NCBI RefSeq assembly: GCF_964036635.1
Contig: NZ_OZ038524.1
Span: 1,598,001 to 1,662,000 of the forward strand
Source of the DNA: Tenacibaculum dicentrarchi
Lineage (GTDB): Bacteria; Bacteroidota; Bacteroidia; Flavobacteriales; Flavobacteriaceae
Length of the DNA: 64,000 nucleotides
Direction of reading: 5' to 3'
In this document: positions 1 to 64,000 of the stretch, one piece after another
How the letters are laid out: the number at the start of each line of letters is the position of its first letter
Numbering within the stretch: the first letter of the stretch is position 1
Position numbers and translations under genes: made by a program
Notes under the pieces: generated by a model
Told to the model about the DNA's origin: nothing
Databases searched by the model: none
The model's input: the letters and a program-made list of their open reading frames with translations, nothing else

Positions 1-483
1 GCTTTTACTCCTTATGAAGATATTTTAGAATTTATTATCTCCAGAAAATTAGGTACAGATAAATTTACAAATCAAATTATAGATTTTATAGCACCTGTAA
101 TAAAAGAATCACCTTTTAAAATAATTTCTTTATACGATTATATGTGGTGGTTAAATTTTTCGTTGAAATGGCAAACAGTATCAATGAGATTAATTCATGG
201 TTTAGAGCGTAGTCATGAAGATTTAGAAACAAGTGTTTTTCATTTTTTTAAAAGTAACAGCTTTCAAGTTTGGTCTCTTGAAAATCATTCTTCAAAAATT
301 AAAGAAGAATGGAATACTTATAAATATATTGCCAAAGAATTTATTTATGATTTCCATAAAGACCCTTTTTATCTAGAGAAAAAAGAAAAAGAACAATCAC
401 TAAAAGAAGTACTAGTTAATAAAACTAATTTTTCAGCATTAACTTTTTCTAAAAAAATATTTAATCAAATAAAAAACAACTGA
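1..483 (+). CDS. 3' end of an unidentified gene (possible asparagine synthase-like protein)
   Basis: The frame is open from the first base to the TGA at 481-483, so the start lies outside the window and 160 residues are visible. The protein is rich in aromatic and charged residues with no signal peptide or membrane segment in the visible part. A stretch near residues 45-110 (WWLNF..KWQ, then HFF.S..FQVWSLENH, then TYKYIAKEFIYDFHKDPFYLEKK) resembles the C-terminal part of Bacteroidetes asparagine synthase-like proteins, but I recall this only by pattern. It could equally be an unrelated family. It converges with the two-component genes downstream, separated by 16 bp. Confidence 0.5.
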   Translation, partial: AFTPYEDILEFIISRKLGTDKFTNQIIDFIAPVIKESPFKIISLYDYMWWLNFSLKWQTVSMRLIHGLERSHEDLETSVFHFFKSNSFQVWSLENHSSKIKEEWNTYKYIAKEFIYDFHKDPFYLEKKEKEQSLKEVLVNKTNFSALTFSKKIFNQIKNN

Positions 484-499
484 TTATTTACACTCAAAA

Positions 500-1255
500 T
501 TAATCAATCCAATTTTTAAAAGTTTTTACACGTTCTCTGCTTACTATTATTTCTGTTTCATCATAAAAATGTAAAATTAATTTTAAGCGAGAATTTGTAT
601 AAGTTATAATATCTTTTATGGCATTTATATGAACTATAAAAGTTCTATTTACTCTAAAAAAACATTCAGGATTTAGCTGTTTTTGCCAATATTCTAACGA
701 ATTATCTATTAAGTAATTTCGATTTGCATTGGTATGAATATACGTTGCTTTATTTTCGGAACATAAACAAACAATTTGATCAATAGGTATTATTTTTATA
801 TGTTGCCCTACTTTAATTGTAAATCGCTTTTTAAACTTTCTATCAACAGGGTTTACTAACAACTTTCGAATAGCATCAATATTGATTTTTATATCCGATT
901 TTTTAGGTTGATGCTCTTTAAATTTATCAAAAGCAACCTTTAACTCGTCTTGGTCAAGAGGTTTTAATAGATAATCTATCGAATTTAATTTGAATGCTTT
1001 TAATGCGTATTCATCATAAGCAGTTGTAAAAATAATGGCTGATTTCACTTCAATTTCTTCAAAAATTTCAAATGATAATCCGTCAGATAATTGAATATCT
1101 AAAAAAATTAAATCAGGGTGTTTATTGTTTTGAAACCAATTAATTGACTCTTCTACCGAATGTAGCATCGTTTGCGCTTCAATATTTAACTCAGAAAGCA
1201 TTCTTTTTAAACGTCTGGCAGCTGGTTTTTCATCTTCTATAATAATAACATTCAT
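500..1255 (-). CDS. LytTR-family response regulator
   Basis: A 251-residue response regulator. The receiver domain (about 1-120) has the acidic pair E7/D8, the phosphoacceptor D53 in the FLDIQL motif, the Thr pair near 77 and K98 in LLKPL. The LytTR DNA-binding domain covers about 140-250 (KVGQHIKIIPIDQIVCL, then FFRVNRTFIVHINAI). It is encoded 9 bp downstream of the histidine kinase gene, so the two form an operon and almost certainly a cognate pair. Typical targets of Bacteroidetes LytTR regulators vary, and nothing here identifies the regulon. Confidence 0.93.
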   Translation of the reverse strand: MNVIIIEDEKPAARRLKRMLSELNIEAQTMLHSVEESINWFQNNKHPDLIFLDIQLSDGLSFEIFEEIEVKSAIIFTTAYDEYALKAFKLNSIDYLLKPLDQDELKVAFDKFKEHQPKKSDIKINIDAIRKLLVNPVDRKFKKRFTIKVGQHIKIIPIDQIVCLCSENKATYIHTNANRNYLIDNSLEYWQKQLNPECFFRVNRTFIVHINAIKDIITYTNSRLKLILHFYDETEIIVSRERVKTFKNWID

Positions 1256-1264
1256 ATTTTTATT

Positions 1265-2281
1265 CTATTTTATTAACAACGGTAAACTCACGGTAAATGT
1301 TTTATTATTACTTTTAATTTCTACAGATTTTTCGGTAATTAAAGCATATCTATCTATAATATTTTTCAAACCAATTTTTGTGCTTTTACCTATATTTTCT
1401 TTAGGCTGTAACGTGTTTTGAACCTCTAGAAAATCAGCTTGTTCAAAAATATGTATTTCTAAGGGTTTTATTGATGAAACTACGTTGTGTTTTACCGCGT
1501 TTTCTAATAATAATTGCAATGATAATGGTACTATTTTTAATTCGGAATTACTTACCGAACTAGGAATATTAAATTCTACGGCATCTTCAAAGCGCATTTG
1601 TAAGAGTTCCATATAATTTTTTGCGAATTTCAATTCTTCTTCTAACGGAATTAACTCTTTATTTCGCTGTTCTAAAACATAGCGATATATTTTTGATAAT
1701 TTTGTAGTAAATTTCTCGGCTTTCTTCGGATTTTCACCGATTAAAGAAACCAACACATTTAAACTGTTGAACAAAAAATGAGGGTCTAATTGGCTTTTTA
1801 AACTTTCAAATTTTGCTGATTCTGTTTTCGCTACAATTTCATGCTGTTTTGTTTCTTTTTTTACCGATGCTTTCCAGTTTTTCATAAAACCTCTAGCGTG
1901 TAAAAATGCGGAGATTCCTAAAGAAAAGATTATCCAAAATAAATGTACCCAAATCATTTTTGTAGAAAAAAAGTACTGCGGATTTTTATCATATAAAATA
2001 ATAAACAAAAAGTAGTGAATTGCCAATATTACAGGAATTATATATAAAATAGTTGCTATAATACCCGCCCAAACACGTTTATTTGTTTGTGTAATCCAAG
2101 ACCATTTAGTATTCAAATAATGATTTAAAAAAATGTTTCCTAAGCCTAATCCAAAAGAATAAATTGCTGAAATAAAAAACGTTAAACCGATGTGTTTTAA
2201 TCTAAATTGCTTGTTTATCAATATAAAAAACACCCCCGAAATTAAGGTGATTTTTAAACAAAGAAGTATGCCTTTTTTCAT
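1265..2281 (-). CDS. LytS-type sensor histidine kinase
   Basis: 338 residues. Four hydrophobic segments lie at about 10-22, 33-55, 70-97 and 108-128. These are followed by the His_kinase (PF06580-type) block with the phosphoaccepting histidine H168 in LDPHFLFNSLN, then an HATPase domain with the N-box LLLENAVKHN near 258-267 and the G-box IGLKNIIDRY near 307. It lacks an extracytoplasmic sensor domain, so the membrane helices themselves or an accessory protein probably sense the stimulus. It is the first gene of a two-gene operon with the LytTR regulator. Confidence 0.92.
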   Translation of the reverse strand: MKKGILLCLKITLISGVFFILINKQFRLKHIGLTFFISAIYSFGLGLGNIFLNHYLNTKWSWITQTNKRVWAGIIATILYIIPVILAIHYFLFIILYDKNPQYFFSTKMIWVHLFWIIFSLGISAFLHARGFMKNWKASVKKETKQHEIVAKTESAKFESLKSQLDPHFLFNSLNVLVSLIGENPKKAEKFTTKLSKIYRYVLEQRNKELIPLEEELKFAKNYMELLQMRFEDAVEFNIPSSVSNSELKIVPLSLQLLLENAVKHNVVSSIKPLEIHIFEQADFLEVQNTLQPKENIGKSTKIGLKNIIDRYALITEKSVEIKSNNKTFTVSLPLLIK

Positions 2282-2304
2282 ATTTTGTACTATTATTATT
2301 TAAA

Positions 2305-2373
2305 TTATTTGGTTATTATTATTTGAGCGATAAAAAATAATACGGTTATAAATACTGCTATTATAAATTTCAT
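2305..2373 (-). CDS. possible 22-residue membrane microprotein
   Basis: A short frame upstream of the histidine kinase encodes MKFIIAVFITVLFFIAQI followed by four residues and a stop. It is a single hydrophobic helix with an N-terminal lysine. Such tiny hydrophobic peptides next to Bacteroidetes sensor kinases are plausible, but AT-rich DNA makes such frames by chance, so this is a candidate only. Confidence 0.25.
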   Translation of the reverse strand: MKFIIAVFITVLFFIAQIIITK

Positions 2374-2482
2374 AAATTATTTTTTTAAGTGTTAATACCT
2401 TACAAAGATGCTTTTTAAATAACTTTTACAATATTAAAAATAACTGAATTGTATTTTTAGTAGGATGAATTGTAACAAATTG

Positions 2483-2490
2483 TATTTTTG
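2483..2490 (+). promoter_or_regulatory. Bacteroidetes -7 element upstream of the ECF sigma gene
   Basis: TATTTTTG fits the TAnnTTTG element recognised by the Bacteroidetes primary sigma factor. It lies about 34 bp before the GTG start at 2524. The surrounding AATTGTATTTTTRG is present twice (2447-2460 and 2478-2491), which could be a regulator site or a degenerate second promoter. Confidence 0.5.
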
Positions 2491-2523
2491 AGCTACTTAT
2501 AATTTAACAACTGTAAAAACTTA

Positions 2524-3018
2524 GTGGAAAAGGAACTAGAAAATAACTTTTTATCTGATTTTGAAGCAAATCAAAATATTGTGCATAAAATTTGTAGGCT
2601 TTATACTACAAATCAGGATGCACACAATGATTTGTTTCAAGAAATAACCATTCAACTTTGGAAAAACTACAGCAAGTTTAGAGGTGATGCTAAATTTAGT
2701 ACTTGGATGTATAGAGTTGCTTTAAATACCGCAATTTCTTTATACCGAAAATCGACAAGAACTGTAAAAACACACGATATTACCGACTACACTTTTAAAA
2801 TAAAAGCAGAGGACTATGACGATACGCAAGAATTACAATTAAAAGAATTATACAAAGCTATTCGCACATTAAATGATATTGATAAAGCGCTTATATTTTT
2901 GTACCTAGAAGATAAACCCTACAAAGAAATTGCTGTAACCTTAGGGATTAGCCAAGTAAACGCTCGGGTTAAAATGAATAGAGCAAAAGATAAATTAAAA
3001 AAAGTATTAAACCCATAA
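2524..3018 (+). CDS. ECF-type RNA polymerase sigma factor
   Basis: 164 residues. Region 2 lies at about 10-80 (the DLFQEITIQLWKNYSKFRG core-binding helix, then FSTWMYRVALNTAI). Region 4 lies at about 105-160 and has the HTH KPYKEIAVTLGISQVNARVKMNRAK. The start is GTG at 2524; no ATG sits nearby in frame. The next gene begins 3 bp after the stop and encodes a membrane protein, as expected for a sigma/anti-sigma style unit. The regulon cannot be read from the sequence. Confidence 0.93.
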   Translation: MEKELENNFLSDFEANQNIVHKICRLYTTNQDAHNDLFQEITIQLWKNYSKFRGDAKFSTWMYRVALNTAISLYRKSTRTVKTHDITDYTFKIKAEDYDDTQELQLKELYKAIRTLNDIDKALIFLYLEDKPYKEIAVTLGISQVNARVKMNRAKDKLKKVLNP

Positions 3019-3021
3019 CCT

Positions 3022-3672
3022 ATGGATTTAGATAAATATAAAACAGCATGGAATAATCAGCCTGAACAAACAAATCAAGTTTCTAAGGCGGCTATTTATA
3101 AAATGGCACATGCAAAATCATCGTCTATTGTAAAATGGATTTTTATTATTGGAATATTAGAATTTTTATTTTGGATATTGTTAAACTTATTTACCGCTAA
3201 AAGTAAGTATCTCAAAATTTACGACTCTTTTAATTTAACCTCATTTATTGAAATTTCTTATTATATTCATTATATTGTAATTATTGGTTTTTTATATATT
3301 TTTTATAAAAATTACACCGCTATTTCTGTAACCGATGGCACAAAAGAACTGCTTCAAAAAATATTTAAAGTTCGAAAAACAGTTAAATTCTATGTTTACT
3401 ACAACCTATTAACTTTTATTATTTTGGCTATTATTGTTAATGTTTTTATTTTTAGCGACTTAAATCACTTAAAAAAAATACTAGAAACAAACAATGCAAT
3501 TATAGATGAATCAAGCCTGTTTACAAGCATGCTGATTACTCAAATACTATTCCTATCATTATTTTTAGGATTATTCTGGTTATTTTATCAATTACTTTAT
3601 GGTATTTTATTAAAAAAATTACTTAAAAATTACAAAGAATTGACTAAGTTTGATGAAAAAAAAATATTATGA
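3022..3672 (+). CDS. membrane protein, probable partner of the ECF sigma factor
   Basis: 216 residues with a short polar N-terminus (about 1-38) followed by four hydrophobic helices at about 38-58, 75-97, 125-150 and 170-197. The polar N-terminus plus membrane helices, and the position 3 bp after the sigma gene, suggest an anti-sigma-like role, but no zinc-binding ASD motif is visible. Its TGA overlaps the next ATG (ATGA at 3669-3672), so the three genes are co-translated. Confidence 0.7.
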   Translation: MDLDKYKTAWNNQPEQTNQVSKAAIYKMAHAKSSSIVKWIFIIGILEFLFWILLNLFTAKSKYLKIYDSFNLTSFIEISYYIHYIVIIGFLYIFYKNYTAISVTDGTKELLQKIFKVRKTVKFYVYYNLLTFIILAIIVNVFIFSDLNHLKKILETNNAIIDESSLFTSMLITQILFLSLFLGLFWLFYQLLYGILLKKLLKNYKELTKFDEKKIL

Positions 3673-4154
3673 ATAAATTAATACTTATTTTTTCGCTTTG
3701 TTTATTTTCAATAAATAGCTTTTCGCAAGAAGATAATTTTTTTAACAATGTTCGTTTTGGTGGTACTTTTGGTTTTAGCCTAGGCGCAAATACAACAAGC
3801 TTATCTATTTCACCAAGTGCTATTTATGATTTTACTGACGAATTTTCATTCGGAGCTACTGCTGGGTATTTATATAATAAAAGTAAAGATACTAGTGCTA
3901 ATATTTATTCTGCGGGGCTTGTTTCTATGTTCAGACCAATACCTAGCATCGAATTTTCTACTGAATTGTTACAATCTTATATTAATAAAACTACAAATAG
4001 CATTAAAGATAATTACAGCTACCCTTCTTTAAATTTAGGAGCTGCCTATATACGAGGAAAAGTAACTTTCGGCGTTCAATATGATGTATTATACAAAAAA
4101 GACAAAAGCATTTACGCTAATGCAATTTCTCCTTTTATAAGAGTCTTTTTCTAA
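3669..4154 (+). CDS. secreted or outer-membrane beta-barrel-like protein
   Basis: 161 residues. A signal peptide covers about 1-19 (MNKLILIFSLCLFSINSFSQ). The rest has alternating polar/hydrophobic strands (RFGGTFGFSLGA, FSFGATAGYLYN, FGVQYDVLYKK) and ends in a phenylalanine (RVFF), as expected for a small outer-membrane barrel assembled by the Bam complex. It is the third gene of the sigma-factor operon with a 4-bp overlap. Confidence 0.75.
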   Translation: MNKLILIFSLCLFSINSFSQEDNFFNNVRFGGTFGFSLGANTTSLSISPSAIYDFTDEFSFGATAGYLYNKSKDTSANIYSAGLVSMFRPIPSIEFSTELLQSYINKTTNSIKDNYSYPSLNLGAAYIRGKVTFGVQYDVLYKKDKSIYANAISPFIRVFF

Positions 4155-4421
4155 ACACTCAAACATTTTTTTACAACCTATTTATATTGCTATTCGCAAG
4201 AATCGAGAAGTTTACTGTTTTCACTTTTGAAACCTGTAAGATTCTCGATTTTTCTTGTTTAACGAATGCCCTAGCCCCGATTGAAGCAATTGTTTGAGCT
4301 CCTTTTTTGATTTTTTTCAAAAAAGAGCGAGTGCGGAAAGCGGGAAATAGCTCCAAAAAATTACCTTAGTTTCTAAAACTACAGTTTTAAATATGTTTAC
4401 ATTTTTATCTATCATTTTAAA
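4155..4421. other. intergenic region with a doubtful 61-codon frame on the minus strand
   Basis: Between the barrel gene and prfB a minus-strand frame at 4171-4356 could encode a basic 61-residue peptide beginning MELFPAFRTRSFLKKIKKG. It has no recognisable fold or ribosome-binding context. I see it as a recurrent intergenic sequence or decayed gene rather than a real protein. Confidence 0.3.
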
Positions 4422-4424
4422 ATG

Positions 4425-4432
4425 TATTTTTG
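4425..4432 (+). promoter_or_regulatory. -7 element of prfB, suggesting a leaderless mRNA
   Basis: TATTTTTG matches TAnnTTTG and ends 4 bp before the ATG at 4437. Transcription would therefore begin at or very near the start codon. This supports starting prfB at 4437 rather than at the in-frame ATG at 4422, which lies upstream of the element. Confidence 0.55.
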
Positions 4433-4436
4433 CAAA

Positions 4437-5531
4437 ATGGTTACACAAGAACAGCTTAAAAATATTACAGAACGAATAGGCAAGTTAAAAGGGTATTTAG
4501 AGATTGAAAAGAAACTGATTGAAATAAGTAATGAAGAAGAAAAAACAGTAGATCCTGACTTTTGGAATCATCCGAAGCAAGCGGAAATACTGCTAAAAAC
4601 ATTGCGTGTTAAAAAGAAGTGGGTACTTGATTATCATACCGTTATTTCGCTTAATGAAGACCTTGCCGTATTGTACGATTTTTATAAAGAAGGTGCTGTT
4701 GACCAAGAAGAAGTGATAGCACAGTTTGACAAAACAATTGCTTTTTTAGAAGATATTGAGTTTAAAAACATGCTTTCTGATGAAGGTGATAATTTAAGCG
4801 CCACTATTCAAATTACTGCAGGTGCTGGCGGTACTGAAAGTTGCGATTGGGTAGAAATGCTACTAAGAATGTACACTATGTGGGCCGAAAAGCAAGGTTT
4901 TAACATGAAAACACTCAATTATCAGGCAGGTGATACCGCGGGAATAAAAACGGTTACTATGGAATTTGAGGGCGATTATGCCTTCGGATGGTTAAAAGGC
5001 GAAAATGGCGTGCATCGTTTGGTACGTATTTCTCCTTTTGATAGCAACGCAAAACGTCACACCACTTTTGGCTCGGTATATGTGTACCCTGTGGCAGATG
5101 ATAGCATTGAAATTGATATAAACCCTGCCGATATTGAAATTGTTACCGCACGATCTAGCGGTGCTGGTGGGCAAAATGTAAATAAGGTAGAAACAAAAGT
5201 GCAATTAACACACAAGCCAAGTGGTATTCAAATTCAGTGTTCAAATTCTCGTTCGCAGCACGATAATAGGGCGACAGCTTTAAAAATGTTAAAGTCGCAA
5301 TTGTATGAAATTGAACTGCAAAAAAGACGTGCTACTAGAGAAAACATTGAGGCAGGAAAATTAAAAACCGAATGGGGAAGTCAAATTCGAAATTATGTAA
5401 TGCACCCTTATAAATTAATAAAAGATGTACGTACAGGACATGAAACAGGTAATGTTTCGGCGGTTATGGACGGAAATATCAATCCATTTTTAAAATCGTA
5501 TTTAATGCTAAACGGACAAAAAGAGAATTAA
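4437..5531 (+). CDS. prfB: peptide chain release factor 2
   Basis: 364 residues from the ATG at 4437 (MVTQEQLKN). Another in-frame ATG at 4422 would add five residues but lies before the -7 element. RF2 recognises UAA and UGA stop codons. The sequence shows the RF2-type anticodon-like tripeptide SPF ([12 protein letters not shown]) and the catalytic GGQ loop ([16 protein letters not shown]) that triggers peptidyl-tRNA hydrolysis. Unlike E. coli, the gene runs through the KGYLEIEKK region without an internal UGA, so no programmed +1 frameshift is needed. The arsC-like gene follows 16 bp after the stop. Confidence 0.97.
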
Positions 5532-5547
5532 TAAAAAAGCTATTAAA

Positions 5548-5901
5548 ATGATACAAATATACCACAATCCACGTTGCTCAAAATCTCGACAAGGGCTTGA
5601 AATTTTAGAAAATTCAGAGAAAGAATTCGAAGTTGTAAAATATTTAGAAAATATCCCTTCTGAAAAACAATTAACCCAAATTATTAGCCTTTTAAACATC
5701 GCTCCTATCGATTTGGTTCGTAAGAATGAAAAAATATGGAAAGATGAATTTAAAGAACAATTTAAAAACAACGAATTGTCTGACTCTCAAATTATAAAAG
5801 CAATGCTTGATTATCCTAAACTTATTGAGCGCCCGATTGTTATTAACGCAAATAAGGCTGTTATTGGTCGTCCGGTAGAAAATATTTTAAATATTATTTA
5901 A
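5548..5901 (+). CDS. arsC: ArsC/Spx-family arsenate reductase-like protein
   Basis: 117 residues, thioredoxin-fold ArsC family. The catalytic cysteine C10 lies in HNPRCSKSR, and the oxyanion-binding arginines R58, R95 (ERPIVI) and R108 (VIGRP) are in the expected places for glutaredoxin-linked arsenate reductase. Chromosomal family members without an ars operon around them may serve a general redox role, so arsenate as substrate is inferred. It lies 16 bp after prfB and may be co-transcribed. Confidence 0.85.
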   Translation: MIQIYHNPRCSKSRQGLEILENSEKEFEVVKYLENIPSEKQLTQIISLLNIAPIDLVRKNEKIWKDEFKEQFKNNELSDSQIIKAMLDYPKLIERPIVINANKAVIGRPVENILNII

Positions 5902-5934
5902 CAAAAAAACAGATAAATAAACCACCTCCTAATA

Positions 5935-6249
5935 ATGAAAAAAATAGTATTATTTACCTTTTTAGTATTCGCAACAATACTAACATCAAATTCTCAAAAT
6001 AACAATTCATATATTGAATTTACCGAAGCAAAAATTACCTCAGCAAAAAAAATTGCAATAGAAAAAATTGCCGTAGAAGTTTCATTCAATAAAGGCGTTG
6101 AATACGAAGGCAAAAACTTCTGGTTTGTTACTACAAAAGACGATAAAAGTTATTATTTTAATAGCGATAAAAACTTTAAAGATGTCGTTTATATTGAAGA
6201 GTATTACAACTCTTTAATGGAATATATTATTGAAGAAAGCGATTTTTAG
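5935..6249 (+). CDS. small secreted protein of unknown function
   Basis: 104 residues with a signal peptide at about 1-20 (MKKIVLFTFLVFATILTSNS). The mature part is acidic and short, with no motif I recognise. It lies 33 bp after the arsC-like gene and before a hairpin terminator. Confidence 0.65.
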   Translation: MKKIVLFTFLVFATILTSNSQNNNSYIEFTEAKITSAKKIAIEKIAVEVSFNKGVEYEGKNFWFVTTKDDKSYYFNSDKNFKDVVYIEEYYNSLMEYIIEESDF

Positions 6250-6286
6250 CCTCAAACTTATTCAATTTTATCACAAATAAACAAAC

Positions 6287-6320
6287 AGGCCTCACAGCTT
6301 TTAAAAACCTGTGAGGTCTT
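6287..6320. terminator. bidirectional hairpin terminator
   Basis: CCTCACAG at 6290-6297 pairs with CTGTGAGG at 6309-6316 around an A/T loop. It lies between two convergent genes (the small secreted protein and the glycosyltransferase), with T-rich and A-rich flanks on either side. Confidence 0.65.
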
Positions 6321-6336
6321 ATATTTTACTGAAAAT

Positions 6337-7296
6337 TTATATTTTAAAGATTGATTTTAAAAACCCTAATCCATAACCTGTAAATTGCACCAAGGTTGTT
6401 AATTTACTTTTAGCAGCAATATTAACACTCTTATTTTGCCTGTAAGCATCTATAAAAATTGCCGTAAAATAACACAGGTATAATATAAAAAATTGCCAAT
6501 ATCCGAAGGATAACAACAATAAACTCACCAAAAAACCGATTATAAATACACTAGGAAACCAATAGGTTAATTTCGCTGATTCAGGATATTTTGCATTCAA
6601 AATGGGGCGGGCAGTTCCAAAGGCAAACGTTTGTTTAAAAAATTGCTTAATTGTACTTCGGCGTTTATGATACACAAATGCTTTTTCAATCAGTTGAGTT
6701 TCAAAATCATTTTCCCACAAACGAAAGGTTAAATCAATATCTTCACCAGCCTTCATTCTCGAAAATCCAGCAGTTTTTATAAAGGCTTTTTTTGATATTC
6801 CTAAATTAAAACTCCGTGGCTGAAACTTTCCAATTCCTTTTTTCTTACCTCTAATTCCACCCGTTGTTAAAACCGATGTCATCGAATAATTAATAGCTTT
6901 TTGTAAATCGGTAAAACTACTATGAGCAGCATCGGCACCTCCAAAAGCATCGGTATATTGTTGTTTTAAGCCTTTTTTTACTTCGGATAAATATTGTGTT
7001 GGCAAAATTACATCGCTATCTAAAATGATAAAATAAGTACCACTAGCACGTTGCATCCCAAAATTTCGGCTTGCTCCTGCTCCGCTATTTTCCTTATAAA
7101 AATAACGGATATTCAAGCGGTTTTTGTAGCTCTTTACAATTTCTTCGGATGATTTTTCAGAGCCATCTTCAATAATAATAACTTCGAAAGCATCTTTTAA
7201 ATTCTCTTGAAAATCTTGCTTTGTAAGGCTTTCTAGTAATTCCTCAATTTCTTTCGGACGATTATAAACAGGAACTATTATTGAAAATTTTAACAT
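6337..7296 (-). CDS. family 2 glycosyltransferase
   Basis: 319 residues. The GT-A domain at about 1-230 begins with FSIIVPVYNRP, has the nucleotide-binding EDGS (D44) and the metal-binding DSD at 93-95, and an ED motif near 180 (KAGEDIDLTFRLW). Two hydrophobic helices at about 245-285 place it in the inner membrane, using a nucleotide sugar at the cytoplasmic face. The acceptor cannot be read. It lies 23 bp after the DUF3050 gene. Confidence 0.9.
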   Translation of the reverse strand: MLKFSIIVPVYNRPKEIEELLESLTKQDFQENLKDAFEVIIIEDGSEKSSEEIVKSYKNRLNIRYFYKENSGAGASRNFGMQRASGTYFIILDSDVILPTQYLSEVKKGLKQQYTDAFGGADAAHSSFTDLQKAINYSMTSVLTTGGIRGKKKGIGKFQPRSFNLGISKKAFIKTAGFSRMKAGEDIDLTFRLWENDFETQLIEKAFVYHKRRSTIKQFFKQTFAFGTARPILNAKYPESAKLTYWFPSVFIIGFLVSLLLLSFGYWQFFILYLCYFTAIFIDAYRQNKSVNIAAKSKLTTLVQFTGYGLGFLKSIFKI

Positions 7297-7319
7297 CCTT
7301 TTTTAAATTTTACAGACTT

Positions 7320-8108
7320 TTAAGCTAAAAAATCTGGATTAATTTGTTTTGTAATCCCACTCCACAGATTAATACGTTTTTCTAATGATTTTTTAGCATA
7401 TAGCAATACTTCTTCCCATTTTTGAGCATCGTTACCACATAATTCTTCTATCATTTGTAATGATAAAGGACCGTGCTCATCGCCATCTAACTCAATATGT
7501 CTGTTTAAATAATAGGTTAATTTACTGTATGTTGTACTTTCTTTTTCTTCGGTATTTTTAACAATTTCTAAAAACATATCAGGTATTACATCCTCTCTAC
7601 CAAAGGTAAAACTAGCGGCAATAATATGTGGTTTTTCGGTAGCAATAACTTCAAAAGAAAACAATACAAAATCTTTTACTTCTGGTAAAATAACTACCTT
7701 ATTTAAGGCTTCTTCTATTGTTGTTCCCCCTAGAATAGCATCAATAAAATTAGTGATTTGAGCGGTATTTGCCCCTGCCTGATTCATGGCATCAATATAC
7801 ATTTCAAAATGACTTTTAGAAACTCCTAATTCATTTACATCGGTTTCTTCACCTAAAACTATTTCGTTGATAAACCGCGCTGTATTATGGTTTGCCACAG
7901 GAAGCCAAGGCAAAGTGGTACAGGTTAATTTTTGTTGTAAGGCTTTTAATAACGACATAAAATCCCAAACAGCAAAGACATGCGATTCCATAAAAGTTTT
8001 AACATCTGTAATATTTTTTAAAGAATCATATAACCCGTGTTCTTTTAACTGTTTTCTTAAAGGAGCTAAGTTTGCTTCTATTTGGGCTAGCTGTAAATTA
8101 TTGTTCAT
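7320..8108 (-). CDS. DUF3050 family protein (haem-oxygenase-like fold)
   Basis: 262 residues, all-helical and full length for the DUF3050 family. Typical blocks are [20 protein letters not shown], the repeated histidines around [13 protein letters not shown], and EEALNKVV. The family has a haem-oxygenase/TenA-like fold and probably binds a metal or cofactor; its substrate is unknown to me. Starts at ATG 8108, upstream of the glycosyltransferase and possibly co-transcribed with it. Confidence 0.85.
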
Positions 8109-8177
8109 AATAATGTATAAATAAAAAATGCAAATCTAACGATTTGCATTTTAATATATTTTGTATGCTTGTTAAAG

Positions 8178-8990
8178 TTATGCTTCTGTAAATTTATCCA
8201 TTACCGCCGTGCTAACGCCCATATTTGAAAATCCGCCGTCGTGAAATAAATTTTGTAAGGTTACTTTTTTTGTTAAATCTGAAAACAACGAAATGGTGTA
8301 ATCGGCACATTCTAAAGCAGTCGCATTTCCTAGTGGCGACATTTTATCGGAATATGAAATAAATCCATCGAAACCTTTTACCCCTTTTCCTGCTCTAGTT
8401 GGCGTTGGCGATTGCGAAATCGTATTTACACGCACTTTATGATCTTTCCCAAAAAAGTAGCCAAAACTACGAGCAATCGATTCTAAATAGGCTTTATTAT
8501 CAGCCATATCGTTATAATCAGGAAAAACTCGTTGTGCTGCCATATAACTAAGCGCTACGATACTCCCCCACTCATTCATCGCTTTTTTATGATACAAAAC
8601 ATTTAAAACCTTATGAAAAGAAACCGCAGAAACATCGGCTCCTTTTGCTGTAAAATCATAATTAGGATCGGTATAATGACGCTTTTTACGCACATTTACC
8701 GACATCCCGATTGAATGTAAAACGAAATCAATTTTACCGCCTAAAATTTCCATTGATTTTTCAACTAAAGCCGTTAAATCGTCCATTGACGTTGCATCGG
8801 CAGGAATAATTACAGCCCCTGTTTTTTTAGCCAATTCATCAATATTTCCTAAACGCATTGCCGCAGGTGCATTGGTTAATACAAATTCAGCGCCTTCTTC
8901 ACAGGCACGTTCGGCAACTTTCCAGGCGATAGAATTTTCATCTAAAGCCCCAAAAATAATTCCTTTTTTTCCTTTTAATAAATTGTACAT
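8178..8990 (-). CDS. fabI: enoyl-[acyl-carrier-protein] reductase (NADH)
   Basis: 270 residues. FabI catalyses the last reduction in each cycle of type II fatty-acid elongation. The N-terminal IIFGALDENSIAW is the FabI-type cofactor loop. The catalytic pair is Y159 and K166 (the Y-x6-K spacing specific to FabI), with Y149 also present in SYMAAQRV. Length and sequence are standard. No break or transfer sign. Confidence 0.97.
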   Translation of the reverse strand: MYNLLKGKKGIIFGALDENSIAWKVAERACEEGAEFVLTNAPAAMRLGNIDELAKKTGAVIIPADATSMDDLTALVEKSMEILGGKIDFVLHSIGMSVNVRKKRHYTDPNYDFTAKGADVSAVSFHKVLNVLYHKKAMNEWGSIVALSYMAAQRVFPDYNDMADNKAYLESIARSFGYFFGKDHKVRVNTISQSPTPTRAGKGVKGFDGFISYSDKMSPLGNATALECADYTISLFSDLTKKVTLQNLFHDGGFSNMGVSTAVMDKFTEA

Positions 8991-9060
8991 TTTATACTTT
9001 TCTATTTTTTAACTTCTCTATTTTATTGAAAACTCTAATTACCGTCATGCTGAATTTATT

Positions 9061-10713
9061 TTAATTCAACAATTCTTTTGCATGAATTAACGCACTTTCA
9101 GATACCTCTTTTCCGCTTAACATTTCTGCAATTTCAATAATGCGTTCTTGTTCGGAAAGTAATTTTAAATTAGAGGTTGTTACGCCATTCTCTTCGCCTT
9201 TATACACCTTGTAATGCTGTACTCCTTTTGCCGCAATTTGAGGTAAATGCGTAATGGTAATTACCTGCATTCCTGTACCCATATCCTGCATTATTTTGGC
9301 AATTTTATTAGAAACTTCCCCTGAAACTCCTGTATCTATTTCATCAAAAATAATGGTTGGAAGCTGTATATTTTCTGATAAAATTTTCTTTACCGATAAC
9401 ATAATTCGTGATAATTCTCCACCAGAAGCCACTTTTTTAAGCTCGCCAAAATTCCCACCTTTATTTGCTGAAAACAGAAACGACAATACATCTTTTCCAT
9501 TATAAAAATAGCTATCCGACGGAATTAATTCCATTGAAAAACGTGCATTTGGCATTCCTAATTCCGTTAATAAATATTCTAATTCTTTCTGTAATTTAGG
9601 AATCGCCTTATTTCTAGATGCTGTAATTAAAACAGCAAATTCATCTAATTTATTTGTTACTGCTGTTATTTCTAAATTTTTAGCGGCAATCAAAGCGTCC
9701 GCATCATCTACCTGCGCTACTTTTTCTGATAATGATTCAAAAATAACCAACAATTCAGCAATAGAATTCACAGAATGTTTCTTTTGAAGATTGTAAATTA
9801 ATTGCAAACGGTCGTTTAATTCTTCAACTTCATTTGGGTTAAAAGCAACCTCTTCGTTCGCATTTTCTAATTCGGCAACAACATCGTCAAATTCTAATTT
9901 TAAACTCGTAACTCTATTCGTAATTTCTTGGTAATTTTTAGCGTATTCACTTATTTTTTGCAAGCTATTTTCTAAGGAATACAATAAATTTTGCACGCCA
10001 ATTTCTTCATTCGATGAAACAGCTAAGGCTTCCGATAAATGCAATTTTATTTCCTCTACATTATTTAAGGTATGTAATTTTTCTTCTAAAATTTCTTGCT
10101 CGCCTATAACTAATTCCGCTTGTTCAAATTCATTGAATAAGTGTGAATTATAAGCATATTGTTCTTTTGATTTTAGAGTTTCTTCTTTTAAAATTTTTAA
10201 TTCTTTAACTAAAGAAGTGTATTTTTTCATCCCTGTTTTGTAGGATGTAACCTTGGTTTTATTTTTTGCCAAGGCATCAATAATCGAAAATTGAAAGCTA
10301 GTATCCGACAATTCAGCCGTTTGATGTTGCGAGTGAATGTCGAGTAATTTTATTTTTAACGCTGTTAAAATTGATAAATTTACAGGCGTATCGTTTACAA
10401 AAGCCCTTGATTTTCCAGAAGGTAAAATTTCTCTACGGATAATAGTTTCGGGCTCATAATCAAGATCAAATTCATCAAATAGATGTTGTAAAGAATAGCC
10501 TTCAACAGCAAATTTGGCTTCAATAATACATTTTTTATCGGTGTTTTTTAAGGAAGATAAATCGGCACGGTTTCCCATTACCAAACCTAAAGCGCCTAGT
10601 AATATGGATTTTCCTGCCCCTGTTTCCCCAGTTATTATTGATAAACCTTTTGTAAAATCAATCGATAATTGATTGATTAACGCGTAATTATGTATGGATA
10701 AATGTCTAAGCAA
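9061..10713 (-). CDS. recN: DNA repair ATPase RecN
   Basis: 550 residues. An SMC-like protein in double-strand-break repair. Walker A is GETGAGKS (29-36), Walker B is IIFDEIDTG (454-462), and between them is a long helical coiled-coil region. The ABC signature (ASGGELSR) sits just before Walker B. Gene order coaBC-DUF4835-recN is normal for Flavobacteriia; here a truncated protease gene has been placed between DUF4835 and recN. Confidence 0.97.
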   Translation of the reverse strand: MLRHLSIHNYALINQLSIDFTKGLSIITGETGAGKSILLGALGLVMGNRADLSSLKNTDKKCIIEAKFAVEGYSLQHLFDEFDLDYEPETIIRREILPSGKSRAFVNDTPVNLSILTALKIKLLDIHSQHQTAELSDTSFQFSIIDALAKNKTKVTSYKTGMKKYTSLVKELKILKEETLKSKEQYAYNSHLFNEFEQAELVIGEQEILEEKLHTLNNVEEIKLHLSEALAVSSNEEIGVQNLLYSLENSLQKISEYAKNYQEITNRVTSLKLEFDDVVAELENANEEVAFNPNEVEELNDRLQLIYNLQKKHSVNSIAELLVIFESLSEKVAQVDDADALIAAKNLEITAVTNKLDEFAVLITASRNKAIPKLQKELEYLLTELGMPNARFSMELIPSDSYFYNGKDVLSFLFSANKGGNFGELKKVASGGELSRIMLSVKKILSENIQLPTIIFDEIDTGVSGEVSNKIAKIMQDMGTGMQVITITHLPQIAAKGVQHYKVYKGEENGVTTSNLKLLSEQERIIEIAEMLSGKEVSESALIHAKELLN

Positions 10714-10795
10714 AATCGATTCTTTAAAAAAATAAAAGTACGAGTTTTTAATGAATTAAATTACTTAAAAAAGAACAGATATATTCCTAGTCTTT

Positions 10796-11266
10796 TTACA
10801 TCGGAAGAGATGAAGTAATAATAGCAACGTATGGTCTATGTTTCTTCAAAAGTCCTTTTAGAATAATTCCTCTGAAAAATAATTCTTCATAAATAACTCC
10901 AAGGAAAATACTTTCAATTAATAAACTAATCGTTATCTCATATTGTTGAGATATTTTATTACTCAAAATAAATTGATATATATAATAAATTGTTCCAATT
11001 GTAACGCCTAACATCGTAAATTGGATTATTTTCAAAAAACTACACTCTAAGTCTTTAAGTTGAAAAAAGTAATTGTTAAATAATATAATTATTATTACTA
11101 GGATTAGAAGTTGGCTTATAAAAGATGTTGTATTAAAATCAAAGTTCAATAATTTAACATTAATAAAAATCAGAAATAATAGAATTCCATATAAAATAAA
11201 GGTCATTAAAATAGATTTAGGAATTGTTAGGTCTTTAAAAAATCTATTCATAATAGTTGGATTCAA
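10796..11266 (-). pseudogene. truncated CPBP-family intramembrane metalloprotease
   Basis: 156 residues, mostly hydrophobic, with four or five membrane helices. The first active-site motif EELFFRG (the EExxxR motif) is present near residue 129. The protein stops about 20 residues later (ITSSLPM). Full CPBP (type II CAAX-like) proteases continue with FxxxH and HxxxN/D motifs that complete the site, so this gene is probably a broken copy. It interrupts the usual DUF4835-recN order. Confidence 0.6.
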
Positions 11267-11295
11267 TGTTTGCTAACTAATAAAGATTACAAACC

Positions 11296-12186
11296 TTATT
11301 TAATAGTTTTCCATTTATCTTTATAAGTAGGCGCTATTTTATTTAAAACACTAAGCATTTTCTGTGTATTTTCAGCAGGTTTTCCATCCGAAAAAACATT
11401 TGAAATTTCATCTGCCTTTGCATCTAAAAAAACACGAATCATATAATTTCCAATAGAAATATTATGTAATTTTTCTAAAGAAATTACATTTTTTTGAATC
11501 GTTTGTTTTGCTAATTCTTTATTGTCTGCAAAATTATCAAAACCATTTCTGTGATACTCATAATAAATACTGCGTAAAGGGCTAAATTTTGAGGATAAAA
11601 AACCATCAATCAACGCAAACCTGTTTTGTTTTCCTATTTTATTTTGCCAAGCACTTTCTCCACTAGACTGTGCTTGTAACATTATATTTTCTGCTGTTTT
11701 CAAATAATCCGTACCTCCTTTTAAAGCAAAAGTATCGGCATCAATTCCTAAAATAGTATAAACATAAAATGCAATGGTCGATACCAAGTTAGAATCGTAG
11801 GTGTTTGGGTTAAAAATTAAGGGTGCAAACTCACTATATTTAAAATTAAAACTCGTGTCGTTAATATTTAAAATAGGCGTTGCATAACTTGAATTATACA
11901 CAGGTCGTGTAGCTTGAACCTGAAGGCTTGCAGTAAAATTATTCGAATTTTGTTCGCTGATAATAATGGTAAATGCACAATTAATACGCTCTTGTTGCTT
12001 AAAAGTTTTAGTAGTCCATTGGGTTTCGTTAATAAACGCCGTTACTGATTTTTGAAGTGTTTGATAAACTTGCTTATTACTACTTTGAATTTTATCGGTA
12101 TTTATAGTTACCAAAGCATTTAACTCTTGCGATTGCAAGCTAAAAATCGATGATAAAATAAAAATTAAAAAGAAAAACTTACGCAT
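11296..12186 (-). CDS. DUF4835 family secreted protein
   Basis: 296 residues with a signal peptide at about 1-20 (MRKFFFLIFILSSIFSLQSQ). The body matches the Bacteroidetes DUF4835 family as I recall it: NALVTINTDKIQSSNKQVYQTL near the start, and the GIDADTFALKGGTDYL block in the middle. Function unknown. The usual neighbours coaBC and recN are present, so the call is helped by context. Confidence 0.85.
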   Translation of the reverse strand: MRKFFFLIFILSSIFSLQSQELNALVTINTDKIQSSNKQVYQTLQKSVTAFINETQWTTKTFKQQERINCAFTIIISEQNSNNFTASLQVQATRPVYNSSYATPILNINDTSFNFKYSEFAPLIFNPNTYDSNLVSTIAFYVYTILGIDADTFALKGGTDYLKTAENIMLQAQSSGESAWQNKIGKQNRFALIDGFLSSKFSPLRSIYYEYHRNGFDNFADNKELAKQTIQKNVISLEKLHNISIGNYMIRVFLDAKADEISNVFSDGKPAENTQKMLSVLNKIAPTYKDKWKTIK

Positions 12187-12279
12187 CTATTATCGTTTTA
12201 ATTATTGTTCGTTTGAATATGGTTTAGCATTCAAAGTAATAAAAATTATTTTAAAAAAATACGCGTTGTAACAATTTTA

Positions 12280-13485
12280 TTAAATTCTTTTAAGAACTTC
12301 GCTCATTATATCTGCTGACACTGCTTTTTTTGATTTCAAATCAAACACGGTTTGCTTAAAATCAGCATCAATAATCGTTATTTTATTGGTGTCTGTAGCA
12401 AAACCTGCGCCTTTATCTTGTAAAGAATTTAACACTATAAAATCTAAATTCTTTTTGATAATTTTAGCTTTTGCATTTTCAACTTCGTTATTGGTTTCTA
12501 AAGCAAAACCAACTAATAACTGGTTTGTTTTAATTTCTCCTAACGATTTTAAAATATCTTTGGTAGGTGCTAATTCAATTACTAAAGCGGAATCTTTTTT
12601 CTTTATTTTTTGAGTAGCTACATTTTTTGGTTTATAATCAGCCACGGCGGCAGATAAAATAGCCACATCAACCTCCGCAAAATACTGATGACAGGCATCG
12701 TACATTTCTTGGGCTGATTTCACATCAATTCTATGAATAAAAGAATGATTTACTCTTTGGTGTGATGGTCCTGAAATTAAATAAACCTCAGCGCCTAAAT
12801 TAGCGGCTGTTTTAGCTATTTCAAAGCCCATTTTACCTGAAGAATGATTTCCTATAAAACGAACAGGGTCAATTGCTTCGTATGTTGGTCCTGCGGTAAT
12901 CAGTAGTTTTTTCCCTTTTAGTGGTAATTTAGAAGCAATATCTTTTTCAATAAAAGAAACGATATCTTTAGGTTCTGCCATACGACCTTCGCCAACTAAT
13001 CCGCTTGCTAGCTCACCAGAGGTAGCAGGAATTAAAATATTACCAAAACCTTGTAACGCATCTAAACTATTTTTAGTCGATGGATGAATATACATATCCA
13101 AATCCATGGCTGGCGCAAAATATATCGGACATTTTGCTGATAAATAAATCGCTAACAACAAGTTATCGCAAGTACCATTTGTCATTTTCGACAAGGTATT
13201 TGCAGTTGCTGGAGCAATAATCATTAAATCTGCCCAAAGTCCTAAATCAACGTGATTATTCCATACCTCATTTTCATCTTCTTTATCATAAAAAGTTGAA
13301 TAAACAGGGTTTTTAGAAAGTGTAGAAAGTGTAAGCGGGGTTATAAAATCTTTAGACGCAGGAGTCATCACTACGATAACTTCTGCGCCTGATTTTATAA
13401 ATAATCGAACTAAATTGGCTGTTTTGTATGCGGCAATACCTGCGGTAATACCTACTAATACTTTTTTACCATTTAATACAGACAT
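12280..13485 (-). CDS. coaBC: bifunctional phosphopantothenoylcysteine decarboxylase/phosphopantothenate-cysteine ligase
   Basis: 401 residues, two steps of coenzyme A synthesis. The N-terminal flavoprotein half has the catalytic histidine H78 (NNHVDLGLWAD) and the PAMDLDMY substrate loop. The C-terminal ligase half has GNHSSGKMG and the KIKKKD lysine cluster. In the GELASGLVGEGRM segment a serine stands where E. coli Dfp has its active-site cysteine (ACG). Whether this is normal in the phylum I cannot check. The rpoZ stop-side neighbour lies 2 bp away. Confidence 0.96.
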   Translation of the reverse strand: MSVLNGKKVLVGITAGIAAYKTANLVRLFIKSGAEVIVVMTPASKDFITPLTLSTLSKNPVYSTFYDKEDENEVWNNHVDLGLWADLMIIAPATANTLSKMTNGTCDNLLLAIYLSAKCPIYFAPAMDLDMYIHPSTKNSLDALQGFGNILIPATSGELASGLVGEGRMAEPKDIVSFIEKDIASKLPLKGKKLLITAGPTYEAIDPVRFIGNHSSGKMGFEIAKTAANLGAEVYLISGPSHQRVNHSFIHRIDVKSAQEMYDACHQYFAEVDVAILSAAVADYKPKNVATQKIKKKDSALVIELAPTKDILKSLGEIKTNQLLVGFALETNNEVENAKAKIIKKNLDFIVLNSLQDKGAGFATDTNKITIIDADFKQTVFDLKSKKAVSADIMSEVLKRI

Positions 13486-13487
13486 AA

Positions 13488-13808
13488 TTATTCAGCGTCT
13501 GGAGTTCTAAAATATACATCACCATTTAACCACTCATCTACTGCAATAGCGTGAGGTTTAGGCAAACGTTCGTAAAATTTAGAAACTTCAATTTGTTCTT
13601 TATTTTCAAATACTTCTTCTAAACTGTCATTATAAGTAGCAAATTCATCTAATTTATCAACTAATTCTTTCTTTAAATCAGCATTAATTTGATTAGCTCT
13701 TTTTGCTATAACTGAAATAGCTTCATAGATATTCTCTGTTGGAGCTTCGATAGCTTCTTTATTATAAGTAATAGTACTTAAGGGTGCTTTCGTTTCTTTA
13801 TAATCCAT
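13488..13808 (-). CDS. rpoZ: RNA polymerase omega subunit (Bacteroidetes type)
   Basis: 106 residues. Short Rpb6-like protein with the NIYEAISVIAKRANQINADLKKEL block characteristic of Bacteroidetes omega, which is annotated in the fixed order bamD-rpoZ-coaBC. It starts 3 bp after the bamD stop and ends 2 bp before coaBC, so the three are one operon. Confidence 0.9.
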   Translation of the reverse strand: MDYKETKAPLSTITYNKEAIEAPTENIYEAISVIAKRANQINADLKKELVDKLDEFATYNDSLEEVFENKEQIEVSKFYERLPKPHAIAVDEWLNGDVYFRTPDAE

Positions 13809-13811
13809 CTT

Positions 13812-14633
13812 TTAACTTTTAACTAATTGTTCTTGTTCTTTATTTAATGCGGCTAACATTGCATTTGAATCTTTTATAAATTTAGATTCAGGAAAATTTC
13901 TATTTAATTTATCGTATGCGTTTATAGCGGCTTTTATTCTAACTGCTTTTCTACGCTGTGTACTTTTCATGGCAAAATCGTGTGCTGCTTTTAGTCTAAA
14001 ATATAATGCTTCTTCTTTATATTTTGTACCTAAATAATCTGATAATAAATTATCAAAAGCAGTAATTGCTGCACGATAATTTCTAGAATCATACCCTGCT
14101 GTATTATAATATGTTTTTGCTATTTCAAATGCTTTTTTCTCTAACCTACTACGTAAATCTGTATAATATTTATTTGCTTCATCTAATTTATTAGAATTAG
14201 GATAAGCATCAATAAATGCCTGAAAAGAAGCTAATGCTTTGTTTGTATCTGTAGGATCTAAACTAAAACTGGGTGCTGCTTTATAGTAACTTAATGCTGA
14301 TAAAAAAGCTGCTTCTTCTTTTTTTGAACTTTTCGGATAATTTTTAGTGAATCGATTAAAATAATAGCCCGCTAAACTATAATTTTTTTCATTAAAATTA
14401 GACTGAGAAACCATATACTGAATACGTTCCATTTGAGGTTTACCTCTATACGAAGGGGTTACTTTTTCAAATAAACGCAATGCTTTGCTGTATTTTTGCA
14501 CTTCGTACATTTTTACAGCCATTTTGTATTGTTCCTGAATACTTCCTTTGTTTAACACATTGTTATACTCTCCGCATGAAGACAAAACCAATAGTATTAC
14601 AACTAAACACGCTAAATTTTTAATTTTTTGCAT
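13812..14633 (-). CDS. bamD: outer-membrane assembly lipoprotein BamD
   Basis: 273 residues. Lipoprotein signal peptide with lipobox LSSC (C20). TPR repeats from about 35 to 240 (YKMAVKMYEVQKYSKALRLFE, then YYFNRFTKNYPKS). BamD couples BamA to substrate barrels at the periplasmic face of the outer membrane. First gene of the bamD-rpoZ-coaBC operon. Confidence 0.93.
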   Translation of the reverse strand: MQKIKNLACLVVILLVLSSCGEYNNVLNKGSIQEQYKMAVKMYEVQKYSKALRLFEKVTPSYRGKPQMERIQYMVSQSNFNEKNYSLAGYYFNRFTKNYPKSSKKEEAAFLSALSYYKAAPSFSLDPTDTNKALASFQAFIDAYPNSNKLDEANKYYTDLRSRLEKKAFEIAKTYYNTAGYDSRNYRAAITAFDNLLSDYLGTKYKEEALYFRLKAAHDFAMKSTQRRKAVRIKAAINAYDKLNRNFPESKFIKDSNAMLAALNKEQEQLVKS

Positions 14634-14757
14634 TTGGCAAAATTAGTGATTAATTATGGATTATTAAAACGATTTTTATTTCTCTAATAGAGTATTGCAA
14701 TAAACTATAAAAATGCTATAAAAAAGGTTTTGAATATATAAATGTTTGTTAATCTTA

Positions 14758-15276
14758 TTATACTGGATTAGCAGCTGCTGCACCTTGCGCTACTATTTGC
14801 TTTACATCATTATCAAATAAATATAAACCTCCTTTATCATCGCCAATTAAATTAATTTTATCTAAAATATTTCTTGCCAATGCTTCTTCTTCTATTTGTT
14901 CAGAGACATACCATTGTAAAAAGTTATGAGTTGCATAATCTCTTTCTTGTAAAGTAATATGTACCAAATCATTAATTGATGCCGAAACCATTACTTCATG
15001 GTCAAACAAGGTTTGAAACATTTCTTTAAACGAGCCAAATTCACTTGGTGGTGCTACTAATTCCGATACTTTTGCATGTCCTCCTCTTTCGTTTACAAAC
15101 TTTACTAATTTTAACATGTGCATGCGCTCTTCGTCAGAGTGTGCGTACATAAATTGCGCCACCCCCTCAAAACCTTGATTTTCGGCCCAACACGCCATCG
15201 ATAAATATACCTGTGAAGATTCTGCTTCAATTTTTATTTGTTTATTTAACGCACTTTCTATTACTTTTGATAACAT
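14758..15276 (-). CDS. ferritin (non-haem, bacterial FtnA type)
   Basis: 172 residues, a normal length for bacterial ferritin. The ferroxidase ligands E17, E50 and H53 (EERMH) are present, with further acidic ligands in the ERDYATHNFLQWYVSEQIEEE helix. It stores iron as a 24-mer cage. Monocistronic, with 117 bp between its start and the dapA stop. Confidence 0.95.
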   Translation of the reverse strand: MLSKVIESALNKQIKIEAESSQVYLSMACWAENQGFEGVAQFMYAHSDEERMHMLKLVKFVNERGGHAKVSELVAPPSEFGSFKEMFQTLFDHEVMVSASINDLVHITLQERDYATHNFLQWYVSEQIEEEALARNILDKINLIGDDKGGLYLFDNDVKQIVAQGAAAANPV

Positions 15277-15393
15277 ATTTTTTCTATTTTAATTATATTG
15301 ATTATAAATAACAAAGTATTTATACAAAGATGCAAAAAAGACTACAATTTAAAAAACTGTAGCCTATTATTTTATTTTTTAAAAATCACTATT

Positions 15394-16269
15394 TTATAAA
15401 CAGTCTGTAAAATCTGAAATTTTTGTTTGTAACTCTTCGGATGCTTTTACTAACGGCAAACGAACCTCATCTAAGCAGATGCCTTTTTTTAATAATACCG
15501 CCTTAATTCCTGCGGGATTATTTTCTTCAAAAATATAATCTACAACATCCATTAATTGATAATGAATTTTATAGGCTTTTTTATTTTTACCTGCCAATCC
15601 TAGCTGAATCATTTTTGAAAACTTTTTGGGAAACCCTTGCCCTATTACTGATATTACTCCCGCTCCACCTGCTAAAACAACACCTAAAGCTAAATCATCA
15701 TCACCAGAAATAATTAAAAAGTCTTTTGGTTTATCTTTTAATAAGGCTAAATATTGCTGCTGATTATTTCCAGCTTCTTTGACTCCTACAATATTTTCAA
15801 AATCGTTTGCTAATCGTAAAATCGTAGCAGGCTCCATATTTTTAGCCGTTCTACCAGGAACATTGTATAAAATAACTGGTTTTTTAGTAGCTGAAGCAAT
15901 GGCTTTAAAATGCTGATAAAAACCTTCCTGTGTTGGTTTTGAATAATACGGTGCTACCGACAATATTCCATCAATATTTGATAAATCGGCAGATTTTAAT
16001 TCATCAATAACCACCTGTGTATTGTTCCCTCCAAGTCCTAAAACTAAAGGTAAGCGTCCGTTATTTTCGGTAGCAATTACTTTTATAATTTCAGCTTTTT
16101 CTTGTGTTGTTATAGTAGCACTTTCTGCAGTTGTTCCGTTAATAACTAAATAATTTGTACCGTTATCGATATTGTAATTTACTAATTTTTTAAGCGCCTG
16201 AAAATCGACACTTAAGTCTTCGCTAAAAGGCGTTACCAAAGCCACTCCTGTACCAACAAATTTTTGCAT
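15394..16269 (-). CDS. dapA: 4-hydroxy-tetrahydrodipicolinate synthase
   Basis: 291 residues. Condenses pyruvate with aspartate semialdehyde in lysine/diaminopimelate synthesis. The Schiff-base lysine is K164 (IVGVKEAG), the catalytic tyrosine Y135 (ILYNVPGRT), and the TT pair lies in NGTTAES (46-47). The ATG overlaps the stop of the upstream small gene by one base. Confidence 0.97.
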
Positions 16270-16799
16270 TATATTTTTTTTAGTATTATTAAATATTTTT
16301 TTATTTCTTGATTTAAAACTGTTTCATTTAATCCTTCGTCAGATATAACAATATCATACAATCTATCATCAACACCTGCAAAACTAACTTTTAATCTTGC
16401 TTGCGATAACAAAGTTATTGTATTCACATATAAATTTGGTGTTTTTACATAATTAATAAGCAAATCATACTCGTTTTTAACGAAATTTTTTAAATTGTCT
16501 GATTTTAAACCTGCTTTAAATCCGATTTCTTTATCGGTAAAAAATGTTGGTAAAGCTTCTTGTTTTTTATCAAAAGACCGATAAATTAACACGGTAATAT
16601 CGTTTTTTTTAAAAGGAAAATGATTTGTTAAATTAGCAATTACGATTTTTTCTAAAGATTCATTATCTAATAAAATCGCAATTTTTTTAATTTTACACTG
16701 CTGTTTTCCAACTTGTTTTTGTTGATTTTCGGCTTGTTTTTTTACAATCGTTTTATTATAAAATTTCTGAATTGATTTTTTTTTAAGTTTGGCTATCAT
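16269..16799 (-). CDS. conserved flavobacterial protein, probably DUF6913 family
   Basis: 176 residues. A very basic N-terminus (about 1-45) is followed by an alpha/beta part ([19 protein letters not shown]). The family name is recalled from its usual position next to dapA and is not certain. It is translationally coupled to dapA through a TAATG-type one-base overlap. Function unknown. Confidence 0.7.
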
Positions 16800-16819
16800 C
16801 TTTTAAATAATTACGACTA

Positions 16820-17920
16820 TTAATGTACTTTTTCTGTTTCAATTTCAAACAATAAAAACTGTGTTAATTGCTTTCCATATACTTGAAAATTATCATCAGA
16901 AACAAAAATCAGCGAGTTGTTTCCGTTCGATAATTTAGGTCCGAAAGTAATTCCTTCAATATTATCGATAATTGAATCAGTTAATTTAGGCTGAATTGAT
17001 TTAAAATCGAATAATAATTCTTTTTTTAGAGGGATATATTTTTCTTTTTTTAAAGATGAAATCCCTAAAGTATTTGTAGTGTTTTCATTTACTGTTGCTT
17101 TAAAAACTCGGATGGTATTTCCATAAGCCCCGTAGCCACTTTGATAAATTCTTTCTACCACAAAGAATTGATTTTTTTTGTATTCTAAAATAGCAGTAAC
17201 ACCATTTAAATTAACGCTTCCTTTTGCTGGTTTGTCAATTTTTTCTAGCTGATAAGAAAATTGTTTGGTCGCTGTTTTGGTTTGAGTATCGAAATACGTA
17301 ATACGTATTGGCGATTGTGTTTTATGGAATGTTGGCTCATCGCCATCGGCTTGTAGTGGGGCTTCCATTGCGCCCCAAAAACCTTTTTTATCGAAACTTT
17401 TTGATGAACTTTCAAAAGTGGCATTGTGTTTTGGTTTTGCTTGAGAATTTGCTTTGAAATAATCAGGAATTTTTATTTTTTCTTTAAAATTACCAGCAGT
17501 ATCAATTGTAAAAATCGTTGGGTTTTTACCTTTACGAATGCTTCCTTCGCTGACTAAATTTAGTTTGTTATCGCTAAAAAAAACCGATTCTAAGTCTAAC
17601 ACATTATTTTGATAAAACTCACTTTCGGGTTGTAATGAAATTACTTTTTGAAAAATCATATTTTTGATACTGTCTTTTTTAATAACAACATCGCCAATTA
17701 AAATCCGTGGGTTTTTAGCATCATCAACTACCATATAATATTGATTATTGCTAAAATCAATCCCTGAAATTCCTCCAATAATAGTATTATTAAAATTTAA
17801 AGAATCTTTGACTATAAATTCATTTAAAAATTTTAATGTTGGTTGTTTTAAGTTTATTTTTTTCGTTTTACAGCCTGATAAAACTAAAAATACTGCGATA
17901 TAAATAAATTTTATTTTCAT
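16820..17920 (-). CDS. lipoprotein with esterase-like/phytase-like propeller domain
   Basis: 366 residues. Lipobox LSGC (C17). The body has GGISGIDFSNNQYYMVVDDA and NIEGITFGPKLSNGNNSLIFVSDDNF, typical of the family annotated as esterase-like activity of phytase (PF13449), a beta-propeller secreted protein. True substrate unknown. 20 bp upstream of the small gene before dapA, so probably one operon. Confidence 0.8.
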   Translation of the reverse strand: MKIKFIYIAVFLVLSGCKTKKINLKQPTLKFLNEFIVKDSLNFNNTIIGGISGIDFSNNQYYMVVDDAKNPRILIGDVVIKKDSIKNMIFQKVISLQPESEFYQNNVLDLESVFFSDNKLNLVSEGSIRKGKNPTIFTIDTAGNFKEKIKIPDYFKANSQAKPKHNATFESSSKSFDKKGFWGAMEAPLQADGDEPTFHKTQSPIRITYFDTQTKTATKQFSYQLEKIDKPAKGSVNLNGVTAILEYKKNQFFVVERIYQSGYGAYGNTIRVFKATVNENTTNTLGISSLKKEKYIPLKKELLFDFKSIQPKLTDSIIDNIEGITFGPKLSNGNNSLIFVSDDNFQVYGKQLTQFLLFEIETEKVH

Positions 17921-17962
17921 GTAACAAAAATACTATTTAATTAAGAAGTGTTTTCAATAAAT

Positions 17963-18328
17963 TTACTTGGTTTTCATATAGCTTTGCCAATGTACTAGTA
18001 TGTACTTTTCTTTTTGAGCTAAAAAACCATATTCGTAACAAAATAAATAAACCTGCCCTTTGCTATTTTTCCAATAATTTGTAAAATAATTTGGGTCGAA
18101 ATCTTTTGCTAACAATTTTTCTTTTCTGACACTAGCGTATCCTGCTTTGTTAAATTCTTTTAATATTTTTCTGTTATTTTTGAGTTTTTTATCTATTACA
18201 AAAAACAAACTATCTTCTTGTTCTTTATTATTTTCATAATGATAAGAAGATCGACAATAAGAAGAACAGTATTTTTTATCGCTTCTTCCTTCTAGTTTAT
18301 TTTTACAGTGAAGACATCTCTTTTCCAT
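17963..18328 (-). CDS. small protein with an N-terminal zinc ribbon
   Basis: 121 residues. Cysteines C5, C8, C21 and C25 (CLHCKNKL, then KKYCSSYCRSSYH) form a C4 zinc ribbon like those of DUF2116-type proteins. The rest (about 45-121) is basic with a hydrophobic tail half (GQVYLFCYEYGFLA). Function unknown. It is the last ordinary gene before the recombinase and is divergent from it. Confidence 0.7.
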   Translation of the reverse strand: MEKRCLHCKNKLEGRSDKKYCSSYCRSSYHYENNKEQEDSLFFVIDKKLKNNRKILKEFNKAGYASVRKEKLLAKDFDPNYFTNYWKNSKGQVYLFCYEYGFLAQKEKYILVHWQSYMKTK

Positions 18329-18343
18329 AAGTATATAATTAAC

Positions 18344-18374
18344 CGTTTAATAAACGTATAAATATATGTTTATA
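18344..18374. promoter_or_regulatory. two adjacent palindromes in front of the recombinase gene
   Basis: CGTTTA-A-TAAACG lies at 18344-18356 and TATAAA-N6-TTTATA at 18357-18374. They sit between the divergent zinc-ribbon gene and the recombinase. TATATTTT nearby differs from TAnnTTTG only in the last base. They could be an operator or a recombination-related site; nothing decides this. Confidence 0.45.
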
Positions 18375-18410
18375 TTTTTTTTATTCAGTGTTTTTTTTGA
18401 ATTTTATCGC

Positions 18411-19541
18411 GTGAAGAAAACCTCAGAACATATTACCTTAAAGCATTTACATATCAATAACTGCAAGATGATTGGGCTACAATTTAGCCCAAACAAGGTT
18501 ATTCATGCATTAATAAAAGAACTTCCTGAGCCTAAATGGAGTGCGGAGTTTAATATGGTTTATTTAAAGTATTCTAAGAAAAACATTAATGCTATTTTTC
18601 AAAAATTTAAAGGTGTTATCTGGATACATGGCAACGCTTTTTTCAAAGAAAAACCTATAAAAGACAATAGCTTACCCAATATAAATGGGTTTAGAAATAG
18701 GGTTAAAAAAGAAACTCTTAAGTATGCTCCTGAGAGTTACTTCTTAAAATTAGAGCTTAAAAGATACTCTTTAAACACTTGTAAAATCTATATTTCATTG
18801 TTTGAGAAATTTATAAATCATTTTTATCAACAACCAATAAATGATCTATCTGAAAAAGATATACAGCAGTATCTTCAAGTATTAGCGCATCAGAATAAAT
18901 CGAATAGTTATGTAAATCAATCTATAAACGCTATTAAATTTTACTATGAAACAGTGTTGGGTATGCCTAATCGATTTTACAGTGTAGATAGACCCAGAAA
19001 AGAACATAGGCTTCCTAAAATAATATCGAAAGAAGAAATTTTAGCTATTATAGATCACACAAATAATATAAAACATCGGTGTATTGTTAGCCTTTTATAT
19101 TCCGCAGGATTGCGTAGAAGTGAAATTCTTAATTTAAAGATAACGGATATAGACAGCAAAAGAATGCTAATACATGTTAACAATGCTAAGGGAAATAAAG
19201 ATAGGTATTCCTTACTTTCTACAACCGTTCTTAGAGAATTAAGGGTATATTATAAGGAGTGGCAACCTAAAACGTATTTGTTTGAAGGCAAGAAAGGGCA
19301 AAAATATTCACCTGAAAGTGTCGCTGTAATTGTTAAAAGAGCTACAAAAAAAGCTGGTATTCTAAAGAGAGTAACACCGCATATGTTAAGACATTCTTTT
19401 GCGACTCACCTTTTAGAAGGTGGTACTAATTTACGCTATATCCAAAATTTATTAGGGCATCGCTCTAGTAAAACAACAGAAATTTACACTCATGTTGCCT
19501 CTCATAATTTTAAATCAATTAAAAATCCCCTAGATTTATAA
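18411..19541 (+). CDS. tyrosine recombinase adjacent to the cassette array (Xer-like, not IntI)
   Basis: Start chosen at GTG 18411 (376 residues), because the 15 codons from ATG 18366 are purely hydrophobic/AT-derived and overlap the palindromes. Numbering from 18366, the catalytic residues are R250 (AGLRRSE), K275 (NAKGNKDR), H339 and R342 (HMLRHSF), H365 (LLGHRSS) and Y374 (EIYTHV), all intact. A SAM-like core-binding domain spans about 120-205. An additional N-terminal domain of about 100 residues (IGLQFSPNKVIHALI, PKWSAEFNMVYLKYS) precedes it. IntI integrases carry an extra segment of about 35 residues between the KDR strand and the HxLRH motif. Here that interval is short, as in XerC/XerD, so this is not a canonical integron integrase. 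The array of attC-like sites begins 43 bp after its stop, which makes it the likely cassette recombinase. Confidence 0.9.
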   Translation: MKKTSEHITLKHLHINNCKMIGLQFSPNKVIHALIKELPEPKWSAEFNMVYLKYSKKNINAIFQKFKGVIWIHGNAFFKEKPIKDNSLPNINGFRNRVKKETLKYAPESYFLKLELKRYSLNTCKIYISLFEKFINHFYQQPINDLSEKDIQQYLQVLAHQNKSNSYVNQSINAIKFYYETVLGMPNRFYSVDRPRKEHRLPKIISKEEILAIIDHTNNIKHRCIVSLLYSAGLRRSEILNLKITDIDSKRMLIHVNNAKGNKDRYSLLSTTVLRELRVYYKEWQPKTYLFEGKKGQKYSPESVAVIVKRATKKAGILKRVTPHMLRHSFATHLLEGGTNLRYIQNLLGHRSSKTTEIYTHVASHNFKSIKNPLDL

Positions 19542-19586
19542 AAAATATATGATATATATATGTAATAGTACGTATATTTGGTTGTT
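19542..19586 (+). other. attI-like junction between recombinase and first cassette
   Basis: AT-rich segment ending in GTATATTTGGTT followed by the first core GTTGTAA at 19584. The second copy of the same gene-less cassette (56325) starts at exactly the equivalent base, which fixes the boundary. The left side has no hairpin partner, unlike every other core in the array, as expected for a primary attachment site. Confidence 0.6.
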
Positions 19587-20135
19587 GTAATTAATGGCGG
19601 AATTTCAGCCTGAAATTCCTAATTAGTGATTTATCTTTTCTAGAAATTAATATTGAATAATATTACGCTGGAAAAATTGAAAATGACTGCTACTCTATTT
19701 TTAGAAAGTAAATCCTAAAAAAGAGAAAAAAACAGAATTAAACTCTGAAAAGTAAAGCGTGAATAAATCTGTGGAAATTAATTAAAGTGGAGTTTGAAGC
19801 AGAAACGTGAAAAAAGAAAGAATTTAAAGCTGAAATTAATTAAAGCGGAGTTTTAAGCGGAAACGTAAAAAAAAGGCAGAAATTAACGCTGAAAATAAAG
19901 CGTGAATTAATTAAGGCGGAGTTTTAAGTAGAAACGTAAAAAAAGAAAGAGAAATAAAACGGAAAAATTGAAAATTAAGAAATGAGAAATTTAGTTAGAA
20001 AATCACTAATTACAACAACATATATAATTTATTGCTAGTACTTATCTACTTACGAAAATCCTTAGGGGATTTTCTATTCCGTTTTTATTTAATATATTTA
20101 GAACTTGAAACACGCAACAAACCATATATAAAACC
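19584..20135 (+). other. cassette 1, gene-less family F
   Basis: No plausible gene. The body contains three copies of a purine-rich unit (AATTAATTAAAGyGGAGTTT, then AAGCGGAAACGTAAAAAAA). Nearly the same cassette recurs as cassette 44, which lacks 16 bp between short direct repeats. Confidence 0.75.
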
Positions 20136-20138
20136 GTT
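20010..20138 (+). repeat. attC-like site 1 (type A)
   Basis: Left core TTACAAC pairs with its own cassette start GTTGTAA. Stem halves begin ATATATAATTTATTGC and end GCAACAAACCATATAT; cap hairpin GAAAATCC/GGATTTTC. Ends in CGTT at 20135-20138. Confidence 0.8.
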
Positions 20139-20579
20139 AACCTGCATTAAGCCAAATTACACGAAATATTAACGTAATTAAACATTTTCGAAAAGTAAAA
20201 TTCTGACAAAGATTACATGAATCTGTTTGTAATGAAAACAGCGGACTTTCTAGCTTGTTTGCGCAATAGAAACGGAATCGTAAAACAGCAGATTTTGACA
20301 AATATTACGCAAAAATTTGTCTATAATTTTGAAATGAAAATGGCGGACTTTTTAGCTCGTTTACGCAATAGAAAATAAAAAAATGTTCGGAATATTGCCG
20401 ATTTTAGATTTTTTCACGTAAGTTTATATCAAAATTTAGACAAGTTAAACGCCCAATAAAAACGCTGAAAAATATGTGATTTTATAACGGTATTTTAATT
20501 AAAAAAGAAAAAAACGCACGTTAACAAAGTGTATGAGCGCATATTTTCCTGGCGGAAAAATACGCCACATACACATGGC
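20136..20579 (+). other. cassette 2, gene-less family A
   Basis: Starts GTTAACCTGCATTAAGCC. No open frame worth calling. Contains two tandem units starting A(T/C)TCTGACAAAGATTACG at 20200 and ATTTTGACAAATATTACG at 20292 (spacing 92 bp), a dyad TCGG-N7-CCGA at 20387-20401, and a conserved 3' module (20437-20500) shared with family B. Family A has 13 copies of 443-452 bp in this window. Confidence 0.8.
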
Positions 20580-20582
20580 GTT
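20519..20582 (+). repeat. attC-like site 2 (type B)
   Basis: Short type (64 bp). Left core CGTTAAC, stem GTGTATG/CATACAC, inner arms TTTTCC/GGAAAA around TGGC, right core GTTAAC. Confidence 0.8.
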
Positions 20583-21028
20583 AACCTGCATTAAGCCAAA
20601 TTACACGAAATATTAACGTAATTAAACATTTTCGAAAAGTAAAATTCTGACAAAGATTACGTGAATCTGTTTGTAATGAAAACAGCGGATTTCCTAGCTT
20701 ATTTGCGCAATCAAAACGGAATTGTAAAACAGCAGATTTTGAAAAATATCACGCAAGAATTTGTCTATAATTCCGAAATGAAAATGGCGGACTTTTTAGC
20801 TCGTTTGCGCAATCGAAAATAAAAATGAATAAATGTTCTGAATATTCCCGATTTTAGATTTTTTCACGTAAGTTTATATCAAAATTTAGACAAGTTAAAC
20901 GCCCAATAAAAACGCTGAAAAATATGTGATTTTATAACGGTATTTTAATTAAAAAAGAAAAAACGCACGTTAACAAAGTGTATGAGCGCATATTTTCCTA
21001 GCGGAAAAATACGCCACATACACATGGC
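20580..21028 (+). other. cassette 3, gene-less family A
   Basis: 449 bp, same organisation as cassette 2 with scattered substitutions. No gene seen. Confidence 0.8.
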
Positions 21029-21031
21029 GTT
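20968..21031 (+). repeat. attC-like site 3 (type B)
   Basis: Left core CGTTAAC, stem GTGTATG/CATACAC; cap has TAGC instead of TGGC. Confidence 0.8.
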
Positions 21032-21471
21032 AACCTGCATTAAGCCAAATTACACGGAATATTAACGTAATTAAGCGTTTTCGAAAAGTAAAATCCTGAC
21101 AAAGATTACGTGAATCTGTTTGTAATGAAAATAGCGGACTTTCTAGCTCGTTTACGCAATCGAAACGGAATCGTAAAACAGTAGATTTTGACAAATATCA
21201 CGTAAGAATTTGTCTATAATTCCGAAATGAAAATGGCGGACTTTTTAGCTCGTTTACGCAATAGAAAATAAAAAAATGTTCGGAATATTGCCGATTTTAG
21301 ATTTTTTCACGTAAGTTTATATCAAAATTTAGACAAGTTAAACGCCGAATAAAAACGCTGAAAAATATGTGATTTTATAACGGTATTTTAATTAAAAAAG
21401 AAAAAACGCACGTTAACAAAGTGTATGAGCGCATATTTTCCTGGCGGAAAAATACGCCACATACACATGGC
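21029..21471 (+). other. cassette 4, gene-less family A
   Basis: 443 bp, the shortest family A copy. No gene seen. Confidence 0.8.
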
Positions 21472-21474
21472 GTT
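21411..21474 (+). repeat. attC-like site 4 (type B)
   Basis: Left core CGTTAAC, stem GTGTATG/CATACAC, followed by CGTTGTGC of cassette 5. Confidence 0.8.
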
Positions 21475-21491
21475 GTGCTTAATTACAAAAT

Positions 21492-21926
21492 ATGGAATTT
21501 GAAAAATTAATCGGAAAAGATTTTGAAAAAATAAAATCTGACTTCAAATCATACAAAATAGAAAATAATGACTTTGAACTTGAACTTGAAGAAGGTTTTG
21601 AGAAGGAGTTTTATATAAATGCAGAAGACGAATCATTTGAAATGATTTTGACAAAAAATAAAATTATACATACAATTTTTATATACCCAAATGAAAGTGG
21701 AGAATTCTCATTTGCAGACTATAACATTAATATGGGTAAAACTGAAATTAGAAAACGTTTTGGAAACCCTAATAAAAAAGGAGGTCCAATGTCAAATTCA
21801 ATAATTGGAGTAAGCGGAGGTTTTGATAGGTTTGATAGAGAGATTTCGTATCACTTTGAATATGCAGATGAAAATCAAACTAAATTGAAAAAGATTACAT
21901 TGATGTCTTTAAATGTAGCTCCTTAA
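21492..21926 (+). CDS. cassette 5 protein, unknown
   Basis: 144 residues, acidic, no signal peptide or membrane helix. It has beta-rich segments and a conserved-looking block MGKTEIRKRFGNPNKKGGP, then GGFDRFDREISYHFEY. The pattern recalls small immunity-type or DUF proteins, but I cannot name the family. It is the only gene of cassette 5 (21472-22061) and starts 20 bp after the GTT core, so it must rely on read-through or an external promoter. Confidence 0.75.
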   Translation: MEFEKLIGKDFEKIKSDFKSYKIENNDFELELEEGFEKEFYINAEDESFEMILTKNKIIHTIFIYPNESGEFSFADYNINMGKTEIRKRFGNPNKKGGPMSNSIIGVSGGFDRFDREISYHFEYADENQTKLKKITLMSLNVAP

Positions 21927-21935
21927 AAAAACTAA

Positions 21936-22064
21936 GCACAACAATGTATAACCGCAATTACGGCGGATTCGACTACGTCCGAATCCAATCGAAATTGCTA
22001 AGGTCAGTGCTAAACCGAAAATAATCGCTAATTTAACCCGTAACTGACGGTTATACCAACCGTT
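21936..22064 (+). repeat. attC-like site 5 (unique type)
   Basis: Left core GCACAAC pairs with GTTGTGC at 21472. Stem GTATAACCG/CGGTTATAC. The remaining hairpin (CGGATTCG/CGAATCC) is unlike the other types. Confidence 0.75.
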
Positions 22065-22790
22065 AACTTTCATTTAAAAAAAATACGTGAAATTGGCAAA
22101 ATAAAGCGTTATCTTAAAGTAGAATCCTGATAAATATTACGCAAGTAGAAACGGAATCGTAAAGCTGTAGATTTTGACAAATATTATGTAATAATCTGTC
22201 TGTAATTCTGAAATTAAAACGGCGGAATTTCTAGCTCGTTTGCGTTATCGGAAATGGAAAACTGTGGGATTCTGACAAATATTACGCAAGAATTTGTCTG
22301 TAATTCTGAAATGAAAATGGCGGAATTTTAACCTATTTATCCAATAGAAACGGAATCGTAAAGCAGCAGATTTTGACAAATATTACGCATGAATTTGTTT
22401 GTGATTCCGAAATGAAAACGGCGGAATTTTAGCCTGTTTGCGCAATTAGGAATGGAAATGAAAAAAACTGTTCGGAATATTCTCGATTTTAGATTTTTTT
22501 CACGTAAGTTTATATGAAAATTTAGACAAGTTAAACGCCGAATAAAAACGCTGAAAAATATGTGATTTTATATCGGTATTTTAATTGTAAAAAAGGAAAA
22601 ATAAACGAAAAGTTAACAGTATGTATAAGTAATAAGGGAAATTGCTAAGTTGAAAATTTTGTGATTATTTACGAAATCCACCAAAGTTGAAATTTTATGG
22701 TTGAAGAAAATAACAATAAAATTGCAAATTTGGTTAAGTGCTTAAATGAAATTTATTACAAATCAAATCCTTACTACTTATACACGAGTC
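22062..22790 (+). other. cassette 6, gene-less family B
   Basis: 729 bp. Starts GTTAACTTTCATTT. Three tandem units begin at 22171, 22269 and 22370 (ATT(T/C)TGACAAATATTA; spacing 98 and 101 bp), followed by the 3' module also found in family A. No convincing gene. Confidence 0.75.
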
Positions 22791-22793
22791 GTT
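22611..22793 (+). repeat. attC-like site 6 (type E, long)
   Basis: Left core AGTTAAC pairs with GTTAACT at 22062. Outer stem GTATAAGTAATAA/TTACTACTTATAC with one A.C mismatch. 183 bp in all; the same type closes cassette 20. Confidence 0.75.
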
Positions 22794-22818
22794 GTATAAC
22801 ATTAAAAAAAATAAAAAT

Positions 22819-23847
22819 ATGAAAGTAATCCTAAAAATTATTAAGTGGATTGGGAAATTTATTGGTGGTATTTTATTACTACTTATATTATTGGGTTTAG
22901 GCTACCGATTGTTTAATTCAAAACCAGTTCCACCTGGTAAATTAGTTGATGTCAATGGCACTGAACTTCATATAAGAGCAGAAGGTAAAATAAATAATTT
23001 ACCAACCATTATTCTCGAATCAGGTGCAAATGGTCATACAGATATGCTTCATTGGATAGCGGAAGGATTAAAGAAAAATATGAGAGTTGTACGCTATGAT
23101 AGAGAAGGAAAATGGTTTAGCGAACCAAGTAAAGACAGTATTACACCAGAATTTTATGCCCATCAATTACACGAATTACTTGAAAAAAATGGAGAAAAAC
23201 CACCTTATATTTTAGCGGGTCACTCTATGGGCGGAGTCTACACTCGAATATTCAGAGATTTGTATCCGAATGAAGTAATAGGAATGGTGTTCCTTGATTC
23301 GAGTCATCCAGAACAATGGAAACGATTGGAACAAAAAGAATTGATTCCAAATAGTCAAATTAACTTTTTGAAAGTTATTGCAGTAATTTCAGATTTAGGC
23401 TTAAGAGGAATATACAATAAAATTGTAAGTCCAAAGCCTAGAAATGATGGTTTACCTCAAGAATGTCATATCCGTAATTTTAATCTAGTAAGTTCTTCAG
23501 GTAAAGTTTATCGTAGGAATCTAAAAGAAAATAGTATCAATGATGATATTCTTAAGCGGGCAGGTCAAGCAAGTGATTTGGATTCATTACCTGTTTTGGT
23601 TTTTACCGCTACTGAACAATATCGAGAATCTCAGAAAGAAAAATATAGAAATCAAGGTATTGATCCCGACAAACAAATTCAATTATGGTTTGAAATGCAA
23701 AAAGAATTAAAAGAACTATCTACGAACGGGAAACAATTTATTATTGAAGGAAGTCACGGTACTATAATTACAAAAAAAGAAAATGCTGAAATAATTAATA
23801 AAGAAATACTTTTAATGGCTGAAAAAATTGAAAAGGATAATAAATAA
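22819..23847 (+). CDS. membrane-anchored alpha/beta hydrolase
   Basis: 342 residues from ATG 22819. An N-terminal membrane helix (about 8-30) anchors the enzyme. The hydrolase fold has the nucleophile elbow GHSMGG (S136), an acidic residue in VFLDSSHPEQW and a C-terminal histidine in EGSHGTII. It probably hydrolyses an ester or amide; the substrate is unknown. It is alone in cassette 7 (22791-23977), starts 28 bp after the core and is preceded by an A-rich leader. Confidence 0.88.
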   Translation: MKVILKIIKWIGKFIGGILLLLILLGLGYRLFNSKPVPPGKLVDVNGTELHIRAEGKINNLPTIILESGANGHTDMLHWIAEGLKKNMRVVRYDREGKWFSEPSKDSITPEFYAHQLHELLEKNGEKPPYILAGHSMGGVYTRIFRDLYPNEVIGMVFLDSSHPEQWKRLEQKELIPNSQINFLKVIAVISDLGLRGIYNKIVSPKPRNDGLPQECHIRNFNLVSSSGKVYRRNLKENSINDDILKRAGQASDLDSLPVLVFTATEQYRESQKEKYRNQGIDPDKQIQLWFEMQKELKELSTNGKQFIIEGSHGTIITKKENAEIINKEILLMAEKIEKDNK

Positions 23848-23854
23848 AAACGTT

Positions 23855-23980
23855 ATACAACAATGTATATAAATCATTGGGCAATAGGCGATTAAACCAA
23901 AGTTAGTACTTGTAAATAAAGATAGAGATAAACCGAAACAAAGTGCTTATAAATGCCCAACGCTTCATATACCAACCGTT
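23855..23980 (+). repeat. attC-like site 7 (unique type)
   Basis: Left core ATACAAC pairs with GTTGTAT at 22791. Stem GTATATAAATCATTGGGC against GCCCAACGCTTCATATAC, with A.C at positions 7 and 12 and one T.C. Confidence 0.8.
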
Positions 23981-24427
23981 AACCTGCATTAAGCCAAATT
24001 ACACGGAATATTAACGGAATTAAGCGTTTTCGAAAAGTAAAATCCTGACAAAGATTACGTGAATCTGTTTGTAATGAAAATAGCGGACTTTCTAGCTCGT
24101 TTGCGCAATAGAAACGGAATCGTAAAACAGCAGATTTTAAAAAATATTACGTAAGATTTTGCTTATAATTCCGAAATGAAAATGGCGGACTTTTTAGCTC
24201 GTTTACGCAATCGAAAATAAAAATGAAAAAATGTTCGGAATATTCCCGATGTTAGATTTTTTAGCGTAAGTTTATATGAAAATTTAGACAAGTTAAACGC
24301 CGAATAAAAACGCTGAAAAATATGTGATTTTATAACGGTATTTTAATTAAAAAAGAAAAAAACGCACGTTAACAAAGTGTATGAGCGCATATTTTCCTGG
24401 CGGAAAAATACGCCACATACACATGGC
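23978..24427 (+). other. cassette 8, gene-less family A
   Basis: 450 bp family A copy. No gene seen. Confidence 0.8.
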
Positions 24428-24430
24428 GTT
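24367..24430 (+). repeat. attC-like site 8 (type B)
   Basis: Left core CGTTAAC, stem GTGTATG/CATACAC. Confidence 0.8.
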
Positions 24431-24871
24431 AACCTGCATTAAGCCAAATTACACGGAATATTAACGGAATTAAGCGTTTTCGAAAAGTAAAATCCTGACA
24501 AAGATTACGTGAATATATTTGTAATGAAAATAGCCGACTTTCTAGCTCGTTTACGCAATAGAAACGGAATCGTAAAACAGCAGATTTTGAAAAATATTAC
24601 GTAAGATTTTGCTTATAATTCTGAAATGAAAATGGCGGACTTTTTAGCTCGTTTACGCAATAGAAAATAAAAAAATGTTCGAAATATTGCCGATTTTAGA
24701 TTTTTTAGCGTAAGTTTATATGAAAATTTAGACAAGTTAAACGCCGAATAAAAATGCTGAAAAATATGTGATTTTATAACGGTATTTTAATTAAAAAAGA
24801 AAAAAACGCACGTTAACAAAGTGTATGAGCGCATATTTTCCTAGCGGAAAAATACGCCACATACACATGGC
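24428..24871 (+). other. cassette 9, gene-less family A
   Basis: 444 bp family A copy directly after another family A copy. No gene seen. Confidence 0.8.
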
Positions 24872-24874
24872 GTT
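24811..24874 (+). repeat. attC-like site 9 (type B)
   Basis: Left core CGTTAAC, stem GTGTATG/CATACAC, cap TAGC. Confidence 0.8.
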
Positions 24875-25382
24875 AGCTTTCATTAACAAAAAAAATGCGT
24901 GAAATTGGAAAAATAAAGCGTTTTCCTAAAGTAGAATCCTGATAAATATTACGCAATTAGAAATGGAATTTTAACGCAGAAGATTTTGAAAAATATTACG
25001 TAAGAATCTGTCCGCAATTATGAAATAGAAACGGTGGAATTTTATCCTGTTTATGCAATCGGAAATGAAAAACTGTGGGATTCTGACAAATATTACGCAA
25101 GAATTTGTCTGTAATTATGAAATGGAAACGGCAGACTTTAGCCTGTTTATGCAATCAGAAATGAAAATTTAGACAAGTTAAACGCCGAATAAAAATGCTG
25201 AAAAATATGTAGTTTTATATCGGTATTTTAATTGTAAAAAAGGAAAAATAAACGAAAAGCTAACAAAATATATAATTTATTGCTAGTGCTCGCCTACCTA
25301 CGAAAATCCTTAGGGGATTTTCTATTTCGTTTTTATTTACTAAATTAGTTGCTCGAAAAACGCAACAAACCATATATAAACC
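24872..25382 (+). other. cassette 10, gene-less family B
   Basis: 511 bp, starts GTTAGCTTTCATTAAC. Contains two to three of the repeat units seen in cassette 6 and a shortened 3' module. No convincing gene. Confidence 0.75.
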
Positions 25383-25385
25383 GTT
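25258..25385 (+). repeat. attC-like site 10 (type A)
   Basis: Left core AGCTAAC pairs with GTTAGCT at 24872. Stem TATATAATTTATTGC/GCAACAAACCATATA with A.C mismatches; cap GAAAATCC/GGATTTTC. Confidence 0.8.
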
Positions 25386-25836
25386 AGCTTTCATTAACAA
25401 AAAATTACGCAAAATTGGAAAAATAAAGCGGTTTAAAAAAGTAGAATCCTGATAAATATTACGCAAGAATCTGTCTGTAATTCTGAAATGAAAACGGCAG
25501 ACTTTAGCCTGTTTATGTAATCGGAAATGAAAAACTGTAGGATTCTGACAAATATTACGGAAAAATATGTTTGTAATTATGAAATGGAAACGGCAGACTT
25601 TAGCCTGTTTATGCAATCAGAAATGAAAATTTAGACAAGTTAAACGCCGAATAAAAACGCTGAAAATATGTGATTTTATATCGGTATTTTAATTGTAAAA
25701 AAAATAACGAAAAGCTAACAAAGTATATAAAAAATGCTTAATTTAGTCATAATACAAAAGTCAGTGCCGTTTTGCTACATCTGATTTTCCTGCGGAAAAT
25801 CCTCGCACACAAAACAGCACTTTTCATATACAAACC
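25383..25836 (+). other. cassette 11, gene-less family B
   Basis: 454 bp. Two repeat units plus the 3' module. A minus-strand frame across it reflects the internal repeat and I do not regard it as a gene. Confidence 0.75.
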
Positions 25837-25839
25837 GTT
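25713..25839 (+). repeat. attC-like site 11 (type C)
   Basis: Left core AGCTAAC. Stem GTATATAAAAAATGCT/AGCACTTTTCATATAC with A.C at positions 7 and 12. Inner arms GTTTTG/CAAAAC and GATTTTCC/GGAAAATC. Confidence 0.8.
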
Positions 25840-25868
25840 GTAAAGAATTAACAAAAACGAAAACTCAA

Positions 25869-26993
25869 ATGAACATTAAATATTTTTTTTTATTTTTTAT
25901 AACATCTTTTTCTTTTGGACAAACCATTGAAGAACAATACAGAGAAGCTTTATACAATACAGCCTATAACAATAATTTACAGAAAATTTTCGATAAAATT
26001 GTTGAGATTAAACCTCTTATAGCTACTGGTGATGATGATAAGGTTCTAGATTATTTATTACAACCTAATTCTGATTTTATTGTAACTCAGATAACATATA
26101 GAATTTTAGGAACTTTACCTGATGATAACCTGGAAAAAGATGGAAGTTTGGAAAGGGTTGGAATTGTAGATTTGATAGGAACACATCAATTTAAACCTGA
26201 AAAATATTCAATCTACTTAGATAGTTATGACGAAAAGCTTGATGAGAGAACTGTACTTGACTATCCTAAATCTTGGGAAGGAATGGATATGGAACTTGAT
26301 ATTATATCTCTTTCTTTTACAACAACTCCTGATGGAGAGACTATAAAATATATTAAGAGAAAAAGAAGTATCTCTATAGCAAAGTTAGATTACCTCCTTT
26401 ATAAAAACCCAGAATTAAAAAAGATTAAACTTACTCCTTCTCAGAAAGAAGAAATTAAAAATTCGAACCTAATTAAGGTTACAAGAAATATCAATTGGTC
26501 TCATAAAGATTTTGACTGTGATAATAGCGAAATAGAGATCTTAAAATTAAATAGAATATGGGGTGCTGATTTTTTGCAAGGAGCAATGTATAACTTACCA
26601 GAATGTATACAATACTTTGATAAATTAAAAGAAATTAGATTTTCTAATCACGAAATAAATCAAATACCAGAATATTTATCTTCTATGAAAACTTTAGAAG
26701 TGATCTATTTACCTAAGAATAAAATATTTTATTTACCTAAAAATCTAGGTGAATTCACTTCTTTAAAAGAAATAGATGTGTCTAATAATTTCATTTTAAA
26801 CCTTCCTGAGACTACATTTTTTCCTCTAAAAATTGAAAAAATTAATTTATCTAATAATTATTTGACTAAAATACCTAAACAAATATATAAATTAAAACAC
26901 TTAATACATCTTAATTTAAAAGGAAATAAAATATCAAAAAAGGATATTTTTAAATTAAAAAAGAAATTAAAAAACTGTGAGATATTATACTAA
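25869..26993 (+). CDS. secreted leucine-rich-repeat protein
   Basis: 374 residues. Signal peptide at about 1-18 (MNIKYFFLFFITSFSFGQ). The C-terminal half (about 235-370) carries five or six leucine-rich repeats of the LxxLxLxxNxIxxLP kind (TLEVIYLPKNKIFYLPKNL, SLKEIDVSNNFILNLPE), suited to protein binding. The N-terminal half is unclassified. Only gene of cassette 12 (25837-27127), 32 bp after the core. Confidence 0.85.
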   Translation: MNIKYFFLFFITSFSFGQTIEEQYREALYNTAYNNNLQKIFDKIVEIKPLIATGDDDKVLDYLLQPNSDFIVTQITYRILGTLPDDNLEKDGSLERVGIVDLIGTHQFKPEKYSIYLDSYDEKLDERTVLDYPKSWEGMDMELDIISLSFTTTPDGETIKYIKRKRSISIAKLDYLLYKNPELKKIKLTPSQKEEIKNSNLIKVTRNINWSHKDFDCDNSEIEILKLNRIWGADFLQGAMYNLPECIQYFDKLKEIRFSNHEINQIPEYLSSMKTLEVIYLPKNKIFYLPKNLGEFTSLKEIDVSNNFILNLPETTFFPLKIEKINLSNNYLTKIPKQIYKLKHLIHLNLKGNKISKKDIFKLKKKLKNCEILY

Positions 26994-27001
26994 AAAACTC
27001 T

Positions 27002-27130
27002 TTACAACACCGTATATAATTTATTGCTAGTTCTTGCCTACTTACGAAATTCCTCGCGGACTTTCTTGGTCGGTAATTATTTACTAAATTAGTTGCTTGA
27101 AACACGCAACAAACCATATACAAAAACGTT
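27002..27130 (+). repeat. attC-like site 12 (type A)
   Basis: Left core TTACAAC; the pairing extends through TCTTTACAAC with GTTGTAAAGA at 25837. Stem GTATATAATTTATTGC/GCAACAAACCATATAC with A.C at 7, 8 and 12. Confidence 0.82.
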
Positions 27131-27157
27131 GTGGTTAATGTCCGAAACGAAAAAGAA

Positions 27158-27676
27158 ATGAATAAAACAGATTGGAAACGACACGATTCTAGAATTGAAA
27201 GTTATCAGATTTTGATTGATGGAATTGAGAATTCTATTCTTCAATTGAGAGATAAACTTGAAAAAATTGAGTGGTACGATGGACTTTGGTTTTTAGAAGA
27301 ATCAGAACCAATATACGGATTAGCTTTTGTAGCACTTCAAAATTACATCAATAGCAGTATTTATGATAGATTTGATAATTCTGAAAAGAAAATTGTAAAA
27401 TATAAATTAGGAGAGCAAATTGATCAGCATTTGAGAACTGATATTGAATTAATAATTGGATTGGCTAATTATTTTAAGCATAGAGAAGATAATGGAAAAC
27501 TTCATAAAGGAACGCAAAATATCCTAAACGATTTAGATTTTAGATATGATAAAGAGGTCGATATTGTAGATTCTCCAATTTTTAAAGGATTAGATTTATT
27601 GACTAATAAATGGGAATTGAACGACTTATTGGAAAGAACATCTTCTTGGAGAGAAAAACTGTGGACTGAAAAATAA
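27158..27676 (+). CDS. cassette 13 protein, unknown
   Basis: 172 residues from ATG 27158; a GTG-initiated extension to 27131 would run into the cassette boundary and is unlikely. Mostly helical, with the block ELIIGLANYFKHREDNGKLHKGT near 97-119. No domain I can name. Only gene of cassette 13 (27128-27812), 30 bp after the core. Confidence 0.75.
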   Translation: MNKTDWKRHDSRIESYQILIDGIENSILQLRDKLEKIEWYDGLWFLEESEPIYGLAFVALQNYINSSIYDRFDNSEKKIVKYKLGEQIDQHLRTDIELIIGLANYFKHREDNGKLHKGTQNILNDLDFRYDKEVDIVDSPIFKGLDLLTNKWELNDLLERTSSWREKLWTEK

Positions 27677-27685
27677 AAACACTAA

Positions 27686-27815
27686 CCACAACACCGTACA
27701 AAATTAATTGCTTGGTTAGAGCTTACTTACGAAAGTCCTCACGGACTTTCTTGGTCAGTAATTATTTACTAAATTTATAGCTTAAACACGCAACTAAATC
27801 TTGTACAAACCCGTT
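27686..27815 (+). repeat. attC-like site 13 (type A variant)
   Basis: Left core CCACAAC, extended TAACCACAAC, pairs with GTTGTGGTTA at 27128. Stem GTACAAAATTAATTGC/GCAACTAAATCTTGTAC. Confidence 0.8.
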
Positions 27816-27842
27816 AGCACCAATTTAGAAAAAAATCGATAT

Positions 27843-28628
27843 ATGAAAACACTTTGGATTACATATTCTTGGGAAGATAATAAAAATGGTGACATTGAAT
27901 TCATTGCTCAAGAACTTGAAAAAACTGGAATAAATGTAAAACTTGACAGATGGAATATTAAAACGGGGCAAAGACTTTGGGAGCAAATAGATCAGTTTAT
28001 TTCAAATCCTTCTGAATGTGATGTTTGGGCAATAATTGCAACTCAAAATAGTTTAGGAAGTGAACCTTGTAAGGAAGAAGTAGCATACGCACTTGATAGA
28101 GCATTAAATTCTAGAGGACAAACATTTCCGCTAATAGGAATTTTCCCTTCTACAGTTGACAAAGAATTAATTCCTTCAGCAATAAGAACTAGATTATATG
28201 TAAGCTTAAAAGATCATGATTGGATTGAACGTATAAAATCAGCTTTAGAAGATAGAGCTCCAAACATTCAAAGACCAACATTAGAACCATATACTTTAGA
28301 AATTAAAAAAACTAAAAATGGTAGAAATGTAATAGAATTAAGACCAAGAGCAGGAACTTGGATTCCATTTATTTGTGCAGTTCCATTAAGCGAAAAAAAT
28401 AAATTAAACCCAAGTATTCTTTGTGGTCCAAAAGGAAATATTCCAATAGGTGGAATTCTTAATATGTGTGGAGAAGGAGAAAGTAAAGATAAAAAGTGGT
28501 GGTCTATGTATGCTGGAAATGAAGCTACTCCAACTATAAGTTATTTTCTATTTTGTGATGAAATACCATCACAAATTATATTTGGAGTGAATAATGGACA
28601 ACCACAATTTATGATAAATTTAAAATAA
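27843..28628 (+). CDS. TIR-like domain protein
   Basis: 261 residues from ATG 27843 (an upstream TTG frame begins inside the preceding attC and is rejected). The N-terminal 140 residues are a TIR/SEFIR-type fold: LWITYSWEDN (strand A and box 1), a DRWNIKTGQRLWEQI BB-loop region, and the acidic helix PCKEEVAYAL with a candidate catalytic glutamate at 78-79. TIR domains in bacterial defence degrade NAD+ or make signalling nucleotides. The C-terminal 115 residues are beta-rich and unclassified. Only gene of cassette 14 (27813-28761). Confidence 0.8.
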   Translation: MKTLWITYSWEDNKNGDIEFIAQELEKTGINVKLDRWNIKTGQRLWEQIDQFISNPSECDVWAIIATQNSLGSEPCKEEVAYALDRALNSRGQTFPLIGIFPSTVDKELIPSAIRTRLYVSLKDHDWIERIKSALEDRAPNIQRPTLEPYTLEIKKTKNGRNVIELRPRAGTWIPFICAVPLSEKNKLNPSILCGPKGNIPIGGILNMCGEGESKDKKWWSMYAGNEATPTISYFLFCDEIPSQIIFGVNNGQPQFMINLK

Positions 28629-28635
28629 AAACTGG

Positions 28636-28764
28636 TGCTAACACCGTATATAATTTATTGCTAGTGCTAGCCTACTTACGAAAATCCTTAAGGGATTTTC
28701 TATTCCGTTTTTATTAACTAAATTAGTTGCTCGAAATACGCAACAAATAATATACAAAAACGTT
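28636..28764 (+). repeat. attC-like site 14 (type A)
   Basis: Left core TGCTAAC; pairing extends GGTGCTAAC with GTTAGCACC at 27813. Stem GTATATAATTTATTGC/GCAACAAATAATATAC; cap GAAAATCC/GGATTTTC. Confidence 0.8.
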
Positions 28765-29210
28765 AACCTGCATTAAGCCAAATTACACGGAATATTAACG
28801 GAATTAAGCGTTTTCGAAAAGTAAAATCCTGACAAAGATTACGTGAATCTGTTTGTAATGAAAACAGCGGACTTTCTAGCTCGTTTACGCAATAGAAACG
28901 GAATCGTAAAACAGCAGATTTTAAAAAATATTACGCAAGAATTTGTCTATAATTCCGAAATGAAAATGGCGGACTTTTTAGCTCGTTTACGCAATAGAAA
29001 ATAAAAATGAAAAAATGTTCGGAATATTCCCGATGTTAGATTTTTTAGCGTAAGTTTATATGAAAATTTAGACAAGTTAAACACCGAATAAAAATGCTGA
29101 AAAATATGTGATTTTATAACGGTATTTTAATTAAAAAAGAAAAAACGCACGTTAACAAAGTGTATGAGCGCATATTTTCCTGGCGGAAAAATACGCCACA
29201 TACACATGGC
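28762..29210 (+). other. cassette 15, gene-less family A
   Basis: 449 bp family A copy. No gene seen. Confidence 0.8.
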
Positions 29211-29213
29211 GTT
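29150..29213 (+). repeat. attC-like site 15 (type B)
   Basis: Left core CGTTAAC, stem GTGTATG/CATACAC, cap TGGC. Confidence 0.8.
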
Positions 29214-29234
29214 GTAAGTAATTAAATAAAAACT

Positions 29235-29600
29235 ATGAAAATAAAATCGGGAGAATATGAAATAATTTTTTCTGGTACTGTAATTGGAATTATCAACGAA
29301 GATATTGAATTTCAGTTTCCAGAAACTCATGCTAATTTAAAAATTATTTTTACCTTTAAAACTGATAAAAGCATTGACAAATCACCAATTGAATTTGATT
29401 TCCCAGAAGAAAAATCAATTAGGCTTACTTTGGTCAATATTGATGGAACGCTTGGTTCTGGAAATACTGAACTTTTAGAAATAGGATATCTTGATAATCG
29501 AAAATTATATCTAAATTACAGAGTACATACGATTAAAGATTTGAGTAACACTATCCACTATTCGTTTTATGTAGGAAAGGAGGGCAGTTATGTCGAATAA
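29235..29600 (+). CDS. cassette 16 first protein, unknown
   Basis: 121 residues, beta-rich, no signal peptide or membrane helix (KIKSGEYEIIFSGTVIGI at the start). No family recognised. First of two genes in cassette 16 (29211-30092), beginning 24 bp after the core and overlapping the second gene by 11 bp, so the two are translationally coupled and probably work together. Confidence 0.75.
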   Translation: MKIKSGEYEIIFSGTVIGIINEDIEFQFPETHANLKIIFTFKTDKSIDKSPIEFDFPEEKSIRLTLVNIDGTLGSGNTELLEIGYLDNRKLYLNYRVHTIKDLSNTIHYSFYVGKEGSYVE

Positions 29601-29961
29601 TAGCGGATTTAACCCTCAGAATAAATTTGTCAATCAGGTAAGAACTAATACTAAATCTGACCTAATTGAAATTACAGAAGATAAACTTGAAAATATCTTA
29701 TTAAAACATTTAAATAAACTTAACAAAGTAAAAGCTTGGTTAACACCTTTATCATTGTTTATAACAATACTCATCGTTATATTGACCTCTACCTTCAAAT
29801 CATTTGTTGGTTTAGAGAAAGAAGTATGGAAAGCTATTTTTGTAATTTCTTTGATTGTAACTTTTTTTTGGACAATAATTTCTAGTTATAATGCTATTAA
29901 ATGTTCTAAAAGTTCATCCATAGATTTTCTGATAAATGAAATAAAAAATAAATCCGAATAA
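29590..29961 (+). CDS. cassette 16 second protein, two-helix membrane protein
   Basis: 123 residues. A polar N-terminal part (about 1-50, with TKSDLIEITEDKLENILLKHL) is followed by two membrane helices at about 55-72 and 83-103. Such small two-helix proteins coupled to a soluble partner occur as defence effectors, but no motif allows a call. Shares cassette 16 with the preceding gene. Confidence 0.75.
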   Translation: MSNNSGFNPQNKFVNQVRTNTKSDLIEITEDKLENILLKHLNKLNKVKAWLTPLSLFITILIVILTSTFKSFVGLEKEVWKAIFVISLIVTFFWTIISSYNAIKCSKSSSIDFLINEIKNKSE

Positions 29962-29967
29962 AACTAC

Positions 29968-30095
29968 TTACAACACCATATATAATTTATTGCTAGTGCT
30001 CGCCTACCTACGAAAATCCTTAGGGGATTTTCTATTCCGTTTTTATTTACTTAATTTAGTGCTTCAAAAATGCAACAAACCATATATAAAACGTT
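29968..30095 (+). repeat. attC-like site 16 (type A)
   Basis: Left core TTACAAC; TACTTACAAC pairs with GTTGTAAGTA at 29211. Stem TATATAATTTATTGC/GCAACAAACCATATA. Confidence 0.82.
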
Positions 30096-30716
30096 ACAAG
30101 TAATTGGCAAAAATTACGCAACTAGAACCTGATTTCTAAGTAAATACAGAAATTTAAAAATATCGCTAGAAAAATATTACGAATAAAATTTAGAATCTAT
30201 AAATACTTCAATTTACTCTAAATATGAAAATAAAATTGACCGAATTATTACGTGAAATCTGAATTTATAACGCTTGTAGAATTGAGAAAAATACAGAATA
30301 GAAATTGCAAAATTTATGCAAAATCTGAAAATAAAATTGACCGAATTATTATGTAAAATCTGAATTTATAACGTTTGTAGAATTAAGCAAAATACAGAAT
30401 TGAAATTGTAAAATTTACGCAAAATCTGAAAATAAAATTGACCGAATTATTATGTAAAATCTGAATTTATAACGTTTGTAGAATTAAGCAAAATACAGAA
30501 TTGAAAACTTGTCGAAATTACTCAAATGTTGAATTAAGAAATGGAAAATTAAATCAGAAATACAAATTACAAACTGAAAAAAAAACAACTACTTGTAACA
30601 ACGTATATAAAAAATGCTTAGTTTAGTCTTAAAACAAAAGTCAGTGCCGTTTTGCTACATCTGATTTTCCTGCGGAAAATCCTCGCACACAAAACAGCAC
30701 TTTTCATATACAAACC
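30093..30716 (+). other. cassette 17, gene-less family C
   Basis: 624 bp, starts GTTACAAGTAATTGGC. Three tandem units beginning GAAAATAAAATTGACCGAAT at 30226, 30327 and 30428 (spacing 101 bp). No gene seen. Family C has five copies with one to three units each. Confidence 0.78.
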
Positions 30717-30719
30717 GTT
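30593..30719 (+). repeat. attC-like site 17 (type C)
   Basis: Left core TTGTAAC; ACTTGTAAC pairs with GTTACAAGT at 30093. Stem GTATATAAAAAATGCT/AGCACTTTTCATATAC with A.C at 7 and 12. Confidence 0.82.
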
Positions 30720-30756
30720 GTGTCTCATTTAACAAATAACTAAACCAATAAAAAAA

Positions 30757-31533
30757 ATGATTAAAATCAAAACACTAATACACGAAAAAGAAAAAACCTA
30801 TTTATTAATCATGAAAATTTTAGGAATTATTTTATGGCTAATTTTACTATTTGCTTCAATGGGTACAATATTAATATGGGGAGCTTTTATTGCTTTTGGA
30901 TTATGGATTAGCGGGTTATACTTTAAAGCGGTTATACATGGAGACAGTGTTAAGGTATCTCCTTCTCAATTTCCTGAAATTTATGATATAATTATAGAAC
31001 AATCCAACAAACTTAATCTTACAAATATACCAGAAGTATTTATATACAATGGAAGTGGATTAGTAAATGCCTTTGCTGTAAAGTTTCTATCTGCTAAATA
31101 TGTGATACTAATGTCAGATTTAGTTGATTTAAGTCTTAAAAGAGGTAAGATAAAAGAATTATCAATGATAATAGGTCACGAATTAGGACATCATGCAGCA
31201 GGACACACAAGCTTCTTGAAAGGACTACTAATAAAACCTGCGAATTTCGTTCCCTTTCTTGGATCAGCTTACAGTAGAGCATGTGAATTTACAGCAGACA
31301 GAATAGGATTCACTTTAACAGAAGATTTATCAGCAAGTGAAAATGCACTTGTAGCATTAGCGCTAGGAAGTGAAAGTTTAGCGAATGACACAAATATAGA
31401 AGCGTTTATATTACAAGAAAAAGAAATACCTGATTTTATGGGATTTATACATAAAATATATTCTACTCATCCAAGAATGACAAAAAGGGTAATTGAAATA
31501 AGAAAGTTCAATAAATTATACCTAAATAAATAA
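30757..31533 (+). CDS. M48-family membrane metallopeptidase
   Basis: 258 residues. Two membrane helices at about 20-35 and 36-58. The zinc site is HELGH (141-145) with the third ligand in ACEFTADRIGF (E177, D181), as in M48 (HtpX/CAAX-prenyl-protease-like) enzymes. The domain order matches HtpX-like proteases. Only gene of cassette 18 (30717-31666), 40 bp after the core. In a cassette it may act in stress response or as a conflict-system protease, which is inference. Confidence 0.88.
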   Translation: MIKIKTLIHEKEKTYLLIMKILGIILWLILLFASMGTILIWGAFIAFGLWISGLYFKAVIHGDSVKVSPSQFPEIYDIIIEQSNKLNLTNIPEVFIYNGSGLVNAFAVKFLSAKYVILMSDLVDLSLKRGKIKELSMIIGHELGHHAAGHTSFLKGLLIKPANFVPFLGSAYSRACEFTADRIGFTLTEDLSASENALVALALGSESLANDTNIEAFILQEKEIPDFMGFIHKIYSTHPRMTKRVIEIRKFNKLYLNK

Positions 31534-31542
31534 AAAACGAAG

Positions 31543-31669
31543 ACACAACAAAGAGTATAGTTAATTGCTAGTTTGGTCTATATTTACGAAGTTCTGGTAA
31601 TCTCCTCAAAGCTCAGTGAATTTAGTGAATTAGTTGCTTAAACACGCAACTAACCATACTCTAAACGTT
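31543..31669 (+). repeat. attC-like site 18 (type A variant)
   Basis: Left core ACACAAC pairs with GTTGTGT at 30717. Stem AGTATAGTTAATTGC/GCAACTAACCATACT; the cap region differs from the usual type A. Confidence 0.78.
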
Positions 31670-32116
31670 AACCTGCATTAAGCCAAATTACACGAAATAT
31701 TAACGTAATTAAACATTTTCGAAAAGTAAAATTCTGACAAAGATTACGTGAATCTGTTTGTAATGAAAACAGCGGATTTCCTAGCTTATTTGCGCAATCA
31801 AAACGGAATTGTAAAACAGCAGATTTTGAAAAATATCACGCAAGAATTTGCTTATAATTCCGAAATGAAAATGGCGGACTTTTTAGCTCGTTTACGCAAT
31901 CGAAAATAAAAATGAAAAAATGTTCTGAATATTCCCAATTTTAGATTTTTTAGCGTAAGTTTATATGAAAATTTAGACAAGTTAAACGCCGAATAAAAAC
32001 GCTGAAAAATATGTGATTTTATAACGGTATTTTAATTAAAAAAGAAAAAAACGCACGTTAACAAAGTGTATGAGCGCATATTTTCCTGGCGGAAAAATAC
32101 GCCACATACACATGGC
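31667..32116 (+). other. cassette 19, gene-less family A
   Basis: 450 bp family A copy, nearly identical over its first half to cassette 3. No gene seen. Confidence 0.8.
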
Positions 32117-32119
32117 GTT
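32056..32119 (+). repeat. attC-like site 19 (type B)
   Basis: Left core CGTTAAC, stem GTGTATG/CATACAC. Confidence 0.8.
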
Positions 32120-32792
32120 AGCTTTCATTAACAAAAAAAATGCGTGAAATTGGGAAAATAAAGCGTTTTCGCAAAGTAGGATTCTGATAAATATTACGCA
32201 ATTAGAAAAGGAATCGTAAAGCAGCAGATTCTGACAAATAATTACGCAAGAATCTGTCTGTAATTATGAAATAAAAACGGCGGAATTTTAACCTGTTTAT
32301 CCAATAGAAACGGAATCGTAAAGCAGCAGATTTTGAAAAATATTACGCAAGAATTTGTCTATAATTATGAAATGAAAACGGCGGAATTTCTAGCAGATTT
32401 ACGCAATCAGAAACGGAATCGTAAAGCAACATATTCTGACAAATATTACGCAAGAATTTGTCTATAATTCTGAAGTGGAAACGGCAGAATTTTAGCCTGT
32501 TTATGCAATTAGGAATGAAAATTTAGACAAGTTAAACGCCGAATAAAAACGCTGAAAAATGTGAGATTTTATATCAGTATTTTAATTGTAAAAAAGGAAA
32601 AATTAACGAAAAGCTAACAGTATGTATAAGTAATAAGGGGAATTGCTAAGTTGAAAATTTTGTAATTATTTACGAAATCCACCAAAGTTGAAATTTTATG
32701 GTTAAAAGAAAATAACAATAAAATTGCAAATTTGGTTAAGTGCTTAAATGAAATTTATTACAAATCAAATCCTTACTACTTATACACGAGTC
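32117..32792 (+). other. cassette 20, gene-less family B
   Basis: 676 bp, starts GTTAGCTTTCATTAAC. At least three repeat units of about 95-100 bp, then the 3' module. No convincing gene. Confidence 0.75.
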
Positions 32793-32795
32793 GTT
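32612..32795 (+). repeat. attC-like site 20 (type E, long)
   Basis: Left core AGCTAAC. Almost identical to site 6 over 180 bp although the cassette start differs (AGCTTT against AACTTT). Confidence 0.75.
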
Positions 32796-32819
32796 GTAAG
32801 TAATTTATAAAAATCACGA

Positions 32820-33671
32820 ATGTCAAATTTAACAACAAAAAGAAAAATTGATTTATTAAATAAACTTTTATCAAAAGGTGCAGGGATTACTACTCAATCT
32901 TCTGGTAATCCAGATTTTAAAAGTTGGAAGAATCTTACCGAACGAACTCTAGTTAGGATTTTTGGCGATGAATCTGTAGAAGTTAAACAACTTAGAGGTT
33001 TAAATTTTGAATATAGAGGTTTAATGTTTGGTGGAAATGACTATTCTTCTAGCCATAAGAATGCTTATAATCGTAGCTTCTCTACAATGCTAAAATCAAT
33101 TGAGAATTACATAGAAGAATTTAACGAAGAATTACAAGATCCAGAAGAAAATTCACCAAGTGAAGATAGTAATGGAAATGATCAATCAATTAAAAAAGTA
33201 TTCATTAGTCACTCATCTCAAGATACAAATGTAGTTGAAGAATTAATTGAAATACTTGAGTCATTGGGTTTAAACAGTACACAAATTTTTTGTTCATCTT
33301 TTGAAGGTTATGGAATCGATTATGGTGAAAATTTCTTAGATAGGATTAAGACAGAACTAGATACAAATGTGCTAGTTCTATTTGTGTTATCAAAGAACTT
33401 TTATGAAAGCCCTATCTGTCTTTGCGAAATGGGAGCTACTTGGATTAAAACGAATATTCATATTCCTATTTTAATTCCACCATTTGATTTTAGTGATATT
33501 CAAGGAGTAATTCCATTAACACAAGGCTTTAAAGTAAATGACTCGTTGGCTCTAAATCAGTTTAAGGACCAAGTAGAAAAACTATTTGAAATTCAAAACA
33601 AATTGGAATTTACAACTTGGGAAAGGAAACGGGATAGAATTATTAATAGATTAGAAAAAAATATAAAGTAA
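32820..33671 (+). CDS. TIR domain protein
   Basis: 283 residues. The TIR domain covers about 125-265: KKVFISHSSQDTNVVEELI (box 1), the loop CSSFEGYGIDYGENFLDRI, and the catalytic-type glutamate E203 in CLCEMGATW, as in NAD+-cleaving bacterial TIR proteins. The N-terminal 100 residues (helical, with SWKNLTERTLVRIFGDES) resemble leaders found before TIR or nucleotide-sensing domains in defence proteins; the link 105-122 is acidic. Only gene of cassette 21 (32793-33802), 27 bp after the core. Confidence 0.88.
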   Translation: MSNLTTKRKIDLLNKLLSKGAGITTQSSGNPDFKSWKNLTERTLVRIFGDESVEVKQLRGLNFEYRGLMFGGNDYSSSHKNAYNRSFSTMLKSIENYIEEFNEELQDPEENSPSEDSNGNDQSIKKVFISHSSQDTNVVEELIEILESLGLNSTQIFCSSFEGYGIDYGENFLDRIKTELDTNVLVLFVLSKNFYESPICLCEMGATWIKTNIHIPILIPPFDFSDIQGVIPLTQGFKVNDSLALNQFKDQVEKLFEIQNKLEFTTWERKRDRIINRLEKNIK

Positions 33672-33677
33672 AACTAC

Positions 33678-33805
33678 TTACAACAACGTGTATAATTCAT
33701 TGCTAGTTATAGCTTACTTACGAAAGTCCTCGCGGACTTTCTATCTGTGATTTATTTGCTAACTTTAGTGCTTAAACACGCAACGAAATCATACACAAAC
33801 ACGTT
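33678..33805 (+). repeat. attC-like site 21 (type A variant)
   Basis: Left core TTACAAC, extended TACTTACAAC. Stem GTGTATAATTCATTGC/GCAACGAAATCATACAC; cap GAAAGTCC/GGACTTTC. Confidence 0.8.
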
Positions 33806-34194
33806 GTAAGTAATTCGCAAAAATATCGCAATTAGAACCTGATTTTTAAGTAAATACAGAATTTAAAAATATCGCTATAAAAATATTATGAATAAAATTT
33901 AGAATCTATAAATACTTGAATTTACTCTAAATATGAAAATAAAATTGACCGAATTATTACGTGAAATTTGAATTTATAACGTTTGTAGAATTGAGAAAAT
34001 ACAGAATTGAAATTGCAGAATTTACAGAAAATTAGAATTATAAATCACAAACTGAAAAAAAACAAACTACTTACAACAACGTATATAAAAAATGCTTAAT
34101 TTGGTCGTAACACAAAAGTCAGTGCCGTTTTGCTACATCTGATTTTCCTGCGGAAAATCCTCGCACACAAAACAGCACTTTTCATATACAAAAC
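33803..34194 (+). other. cassette 22, gene-less family C
   Basis: 392 bp, starts GTTGTAAGTAATTCGC, one repeat unit. The next cassette is the same length and reads the same throughout, a tandem duplication. Confidence 0.8.
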
Positions 34195-34197
34195 GTT
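34071..34197 (+). repeat. attC-like site 22 (type C)
   Basis: Left core TTACAAC. Stem GTATATAAAAAATGCT/AGCACTTTTCATATAC with A.C at 7 and 12. Confidence 0.82.
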
Positions 34198-34586
34198 GTA
34201 AGTAATTCGCAAAAATATCGCAATTAGAACCTGATTTTTAAGTAAATACAGAATTTAAAAATATCGCTATAAAAATATTATGAATAAAATTTAGAATCTA
34301 TAAATACTTGAATTTACTCTAAATATGAAAATAAAATTGACCGAATTATTACGTGAAATTTGAATTTATAACGTTTGTAGAATTGAGAAAATACAGAATT
34401 GAAATTGCAGAATTTACAGAAAATTAGAATTATAAATCACAAACTGAAAAAAAACAAACTACTTACAACAACGTATATAAAAAATGCTTAATTTGGTCGT
34501 AACACAAAAGTCAGTGCCGTTTTGCTACATCTGATTTTCCTGCGGAAAATCCTCGCACACAAAACAGCACTTTTCATATACAAAAC
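34195..34586 (+). other. cassette 23, gene-less family C (duplicate of 22)
   Basis: 392 bp, tandem copy of cassette 22 including its attC. No gene seen. Confidence 0.8.
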
Positions 34587-34589
34587 GTT
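34463..34589 (+). repeat. attC-like site 23 (type C)
   Basis: Same sequence as site 22; followed by CGTTGGCAAA of cassette 24. Confidence 0.82.
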
Positions 34590-34597
34590 GGCAAACA

Positions 34598-35107
34598 TTA
34601 AAAAAACTCATCGTAAAATTGAGATAAAGTTACACCTTTAAAAATTCGTCTGCTTAGCATTGGAGAATTTCTATAGAGAGCATTCATTCCAACATTTACA
34701 GCTCCATCACTAAATACTACATAATAAATTGAGTTTACTCCCAATCCAGTTGTAGATAATATAGATTTTGTCCCTAAAATTTTATCTTTTATATTCTGAT
34801 TGTCGAGAGTTGAACATGAAGTTGAATTAAATTTTAATTCTATTAATTGAAATAACATATTTGAATCAACAAATATAATATCCACAGAACAATTATTGTT
34901 TCTAATTTGCTCTTTTGCAACACTTTTTTCAAGTTCATCACCATCAATAACATTCAGTTCGCATCTATCAAAATGGGAACCAGAAAGATCGGCTCCTTCA
35001 TTATCCAATAAATCATCAATAAGTTTTATAGATTCAGGGTAAGTTGTGGCTATTGAACAATTAATAGTATTTGATTGATTATGCTTAAAACTCATCTCCT
35101 CCTCCAT
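34598..35107 (-). CDS. PD-(D/E)XK-like partner of an ATPase
   Basis: 169 residues (or 165 from the ATG at 35095). The segment SVDIIFVDSNMLFQLIELKFNS has D76, E90 and K92 in the order expected for a PD-(D/E)XK nuclease core, following a variable N-terminal region. Overlaps the upstream ATPase gene by 23 bp, so they are co-translated. A nuclease-type effector of a two-gene defence system is my inference; a non-catalytic role is possible. Encoded on the strand opposite to the usual cassette direction. Confidence 0.65.
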   Translation of the reverse strand: MEEEMSFKHNQSNTINCSIATTYPESIKLIDDLLDNEGADLSGSHFDRCELNVIDGDELEKSVAKEQIRNNNCSVDIIFVDSNMLFQLIELKFNSTSCSTLDNQNIKDKILGTKSILSTTGLGVNSIYYVVFSDGAVNVGMNALYRNSPMLSRRIFKGVTLSQFYDEFF

Positions 35108-36383
35108 ATTGACCTATTCTTTCAATAGCAATATTAAAAGATTCAAATATAGGGTCTATATCTATATTTAGGTATTTATAATCATATGTATAACTCATGC
35201 TTTTTACAGCTAAATAATAATCTACATTATTTAAAACATCTTCTTTTTCAGATATTAATCTTATTGCGCTAACCATATCTGGATTATGACTTGCTATAAA
35301 GAATTTTACTCCTACCTCTTTATGCAAAAGCACTATCATTCTAGCATACTCTATTATCCATTGTGGGTGTAAATGTGATTCTGGCTCATCAATTATTAGA
35401 AGAGTTTTATCTGAAATAGAACCATTTTTTAATAATAGCTGTAAAATACTAAACGACTTTATTCCTGTTGCGCAATCAAGTAAATTAAACACTGAACCAT
35501 CATCTCTTTTAAATGAAAACTTATTCAAAGAATTTTTATTATCCTCTAAAGCTACATCTCCTTTTAAAATCTCATTTTTTATTATATTAGAACAGTTTGA
35601 AATTGAATCTGATTTATTAGTTAATAATAGGTTGTTTAAGTCTTTCCAATATTTATTTTCATCAGAATTAACTCCAATCATCATTGGGGAATCAATATAA
35701 ATAACATTGTCAATAGCATAAGGAATAGATATACTATTTCTATCTATTGAAACTAAATGATTACCATATTCATAAAGGCTAAATTCACTTGGCAAATCAG
35801 CATCATGAAAAACATTTTTTAATTCATTTTTAAAAAGAGAAATAGCTCTAGATTCTATCAAGCCAAAAGATTCTTTAAATAAAGATTCAACATATACTGA
35901 AATAGTATCAAATAAATCTTGATCTGGATTTTCTTTAACCCCTTTGTTTTTTACAATATCTTTTACAATATGTGCTAAGTGAGGAGAACTTTTTCTATCT
36001 ATAATATTTGAAAAGTCATTAATTAAAAGAATAATCATATCTTTTAATTCTTCATTCACTTCATTTTCTAAAAAAGTATCTTCAATCACTTTTAATCTTT
36101 TTTCCAAAGATTCTTTATCAATATTTTTATATTTTTTGTCGAATAATTCAAATTTTAGAATCTTTAAAAAAGTAAAAACGTTTTGAAGTTCTGAAAAAAG
36201 TTTTTTAGCTACTAAATTATCATAATTTGAAATTGTTTTATATGAATAATATAAAAGTTTAGAAAGAGTACTTTTTCCACAGCCATTTTCTCCCGCGACA
36301 ACAGTTATACCATTAATAATCATTTCTGCAGAATTAATAGCTCTAAAATCCTTAGTATTAAATCTGATTTTTGATTCTTTCAT
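35085..36383 (-). CDS. ABC/OLD-like ATPase of a two-gene cassette
   Basis: 432 residues. Walker A GENGCGKST (31-39); helical insert in the middle; Walker B LLIIDEPESHLHP (328-340) with D332/E333; the H-loop histidine H366 in FIASHNPDMVSA. This is the AAA_21/OLD-type ATPase found in many defence systems (PARIS, retron Eco8, Gabija-like). The partner gene downstream lacks a TOPRIM motif, so none of these named systems fits exactly. Cassette 24 spans 34587-36588. Confidence 0.85.
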   Translation of the reverse strand: MKESKIRFNTKDFRAINSAEMIINGITVVAGENGCGKSTLSKLLYYSYKTISNYDNLVAKKLFSELQNVFTFLKILKFELFDKKYKNIDKESLEKRLKVIEDTFLENEVNEELKDMIILLINDFSNIIDRKSSPHLAHIVKDIVKNKGVKENPDQDLFDTISVYVESLFKESFGLIESRAISLFKNELKNVFHDADLPSEFSLYEYGNHLVSIDRNSISIPYAIDNVIYIDSPMMIGVNSDENKYWKDLNNLLLTNKSDSISNCSNIIKNEILKGDVALEDNKNSLNKFSFKRDDGSVFNLLDCATGIKSFSILQLLLKNGSISDKTLLIIDEPESHLHPQWIIEYARMIVLLHKEVGVKFFIASHNPDMVSAIRLISEKEDVLNNVDYYLAVKSMSYTYDYKYLNIDIDPIFESFNIAIERIGQYGGGDEF

Positions 36384-36464
36384 TATTAACTATCTTATTA
36401 TAATTTTAAACAAAGATATGAATTATATAAAGGAATACAACTCATTTAAAAAGGAAAAAACATT

Positions 36465-36591
36465 TGCCAACACCGTATATACTTTATAGCTTTTAAGTGC
36501 TTACTTGCGAAAATCCTCGCTTACCTTTAATTTCGTTTTTATTTACTATTTTAGTGCTTTAGAAACGCTACAAAGCATATACAAACACGTT
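36465..36591 (+). repeat. attC-like site 24 (type A variant)
   Basis: Left core TGCCAAC; TTTGCCAAC pairs with GTTGGCAAA at 34587. Stem GTATATACTTTATAGC/GCTACAAAGCATATAC. Confidence 0.8.
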
Positions 36592-36631
36592 GTGCGTCAG
36601 TTTGCCATACCAACTAACTTTTAGACATTTA

Positions 36632-37762
36632 ATGAAATATTTTTTCTTATTTACCATCATATTACTTACGAACTGTACTCAAAAAAAGAAAATTGAACCA
36701 CAAAAAAAATTTGCAGTAGATTACGCATTACAGACTTTTTCTGAATTTCATAAAGAAAATGACACAATAATAAAAACATTTGAAAAGTGTATTAATTCAA
36801 GTAAGTTAAATGAGTACAGTCAATATTGGAGAGAATCCGATACTTTGATATTTAAATATGCCTATGATGACTTATGGTTTGCAATCGCAGATTATTATCC
36901 AACATATATTCCTACTATTATGTCGATTCAAGAAAAAGAAAAAAATAAATATTTAGTTAAAATAGCGGTAATGGGTTCACCAGAAGGTTTCAATTCGCTC
37001 AATTCTATTTATAATTTTTATGCTTGTAGAGAAAAAGATGGGAGTTTCAAATTTGCAAATGTGATTACAGAAAACCTAAAACAATGGAACACAAAAACAA
37101 TTGAGAATATTAAATATATCTATCCATCAGATGAAGAACTGAACCAAATCGAAATAAAAAAACAAATTGAATTTGAAAACAAATTGATTTCTAAATTTGA
37201 TTTTAACAAAATTAAATACACTTACATCAGTTGTAACTCTGTTTATGATTATATGAAATTAAGAGGGTTTGACTATGAAGATTCAATGTTTTTAAATAAT
37301 CAAAAAGGTGGAGAAGCTTTTTCGAGTCACAGATTAATTTTTTCAGGTAATAATTCAGAATATTATCCTCACGAATTAGTACATCTTTATAATCATAAAT
37401 ATTTTAAGAATATTAACTCAACTATTAACGAAGGTTTGGCAACTTACCTTGGAGGTTCAAAGGAATTGGATTATTTAGAACATATCGGAATTTTAAAAGA
37501 TTATTTAGCAATTACCAAAATCGACTTATTTGAACATCTGTTTGATGACGAAAAGAAATACACAATAATAGGTAAAGTTTCTTCTATAAGATATTCAGCA
37601 GGAGCATTACTCTGCGCATTAGCTGATAAAAAAAATGTACTTCATCAGTTATTAAACAGTGGAAAATCTAATGAAGAATTAATCTCAACAATTGAAAACA
37701 TTTTTGATATTAATAGAAAAGATTTTAATTCATTCATTAACGAAAAATTAATTGACTATTGA
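36632..37762 (+). CDS. lipoprotein with a MA-type (gluzincin) peptidase domain
   Basis: 376 residues from ATG 36632. Lipobox LLTNC (C15) places it in a membrane facing the periplasm. A zinc site HELVH (247-251) is followed by E267 in INEGLATYL, the spacing of peptidase MA-like gluzincins. N-terminal 200 residues unclassified. Only gene of cassette 25 (36589-37900), 43 bp after the core. Confidence 0.82.
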   Translation: MKYFFLFTIILLTNCTQKKKIEPQKKFAVDYALQTFSEFHKENDTIIKTFEKCINSSKLNEYSQYWRESDTLIFKYAYDDLWFAIADYYPTYIPTIMSIQEKEKNKYLVKIAVMGSPEGFNSLNSIYNFYACREKDGSFKFANVITENLKQWNTKTIENIKYIYPSDEELNQIEIKKQIEFENKLISKFDFNKIKYTYISCNSVYDYMKLRGFDYEDSMFLNNQKGGEAFSSHRLIFSGNNSEYYPHELVHLYNHKYFKNINSTINEGLATYLGGSKELDYLEHIGILKDYLAITKIDLFEHLFDDEKKYTIIGKVSSIRYSAGALLCALADKKNVLHQLLNSGKSNEELISTIENIFDINRKDFNSFINEKLIDY

Positions 37763-37775
37763 AAAAAAACCGAAC

Positions 37776-37903
37776 GCACAACACCGTGTATAATTCATTG
37801 CTGGTTATAGCCTACTTACGAAAGTCCTCGCAGACTTTCTATCTGTGATTTATTTGCTAACTTTAATGCTTAAACACGCAACGAAATCATACACCAGACC
37901 GTT
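37776..37903 (+). repeat. attC-like site 25 (type A variant)
   Basis: Left core GCACAAC; CGCACAAC pairs with GTTGTGCG at 36589. Stem GTGTATAATTCATTGC/GCAACGAAATCATACAC; cap GAAAGTCC/GGACTTTC with one mismatch. Confidence 0.8.
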
Positions 37904-38056
37904 GTGTTTCATACTGAACCAGCCGCATATTTAGCACTTTCAGTTTTTTCCAACACACAATTCCAACGCTCTAAAAACCAAAATAGCTAAAATTTCCCAA
38001 CGCTGAACCTGAATGCTAACTATAGTCTGTTGTTTAAGATGACTACTAAAGTTAGC

Positions 38057-38075
38057 TTTGCATACTTTAGTTAGC
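38057..38075 (+). promoter_or_regulatory. promoter/operator of the R-M regulator gene
   Basis: TTTGCATACTTTAGTTAGC ends one base before the ATG at 38077. The same motif with two changes lies inverted before the methyltransferase gene. ACTAAAGT/ACTTTAGT and GCTAAC/GTTAGC form inverted repeats around it. A C-protein binding box overlapping the -7 region (TACTTTAG) is the likely meaning. Confidence 0.6.
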
Positions 38076-38076
38076 A

Positions 38077-38292
38077 ATGGATTCAAAACAAAAAATACTG
38101 ATAAAATTTGGAGAAAGAGTTCGAGAAATCCGAAAGGAAAAAGAACTTTCACAAGAGGAATTAGCACATAAAGCTGATTTACATAGAACTTATATTGGTA
38201 TGATTGAAAGAGCAGAAAAAAATATTACTCTTGTCAACATAGAAAAGATTGCTAATGCTTTAGATGTAAACATAACTGACTTATTTAGCTAA
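38077..38292 (+). CDS. Xre-type regulator (C-protein-like) of the R-M cassette
   Basis: 71 residues, a complete HTH_3 domain: GERVREIRKEKELSQEELAHKADLHRTYIGMIERAEKN. Size and position directly in front of the nuclease gene (0 bp between TAA and ATG) are those of C (controller) proteins, which delay restriction until DNA is methylated. Cassette 26 spans 37901-41014. Confidence 0.85.
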   Translation: MDSKQKILIKFGERVREIRKEKELSQEELAHKADLHRTYIGMIERAEKNITLVNIEKIANALDVNITDLFS

Positions 38293-39027
38293 ATGGAAAT
38301 TAAAAAATACGAAGAAGATTTAATAGCAGAATTAGAAACTGTAGTAAACGAAATAATTACTGAAACACCTAAACTGGACATTGCAGTAAAAAAAGGAGAA
38401 AGAGTTGGAGACGCAATAAGTAAATTTTTTGAAGATAATTTTGTAGCTAAAACACAAAATCACGCTCATTTTTCAAATTCAGAAGCATCACCATCAGGAA
38501 AAACTAAAAACCCTTGGGACGCAAGAACGGACTACACTATTCAAGGATTTAAACAAGATGTCTGGATTGACTTCAAAGCTGTAAATGTTGAAAATGACGA
38601 TACAAATCCTGATAGTGGAACACCAGACAAAATTATTGCACATATTCTAAACAACAACTTTTATCTTGTCTTTATTTATGTCTTTTACCAAGGTTCTGGC
38701 AATGGATTGGAGTTTGTTCAAGTTGATGGTAAATATGTAAAACCATACTTTTTAAAGGATATAAGCTCAACATTTAGAATTACACCAGCAAATCAAATGC
38801 AGGTTAATGGCTCGGCTGAACCTGAATACCGAACAAGAGAAGAATTTTTACAATTGCTACTAACTAAAAAAGTTGAATCTAACGAGAGAAAACTCAAGAA
38901 GTCAACCCAAGAGTTAGAAAATCTTAAAGCAGGGTTATTTAAAAAGACAAAGACAATGGAAATAAAGTTAAGTGATTTGTCTGCAAATAATAAAGCTCAA
39001 GAAGATGCTATTAATAATCTAAAATAG
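38293..39027 (+). CDS. type II-like restriction endonuclease
   Basis: 244 residues. A PD-(D/E)XK-type core is visible as PWDARTDYTI (D76, D80) followed by WIDFKAV (D93, K95). The C-terminal 50 residues are helical and may form a coiled coil. Recognition sequence unknown. Convergent with the methyltransferase gene; the two overlap by 17 bp at their 3' ends, keeping the system compact inside one cassette. Confidence 0.72.
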   Translation: MEIKKYEEDLIAELETVVNEIITETPKLDIAVKKGERVGDAISKFFEDNFVAKTQNHAHFSNSEASPSGKTKNPWDARTDYTIQGFKQDVWIDFKAVNVENDDTNPDSGTPDKIIAHILNNNFYLVFIYVFYQGSGNGLEFVQVDGKYVKPYFLKDISSTFRITPANQMQVNGSAEPEYRTREEFLQLLLTKKVESNERKLKKSTQELENLKAGLFKKTKTMEIKLSDLSANNKAQEDAINNLK

Positions 39028-40726
39028 ATTCTTCTATAACTTTTAATTCATCATTTGTAAGATTAAAATAATCATTAAAAACCAAATTAATTTCATTTTT
39101 AATGGTTTCATCTTCTCCGTCATTGGAGTAAATCTTATCTACTAAATCAGCAACTCTCTTTTGTAAAGAAATGTCAGTAGGAACAGGTATCTTATACAAA
39201 TCTGAGGTCTTAATTTGTGGTTGTTTACCTTTTGAGAATCTAATTATATTTAATTGTTGTGAGTAAAAAGTTATAATATCAGAATTTAATAAACCACATA
39301 AAAACTTCAAAAAGATAATGCTTTCTTTTTTTGAATCTCTAAGAGAGAAAACATATAAACTATTGTTTGCTGAACTTGGATTTTCATCATATGATGCTAT
39401 AATTTCTTTAGCAGACTGTCGAATATAAATTTTAGGATTATCATAAATAATTGTTTCCCCTAAACCAAGACGCTTTTTATTTTTAATTCCTTTTGCTATT
39501 AATTCAGCCTTTAATTCATCATTAACTTTGTCTTGTAATTTTTTATCATAATGGAAATATTTAGTGTTTTCCATTTTTTGATATTTACCTTTTAGCCCTT
39601 TTGAGCCTTGATAATATGGATAGGCTTTAACTTCGTCATCAAGCTTTTTATCTTCAAAAACAAAAAGGTTTTCCATATTCAAAAGCATTACACAAGTTCT
39701 AAGATTCTTTTTTGGGTACAAGCTCTTAAGCGTTGGACAATCCTTAGATTCTATTTTATCTATAATAGCAGAACTTAAGGAACAAGTATTAAATCTAAAC
39801 TTAAATTGGTCTTTCGGCTTATACCATAATGCTTGTTCAACTTCTATGCTTACATTGTTTTCTGCATCAATTATTTTTACTAAATTATTTTCAACTTTTG
39901 TTTTCTGCAATTCAAGTATTACCTGACCGCTTGCAACTTCAAAATCTTTAATATTATACTCTATACTCAAAATTCGAGTTTTATCTAATAAATATTTTCT
40001 TGTATGTTCATATGCTGTCTCGAAAAAAGATAAATCTATTATAAAACTAAGCTTCCCACCTTCTTTTAAAAAATCTATAGATTGCTCTATGAACAACATT
40101 ACATAATTAATCTTACCGTTCTTTAAGGAGTCAGGAAATTGAGAATATCTATTCAAGTAATAAATACGTTGAGCTTCATCTTTCTTTCTATCTCTTCTGC
40201 CATAAAGAGAAACATAAGGCGGATTTCCAATTACATAATCCATATTATCTAAAAACTTTGCAAGAGGAATATCTAAAAGAGAATCAAAAAGCGAATTACT
40301 TTTTTTAGGCTTAATTCGTTGAGTAAAGTCGAAAACGAAGCTTTTATAACTGCCAGTATATGGCTCATTAAACTTGGAATAAAAAAAAGTTGAAATGTTA
40401 ATCTTTGTTTTTTCAATCATACTTTCATCAATATCAATAAAGAATATGTTTGATTCAATAAACTTGATAACGATTTTTTTATCTTGAATGTTTTTAAATA
40501 GTTTTTCTAAAAGACGTATAACAAATACACCATTACCACAAGATGGTTCTAAAAACTTCCTTGACAATATGTCTTTATCTTCAAAATCAATTATATCTAA
40601 AATCTTATCAACGGTATTAATATTATTAGTGAGAAAAACGCCAAGGTCTTTTCTATGGGACAATTCTAAATTGTTCTCATACGTTGTTTGATTATTGATT
40701 AAAGTAACTGTCTGATTTTTAGTCAT
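39011..40726 (-). CDS. N6-adenine DNA methyltransferase
   Basis: 571 residues from ATG 40726; the 27 residues that could precede it would cover the operator motif and are rejected. Motif I is EPSCGNGVFV (60-69, SAM binding) and motif IV is NPPY (168-171, catalysis), as in TaqI/BcgI-type gamma-class adenine methylases. A target-recognition-like half follows (about 300-570). It protects host DNA from the neighbouring nuclease. Opposite strand to the cassette direction, with its own promoter. Confidence 0.9.
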   Translation of the reverse strand: MTKNQTVTLINNQTTYENNLELSHRKDLGVFLTNNINTVDKILDIIDFEDKDILSRKFLEPSCGNGVFVIRLLEKLFKNIQDKKIVIKFIESNIFFIDIDESMIEKTKINISTFFYSKFNEPYTGSYKSFVFDFTQRIKPKKSNSLFDSLLDIPLAKFLDNMDYVIGNPPYVSLYGRRDRKKDEAQRIYYLNRYSQFPDSLKNGKINYVMLFIEQSIDFLKEGGKLSFIIDLSFFETAYEHTRKYLLDKTRILSIEYNIKDFEVASGQVILELQKTKVENNLVKIIDAENNVSIEVEQALWYKPKDQFKFRFNTCSLSSAIIDKIESKDCPTLKSLYPKKNLRTCVMLLNMENLFVFEDKKLDDEVKAYPYYQGSKGLKGKYQKMENTKYFHYDKKLQDKVNDELKAELIAKGIKNKKRLGLGETIIYDNPKIYIRQSAKEIIASYDENPSSANNSLYVFSLRDSKKESIIFLKFLCGLLNSDIITFYSQQLNIIRFSKGKQPQIKTSDLYKIPVPTDISLQKRVADLVDKIYSNDGEDETIKNEINLVFNDYFNLTNDELKVIEESILDY

Positions 40727-40735
40727 AATTTTAAC

Positions 40736-40754
40736 GCTAATTATAGTATGCAAA
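40736..40754 (-). promoter_or_regulatory. promoter/operator of the methyltransferase gene
   Basis: Reading on the minus strand, TTTGCATACTATAATTAGC lies 9 bp before the ATG at 40726. It matches the element before the regulator gene at 17 of 19 positions, so one regulator can bind both. Confidence 0.6.
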
Positions 40755-40891
40755 TATATATGTATAAATTGGATTTTCCAAACGCTAAAAGCCATACACA
40801 TTTGCAATTCGCTTCAGCCAACACACAATCCAAAATTGCAAAAGAGTATGTCTTTGCCAACGCTAGAAAGTTTGCGGAAAAAAGTACGAAA

Positions 40892-41017
40892 ACACAACAA
40901 CGTGTATAAATAATAGCGGGTTTAGTGCTTAATCAAAGTTAGTTTTTTATCTTTATAGTTGAGTTATAAACCAAAAGTAAGTGTTTCAAATCCGCTACTA
41001 TTCATACACAAACCGTT
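40892..41017 (+). repeat. attC-like site 26 (unique type)
   Basis: Left core ACACAAC; AAACACAAC pairs with GTTGTGTTT at 37901. Stem GTGTATAAATAATAGCGG/CCGCTACTATTCATACAC with A.C at positions 7 and 12. Confidence 0.82.
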
Positions 41018-41025
41018 GGCAGTAA

Positions 41026-41328
41026 TTAGACTAACCAACTAAATAATTTTTCTGCATTCAAATAATCCTTTTCTTCAATTTTTAGACTTAAAGAGTAATC
41101 ACGCCAATCATTTTGTATTTGCTCAAGTGTTCCATGGTCAGATTTAAAAAAATGAATTTCACAATAACCCATTCTTAATTTAACTGAACAATAATCATTG
41201 TAATACTCTTTTTTGAATAATTGTCTTCTATTTCTAAACTCATTACTATTTCTGAAGTCTTCTTCTGTACCTTCTCTATGAATAGGAAAGTGTATTTGTA
41301 TTACTTTTTTTAAATCTTGAAATCCCAT
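41026..41328 (-). CDS. cassette 27 protein, unknown
   Basis: 100 residues, charged, no membrane helix. No family recognised (FKKEYYNDYCSVKLRMGYCEIHFF in the middle). It points against the array direction and ends 11 bp from the cassette start, so it must be transcribed from a promoter near 41330-41400 inside cassette 27 (41015-41471). Confidence 0.68.
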   Translation of the reverse strand: MGFQDLKKVIQIHFPIHREGTEEDFRNSNEFRNRRQLFKKEYYNDYCSVKLRMGYCEIHFFKSDHGTLEQIQNDWRDYSLSLKIEEKDYLNAEKLFSWLV

Positions 41329-41343
41329 ATTTTAAGAATAAAC

Positions 41344-41402
41344 TACCGCCAAAAAATGTATAATTAATAACTAAGGCGGTGTTTTAATTATTAATCGTTA
41401 AT
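41344..41402 (+). repeat. possible decayed attC remnant in cassette 27
   Basis: ACCGCCAAAAAATGTATAAT resembles a left core and stem (ACTGCCAAC..GTATAAT) with two changes. It is followed by an inverted repeat ATTAATAA/TTATTAAT (41363-41370, 41388-41395) and CGTTAATA. The intact attC follows at 41410. Confidence 0.4.
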
Positions 41403-41409
41403 AAACTAC

Positions 41410-41474
41410 TGCCAACAAAGTGTATGGTCGCATATTTTCCTGGCGGAAAAATACGCCACATACACATGGGCGTT
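41410..41474 (+). repeat. attC-like site 27 (type B)
   Basis: Left core TGCCAAC pairs with GTTGGCA at 41015. Type B stem GTGTATG/CATACAC with one extra G before the right core. The only type B site on a coding cassette. Confidence 0.8.
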
Positions 41475-41493
41475 AGGCACAAGTTGACCAAAA

Positions 41494-41847
41494 ATGCGAA
41501 CAGAAGAATATAATAGAATAACGAAAGAAGGAAACGTACTTGATTTTGGAACGCTAAAAGAAACTAAAAAGCAACTCGGAATTAATAAATTGACGGAATT
41601 TGAATCTGAAATTGACCGAATAATATCGGAAAACAAAATTCAAAAACCTGAATTGCACGAAAAGCCGAATAGTACGGAAACTGACTTTTATCTAATTGAC
41701 TTAAACTCTGACCAAATTGAAATGATAGTTTCTATGTTTGGAGATTTGGAAGTTGGAAATCTCGGACTGAATTACGAAACGACTTATTCCGCTAACTTTT
41801 TTGCTAAAATGCTTGATAAGTGGAATGATTTGCCAGATTATAGATGA
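41494..41847 (+). CDS. cassette 28 protein, unknown
   Basis: 117 residues, acidic, no membrane segment. No family recognised; it reads like small antitoxin- or immunity-type proteins but has no HTH. Only gene of cassette 28 (41472-41990), 22 bp after the core. Confidence 0.68.
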   Translation: MRTEEYNRITKEGNVLDFGTLKETKKQLGINKLTEFESEIDRIISENKIQKPELHEKPNSTETDFYLIDLNSDQIEMIVSMFGDLEVGNLGLNYETTYSANFFAKMLDKWNDLPDYR

Positions 41848-41864
41848 AAAAATAAAAAACCAGT

Positions 41865-41993
41865 GCCTAACAAAGTATATAAAAAATTGCTGGTTTAGGC
41901 TAAATTTAAAGGTCGTTGCTTGTTTTGTTACGTCTGATTTTCCTTCGGAAAATCCTCGCACACAAAACCGCAACTTTTCATATACAAACCGTT
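41865..41993 (+). repeat. attC-like site 28 (type C)
   Basis: Left core GCCTAAC; GTGCCTAAC pairs with GTTAGGCAC at 41472. Stem GTATATAAAAAATTGC/GCAACTTTTCATATAC. Confidence 0.8.
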
Positions 41994-42041
41994 GTAAAAC
42001 ATACCCAAAAACACTCGATTTCGAATTAACTTTTGAAATAT

Positions 42042-42072
42042 TTTGAAAATAGTAACTTTTAAGTTACCTTTG
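42042..42072 (+). promoter_or_regulatory. complete Bacteroidetes promoter with operator (TA cassette 29)
   Basis: TTTG at 42042-42045, 19 bp, then TACCTTTG at 42065-42072: a textbook TTTG-N19-TAnnTTTG promoter. The palindrome GTAACTT-TT-AAGTTAC (42052-42067) overlaps the -7 element and is the probable binding site for the antitoxin. The toxin ATG is 5 bp after the -7 box, so the mRNA is nearly leaderless. Confidence 0.78.
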
Positions 42073-42077
42073 TCTGA

Positions 42078-42434
42078 ATGGAAAAAGTTAGGCAAGTAAT
42101 ACAGTATAAAAATTATTTCGAGGAGTTTCTACTTGCTCAACCGAAAAAGGTTCAAGACAAAATATTTAAGGTCATTGAAATAATCGAAACTTATCAGCAC
42201 GTGCCGAAAACATATTTGGCTCCAATGAAAACTTACAAAGGATTATTTGAGGCTCGAATAAAATTAGGCTCGAATATCTGGCGAGTTTTTTGCTTCTTTG
42301 ATAAAGGTAAATTAGTTATACTCTTGAACGGATTTACTAAAAAGACGCAGAAAACACCGAAAAAAGAAATCGACAAAGCTGTTCGATTAATGAAAGAATA
42401 TTACGAAGAAAAAAATAAAGGAAATGGAAACTAA
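42078..42434 (+). CDS. higB: RelE/HigB-like toxin (Gp49-like)
   Basis: 118 residues. Gp49/HigB-like fold: YFEEFLLAQPKKVQDKIFKVIEII, then MKTYKGLFEARIKLGSNIWRVFCFFDKGKLVILLNGFTKKTQKTP, typical of ribosome-dependent mRNA endonuclease toxins. First gene of cassette 29 (41991-42852), overlapping the antitoxin gene by 11 bp. Toxin-first order is normal for HigBA. Confidence 0.88.
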   Translation: MEKVRQVIQYKNYFEEFLLAQPKKVQDKIFKVIEIIETYQHVPKTYLAPMKTYKGLFEARIKLGSNIWRVFCFFDKGKLVILLNGFTKKTQKTPKKEIDKAVRLMKEYYEEKNKGNGN

Positions 42435-42714
42435 AAGCTGGAAAGACATAAAAGATACGGTTTACGGAAAAAAAGGAACTGAACGTAGAGATGAACTCGA
42501 CAGAGATTTTGAGTCGTTTAAAATTGGTTTACTTTTACGAAATGCACGTGAGGAAAAAAATCTGACCCAAGAACAACTTGGAGTTATAATTGACAAAAAA
42601 CGGACTTATATTTCTCGTGTAGAAAATAATGGCAGTAATCTGACTTTAAAAACATTATTTGACATCGTAGAAAAAGGACTTGGAGGAAAAGTTAATATTT
42701 CAATCGAAGTCTGA
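42424..42714 (+). CDS. higA: Xre-family antitoxin
   Basis: 96 residues. HTH_3 domain at about 38-92: LLLRNAREEKNLTQEQLGVIIDKKRTYISRVEN. Probably neutralises the upstream toxin and represses the operon through the palindrome at 42052. Confidence 0.88.
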   Translation: METKSWKDIKDTVYGKKGTERRDELDRDFESFKIGLLLRNAREEKNLTQEQLGVIIDKKRTYISRVENNGSNLTLKTLFDIVEKGLGGKVNISIEV

Positions 42715-42728
42715 CATAAAGTACGATT

Positions 42729-42855
42729 TTACAACAACATGTATAATTAATGGCTGGTTCTCGCCTACTTACGAAAATCCTTGTGGATTTTCTATTCGGT
42801 TTTTATTTACTAAATTTAGTGCTTAAACACGCCACTAATCATACATATAAACGTT
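42729..42855 (+). repeat. attC-like site 29 (type A)
   Basis: Left core TTACAAC; TTTTACAAC pairs with GTTGTAAAA at 41991. Stem GTATAATTAATGGC/GCCACTAATCATAC; cap GAAAATCC/GGATTTTC. Confidence 0.8.
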
Positions 42856-43302
42856 AACCTGCATTAAGCCAAATTACACGAAATATTAACGTAATTAAAC
42901 ATTTTCGAAAAGTAAAATTCTGACAAAGATTACGTGAATCTGTTTGTAATGAAAACAGCGGATTTTCTAGCTTGTTTGCGCAATCAAAACGGAATCGTAA
43001 AACAGCAGATTTTGACAAATATTACGCAAGAATTTGTCTATAATTCTGAAATGAAAATGGCGGACTTTTTAGCTCGTTTACGCAATCGAAAATAAAAATA
43101 AAAAAATGTTCGGAATATTCCCAATTTTAGATTTTTTAGCGTAAGTTTATATGAAAATTTAGACAAGTTAAACGCCGAATAAAAACGCTGAAAAATATGT
43201 GATTTTATAACGGTATTTTAATTAAAAAAGAAAAAAACGCACGTTAACAAAGTGTATGAGCGCATATTTTCCTGGCGGAAAAATACGCCACATACACTAG
43301 GC
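42853..43302 (+). other. cassette 30, gene-less family A
   Basis: 450 bp family A copy. No gene seen. Confidence 0.8.
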
Positions 43303-43305
43303 GTT
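43242..43305 (+). repeat. attC-like site 30 (type B)
   Basis: Left core CGTTAAC, stem GTGTATG/CATACAC; ends CACTAGGCGTT instead of CACATGGCGTT. Confidence 0.8.
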
Positions 43306-43797
43306 GTAAGTAATTCGCAAAAATATCGCAATTAGAACCTGATTTTTAAGTAAATACAGAATTTAAAAATATCGCTAGAAAAATATTACGAATAAAATTT
43401 AGAATCTATAAATACTTAAATTTACTCTAAATATGAAAATAAAATTGACCGAATTATTACGTGAAATTTGAATTTATAACGTTTGTAGAATTGAGAAAAA
43501 TATAGAAAAAAAGAACTCAAAATTTACGCAAAACTTGAAAATAAAATCGACCGAATTATTATGTGAAATCTGAATTTATAACGTTTGTAGAATTGAAAAA
43601 ATACAGAATTGAAATTGCAGAATTTACAGAAAATCAGAATTATAAATCACAAACTGAAAAAAAACAAACTACTTACAACAAAGTATATAAAAAATGCTTA
43701 ATTTAGTCATAATACAAAAGTTAGTGCCGTTTTGCTACATCTGATTTTCCTGCGGAAAATCCTCGCACGCAAAACAGCACTTTTTATACACAAAACC
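43303..43797 (+). other. cassette 31, gene-less family C
   Basis: 495 bp, starts GTTGTAAGTAATTCGC, two repeat units. No gene seen. Confidence 0.78.
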
Positions 43798-43800
43798 GTT
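43673..43800 (+). repeat. attC-like site 31 (type C)
   Basis: Left core TTACAAC. Stem GTATATAAAAAATGCT against AGCACTTTTTATACAC, slightly decayed. Confidence 0.78.
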
Positions 43801-44247
43801 AACCTGCATTAAGCCAAGTTACACGGAATATTAACGTAATTAAGCGTTTTCGAAAAGTAAAATTCTGACAAAGATTACGTGAATCTGTTTGTAATGAAAA
43901 TAGCCGACTTTCTAGCTCGTTTACGCAGTAGAAACGGAATCGTAAAACAGCAGATTTTGACAAATATTACGTAAGATTTTGCTTATAATTCCGAAATGAA
44001 AATGGTGGACTTTTTAGCTCGTTTACGCAATCGAAAATAAAAATGAAAAAATGTTCGGAATATTCCCAATTTTAGATTTTTTAGCGTAAGTTTATATGAA
44101 AATTTAGACAAGTTAAACGCCGAATAAAAACGCTGAAAAATATGTGATTTTATAACGGTATTTTAATTAAAAAAGAAAAAAACGCACGTTAACAAAGTGT
44201 ATGAGCGCATATTTTCCTGGCGGAAAAATACGCCACATACACTAGGC
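43798..44247 (+). other. cassette 32, gene-less family A
   Basis: 450 bp family A copy. No gene seen. Confidence 0.8.
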
Positions 44248-44250
44248 GTT
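44187..44250 (+). repeat. attC-like site 32 (type B)
   Basis: Left core CGTTAAC, stem GTGTATG/CATACAC, CACTAGGCGTT ending. Confidence 0.8.
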
Positions 44251-44272
44251 ACCAGCAATATTTAAAGAAATT

Positions 44273-45139
44273 ATGATAAAAGATTTAATTAAAGATTTAA
44301 CTTATGATAAAATCAATTTAAATCAAGCATTGACTAGAGCTAAATTAATTGCTTATGAATTAAATAATAATGACTTTAAAAGCTGGATAGATAAAGAACT
44401 TAATGGATACAAAAACGGCGATAAACTTCCTCATTATAGAATTATCCCATGTGACGTTTATGCTTTAACTGAAACATTTGGAGAGAAAAGACTTATTCAA
44501 TGCGACCTAACTGACCTTGACAAAAATGGAAAAATATACAAAATGGAAGCTATGCAAAGTATATCTACTATAGAACTTGGTTTAAAAGAAAGTAATAGCA
44601 AAATTTATGGTTATGAAGACTTCCCTTTGGGTTTTGTAAAAATCGTTAAAGAATTAACTAATAATTCATCCATAACCTCAATTAAAAGAAGAATTCAATT
44701 TAGTCAGACTTTACACATATTAAATTTAACTAAGCAAAAATTAATTGACACACTATTAGAATTAAACTATACATTTCCTAACTTACAAGACAATTATAAA
44801 AACACTATGGAAAATAATGAGAAAACCAATACTATAATTAATAATCACATTTATGGAAAAAATGCAAATTCAGCAATCGGAATTGGAGATAACATTAATC
44901 AAAAAATAGAAAATGTTAATCATCAAAAAATAGAAAAAGTAATATCTGATTTAAAAAAATTAGGAGTTCCAAATGAAAATATTATTGAAGTAAAAAATAT
45001 AGTTAACAAAGAAACGAACAAAGTAGATTTAGGAAAACAATTGATGAGTTGGGTTGGAAAAATAACAAAAAAAGGAATTGAAAAAGGGATTGAAATTCAA
45101 GTTCCTGAAATAATGGATAAAATTCAAGAATTGATATAA
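44273..45139 (+). CDS. AbiTii-domain protein (abortive-infection type)
   Basis: 288 residues. The N-terminal 170 residues match the AbiTii domain as I know it (IKDLTYDKINLNQALTRAKLIAYELNNNDFKSWIDKELNGY), found in abortive-infection and other defence proteins. The middle has a low-complexity polar stretch (TNTIINNHIYGKNANSAIGIG), and the C-terminus is helical (KQLMSWVGKITKKGIEKGIE). Only gene of cassette 33 (44248-45272), 25 bp after the core. Confidence 0.82.
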   Translation: MIKDLIKDLTYDKINLNQALTRAKLIAYELNNNDFKSWIDKELNGYKNGDKLPHYRIIPCDVYALTETFGEKRLIQCDLTDLDKNGKIYKMEAMQSISTIELGLKESNSKIYGYEDFPLGFVKIVKELTNNSSITSIKRRIQFSQTLHILNLTKQKLIDTLLELNYTFPNLQDNYKNTMENNEKTNTIINNHIYGKNANSAIGIGDNINQKIENVNHQKIEKVISDLKKLGVPNENIIEVKNIVNKETNKVDLGKQLMSWVGKITKKGIEKGIEIQVPEIMDKIQELI

Positions 45140-45147
45140 AAAACTGC

Positions 45148-45275
45148 TGGTAACAACGTATATAATTTATTGCTGGTGCTCGCCTACTTACGAAAATCCT
45201 TAGGGGATTTTCTATTCCGTTTTTATTTACTAAATTTAGTGCTTCAAAAACGCAACAAACCATATACAAACCGTT
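45148..45275 (+). repeat. attC-like site 33 (type A)
   Basis: Left core TGGTAAC; GCTGGTAAC pairs with GTTACCAGC at 44248. Stem GTATATAATTTATTGC/GCAACAAACCATATAC with A.C at 7, 8 and 12; cap GAAAATCC/GGATTTTC. Confidence 0.83.
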
Positions 45276-45313
45276 GTGGTGCATTTCAGACGAACATCGC
45301 TCCATTCAATAAC

Positions 45314-46387
45314 TTAACGCAACAAATCTAAAATTATAGATTTGTAAAATGAAAATAAAAAAGCATAGACGTTTAACTCTAAAAGAAAGAGTTATTATTC
45401 AGACTCTTTTAAATGAAAAAAAGTCTAAATCTTATATCGCTAAAACATTAAAAAGAGCACGTTCAACAATCTTTAGAGAAGTCTCTAAATGGGTACAAAA
45501 TAAAGAAGATAAATATGATGCTGAATTAGCACATTGGAACGCTAAAGATGATTATGCGAACAAAAGAAACCTTGATAAAATAAGCACCTATTCCCTACTC
45601 AAGTTTTTTGTTTATAAAGGACTTTTATCTAACTGGACTCCTGAACAAATTTCTGGAAGACTCAAAGAGATATATCCAAACAACCCAATAATGTCTATTT
45701 CACATGAAGCTATCTATAGACACATTTACACCAGACCACAAGCTAGTTTAAATAAAAAACTAATCAAACTTCTAGTTCGTAAAAAAACAAGACGCAGACC
45801 TCATAAAAAAAGACGTGGTGGTGGTTCTAAAATAAGCAATCAAGTTAGTATTGACAACAGACCTAAGCATATTGAACTTAGAGATGAAGTTGGACATTGG
45901 GAAGGCGACTTAATCATTGGAAAAAACCATAAAAGTGCTATCGGAACAATTGTTGAACGCAAAACAAGGTTCACTTTAATCATTAAACTAAAATCGAAAA
46001 AAGCCATGGAAGTTGCCAATCAATTTAGTGAAATATTCACTAAATTAAATCCTATTTATAAAAAATCAATGACATATGACAACGGAATTGAAATGGCAAG
46101 GCATCAAAAAATAACGCAAAAAACAGGTATGAAAATTTACTTTGCACATCCATATTCTTCCTGGGAAAGAGGCACCAATGAAAACACAAATGGACTCATT
46201 AGAAGGTATCTGCCTAAGGGTACTAATTTTAATGAAATTAGCGAAAATCAACTACAAATTATTCAACAAAAATTAAACAATAGACCTCGGAAAATTATCG
46301 GGTACAAAACGCCTAAAGAAATGATGGATATTGAAATAAAAAACATAGCTTAGTAGCATCAAAAATTAACAACGCTTTGTTGCGTTA
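45314..46387 (+). mobile_element. IS30-family insertion sequence inside cassette 34
   Basis: About 1.07 kb bounded by TTAACGCAACAAA (45314-45326) and TTTGTTGCGTTA (46376-46387) as inverted repeats around one transposase gene. The cassette's own start GTTGTGGTG (45273) and end CACCACAAC (47592-47600) still match each other across the insertion, so the IS entered an existing cassette. Confidence 0.85.
45349..46353 (+). CDS. IS30-family transposase
   Basis: 334 residues. N-terminal HTH (LTLKERVIIQTLLNEKKSKSYIAKTLKRARSTIFREV), central linker, and a DDE domain with HWEGDLIIG, MTYDNGIEMARH and an ERGTNENTNGLIRRYLPKG motif that supplies the acidic triad. Full length for IS30. No frameshift, so the element may be active. 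Confidence 0.95.
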   Translation: MKIKKHRRLTLKERVIIQTLLNEKKSKSYIAKTLKRARSTIFREVSKWVQNKEDKYDAELAHWNAKDDYANKRNLDKISTYSLLKFFVYKGLLSNWTPEQISGRLKEIYPNNPIMSISHEAIYRHIYTRPQASLNKKLIKLLVRKKTRRRPHKKRRGGGSKISNQVSIDNRPKHIELRDEVGHWEGDLIIGKNHKSAIGTIVERKTRFTLIIKLKSKKAMEVANQFSEIFTKLNPIYKKSMTYDNGIEMARHQKITQKTGMKIYFAHPYSSWERGTNENTNGLIRRYLPKGTNFNEISENQLQIIQQKLNNRPRKIIGYKTPKEMMDIEIKNIA

Positions 46388-46429
46388 GAACATTGAATCC
46401 AAGATCGAAACTAACAAGAAAATTGACAA

Positions 46430-47584
46430 ATGACAGAATCGGAATTACTTTATTATTATCCATATTCTATTGACAAAAAAAATAATTACAGAAATTTTGC
46501 CAACGATAATGACGGGTTTTTAAGACAGTTCATTCCAAACTATGATAGTACAGAAACAAACCGACACGAATTTATTAAAAAACACACGAATTTCACAGAG
46601 TTAGAAATAATTGAAATTGACTATAAGTATGGGGAATTTTCTAGATGGTTAGATTGGTACAAAAACGGTAAACATATTTTCGCATTCACAAAAGAATTAC
46701 TAGAAATGCTTAAAAAAACCGATGTTAGTGAAATAACAGCCGATAAATTTCATCCACCTTACGATAGGTTTTATCTTTCCTTAAAACCATTGAATTTAAA
46801 AATAACAAAAGATAGTAAAGAAGTTATAGAAGGTGTTTACATTGACCACCAAATATGGAATGGAAACGGAGAAACCTATGACGGTTATTGTGAATTAGGA
46901 TTGACTTTTACTGGAGAGTTTAAGAAAATCTATTTTGAGTATGTACAAAAAGTTAATAGTCAACTTCCATATAATATAGATGGTGTTGAAAAGTATGATA
47001 TTTCACCATTAGGCGATTTTTGGAATGTTTGGCTATGGTTTGACCCTAAACAAAACAAGTTAACTGTCAAAAATTCCGTAGATGATTATCTAAAAGAACT
47101 AAAAAAGGAGATTTTCCCACTTAAAAATTCTAAAAGAGAAGTTACAGATGCAGAATTAGATTTTTATAATTCTACTAAACAATTATTTGAGAATACAATT
47201 AATCTCATAATAAACTGCATACTATACCTATCTCAACCGACTGAAAAAGTTGACATAAAGAATAATTTTCCAAAAGGTTTACCACATAATTTTGACCGCA
47301 AAAGAACATTTGCCAAAACTAAACGTGAAAATTCTAAACTTGACAAAAAAATTGAGAGTTTAGGATTTTCAAAAATTTCTTTTGTAGGACAATCTTTTAA
47401 GCATAAAAACAAAGAACTTTTCGGAAATTATACTGTTGAACCACATTGGAGACGAGGACATTGGAGAAACCAAAAATATGGTAATGGTCTGAGTGAAAAA
47501 AAACTGATTTGGATATTACCAACTATTGTAAACAAACAAAAAGGAGAACCAAAGAAAGGTCAAGTTTATGAAGTAAATGAATAA
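46430..47584 (+). CDS. cassette 34 protein, unknown, with AcrVA2-like C-terminal motif
   Basis: 384 residues, soluble. The C-terminus from about 336 reads VEPHWRRGHWRNQKYGNGLS, then KKLIWILPTIV, a motif I recall from a widespread family of phage and plasmid proteins related to the anti-CRISPR AcrVA2. The N-terminal 300 residues are not recognised. It is the original gene of cassette 34 (45273-47719), now about 1.16 kb from the cassette start because of the IS. Confidence 0.65.
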   Translation: MTESELLYYYPYSIDKKNNYRNFANDNDGFLRQFIPNYDSTETNRHEFIKKHTNFTELEIIEIDYKYGEFSRWLDWYKNGKHIFAFTKELLEMLKKTDVSEITADKFHPPYDRFYLSLKPLNLKITKDSKEVIEGVYIDHQIWNGNGETYDGYCELGLTFTGEFKKIYFEYVQKVNSQLPYNIDGVEKYDISPLGDFWNVWLWFDPKQNKLTVKNSVDDYLKELKKEIFPLKNSKREVTDAELDFYNSTKQLFENTINLIINCILYLSQPTEKVDIKNNFPKGLPHNFDRKRTFAKTKRENSKLDKKIESLGFSKISFVGQSFKHKNKELFGNYTVEPHWRRGHWRNQKYGNGLSEKKLIWILPTIVNKQKGEPKKGQVYEVNE

Positions 47585-47593
47585 AAAACGACA

Positions 47594-47722
47594 CCACAAC
47601 ACCGTATAAACTTTATTGCTGGTTTTAGCTCACTTGGGAAATTCCTCTGGAATTTCGCCGTTCGTACTTTATTTACTAAATTCACTGCTTAAACAACGCA
47701 ACAAAGCTTATACAAAAACGTT
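47594..47722 (+). repeat. attC-like site 34 (type A variant)
   Basis: Left core CCACAAC. Stem GTATAAACTTTATTGC/GCAACAAAGCTTATAC; cap GAAATTCC/GGAATTTC. Confidence 0.8.
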
Positions 47723-48168
47723 AACCTGCATTAAGCCAAATTACACGGAATATTAACGTAATTAAGCATTTTCGAAAAGTAAAATTCTGACAAAGATTAC
47801 GTGAATCTGTTTGTAATGAAAATAGCCGACTTTCTAGCTCGTTTACGCAATAGAAACGGAATCGTAAAACAGTAGGTTTTGAAAAATATCACGTAAGATT
47901 TTGCTTATAATTCCGAAATGAAAATGGCGGACTTTTTAGCTCGTTTACGCAATCGAAAATAAAAATGAAAAAATGTTCGGAATATCCCCGATATTAGATT
48001 TTTTAGCGTAAGTTTATATGAAAATTTAGACAAGTTAAACGCCGAATAAAAACGCTGAAAAATGTGTGATTTTATAACGGTATTTTAATTAAAAAAGAAA
48101 AAACGCACGTTAACAAAGTGTATGAGCGCATATTTTCCTGGCGGAAAAATACGCCACATACACATGGC
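47720..48168 (+). other. cassette 35, gene-less family A
   Basis: 449 bp family A copy. No gene seen. Confidence 0.8.
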
Positions 48169-48171
48169 GTT
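48108..48171 (+). repeat. attC-like site 35 (type B)
   Basis: Left core CGTTAAC, stem GTGTATG/CATACAC. Confidence 0.8.
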
Positions 48172-48702
48172 GCAAGTAATTGGCAAAAAATCACGCAAAT
48201 TATAATGTGTTTTTTAAGGCTAATAAAGAAGTATAATCGGAAACTATTTCCCTAAAAACCCTCTAAAGAATGAGCAAAATACTGAAAAACTTACGTAACT
48301 GTTGATTTAAAAGACTGACGCATAAATCAATAAAAACGGAATGAATAAAACTGACCGAATTACCATCCAAAATCTGAATTTATAACGGCTGTAGAATTGA
48401 GAAAATACAGAAAATTGGAATTGGAAAATTGACGCAACCGCTGATTTAAAAACTGACGCATAAATCAATAAAAACGGAATGAATAAAACTGACCGAATTA
48501 TCATCCAAAATCTGAATTTATAACGGCTGTAGAATTGAGAAAATGCAGAAAATTGGAATTGGAAAAAAAACAAACTACTTGCAACAAAATATATAAAAAA
48601 TACTTAGTTTAGTGCTAAGACAAAAGTTAGTACTATTTTGTTAATTCCGATTTTCCTTCGGAAAATCCTCACGCACAAAACAGTACTTTCCATATATAAA
48701 AC
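48169..48702 (+). other. cassette 36, gene-less family D
   Basis: 534 bp, starts GTTGCAAGTAATTGGC. Two tandem units of about 118 bp beginning GACGCATAAATCAATAAAAA. A minus-strand frame through them is a repeat artefact. Recurs as cassette 48 with a different attC type. Confidence 0.77.
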
Positions 48703-48705
48703 GTT
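48579..48705 (+). repeat. attC-like site 36 (type C)
   Basis: Left core TTGCAAC; ACTTGCAAC pairs with GTTGCAAGT at 48169. Inner arms GTACTATTTTG/CAAAACAGTAC. Confidence 0.8.
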
Positions 48706-48716
48706 GGCTTTAATTA

Positions 48717-49241
48717 CTAACGAACCCTAAAATCACGAACTATTGTTCCTTTAGGCACATATAGTTTATTATATTTTTCACAATCAGGCAATACTTTCCA
48801 AAAACTTTTATCATCGTTATAATCTCTATAAATTTGAACGTATTCAGGTCGTCTTTCATCAGTTTCAATAAGATATGTACTTTCTACTGGTATTTTTAAT
48901 CTTTGATAACCATTTGAAGTATTTACATAAAAAAAATAATAATCTTTTTCCATTACATAACCATTACCTAAGAAAAAAACACCTTCCATGTACTTGTCAT
49001 TTCCTAATGATTCAATATAATATTTATGAACTTCTTTTTCATATTCTATTTTTTCACGAAAATCACGATGTATTGTGCCTGGAATACCAATACATAAAAC
49101 AAGCCATGAAAAAAATAATAAAAAAGGTGAAACATCATATTTACAAAAAAACCTCAATCTCATAAGCTTATGGTGATAAAATACTATCCCATAATAAAAT
49201 ATTGGTAAAAAAACTATCCAAAGTATTAATGATAAGTTCAT
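48717..49241 (-). CDS. cassette 37 membrane protein, unknown
   Basis: 174 residues. Two hydrophobic helices at about 3-23 and 38-57, then a soluble C-terminal part of about 115 residues with no recognised motif. Encoded against the array direction and ending 12 bp from the cassette start; its promoter must lie within cassette 37 (48703-49389). Confidence 0.7.
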   Translation of the reverse strand: MNLSLILWIVFLPIFYYGIVFYHHKLMRLRFFCKYDVSPFLLFFSWLVLCIGIPGTIHRDFREKIEYEKEVHKYYIESLGNDKYMEGVFFLGNGYVMEKDYYFFYVNTSNGYQRLKIPVESTYLIETDERRPEYVQIYRDYNDDKSFWKVLPDCEKYNKLYVPKGTIVRDFRVR

Positions 49242-49267
49242 AATTTTAATTTTTGAGAGAACACTAA

Positions 49268-49392
49268 AGCCAACAACAGCTATAATTCATTGCTTTTTAT
49301 TGCCAACTTTAGTATTCTAGTTTATAATTTTTATTTTGTTAATCTTTAATAATTTAGTTTATCTACACGCAGCAAACCATAGCTAAAACGTT
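49268..49392 (+). repeat. attC-like site 37 (type A variant)
   Basis: Left core AGCCAAC; AAAGCCAAC pairs with GTTGGCTTT at 48703. Stem AGCTATAATTCATTGC/GCAGCAAACCATAGCT. Confidence 0.78.
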
Positions 49393-49419
49393 AGCACCAA
49401 TAAAAAAACAAAATAAATA

Positions 49420-49448
49420 ACCAAATTGGTAACTTTTTATTATATTTG
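49420..49448 (+). promoter_or_regulatory. promoter and operator of TA cassette 38
   Basis: TATATTTG at 49441-49448 matches TAnnTTTG. The palindrome ACCAA-A-TTGGT at 49420-49430 just upstream is a probable antitoxin operator. The toxin GTG start is 17 bp after the -7 element. Confidence 0.6.
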
Positions 49449-49464
49449 CATAAATTAATAGAAT

Positions 49465-49758
49465 GTGAGAATTATTGCAAAACGAACTTTACGAGATTTC
49501 TGGACTAAACATTCAGATTCCGAACAACAATTAACAGCTTGGTATAGAGAAACCGAAAAAGCAAATTGGGAATCCTTAAACGAATTAAAAAAAGAATATC
49601 CAAGTGCTAGTATTTTAAAAGAAAATAGAGTCGTATTTAACATCAAAGGAAATAATTATAGATTAATTGTTAAATTTAATTTAGAATATCAAATTTGTTG
49701 GATAAGATTTATAGGAACTCACGCCGAATATGATAAAATAAACGCAAACGAAATTTAA
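49465..49758 (+). CDS. higB: HigB-type mRNA interferase toxin
   Basis: 97 residues, GTG start at 49465. HigB toxin family pattern: MRIIAKRTLRDFWTKHSDSEQQLTAWYRE, then VVFNIKGNNYRLIVKFNLEYQICWIRFIGTHAEYDKI. Ribosome-dependent RNA cleavage is expected. First gene of cassette 38 (49390-50249), one base before the antitoxin ATG. Confidence 0.93.
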   Translation: MRIIAKRTLRDFWTKHSDSEQQLTAWYRETEKANWESLNELKKEYPSASILKENRVVFNIKGNNYRLIVKFNLEYQICWIRFIGTHAEYDKINANEI

Positions 49759-49759
49759 G

Positions 49760-50116
49760 ATGAATATTAGACCAATAAAAAACGAAACAGATTACTTAAA
49801 CGCACTTGAAAGACTTGAAGTCATTTTTGACGCAAAAAAAGGAACAAAAAAAGGAGATGAGTTAGAAATACTTTCAATACTAATTGACAAATACGAAAAC
49901 GAAACTTCTCCAATTGGATTTCCTGACCCAATTGAGGCTATTAAATTTAGAATGGAACAAATGGGGTTAAAACAAAAAGATTTAGCCGAAGTTGTTGGAT
50001 TTAAAAGTAGAGTTAGTGAAATTTTAAATAAAAAAAGAAAATTGACATTAGAAATGATTAGAAACTTAAATTTAAAATTACACATCCCTACTGAAGTTTT
50101 AGTACAGGATTATTAA
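49760..50116 (+). CDS. higA: HigA-type antitoxin
   Basis: 118 residues. N-terminal dimerisation part (DYLNALERLEVIFDAKKGTKKGDELEIL) and an Xre HTH at about 60-110 (MGLKQKDLAEVVGFKSRVSEILNKKRKL), the HigA arrangement. Binds the toxin and probably the palindrome at 49420. Confidence 0.93.
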   Translation: MNIRPIKNETDYLNALERLEVIFDAKKGTKKGDELEILSILIDKYENETSPIGFPDPIEAIKFRMEQMGLKQKDLAEVVGFKSRVSEILNKKRKLTLEMIRNLNLKLHIPTEVLVQDY

Positions 50117-50125
50117 AATTACTGG

Positions 50126-50252
50126 TGCTAACAACATATATAATTTATTGCTAGTAGTTATCTACTTACGAAAATCCTTAGGGATTTTCTATTCCGTTTT
50201 TATTTAATATATTTAGAACTTGAAATACGCAACAAACCATATACAAACCGTT
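50126..50252 (+). repeat. attC-like site 38 (type A)
   Basis: Left core TGCTAAC; GGTGCTAAC pairs with GTTAGCACC at 49390. Stem ATATATAATTTATTGC/GCAACAAACCATATAC; cap GAAAATCC/GGATTTTC. Confidence 0.82.
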
Positions 50253-50699
50253 AACCTGCATTAAGCCAAATTACACGGAATATTAACGTAATTAAGCGTT
50301 TTCTAAAAGTAAAATTCTGACAAAGATTACGTGAATCTGTTTGTAATGAGAATAGCGGACTTTCTAGCTCCTTTGCGCAATAGAAACGGAATCGTAAAAC
50401 AGCAGATTTTGAAAAATATTACGTAAGATTTTACTTATAATTCCGAAATGAAAATGGCGGACTTTTTAGCTCGTTTACGCAATCGAAAATAAAAATGAAA
50501 AAATGTTCGGAATATTTCCGATGTTAAATTTTTTAGCGTAAGTTTATATGAAAATTTAGACAAGTTAAATGCCGAATAAAAACGCTGAAAAATATGTGAT
50601 TTTATAACGGTATTTTAATTAAAAAAGAAAAAAACGCACGTTAACAAAGTGTATGAGCGCATATTTTCCTGGCGGAAAAATACGCCACATACACTAGGC
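50250..50699 (+). other. cassette 39, gene-less family A
   Basis: 450 bp family A copy. No gene seen. Confidence 0.8.
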
Positions 50700-50702
50700 G
50701 TT
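50639..50702 (+). repeat. attC-like site 39 (type B)
   Basis: Left core CGTTAAC, stem GTGTATG/CATACAC, CACTAGGCGTT ending. Confidence 0.8.
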
Positions 50703-51230
50703 ACCCACAATTGAAGAGAAAAATTGATCAAAAAAGAGAAATTAAGAAGCGCTTTTTTTGTGGATAATTCAGAAGCGGAAACGGCTCGTGATATGGTAAA
50801 ATCTGATTTTGAAGAATCTTAAAACCGAAATGGCATATGTGGGATTTATAAAACGGATTAACCTAAGAATTGACTTATTAGAATTGTATTATACAGTCTG
50901 AAAATTGCAGAAAAAATAGTCGATTAAATAGTGTTTACTTTAATATCGGAATTGATATCTTAGGAAACAAATCCACTGATTTTAATACAAATAGCGGAAT
51001 TAAAAACAACTTTCGAATATGATTTCCTCATAAATAAAATTGAAAAAATAGAACTTTTTATCGAGCCGAATCTGGACAAAAAAGGAAAGAAAAAACAAGA
51101 ACTGTGGGTAACAAAATATATAATTTATTGCTAGTGCGAACCTACTTACGAAAATCCTTAGGGGATTTTCTATTCCGTTTTTATTTACTTAATTTAGTGC
51201 TTCAAAAATGCAACAAACCATATATAAAAC
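50700..51230 (+). other. cassette 40, gene-less family E (decayed gene?)
   Basis: 531 bp, starts GTTACCCACAATTGAAG. Short frames such as GSEAETARDMVKSDFEES are interrupted by stops, which suggests a decayed coding cassette. Repeated in tandem as cassette 41 with small insertions and substitutions. Confidence 0.65.
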
Positions 51231-51233
51231 GTT
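51106..51233 (+). repeat. attC-like site 40 (type A)
   Basis: Left core GGGTAAC; GTGGGTAAC pairs with GTTACCCAC at 50700. Stem TATATAATTTATTGC/GCAACAAACCATATA. Confidence 0.8.
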
Positions 51234-51772
51234 ACCCACAATTGAAGAAAAAAATTGATCAAAAAAGAGAAATTAAGAAGCGCTTTTTTTGTGGATAATT
51301 CAGAAGCGGAAACGGCTCGTGATATGGTAAAATCTGATTTTGAAGAATCTTAAAACCGAAATGGCATATGTGGGATTTATAAAACGGATTCTTAATAGAG
51401 AAACCTAAGAATTGACTTATTAGAATTGTATTATACAGTCTGAAAATTGCAGAAAAAATAGTCGATTAAATAATGTTGATTTTAATATCGGAATTGATAT
51501 CTTAGGAAATAAATCGCCTGATTTTAATACAAATAGCGGAATTAAAAACAACTTTCGAATATGATTTCCTCATAAATAAGATTGAAAAAACAGAAATTTT
51601 TATCGAGCCGAATCTGGACAAAAAAGGAAAGAAAATACAAGAACTGTGGGTAACAAAATATATAATTTATTGCTAGTGCGAACCTACTTACGAAAATCCT
51701 TAGGGGATTTTCTATTCCGTTTTTATTTACTTAATTTAGTGCTTCAAAAATGCAACAAACCATATATAAATC
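51231..51772 (+). other. cassette 41, gene-less family E
   Basis: 542 bp near-copy of cassette 40 (about 11 bp longer around 51391). No intact gene. Confidence 0.65.
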
Positions 51773-51775
51773 GTT
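51648..51775 (+). repeat. attC-like site 41 (type A)
   Basis: Same as site 40 except for the last bases before the next core (ATCGTT). Confidence 0.8.
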
Positions 51776-51812
51776 GTGGTGCATTTACCACTCAAACTTC
51801 TGAATTGAATAA

Positions 51813-52268
51813 ATGAAAAAATTAATATTTCGATTGACCTTACCTTTTACTTTAATTTCATTCGGAATTATAACAAAATGGTCTTACGGAATAGCGATTG
51901 ATGCAAAAGATGTTTTCTTTTATGGATTTCCGATGATTTATAAATGCGAAGGATTCCACACATCTTTATCAACTCAATATTTTCTGACAGAAATGACAAT
52001 TAATTTGTTGACTTATTTTTCATTTTGGTTAATTATAACATTAATTCTAAACCGAATTTGGAAAATCAATATTCCGAAACATATATCGAAAATATTTTGG
52101 ATTGGATATGCTGTTTTATTTTTAGGATTTGCCTGCTTATCAAATGACTTGGATGACCGATATAAAATAAAACGTAATTTTAAAGTTAAAATATTTGACA
52201 GCGGATTTACAATTTTCGGAAACCACTCGACTGATCGAGAAAAATATCAAACTGAAATGGAAAATTGA
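51813..52268 (+). CDS. cassette 42 membrane protein, unknown
   Basis: 151 residues with three membrane helices at about 7-28, 58-82 and 95-113 and a short soluble tail. No motif recognised. First gene of cassette 42 (51773-52870), 40 bp after the core. Confidence 0.72.
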   Translation: MKKLIFRLTLPFTLISFGIITKWSYGIAIDAKDVFFYGFPMIYKCEGFHTSLSTQYFLTEMTINLLTYFSFWLIITLILNRIWKINIPKHISKIFWIGYAVLFLGFACLSNDLDDRYKIKRNFKVKIFDSGFTIFGNHSTDREKYQTEMEN

Positions 52269-52283
52269 AATATAAAATAATAC

Positions 52284-52302
52284 CAAAACAACGTGTATAA
52301 AA
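52284..52302 (+). repeat. attC remnant between two genes of cassette 42
   Basis: AAAACAACGTGTATAAAATAA is the left half of an attC (AAC, spacer, GTGTATAA stem) with no right half. It lies exactly between the two genes and contains the start codon of the second, so two cassettes appear to have fused here. Confidence 0.55.
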
Positions 52303-52727
52303 TAAATAATATACTTTATCTAACTTTAATAATTTTTATTTTTGCTTCCTGTAATAAATCAGAAGAAGAGAAATTTAACCAAATATTGAACTCTGAAAAC
52401 TTAGAAATCCAAATAAATGGTTACGGAGGAATAGCAGGATATTTCGAACAGAAACTGTATCTTAAAAAAAATGAATTTGAATCCTTAATAATTATTGACA
52501 AAGGGACTGATTACCAAACTTTCGTTCGAATTGACAATGAGAGAAAATTATTAAAAGAATTTATAGTTGAGGCTTACAAAACAAATGAACCTGATAAAAA
52601 ACATATTAGTTCTTGTATTGGAGGAATAGATTATGAATATATTTTAAAAAGTGGTTTAACTAAGTTAAAATTAAAACCAAGTCGGAAATGTGATTCAATA
52701 TTTGACTTAATCCTGAAATATGAATAA
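52293..52727 (+). CDS. small lipoprotein, unknown
   Basis: 144 residues, GTG start at 52293 inside an attC remnant (GTGTATAAA); the next in-frame ATG is far downstream. Lipobox FASC at about residue 20 (LIIFIFASCNKS). No domain recognised. If the natural start was lost when two cassettes fused, this start is a replacement supplied by the attC sequence. Confidence 0.65.
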   Translation: MYKINNILYLTLIIFIFASCNKSEEEKFNQILNSENLEIQINGYGGIAGYFEQKLYLKKNEFESLIIIDKGTDYQTFVRIDNERKLLKEFIVEAYKTNEPDKKHISSCIGGIDYEYILKSGLTKLKLKPSRKCDSIFDLILKYE

Positions 52728-52744
52728 CAACCAAAAAAACGACA

Positions 52745-52873
52745 CCACAACAAAGTATATAATTTATTTCTAGTTCTTGCCTACTTACGAAAATTCTTTG
52801 CGGATTTTATATTCCATTTTTATTTACTAAATTAGTTGCTTGAAACACGCAACAAATCATATACAAAAACGTT
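52745..52873 (+). repeat. attC-like site 42 (type A)
   Basis: Left core CCACAAC; CACCACAAC pairs with GTTGTGGTG at 51773. Stem GTATATAATTTATTTC/GCAACAAATCATATAC. Confidence 0.8.
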
Positions 52874-52916
52874 GTGTGTCATTACAGAACCACCGAACAT
52901 AGAATACAAAAAATTG

Positions 52917-55900
52917 ATGGAAAGAGATTTAACGCCAGAAGAAATTGAGAAACATAATAATCGAAAATTAACTGCGGATAAAATTCGACAGATTTTATCA
53001 AAAGTAATGGAAACACCTACTCAATCTTCGAAAAGGTGGGTTTGGGAATTAATGCAAAATGCAAAGGATATTCCGAACAGATTTGGAGAAGTTTCAATAA
53101 AAATTGAATTAACCGAAAATTCATTAAAATTTTGGCACAACGGAAATCCGTTCACTTTGAAAAATATTATGGGACTTATTCAACAAGTAAGTTCTAAAGA
53201 TTCAACGAATAGCAATGAAGAAGTAACGGGTAAATTTGGAACAGGATTTATTAGCACTCACCTTTTGTCGAGAAAAATTTCTGTAAAAGGCTTTGTCTTT
53301 CATAATGGAATTCATAGAAAATTTGATATTATTTTAGATAGAAGTGGCGATTCGTCAGAAGATTTAATTCCAAAAATCAAAACAGCATTAGAACACATTT
53401 CACAAATCGAGAACAATCAGGTTTTTCCTATTGAATACAATTATGAAACTAATCGTGTAGAACAATCATTTGATACCTCGTTTGAGTATGAATTAATAAG
53501 TGATAAAAGTAAAAAATGGGCAAAAGATGGAATTGATGATTTAGTAAATACATTACCACAAACCTTAGTTAATTTAGAAAAGATTAAAAAGGTAACTGTA
53601 GTAAACAATGGTGTTCAAGAGATTTACGCGAAAAAGGAAATTTTCAAAAGAGATGGTGTAACTGCATATGAAGTTAAAATTAGTAATCAAGAATCGAAAA
53701 AATTTCTTTCCTATGGTAAAAACGAAATTACTCTTGCAATAGAAGTGAATAATTTCAACCCAATCACATTAATTGAACATTTTGGACAACAACCCAACTT
53801 ATTTAGAGATTTCCCTTTGATTGGGTCTGAAAAATTCCATTTTCCATATATCTTAAATGGGCACACCTTTAACCCAACAGAAGATAGAGATAGTATTGTT
53901 TTACATTCAGAAGAAAGTAAAGAATCAATTGACAACAGACAATCTATCGAAAATGCAATTTCTGTTGCTCAAGAATTTACTCAGTGGTTAATAACTAACA
54001 AGGCAATAAATAGACATATTTGTGCTTACACAAGAAGACCTGAATTAAAATCAACTTGGGAAGATTTTTCTAATAATTGGTATACAGAAATTCAAACTGA
54101 TTGGAGAAAGCAATTAATTGAAATGCCATTATTTGAAACAGAAGAAGGTGTGATAATTGATTTGAAAAATGCTATTATTCCTGAAGATGGCGATACAAAA
54201 GAATTTAAAGTAGAATTCTATGATTTAGCAAGACCAATATACTCTTCTAATAGAATTCCGAAAAAAGAAAAACATTTTGATTGGTTAAAAATATTAGGGC
54301 CTAAAACTGACAAAGAACAAAGAGAAAATTGGGGAATTAAATTATCTAAAAATGTAGAAGATTTAGCACAAATCATTAATGATTTTGGTAGTAAAGAAAA
54401 TCTATTAAAAAGTACAGAATTAGTAGATGTTAACGATTTAAATAAGTGGTTAAATAATCTTTATAGTTATTTAGTAAAAACTCAACAAACAGATTTATTA
54501 TCAAATTATGAGTTAATACCAAATCAATATGGCAATTTCAAAAAATTAAGTGAATTACATATTGAAGACTCTCAAAAACCTATTCCAGATGAATTATTGG
54601 ATATTTTAGACAAACTTGGTGAACATTGGAGAAATGATTTAATAGATAGAGAAATAAATATAGGCTTAAGTATTGATACTAAAGGTTGTTCAGAAATTTC
54701 TGAAAGCATTAATAAAATACTAAAAGAAGAACAAGGCGATTACAACAACAAAGTTTCTGTCTTTTTAAGAAGAGTAGATGCACGGGATATTTTAACTGAT
54801 ATTTTAAAATTGCAAACTTCAAATTCTACGGCTGATAACTTTCAGTATAAGTTGTTTAACTTCGGTAAAGAACTATTCAAACTTGATGATAACGTAAAAA
54901 ATATTGAGAACCTATCTCCTTTTGTTTTCTTTACTACAATAAAACTTTTTATAGAATTAGTTCATAAAGAAATTCAGTCATTAGAAGGACTAAGTGGTTT
55001 ACAAGAAAGACTCTGCAAGACAGAAGAAGATTCACTTTTTTGGCTAAATAATTATCTTAATTTAATTCAGTCAAATAGTGGCTTTAAGTTTTTAGTAGAA
55101 GAAAATATTAGGATTATTCCCAATCGATATAAGGAGTTTATTTCTTTTGAAGTTGCAAAATCATTTGGAACAGAAGAAACCCCATTAAATGATGAATTAG
55201 TTGACATTTTATTTAAACTGAATAGTCATGAAGATTGGAAAGGATTTTTAGTCCATAATGGTATTCTTTTTGATTTTAATGAAAAATGCAAATTTGAAGA
55301 ATTAAGTCAAAGTATCGAAGATAATATTTCAACAATACAAACGAATGAATATCAAAATCCAGGAGAAGGAGTATTAGATAAATTTAAAAGCCCAATATTA
55401 GATTTAATCGAATGGATTGAAGATTGCGAGAACAAGAAATTAGCAGAATCCTATTTTAGCACTTTCGTTAGTGAATCAAAATCTTTGTTATTTAAACTTA
55501 CTGTTGGCAATTCAAATATTGGTATTTCGGCAATTAAAATGTTACAAGATGAAGATAGCGTCAATCTATTATCTAAAATTCAAGAATCAAATGTTTCAAC
55601 AAAAGATTTAGCAGAATTAATTGATATTGTTACCGAACTTGGCTCTACGGAATTATTGAAACAAAGAGCCGAAGATTTAAGAGAAGAAAAAAGAAATAGA
55701 GAATTTTTGTATCAAGTTGGTGAAAAGGTTGAAGAAGCAATTAAGAATACCTTAACTGAATTTAATGTTGAAAAAATCAGTATTGGAGCGTTTGATTTAA
55801 AGATTTCAAATAATGAGAAGTCGTATTTTTTAGAAGTTAAATCATTCAAAAACAATAGTAGTTATCCTTTCTTATTTGCACCAAGTCAAGCGAGTAAAGT

Positions 55901-56219
55901 AATGTTAGACGAACCAAACTATGCTATTTGCACAATTGAAAGGCCATTAGTAGAAGTAAATGAAATATCCATTGAGTATGTGAAAAACAACTTGCTTTTT
56001 GCAAAAGAATTGTCTTCTCAATTTAACAAAGGAGTTGAAGATTATACAAAGTTTAGAGAAATTAGAAGTAACCATAATATATCAAAATTAAAAATTGATA
56101 TTCTTGGAGAAGTGAGAGTTGAAGTCGACAAAAATGCGATAATTAATAAATCTGAAAACTTTGACAATCTTATAAATGACATAAGAAAAGAATTAACGAA
56201 CACACAACAATGTATATAA
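52917..56219 (+). CDS. sacsin-like GHKL ATPase with C-terminal DUF3883 domain
   Basis: 1100 residues from ATG 52917; the open frame reaches back into the preceding attC and that part is rejected. The N-terminal Hsp90/sacsin-type ATPase shows ELMQNAKD (E44, N48), WHNGNPF and GKFGTGF (105-111). A long unclassified middle follows. The C-terminal block (about 950-1050: VGEKVEEAI, YFLEVKSFK, NYAICTIERP) matches DUF3883/NO-VEIN-type domains that resemble nucleases. This architecture occurs among phage-defence ATPases; the specific system is not identified. The last residues and the TAA stop are encoded by the attC of cassette 43 (52871-56324). Confidence 0.82.
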   Translation: MERDLTPEEIEKHNNRKLTADKIRQILSKVMETPTQSSKRWVWELMQNAKDIPNRFGEVSIKIELTENSLKFWHNGNPFTLKNIMGLIQQVSSKDSTNSNEEVTGKFGTGFISTHLLSRKISVKGFVFHNGIHRKFDIILDRSGDSSEDLIPKIKTALEHISQIENNQVFPIEYNYETNRVEQSFDTSFEYELISDKSKKWAKDGIDDLVNTLPQTLVNLEKIKKVTVVNNGVQEIYAKKEIFKRDGVTAYEVKISNQESKKFLSYGKNEITLAIEVNNFNPITLIEHFGQQPNLFRDFPLIGSEKFHFPYILNGHTFNPTEDRDSIVLHSEESKESIDNRQSIENAISVAQEFTQWLITNKAINRHICAYTRRPELKSTWEDFSNNWYTEIQTDWRKQLIEMPLFETEEGVIIDLKNAIIPEDGDTKEFKVEFYDLARPIYSSNRIPKKEKHFDWLKILGPKTDKEQRENWGIKLSKNVEDLAQIINDFGSKENLLKSTELVDVNDLNKWLNNLYSYLVKTQQTDLLSNYELIPNQYGNFKKLSELHIEDSQKPIPDELLDILDKLGEHWRNDLIDREINIGLSIDTKGCSEISESINKILKEEQGDYNNKVSVFLRRVDARDILTDILKLQTSNSTADNFQYKLFNFGKELFKLDDNVKNIENLSPFVFFTTIKLFIELVHKEIQSLEGLSGLQERLCKTEEDSLFWLNNYLNLIQSNSGFKFLVEENIRIIPNRYKEFISFEVAKSFGTEETPLNDELVDILFKLNSHEDWKGFLVHNGILFDFNEKCKFEELSQSIEDNISTIQTNEYQNPGEGVLDKFKSPILDLIEWIEDCENKKLAESYFSTFVSESKSLLFKLTVGNSNIGISAIKMLQDEDSVNLLSKIQESNVSTKDLAELIDIVTELGSTELLKQRAEDLREEKRNREFLYQVGEKVEEAIKNTLTEFNVEKISIGAFDLKISNNEKSYFLEVKSFKNNSSYPFLFAPSQASKVMLDEPNYAICTIERPLVEVNEISIEYVKNNLLFAKELSSQFNKGVEDYTKFREIRSNHNISKLKIDILGEVRVEVDKNAIINKSENFDNLINDIRKELTNTQQCI

Positions 56220-56327
56220 AAAATAAGCGAGATAGTAGTAGTATCAAGGTTTGTAGCCCGTTTCAATTTTCTTGTAAGCTGAACGTTTTGTGCTTCGAAT
56301 TCGCTTACTTTTCATATACCAACCGTT
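56202..56327 (+). repeat. attC-like site 43 (unique type)
   Basis: Left core ACACAAC; ACACACAAC pairs with GTTGTGTGT at 52871. Stem GTATATAAAAAATAAGCG/CGCTTACTTTTCATATAC with A.C at 7 and 12. Supplies the stop codon of the preceding gene. Confidence 0.83.
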
Positions 56328-56860
56328 GTAATTAATGGCGGAATTTCAGCCTGAAATTCCTAATTAGTGATTTTTATTTTCTAGAAATTAATATTGAATA
56401 ATATTACGCTGGAAAAATTGAAAATGACTGCTACTCTATTTTTAGAAAGTAAATCCTAAAAAAGAGAAAAAAACAGAATTAAACTCTGAAAAGTAAAGCG
56501 TGAATAAATCTGTGGAAATTAATTAAAGTCGAGTTTGAAGCAGAAACGTGAAAAAAGAAAGAATTTAAAGCGGAGTTTTAAGCGGAAACGTAAAAAAAAG
56601 GCAGAAATTAACGCTGAAAATAAAGCGTGAATTAATTAAGGCGGAGTTTTAAGTAGAAACGTAAAAAAAGAAAGAGAAATAAAACGGAAAAATTGAAAAT
56701 TAAGAAATGAGAAATTTAGTTAGAAAATCACTAATTACAACAACATATATAATTTATTGCTAGTGCTTATCTACTTACGAAAATCCTTAGGGGATTTTCT
56801 ATTCCGTTTTTATTTACTAAATTAGTTGCTTCAAACACGCAACAAACCATATATAAAACC
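56325..56860 (+). other. cassette 44, gene-less family F
   Basis: 536 bp, second copy of cassette 1, missing 16 bp between short AAAG repeats. No gene seen. Confidence 0.77.
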
Positions 56861-56863
56861 GTT
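56735..56863 (+). repeat. attC-like site 44 (type A)
   Basis: Left core TTACAAC; AATTACAAC pairs with GTTGTAATT at 56325. Stem ATATATAATTTATTGC/GCAACAAACCATATAT. Confidence 0.82.
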
Positions 56864-56887
56864 GGGGCTAATTAAAAAAAGAAAGAA

Positions 56888-58489
56888 ATGACATTTTTAC
56901 TTACTATTTGTATAATAATTATTATCGTTTTATTATCTAAAAATTCTTCAATAAAAAAAGAAAGAGATAATAAAGGAAAAGAAATATCTGATTTAAATGA
57001 TGAATTAAAAAAAGAAAGAGATAATAAAGAAAAGGAAATATCTGATTTAAATGAAAAATTTAAAAAGGAGAAAAATAATTTTTCAGAATACCAAAAATCT
57101 ACTGAATACTTAAAAAAATATGAGCCAATAAAAGATATTGATAATGAATTAAAAAAAATTTCTAATGAAATTGAGCAAAGGTTAGAAAAAACTAAAATTG
57201 AAGTTGAAGAGATTATTCAAAGTTCAAAATCAGAAGTAAATACAATAAGAAAAGAAGCAAGAGAAAAGGCAACTGAAACAAAAAATAGAGCTGAAATTAT
57301 ATTAGAAAATGCTCATAAAATTGCAACAAAAATTGAAAATGAAGCTAATTCAAAAGCTGAAAGTATAGCCGGAGAAGCTTGGGAAGCAAAGAATAATGCT
57401 GAACAGTATCAAAAAACTGTAAAAGCTATGAAAAATATCATTAAAGGTTATGGAGACGAATATTTAATACCTAACCATTCACTTCTAGACGATTTAGCAG
57501 AAGAATATAATCATAAAAAAGCTGGTCAAGAACTTGCACAAATTAGAACACTTATAAAGTCTATGATTAAAAATAATGAAGTTGCAGAATGTGATTATGT
57601 TGAAGTTCATAGAAAAACAACAGCAATTGAATTTGTCCTAGATGCCTTTAATGGAAAAGTTGATACTATAATGGCTAAAGTTAAATATGACAATTATGGC
57701 AAACTTCAACAATCTTTAAAAGATGCTTTTCGTCTGGTAAATCATAATGGTAAAGCCTTTAGAAATGCAAAAATTACAAATAGATATTATGAAACCGTTT
57801 TAGAACAATTAAAATTAGCAGTTACAGTTCACGAAATAAAGAAACAAGATTTACAAGAGCAAAGAGAAATACGAGAAGCTATTAGAGAAGAAGAAAAAGC
57901 AAGAAGAGATTTTGAAAAAGCTAGAAAAGAAGCTGAAAAAGAAGAAAAAATGCTTGAAAAAGCAAGGAAAGAAATTGAGGCAAAATTACTAAAAGTTGCT
58001 GACGAAGATAGAGCTAAATTTGAGCAAGAACTAGAAAATATTAAGCAAAAACTATTTATAGCAGAAGAGAAAGGACAAAGAGCAATGTCAATGGCTCAAC
58101 AAACAAAAAGAGGACACGTTTACATAATTTCTAATGTTGGTTCATTTGGAGAAAACGTATATAAAATTGGACTAACAAGAAGGTTAGAACCTTTAGACAG
58201 AGTTAAAGAATTAGGAGATGCTTCTGTTCCATTTACATTTGACGTTCACGCAATGATTCATTCAGAAGATGCTCCGAAATTAGAAAAAGAATTACATAGA
58301 ACTTTCGATTCTGAAAGAGTAAATAAAGTAAATTACAGAAAGGAATTTTTCGCTATGCCAATTAGTGAAATCAAGGCTAAAGTCGATACATTTAAATTAG
58401 AAACACATTGGACAATGAAATCAGAAGCTTTGGAATACAGAGAGAGTTTAGAAATGAAGAAAAGACTGCTAGAAAAAACAAATAACTAG
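56888..58489 (+). CDS. DUF4041 protein with C-terminal GIY-YIG (T5orf172) domain
   Basis: 533 residues. N-terminal membrane helix (about 2-17), then a coiled coil with an imperfect 20-residue repeat (KERDNKxKEISDLN), long helical regions up to about 400 including the DUF4041 core, and at about 412-500 a T5orf172/MUG113-type GIY-YIG domain (GHVYIISNVGSFGENVYKIGLTRR, then LEKELHRTF). This architecture is frequent in phage-defence loci and may cut nucleic acid at the membrane. Only gene of cassette 45 (56861-58613), 27 bp after the core; its TAG abuts the attC. Confidence 0.87.
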   Translation: MTFLLTICIIIIIVLLSKNSSIKKERDNKGKEISDLNDELKKERDNKEKEISDLNEKFKKEKNNFSEYQKSTEYLKKYEPIKDIDNELKKISNEIEQRLEKTKIEVEEIIQSSKSEVNTIRKEAREKATETKNRAEIILENAHKIATKIENEANSKAESIAGEAWEAKNNAEQYQKTVKAMKNIIKGYGDEYLIPNHSLLDDLAEEYNHKKAGQELAQIRTLIKSMIKNNEVAECDYVEVHRKTTAIEFVLDAFNGKVDTIMAKVKYDNYGKLQQSLKDAFRLVNHNGKAFRNAKITNRYYETVLEQLKLAVTVHEIKKQDLQEQREIREAIREEEKARRDFEKARKEAEKEEKMLEKARKEIEAKLLKVADEDRAKFEQELENIKQKLFIAEEKGQRAMSMAQQTKRGHVYIISNVGSFGENVYKIGLTRRLEPLDRVKELGDASVPFTFDVHAMIHSEDAPKLEKELHRTFDSERVNKVNYRKEFFAMPISEIKAKVDTFKLETHWTMKSEALEYRESLEMKKRLLEKTNN

Positions 58490-58616
58490 CCCCAACAACG
58501 TATATAATTTATTGCTAGTACTAGCCTACTTACGAAAATCCTTAGGGATTTTCTATTCCGTTTTTATTTACTAAATTTAGTGCTTTAAAAACGCAACAAA
58601 CCATATACAAACCGTT
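58490..58616 (+). repeat. attC-like site 45 (type A)
   Basis: Left core CCCCAAC; AGCCCCAAC pairs with GTTGGGGCT at 56861. Stem GTATATAATTTATTGC/GCAACAAACCATATAC with A.C at 7, 8 and 12. Confidence 0.83.
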
Positions 58617-59061
58617 AACCTGCATTAAGCCAAATTACACGGAATATTAACGTAATTAAGCGTTTTCGAAAAGTAAAATCCTGACAAAGATTACGTGAAT
58701 CTATTTGTAATGAAAATAGCCGACTTTCTAGCTCGTTTACGCAATAGAAACGGAATCGTAAAACAGTAGATTTTGACAAATATTACGTAAGATTTTGCTT
58801 ATAATTCCGAAATAAAACCGTAGATTTTTTAGCTCGTTTACGCAATCGAAAATAAAAATGAAAAAATGTTCGGAATATTACCGATTTTAGATTTTTTAGC
58901 GTAAGTTTATATGAAAATTTAGACAAGTTAAACGCCGAATAAAAACGCTGAAAAATGTGTGATTTTATAACGGTATTTTAATTAAAAAAGAAAAAACGCA
59001 CGTTAACAAAGTGTATGAGCGCATATTTTCCTGGCGGAAAAATACGCCACATACACTAGGC
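58614..59061 (+). other. cassette 46, gene-less family A
   Basis: 448 bp family A copy. No gene seen. Confidence 0.8.
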
Positions 59062-59064
59062 GTT
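59001..59064 (+). repeat. attC-like site 46 (type B)
   Basis: Left core CGTTAAC, stem GTGTATG/CATACAC, CACTAGGCGTT ending. Confidence 0.8.
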
Positions 59065-59513
59065 AACCTGCATTAAGCCAATTACACGAAATATTAACGT
59101 AATTAAACATTTTCGAAAAGTAAAATTCTGACAAAGATTACGTGAATCTGTTTGTAATGAAAACAGCGGATTTCCTAGCTTATTTGCGCAATCAAAACGG
59201 AATTGTAAAACAGCAGATTTTGAAAAATATCACGCAAGAATTTGTCTATAATTCCGAAATGAAAATGGCGGACTTTTTAGCTCGTTTACGCAATCGAAAA
59301 TAAAAATGAAAAAATGTTCGGAATATTCCCGATGTTAGATTTTTTAGCGTAAGTTTATATGAAAATTTAGACAAGTTAAACGCCGAATAAAAACGCTGAA
59401 AAATATGTGATTTTATAACGGTATTTTAATTAAAAAAAAAGAAAAAAACGCACGTTAACAAAGTGTATGAGCGCATATTTTCCTGGCGGAAAAATACGCC
59501 ACATACACTAGGC
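59062..59513 (+). other. cassette 47, gene-less family A
   Basis: 452 bp family A copy. No gene seen. Confidence 0.8.
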
Positions 59514-59516
59514 GTT
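59453..59516 (+). repeat. attC-like site 47 (type B)
   Basis: Left core CGTTAAC, stem GTGTATG/CATACAC, CACTAGGCGTT ending. Confidence 0.8.
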
Positions 59517-60067
59517 GCAAGTAATTGGCAAAAAATCACGCAAATTATAATGTGTTTTTTAAGGCTAATAAAGAAGTATAATCGGAAACTATTTCCCTAA
59601 AAACCCTCTAAAGAATGAGCAAAATACTGAAAAACTTACGCAACTGTTGATTTAAAAGACTGACGCATAAATCAATAAAAACGGAATGAATAAAACTGAC
59701 CGAATTACCATCCAAAATCTGAATTTATAACGGCTGTAGAATTGAGAAAATGCAGAAAATTGGAATTGGAAAATTGACGCAACCGCTGATTTAAAATATT
59801 GACGCATAAATCAATAAAAACGGAATGAATAAAACTGACCGAATTATCATCCAAAATCTGAATTTATAACGGCTGTAGAATTGAGAAAATGCAGAAAATT
59901 GGAATTGGAAAAAACAGCATTATAAACTGAAAAACAAACTACTTGCAACAAAATATATAATTTATTGCTAGTGCGAACCTACTTACGAAAATCCTTAGGG
60001 GATTTTCTATTCCGTTTTTATTTACTTAATTTAGTGCTTCAAAAATGCAACAAACCATATATAAAAC
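59514..60067 (+). other. cassette 48, gene-less family D
   Basis: 554 bp, body nearly identical to cassette 36 (two 118-bp-class units) but closed by a type A instead of a type C hairpin. No gene seen. Confidence 0.77.
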
Positions 60068-60070
60068 GTT
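59943..60070 (+). repeat. attC-like site 48 (type A)
   Basis: Left core TTGCAAC; ACTTGCAAC pairs with GTTGCAAGT at 59514. Stem TATATAATTTATTGC/GCAACAAACCATATA. Confidence 0.81.
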
Positions 60071-60516
60071 GTAAGTAATTCGCAAAAATATCGCAATTAG
60101 AACCTGATTTTTAAGTAAATACAGAATTTGAAAATATCGCTATAAAAATATTACGAATAAAATTTAGAATCTATAAATACTTGAATTTACATAAAACCTG
60201 AAAATAAAATCGACCGAATTATTACGCAAAACATGAATTTATAACATTTGTAGAATTGAGCAAAATACAGAATTGAAATCGCAAAATTTACGCAAAATCT
60301 GAAAATAAAATTGACTGAATTATTATGTGAAATCTGAATTTATAACGTTTGTAGAATTGAAAAAATACAGAATTGAAAAAAAACAAACTACTTACAACAA
60401 AGTATATAAAAAATGCTTAATTTAGTCATAACACAAAAGTCAGTGCCGTTTTGCTACATCTGATTTTCCTGCGGAAAATCCTCGCACACAAAACAGCACT
60501 TTTCATATACAAACAC
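60068..60516 (+). other. cassette 49, gene-less family C
   Basis: 449 bp, starts GTTGTAAGTAATTCGC, two repeat units. No gene seen. Confidence 0.78.
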
Positions 60517-60519
60517 GTT
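60392..60519 (+). repeat. attC-like site 49 (type C)
   Basis: Left core TTACAAC. Stem GTATATAAAAAATGCT/AGCACTTTTCATATAC with A.C at 7 and 12. Confidence 0.82.
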
Positions 60520-60543
60520 AGCAAACATTAAAATAAATCACGA

Positions 60544-61596
60544 ATGAATAGAACTTTTTTTGAATATTTAGGAATTGCTGATATGGAAAAAATCCATTCT
60601 CAAATACTACAATGGATATTATCAAAAGACAATAAAAGTTTGACTTCAAATCAAAAAAATGAATTTATTTCTGACTTTCTGAATATTACCAACTTTGAAG
60701 TTTCTGAAATAATAACAGAATATGAAAAAATAGATATTTTAATAAAATCCCAAAATGGTGTAATCTGTATTGAGAATAAACTTAAATCTTCACAGCATTC
60801 AAATCAATTAAATAGATATAAAGAATCTATTCAACAAAAATATGGTAATATAAATACAGACTTTTTCTTTTTAACTTTAATAGATGAAAAATCAAATAAT
60901 GACAATTGGAAAAACATTAGCTACAATCAATTATTGAATTCACTACAGAAACTTAAAATACAAAATAACACTGACGGACTAATTTTATTGGAGTATATCA
61001 AAACACTTGAGAATTTTTCAATTATTATAGCTGACTTTCTTGAAACACCTTCTGATTTCATTAATGTATTTGATGATGGACACAAAACCAAACATCAAAA
61101 AAAGGAAGAAATTAAAAACCCAAAACAGCGATTTATAAGTGACAACCAACTTGAAACTATTTTTCAAAAAATGTATTTTAAAAAAGTGGCTGACTTATTA
61201 AACTTAACAGATTATTACATCGTAGAAACTCACGGGAATGCCATTTTGGGAGTACCTATAGAAAAAGAGATTTTAATAGACGGTAAATATTTCAATTTTG
61301 GTTTCGACTATCAAAAAGGAACATTTAAAACAATGTGTATTTCGACAGATTATGAAAATTCAAAATCAACAGACATTCCTAGTCAAATCCCCGAATTATT
61401 TGAAAAAATAAAGCACAATCAAAAGTATGGATATAAGAGAGTAAACAAACCAAGAACTAAAGCTCAACATTCTCTTACAAAGAATAACAAAAACAATATT
61501 GGAATAGATATTAAACAATTTGCAGAAATTTTTAAAATCGAAATGAATTTATCAAAAGAATTAATACAGAACGAAATAATAAAAAACGTTTGCTAA
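60544..61596 (+). CDS. PD-(D/E)XK nuclease-superfamily protein, copy 1
   Basis: 350 residues. PDDEXK_4-type pattern: FFEYLGIADMEKIHSQILQWIL, then D64 in EKIDILIKS and E77/K79 in GVICIENKLKS, followed by QLNRYKESIQQKYG and DFFFLTLID. These proteins are commonly found in defence islands. The gene starts 27 bp after the core of cassette 50 (60517-61777). Its stop TAA is part of the attC left core (TGCTAAC), so cassette and gene end together. Confidence 0.87.
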   Translation: MNRTFFEYLGIADMEKIHSQILQWILSKDNKSLTSNQKNEFISDFLNITNFEVSEIITEYEKIDILIKSQNGVICIENKLKSSQHSNQLNRYKESIQQKYGNINTDFFFLTLIDEKSNNDNWKNISYNQLLNSLQKLKIQNNTDGLILLEYIKTLENFSIIIADFLETPSDFINVFDDGHKTKHQKKEEIKNPKQRFISDNQLETIFQKMYFKKVADLLNLTDYYIVETHGNAILGVPIEKEILIDGKYFNFGFDYQKGTFKTMCISTDYENSKSTDIPSQIPELFEKIKHNQKYGYKRVNKPRTKAQHSLTKNNKNNIGIDIKQFAEIFKIEMNLSKELIQNEIIKNVC

Positions 61597-61780
61597 CAAC
61601 GTGTATAAAACATAGCTAGCAAGTGCTAAACCCAAAGTTATCGCTTATTTACAAAGTCCGCCAAATATAAAATTTGCGTTTAAAAATAAAAAAATAAAAG
61701 CAAAATATTTATATTCGGCTAAGTATATAACCTGAAACTGTAATCTATTTTTACACGCTACGTTTCATACACAAACCGTT
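61591..61780 (+). repeat. attC-like site 50 (type D, long)
   Basis: Left core TGCTAAC; GTTTGCTAAC pairs with GTTAGCAAAC at 60517. Stem GTGTATAAAACATAGC/GCTACGTTTCATACAC with A.C at positions 7 and 12. 190 bp. Confidence 0.83.
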
Positions 61781-61804
61781 AGCAAACATTAAAATAAATC
61801 ACGA

Positions 61805-62857
61805 ATGAATAGAACTTTTTTTGAATATTTAGGAATTGCTGATATGGAAAAAATCCATTCTCAAATACTACAATGGATATTATCAAAAGACAATAAAAGT
61901 TTGACTTCAAATCAAAAAAATGAATTTATTTCTGACTTTCTGAATATTACCAACTTTGAAGTTTCTGAAATAATAACAGAATATGAAAAAATAGATATTT
62001 TAATAAAATCCCAAAATGGTGTAATCTGTATTGAGAATAAACTTAAATCTTCACAGCATTCAAATCAATTAAATAGATATAAAGAATCTATTCAACAAAA
62101 ATATGGTAATATAAATACAGACTTTTTCTTTTTAACTTTAATAGATGAAAAATCAAATAATGACAATTGGAAAAACATTAGCTACAATCAATTATTGAAT
62201 TCACTACAGAAACTTAAAATACAAAATAACACTGACGGACTAATTTTATTGGAGTATATCAAAACACTTGAGAATTTTTCAATTATTATAGCTGACTTTC
62301 TTGAAACACCTTCTGATTTCATTAATGTATTTGATGATGGACACAAAACCAAACATCAAAAAAAGGAAGAAATTAAAAACCCAAAACAGCGATTTATAAG
62401 TGACAACCAACTTGAAACTATTTTTCAAAAAATGTATTTTAAAAAAGTGGCTGACTTATTAAACTTAACAGATTATTACATCGTAGAAACTCACGGGAAT
62501 GCCATTTTGGGAGTACCTATAGAAAAAGAGATTTTAATAGACGGTAAATATTTCAATTTTGGTTTCGACTATCAAAAAGGAACATTTAAAACAATGTGTA
62601 TTTCGACAGATTATGAAAATTCAAAATCAACAGACATTCCTAGTCAAATCCCCGAATTATTTGAAAAAATAAAGCACAATCAAAAGTATGGATATAAGAG
62701 AGTAAACAAACCAAGAACTAAAGCTCAACATTCTCTTACAAAGAATAACAAAAACAATATTGGAATAGATATTAAACAATTTGCAGAAATTTTTAAAATC
62801 GAAATGAATTTATCAAAAGAATTAATACAGAACGAAATAATAAAAAACGTTTGCTAA
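61805..62857 (+). CDS. PD-(D/E)XK nuclease-superfamily protein, copy 2
   Basis: 350 residues, identical in protein sequence to copy 1. Cassette 51 (61778-63038) has the same 1261-bp length as cassette 50, attC included. See copy 1 for motifs (D64, E77, K79). Confidence 0.87.
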   Translation: MNRTFFEYLGIADMEKIHSQILQWILSKDNKSLTSNQKNEFISDFLNITNFEVSEIITEYEKIDILIKSQNGVICIENKLKSSQHSNQLNRYKESIQQKYGNINTDFFFLTLIDEKSNNDNWKNISYNQLLNSLQKLKIQNNTDGLILLEYIKTLENFSIIIADFLETPSDFINVFDDGHKTKHQKKEEIKNPKQRFISDNQLETIFQKMYFKKVADLLNLTDYYIVETHGNAILGVPIEKEILIDGKYFNFGFDYQKGTFKTMCISTDYENSKSTDIPSQIPELFEKIKHNQKYGYKRVNKPRTKAQHSLTKNNKNNIGIDIKQFAEIFKIEMNLSKELIQNEIIKNVC

Positions 62858-63041
62858 CAACGTGTATAAAACATAGCTAGCAAGTGCTAAACCCAAAGTT
62901 ATCGCTTATTTACAAAGTCCGCCAAATATAAAATTTGCGTTTAAAAATAAAAAAATAAAAGCAAAATATTTATATTCGGCTAAGTATATAACCTGAAACT
63001 GTAATCTATTTTTACACGCTACGTTTCATACACAAACCGTT
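62852..63041 (+). repeat. attC-like site 51 (type D, long)
   Basis: Identical to site 50, shifted by 1261 bp. Confidence 0.83.
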
Positions 63042-63065
63042 AGCAAACATTAAAATAAATCACGA

Positions 63066-64000
63066 ATGAATAGAACTTTTTTTGAATATTTAGGAATTGC
63101 TGATATGGAAAAAATCCATTCTCAAATACTACAATGGATATTATCAAAAGACAATAAAAGTTTGACTTCAAATCAAAAAAATGAATTTATTTCTGACTTT
63201 CTGAATATTACCAACTTTGAAGTTTCTGAAATAATAACAGAATATGAAAAAATAGATATTTTAATAAAATCCCAAAATGGTGTAATCTGTATTGAGAATA
63301 AACTTAAATCTTCACAGCATTCAAATCAATTAAATAGATATAAAGAATCTATTCAACAAAAATATGGTAATATAAATACAGACTTTTTCTTTTTAACTTT
63401 AATAGATGAAAAATCAAATAATGACAATTGGAAAAACATTAGCTACAATCAATTATTGAATTCACTACAGAAACTTAAAATACAAAATAACACTGACGGA
63501 CTAATTTTATTGGAGTATATCAAAACACTTGAGAATTTTTCAATTATTATAGCTGACTTTCTTGAAACACCTTCTGATTTCATTAATGTATTTGATGATG
63601 GACACAAAACCAAACATCAAAAAAAGGAAGAAATTAAAAACCCAAAACAGCGATTTATAAGTGACAACCAACTTGAAACTATTTTTCAAAAAATGTATTT
63701 TAAAAAAGTGGCTGACTTATTAAACTTAACAGATTATTACATCGTAGAAACTCACGGGAATGCCATTTTGGGAGTACCTATAGAAAAAGAGATTTTAATA
63801 GACGGTAAATATTTCAATTTTGGTTTCGACTATCAAAAAGGAACATTTAAAACAATGTGTATTTCGACAGATTATGAAAATTCAAAATCAACAGACATTC
63901 CTAGTCAAATCCCCGAATTATTTGAAAAAATAAAGCACAATCAAAAGTATGGATATAAGAGAGTAAACAAACCAAGAACTAAAGCTCAACATTCTCTTAC
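63066..64000 (+). CDS. PD-(D/E)XK nuclease-superfamily protein, copy 3 (cut by window end)
   Basis: Third tandem copy, starting at ATG 63066 in cassette 52 (from 63039). The 311 visible codons read the same as copies 1 and 2. The window ends before the stop, so only completeness is unknown. Confidence 0.85.
   Translation, partial: MNRTFFEYLGIADMEKIHSQILQWILSKDNKSLTSNQKNEFISDFLNITNFEVSEIITEYEKIDILIKSQNGVICIENKLKSSQHSNQLNRYKESIQQKYGNINTDFFFLTLIDEKSNNDNWKNISYNQLLNSLQKLKIQNNTDGLILLEYIKTLENFSIIIADFLETPSDFINVFDDGHKTKHQKKEEIKNPKQRFISDNQLETIFQKMYFKKVADLLNLTDYYIVETHGNAILGVPIEKEILIDGKYFNFGFDYQKGTFKTMCISTDYENSKSTDIPSQIPELFEKIKHNQKYGYKRVNKPRTKAQHSL

What the first reader, a model, noticed from the sequence alone, without database searches (positions are those of the whole stretch)
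18411..64000. Integron-like cassette array next to a tyrosine recombinase that is not IntI
At least 52 head-to-tail cassettes with attC-like hairpins follow directly after a tyrosine recombinase. Integrons are defined by IntI, whose hallmark is an extra segment between the KDR strand and the HxLRH motif. This enzyme has no such segment (only about 60 residues, as in Xer proteins) yet sits in the integrase position. Established: IntI needs its extra domain to grip folded attC. Inferred: a Xer-like enzyme has evolved or kept the same job here with a different extra domain. I cannot search whether this has been described.
Basis: partly seen in the sequence, partly recalled or inferred. Interest (0 to 1): 0.95.

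Follow-up and report, generated by a model that had tools for sequence, protein, structure and literature searches.

The report
Integrons run by a non-IntI recombinase
A Tenacibaculum-like marine bacterium carries a 181-kb row of about 198 gene cassettes right behind a recombinase that is not the standard integron integrase, and the same pairing recurs in many other Bacteroidota, so these bacteria likely have their own, apparently undescribed kind of integron for capturing genes such as phage defences.

Summary
A tyrosine recombinase (18411-19541) is followed by an attI-like palindrome and a head-to-tail cassette array running 181 kb, past the window: 198 attC-like sites, 50 of them in the window (shuffles: mean 1.6). 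Each cassette starts at C^GTT and ends with a hairpin; in 110 of 184 cassettes its R'' arm complements that cassette's own start over 9-10 nt. Hairpins covary across genera. The enzyme is not IntI: below the IntI cut-off, without the ~42-residue insertion, outside the IntI clade. No IntI reaches the cut-off in 249 Flavobacteriaceae genomes, this one included. Of 66 relatives with the N-terminal domain and 2 kb of downstream DNA, 38 have three or more chained cassettes behind the gene (shuffles 0.3%). The extra domain is HARP-like; some relatives without it also carry arrays. attC is not GTTRRRY. Conserved top-strand A.C mismatches become G.T wobbles on the bottom strand, whose hairpin folds better in 173 of 178 sites. 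Cargo includes TmtA, SpbK, AbiTii and a methyltransferase. Best reading: a Bacteroidota integron lineage run by a XerA-like recombinase. Recombination is untested here. My literature searches (ten, no preprints) found no description.

The parts
18411..19541 (+). tyrosine recombinase, 376 aa from GTG 18411; catalytic R-K-H-R-H-Y residues conserved
   Evidence: NF040815 230.8 bits over cut-off 220, TIGR02249 (IntI) 195.9 bits under cut-off 265
18465..18635 (+). N-terminal HARP-like domain (beta-alpha-beta-beta-alpha), extra to CB and CAT domains
   Evidence: assigned through relatives, the window's own copy alone scores no Pfam family
18717..19517 (+). core-binding and catalytic domains; no IntI insertion between K and HxxR
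19542..19586 (+). attI-like site: palindrome ATATATGT-AATAGT-ACGTATAT (19556-19577; 7 of 8 pairs) centred 17 nt before the first GTT
   Evidence: for this site the pairing was counted by eye (the script's best for it was another centre with the same 7 of 8)
19584..64000 (+). cassette array (continues to about 200688 in window numbering, genome C1:1798688)
20006..20135 (+). first attC-like site (R'' CTAATTACAAC ... CCATATATAAAACC^GTT)
20136..20579 (+). gene-less cassette of the GTTAACCTGC family (51 of 184 cassettes start with these letters), short attC of 57 nt
21472..22061 (+). cassette with 144-aa ORF; R'' TAAGCACAAC complements start GTTGTGCTTA
27813..28761 (+). cassette: TIR-domain protein (27843-28628)
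32793..33802 (+). cassette: SpbK-like TIR protein (32820-33671)
   Evidence: E 2.2e-47
34587..36588 (-). cassette: AAA ATPase (35085-36383, minus strand), matching PtuA-, AriA- and GajA-type models among others
37901..41014 (-). cassette: type II methyltransferase (39011-40807, minus strand); 85% relative in another species, match confined to this cassette
41991..42852 (+). cassette: Gp49-family protein (42078-42434; HigB-like toxins belong here, recalled); 99% and 93% relatives in two other species, match ending at boundary plus GTT
44248..45272 (+). cassette: AbiTii (44273-45139)
52871..56324 (+). cassette: TmtA anti-phage protein (52872-56219)
   Evidence: E 2e-218
60517..64000 (+). three tandem copies of a 1261-bp cassette with a PDDEXK_4 / PDC-S26 protein (the first two identical; the third runs past the window to 64299)

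Best explanation
The array from 19584 onward is built of cassettes that begin with GTT and end with a covarying hairpin whose R'' arm, in most of them, is the reverse complement of that same cassette's start, and the tyrosine recombinase at 18411-19541, which lacks the IntI insertion, likely excises and inserts them at an attI-like site just behind its own gene. SHOWN: cassette units, shared boundary C^GTT, hairpin covariation across genera, attI-like palindrome before the first GTT, co-occurrence of gene and array across Bacteroidota, absence of IntI, HARP-like N-terminal domain in most relatives. INFERRED: the bottom strand of attC, extruded or single-stranded, folds into the hairpin (its G.T wobbles keep it paired where the top strand has A.C mismatches); two recombinase copies bind the R and L stems; the strand is cut within the shared C-GTT; the cassette joins attI, or another attC, and the junction is resolved by replication as in IntI integrons. 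The HARP-like domain would help grip the folded DNA, the job I2 does in IntI. Strand choice would be written into the conserved wobble positions and the 3 versus 5-6 nt spacer asymmetry.
For: Own-start versus next-start test. Identical cassettes up to 159 kb apart, identity in most pairs ending at the boundary. Covariation: 95.0% of cells paired against 77.1% shuffled and 24-36% when partners are slid; 125 double changes against 35.8. attI palindrome: perfect 8-bp arms in 21 of 43 sites, shuffles 0.55. Linkage: 38 of 66 HARP loci with a downstream chain of three or more, 51 of two or more (shuffles 2 and 77 of 660, upstream two or more in 3 of 66); attC model hits 337 in 69 family loci against 1 in 50 control loci. 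Genome level: attC in 35 of 35 genomes with a family recombinase, 4 of 9 without. No IntI: control 68. Strand asymmetry: A.C in 44 of 46 (columns 28/130) and 203 of 239 (start position 11); bottom hairpin more stable in 173 of 178 and 107 of 110 sites, shuffles 123 of 178. HARP: PF07443 best E 3.7e-7, PDB 4o66 ranked first E 0.005. Indirect experiment in print: Polaribacter phage P12002L holds six matches to this attC model, and one attC of that phage was recombined into attI1 by IntI1 through its bottom strand, with no recombinants from its top strand (PMC9892861, passages).
Confidence: 0.85

Rival explanations
1. The array is a cluster of attC sites without an integrase (CALIN): a true IntI built it, was lost, and the neighbouring recombinase is unrelated to it.
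For: CALINs are about as common as complete integrons in a survey of bacterial genomes (PMC9024848, passages); four of nine genomes without a family recombinase keep attC-like sites.
Against: The recombinase sits at the attI end with its first boundary 25-152 nt from its stop in 43 sites; 0 of 249 Flavobacteriaceae genomes have IntI over the cut-off; only 6 of 198 sites fit GTTRRRY; the attC model built here finds nothing in the 13 IntI-type loci among its controls.
Confidence: 0.05
2. Host XerC and XerD move the cassettes, as with pdif modules; the neighbouring recombinase has another job.
For: XerC- and XerD-like genes are present in this genome, and the attI-like palindrome resembles a two-armed Xer site.
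Against: attC sites are 57-190-nt hairpins with covarying stems, not 28-bp dif-like sites (pdif size recalled); arrays track the XerA-like family, and 5 of 9 genomes with only XerC/D-level matches have no attC-like site; the attC model finds 1 site in 50 control recombinase loci, which include XerC/D types.
Confidence: 0.05
3. The recombinase does move the cassettes, but attC is used as ordinary double-stranded DNA; the hairpin is a by-product of two inverted binding sites.
For: The enzyme lacks I2, and IntI itself can recombine double-stranded attI sites (PMC4792948, abstract and passages).
Against: Pairing and compensatory change extend inward to a third helix beyond the R and L boxes, and A.C/G.T positions make one strand fold better in 173 of 178 sites, which double-stranded use would not need.
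Confidence: 0.15
4. The repeats are non-mobile palindromic elements or terminators between ordinary genes.
For: A hairpin follows the ORF in the ORF-bearing units.
Against: Identical 449-2447-bp cassettes recur far apart, most with identity stopping at C^GTT; the own-start complementarity has no role in a terminator; 88 of 184 units have no ORF of 60 aa or more.
Confidence: 0.02

Closest known systems
Sedentary chromosomal integrons with IntI (Vibrio cholerae superintegron type)
   Same: integrase gene beside attI, more than 100 cassettes, one ORF per cassette mostly in one direction, gene-less cassettes, attC hairpins with R and L boxes, G-TT boundary (general description recalled)
   Different: no IntI and no I2 insertion; attC R boxes not GTTRRRY/RYYYAAC; R stem of 10-12 nt; G.T/A.C strand asymmetry; recombinase transcribed towards the array in the window's type; HARP-like domain
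Treponema denticola integron
   Same: recalled: integrase gene oriented towards its array; only the search listing of PMC3607928 was seen
   Different: true IntI (recalled)
XerA / NF040815 site-specific tyrosine recombinase family
   Same: window enzyme scores over the NF040815 cut-off; nearest fold XerA 5hxy
   Different: XerA proper resolves chromosome dimers in archaea (recalled); here an array, an attI-like site and a HARP-like domain are added
Archaeal integrons (PMC9668308, passages)
   Same: cassette arrays outside classical hosts
   Different: those keep the IntI-specific additional domain
pdif / Xer modules (recalled)
   Same: gene modules moved by Xer-type recombination
   Different: short double-stranded dif-like sites, host XerCD
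CALIN of Polaribacter phage P12002L (PMC9892861, passages)
   Same: attC sites in a flavobacterial phage; the model built here finds six in that phage
   Different: described as an integrase-less attC cluster and tested with IntI1

Membership tests
Integron (IntI-based) | IntI integrase with the I2 insertion, over the TIGR02249 cut-off | tested here: not met
   195.9 bits against cut-off 265; R-to-H spacing 89 against 131-132; outside the IntI clade, which has 100/100 support
Integron (IntI-based) | attC sites with RYYYAAC / GTTRRRY core sites | tested here: not met
   6 of 198 each in this array; 12 and 13 of 191 across genera
Integron (IntI-based) | attC able to fold into a paired R and L hairpin | tested here: met
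Integron (IntI-based) | cassette start complementary to the R'' of the same cassette (circular intermediate) | tested here: met
   9-10 nt in 110 of 184, 6 nt in 53
Integron (IntI-based) | attI site beside the integrase gene at the end of the array | tested here: met
   position and palindrome; function not tested
Integron (IntI-based) | integrase-dependent attC x attI recombination | not testable with these tools
   needs a bench assay
NF040815 (XerA-type tyrosine recombinase) | score over the curated cut-off | tested here: met
   230.8 bits against 220
XerC / XerD | score over TIGR02224 / TIGR02225 cut-offs | tested here: not met
   186.5 against 335.15 and 187.8 against 329.6 bits
HARP domain (PF07443) | match of the N-terminal domain to the HARP profile | tested here: inconclusive
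HARP domain (PF07443) | structure-specific DNA binding or annealing activity | not testable with these tools
   annealing-helicase activity is reported for HARP/SMARCAL1 (PMC4035279, passages)

The most novel reading that the evidence does not exclude
A second, IntI-independent lineage of integrons spans the Bacteroidota: XerA-like recombinases, most with a HARP-type domain in place of I2, capture cassettes through folded attC sites whose strand choice is encoded by conserved G.T wobbles, which would mean that cassette capture arose more than once or predates IntI.
Probability: 0.65. Interest if true: 0.95.

Novelty: new variant of a known kind. Interest (0 to 1): 0.92.

Why it matters
Integrons are defined by IntI, whose I2 segment is held to be the solution to recombining folded attC; Escudero et al. 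(PMC4792948, passage) call its origin a chicken-and-egg paradox, since I2 needs attC and attC needs I2. A system with attC-like hairpins and no I2 makes that question directly testable. It also changes the map of integrons: a 2022 survey reported in Bacteroidetes only integrases without cassettes before, and then one complete integron in Salinibacter (PMC9024848, passage), whereas here one cassette array spans 181 kb and attC-like sites of this type occur in 61 of 198 Bacteroidota genomes (only 16 candidates per genome were scored). In this array 6 of 10 cassette proteins scanned match PADLOC defence models (10 of the 24 cassette ORFs in the window), so such arrays may be a discovery ground for phage defences and a route for gene sharing among Bacteroidota.

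Tried and rejected
Searching Rfam for a known family gave only Flavo-1 RNA at 4269-4351 and nothing in the array. Foldseek and VIA searches with the whole model listed recombinase-type folds; with the N-domain alone no Foldseek hit below E 0.001 (4o66 at E 1.1, ranks 3-4), and HARP 4o66 only tied for best by VIA. DUF5710 (PF18974) matches as many N-domain relatives as HARP, with a weaker best E; not excluded as a name for the same fold. The local HARP profile was built from 26 of the family's own N-domains, so its 95 of 109 is partly circular; its 0 of 54 is not. The tree does not say which Xer-like group IntI came from: branches between the groups are weakly supported. attC lengths fall into three classes (57-60, about 120, about 183 nt) spaced by about 63 nt; I considered a helical-phase rule but dropped it because the long hairpin loops share sequence, so shared ancestry may explain it. 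My cassette caller merged some cassettes (for example 42853-44247 and 49390-50699), so its counts are lower bounds. Loci dropped before counts: L040 (same contig as L181) from the linkage and folding tables, but both are still in the 165/191 sites and the 239; loci with under 2 kb downstream from the 66 and 10. The 43 attI-like sites include a few whose chain is only two long (for example L188). The cut E below 1e-35 that splits the 20 listed 'negative' genomes (of 117) into 11 and 9 was chosen. The attC-model control used 50 of the 52 loci L050-L101 (L056 and L080 left out as likely truncated family members).

Literature: ten searches, no preprints held; nine concerned integrons, one HARP. 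Papers were seen as passages (PMC9024848, PMC8352920, PMC8618304, PMC9668308, PMC8138268 plus its section 7, PMC4792948 abstract and passages, PMC4035279, PMC2426708, PMC9892861). PMC8138268 section 7 says the insertion is not fully conserved in its integron-like subgroup, so members like these may have been seen there without notice. PMC8618304 and PMC9668308 list Bacteroidota among phyla with integrons, and PMC2426708 found intI in the Bacteroidetes/Chlorobi group; all of these concern IntI as far as the passages show.
Full report
Observation. The window lies at C1:1598001-1662000 of a complete 2.81-Mb genome. The nearest named homologue of its recombinase is from Tenacibaculum piscium, 87%, so I call the host Tenacibaculum-like. 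The recombinase frame runs from GTG 18411 to 19541. Immediately behind it lies a head-to-tail array. A dynamic-programming caller that pairs hairpins with their own cassette starts finds 184 cassettes, 48 of them complete in the window; a stricter hairpin count finds 198 sites in 19541-200688, 50 in the window, where shuffles give a mean of 1.6 and a maximum of 5. Non-array DNA gives 1 site in 18.3 kb before the array and 1 in 41 kb after it. A covariance model of the sites reports 142 matches in the whole genome, all but one inside the array; the tool scored only 150 candidates, so this is a floor.

Cassette logic. In an integron cassette, the first letters after the cut and the R'' arm of the same cassette's attC come together in the excised circle and must pair; the next cassette's start need not. 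Here R'' matches its own start over 9-10 nt in 110 of 184 cassettes and over 6 nt in 53 (mostly the GTTAACCTGC family, whose core GTTAAC is a palindrome), whereas it matches the next start over 9-10 nt in 11 of 184. Ten cassettes match their own start over only 3 nt; some of these are caller errors, others may be decayed. Eleven pairs of identical cassettes occur, nine of them 9-159 kb apart and two adjacent; identity runs on for 1-5 nt to the left in ten of eleven pairs and 3-4 nt to the right in eight of eleven, that is, to the shared C-GTT, and continues further where a like neighbour precedes or follows. Of 96 cassettes with an ORF of 60 aa or more, 90 read along the array, starting at a median of 33 nt; 88 cassettes are gene-less.

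attC. From 165 sites in other genomes the consensus is C before GTT in 100%, A after AAC in 99%, and a TA in the L box in 100%, none of which the caller imposed beyond AAC and GTT. An alignment of 46 sites gives three helices; 95.0% of cells pair (shuffled 77.1%, slid by 1-3 columns 24-36%), with 125 double changes against 35.8. The spacers are usually 3 nt on the R'' side and 5-6 nt on the R' side. Only 6 of 198 sites match GTTRRRY and 6 match RYYYAAC. Two positions are conserved as mismatches on the top strand: A opposite C in 44 of 46 sites (columns 28/130), and A against C at start position 11 in 203 of 239. Read on the bottom strand both become T.G wobbles. Folded with DNA parameters, the bottom strand is more stable in 173 of 178 cross-genus sites (mean 3.5 kcal/mol) and in 107 of 110 sites of this array; Markov shuffles show 123 of 178 and 1.1 kcal/mol, so composition explains part but not most. 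That this sets strand choice is inference.

attI. The first GTT lies 25-152 nt behind the recombinase stop in 43 sites. Before it is a palindrome whose letters differ between genomes: perfect 8-bp arms in 21 of 43 (20 of these centred 16-18 nt before the GTT), seven of eight in 12 of 43; shuffles give 0.55 and 6.55. I read this as the attI core; an operator is not excluded.

Distribution and linkage. 132 of 249 Flavobacteriaceae genomes, mostly one per genus, carry a homologue at E 1e-60 or better. Of 66 HARP-bearing loci with 2 kb or more downstream, 51 show a chain of two or more cassettes downstream and 38 three or more; two more have three or more upstream. Of 10 without the domain, 5 have two or more downstream and 3 have three or more upstream. 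Shuffled downstream DNA of the 66 reaches two in 77 of 660 and three in 2 of 660; upstream DNA reaches two in 3 of 66. The covariance model finds 337 sites in 69 family loci and 1 in 50 control loci. Because 32 of the 69 loci helped to build the model, the fair figure is the 37 held out (one of which, L181, equals a contributor): 31 hit and 3 more, 34 of 37, counting a hit anywhere in the locus. Of 15 more distant loci 8 hit. At genome level, 24 of 24 complete genomes with a homologue at 1e-60 have attC sites; of 20 listed without, 11 prove to have a diverged or partial homologue and all 11 have attC sites; of the 9 with only XerC/D-level matches 4 have some (2, 8, 16 and 35 sites) and 5 have none. 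35 of 35 against 4 of 9 gives Fisher p 1.2e-4, with a cut chosen after the fact. Across the phylum 61 of 198 genomes have a hit, with few candidates scored per genome.

Two architectures. In the window and most array-linked relatives the array lies behind the gene, which reads towards it. In L184, L196, L201, L202 and L203 the array lies upstream and points away, as the reversed spacer asymmetry shows; two of these enzymes are 355 aa with the HARP-like domain, three are 277-279 aa without it. L191 (305 aa, no HARP-like domain) has ten chained cassettes behind it, but its genome holds a full-length copy too. So neither I2 nor HARP seems needed everywhere.

Cargo and mobility. The window's cassettes include TmtA, SpbK, AbiTii, a type II methyltransferase, TIR and AAA proteins, a Gp49-family protein and three copies of a PDC-S26 nuclease-fold gene. 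One cassette is 99% and 93% identical in two other species of the genus, the match ending at boundary plus GTT, and the methyltransferase cassette is 85% identical in a third, the match lying within that cassette. A Pontibacter plasmid carries the recombinase with a chain of three cassettes, and a Rufibacter plasmid less clearly so (two with 7-nt words, one model hit).

Known work. A survey with the IntI-domain model reports few integrons in Bacteroidota (PMC9024848). One published experiment bears on the attC type: Polaribacter phage P12002L attC2 was recombined by IntI1 into attI1 with its bottom strand, with no recombinants from the top strand (PMC9892861, passages); the model built here finds six matches in that phage (one AT-rich with a large bias correction), five of them in or next to its methyltransferase region. 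Which of them is attC2 I could not read.

Verdict. It works like an integron by anatomy. By the IntI definition it is not one: two defining features, IntI and the attC consensus, were tested and not met. I call it a new variant of a known kind: an IntI-independent integron lineage. Confidence is 0.85 that this recombinase runs the array, and about 0.4 that the HARP-like domain is what grips the folded site.

Noticed in passing
L230 6052-8073 (plasmid pHH1107, FJ012881.1): A C-terminal fragment of this recombinase family ('TnpF', 54% identity over residues 127-360) is followed by a palindrome centred 17 nt before a GTT, as in the attI-like sites, and then by tet(X3) where a first cassette would lie; no matching cassette end was found behind it. 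50 of 70 matching plasmid records are Acinetobacter. Suggests tet(X3) may once have been taken up at such a site.
   Followed up: partly
L234 14495-14633 and 30000-32933 (Polaribacter phage P12002L): Six matches to this attC model in a lytic phage, five in or next to its DNA methyltransferase region.
   Followed up: partly
L184, L196, L201, L202, L203: Second architecture: array upstream of and pointing away from a related recombinase, three of the five only 277-279 aa.
   Followed up: partly
L231, L232, L233 (plasmids of Persicobacter, Rufibacter, Pontibacter): Plasmid-borne relatives with attC model hits; the Pontibacter one lies beside conjugation genes.
   Followed up: partly
window 45300-46405, inside cassette 45273-47719: About 1.1 kb that recurs at 82-98% identity elsewhere in this genome and in three other genomes of the genus, ending inside the cassette: probably an insertion sequence, perhaps IS30-like by my reading of its last codons.
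   Followed up: no
window 20136-20579 and 50 further cassettes starting alike (of 184): Nearly half of the array (88 of 184 cassettes) is gene-less; the two commonest starts are GTTAACCTGC (51 cassettes) and GTTAGCTTTC (23).
   Followed up: no
genome C1:2514722-2514863: A single attC-like site outside the array.
   Followed up: no
window array and relatives: attC lengths fall into three classes about 63 nt apart (57-60, about 120, about 183 nt).
   Followed up: partly
window 4269-4351: Flavo-1 small RNA (Rfam RF01705).
   Followed up: no
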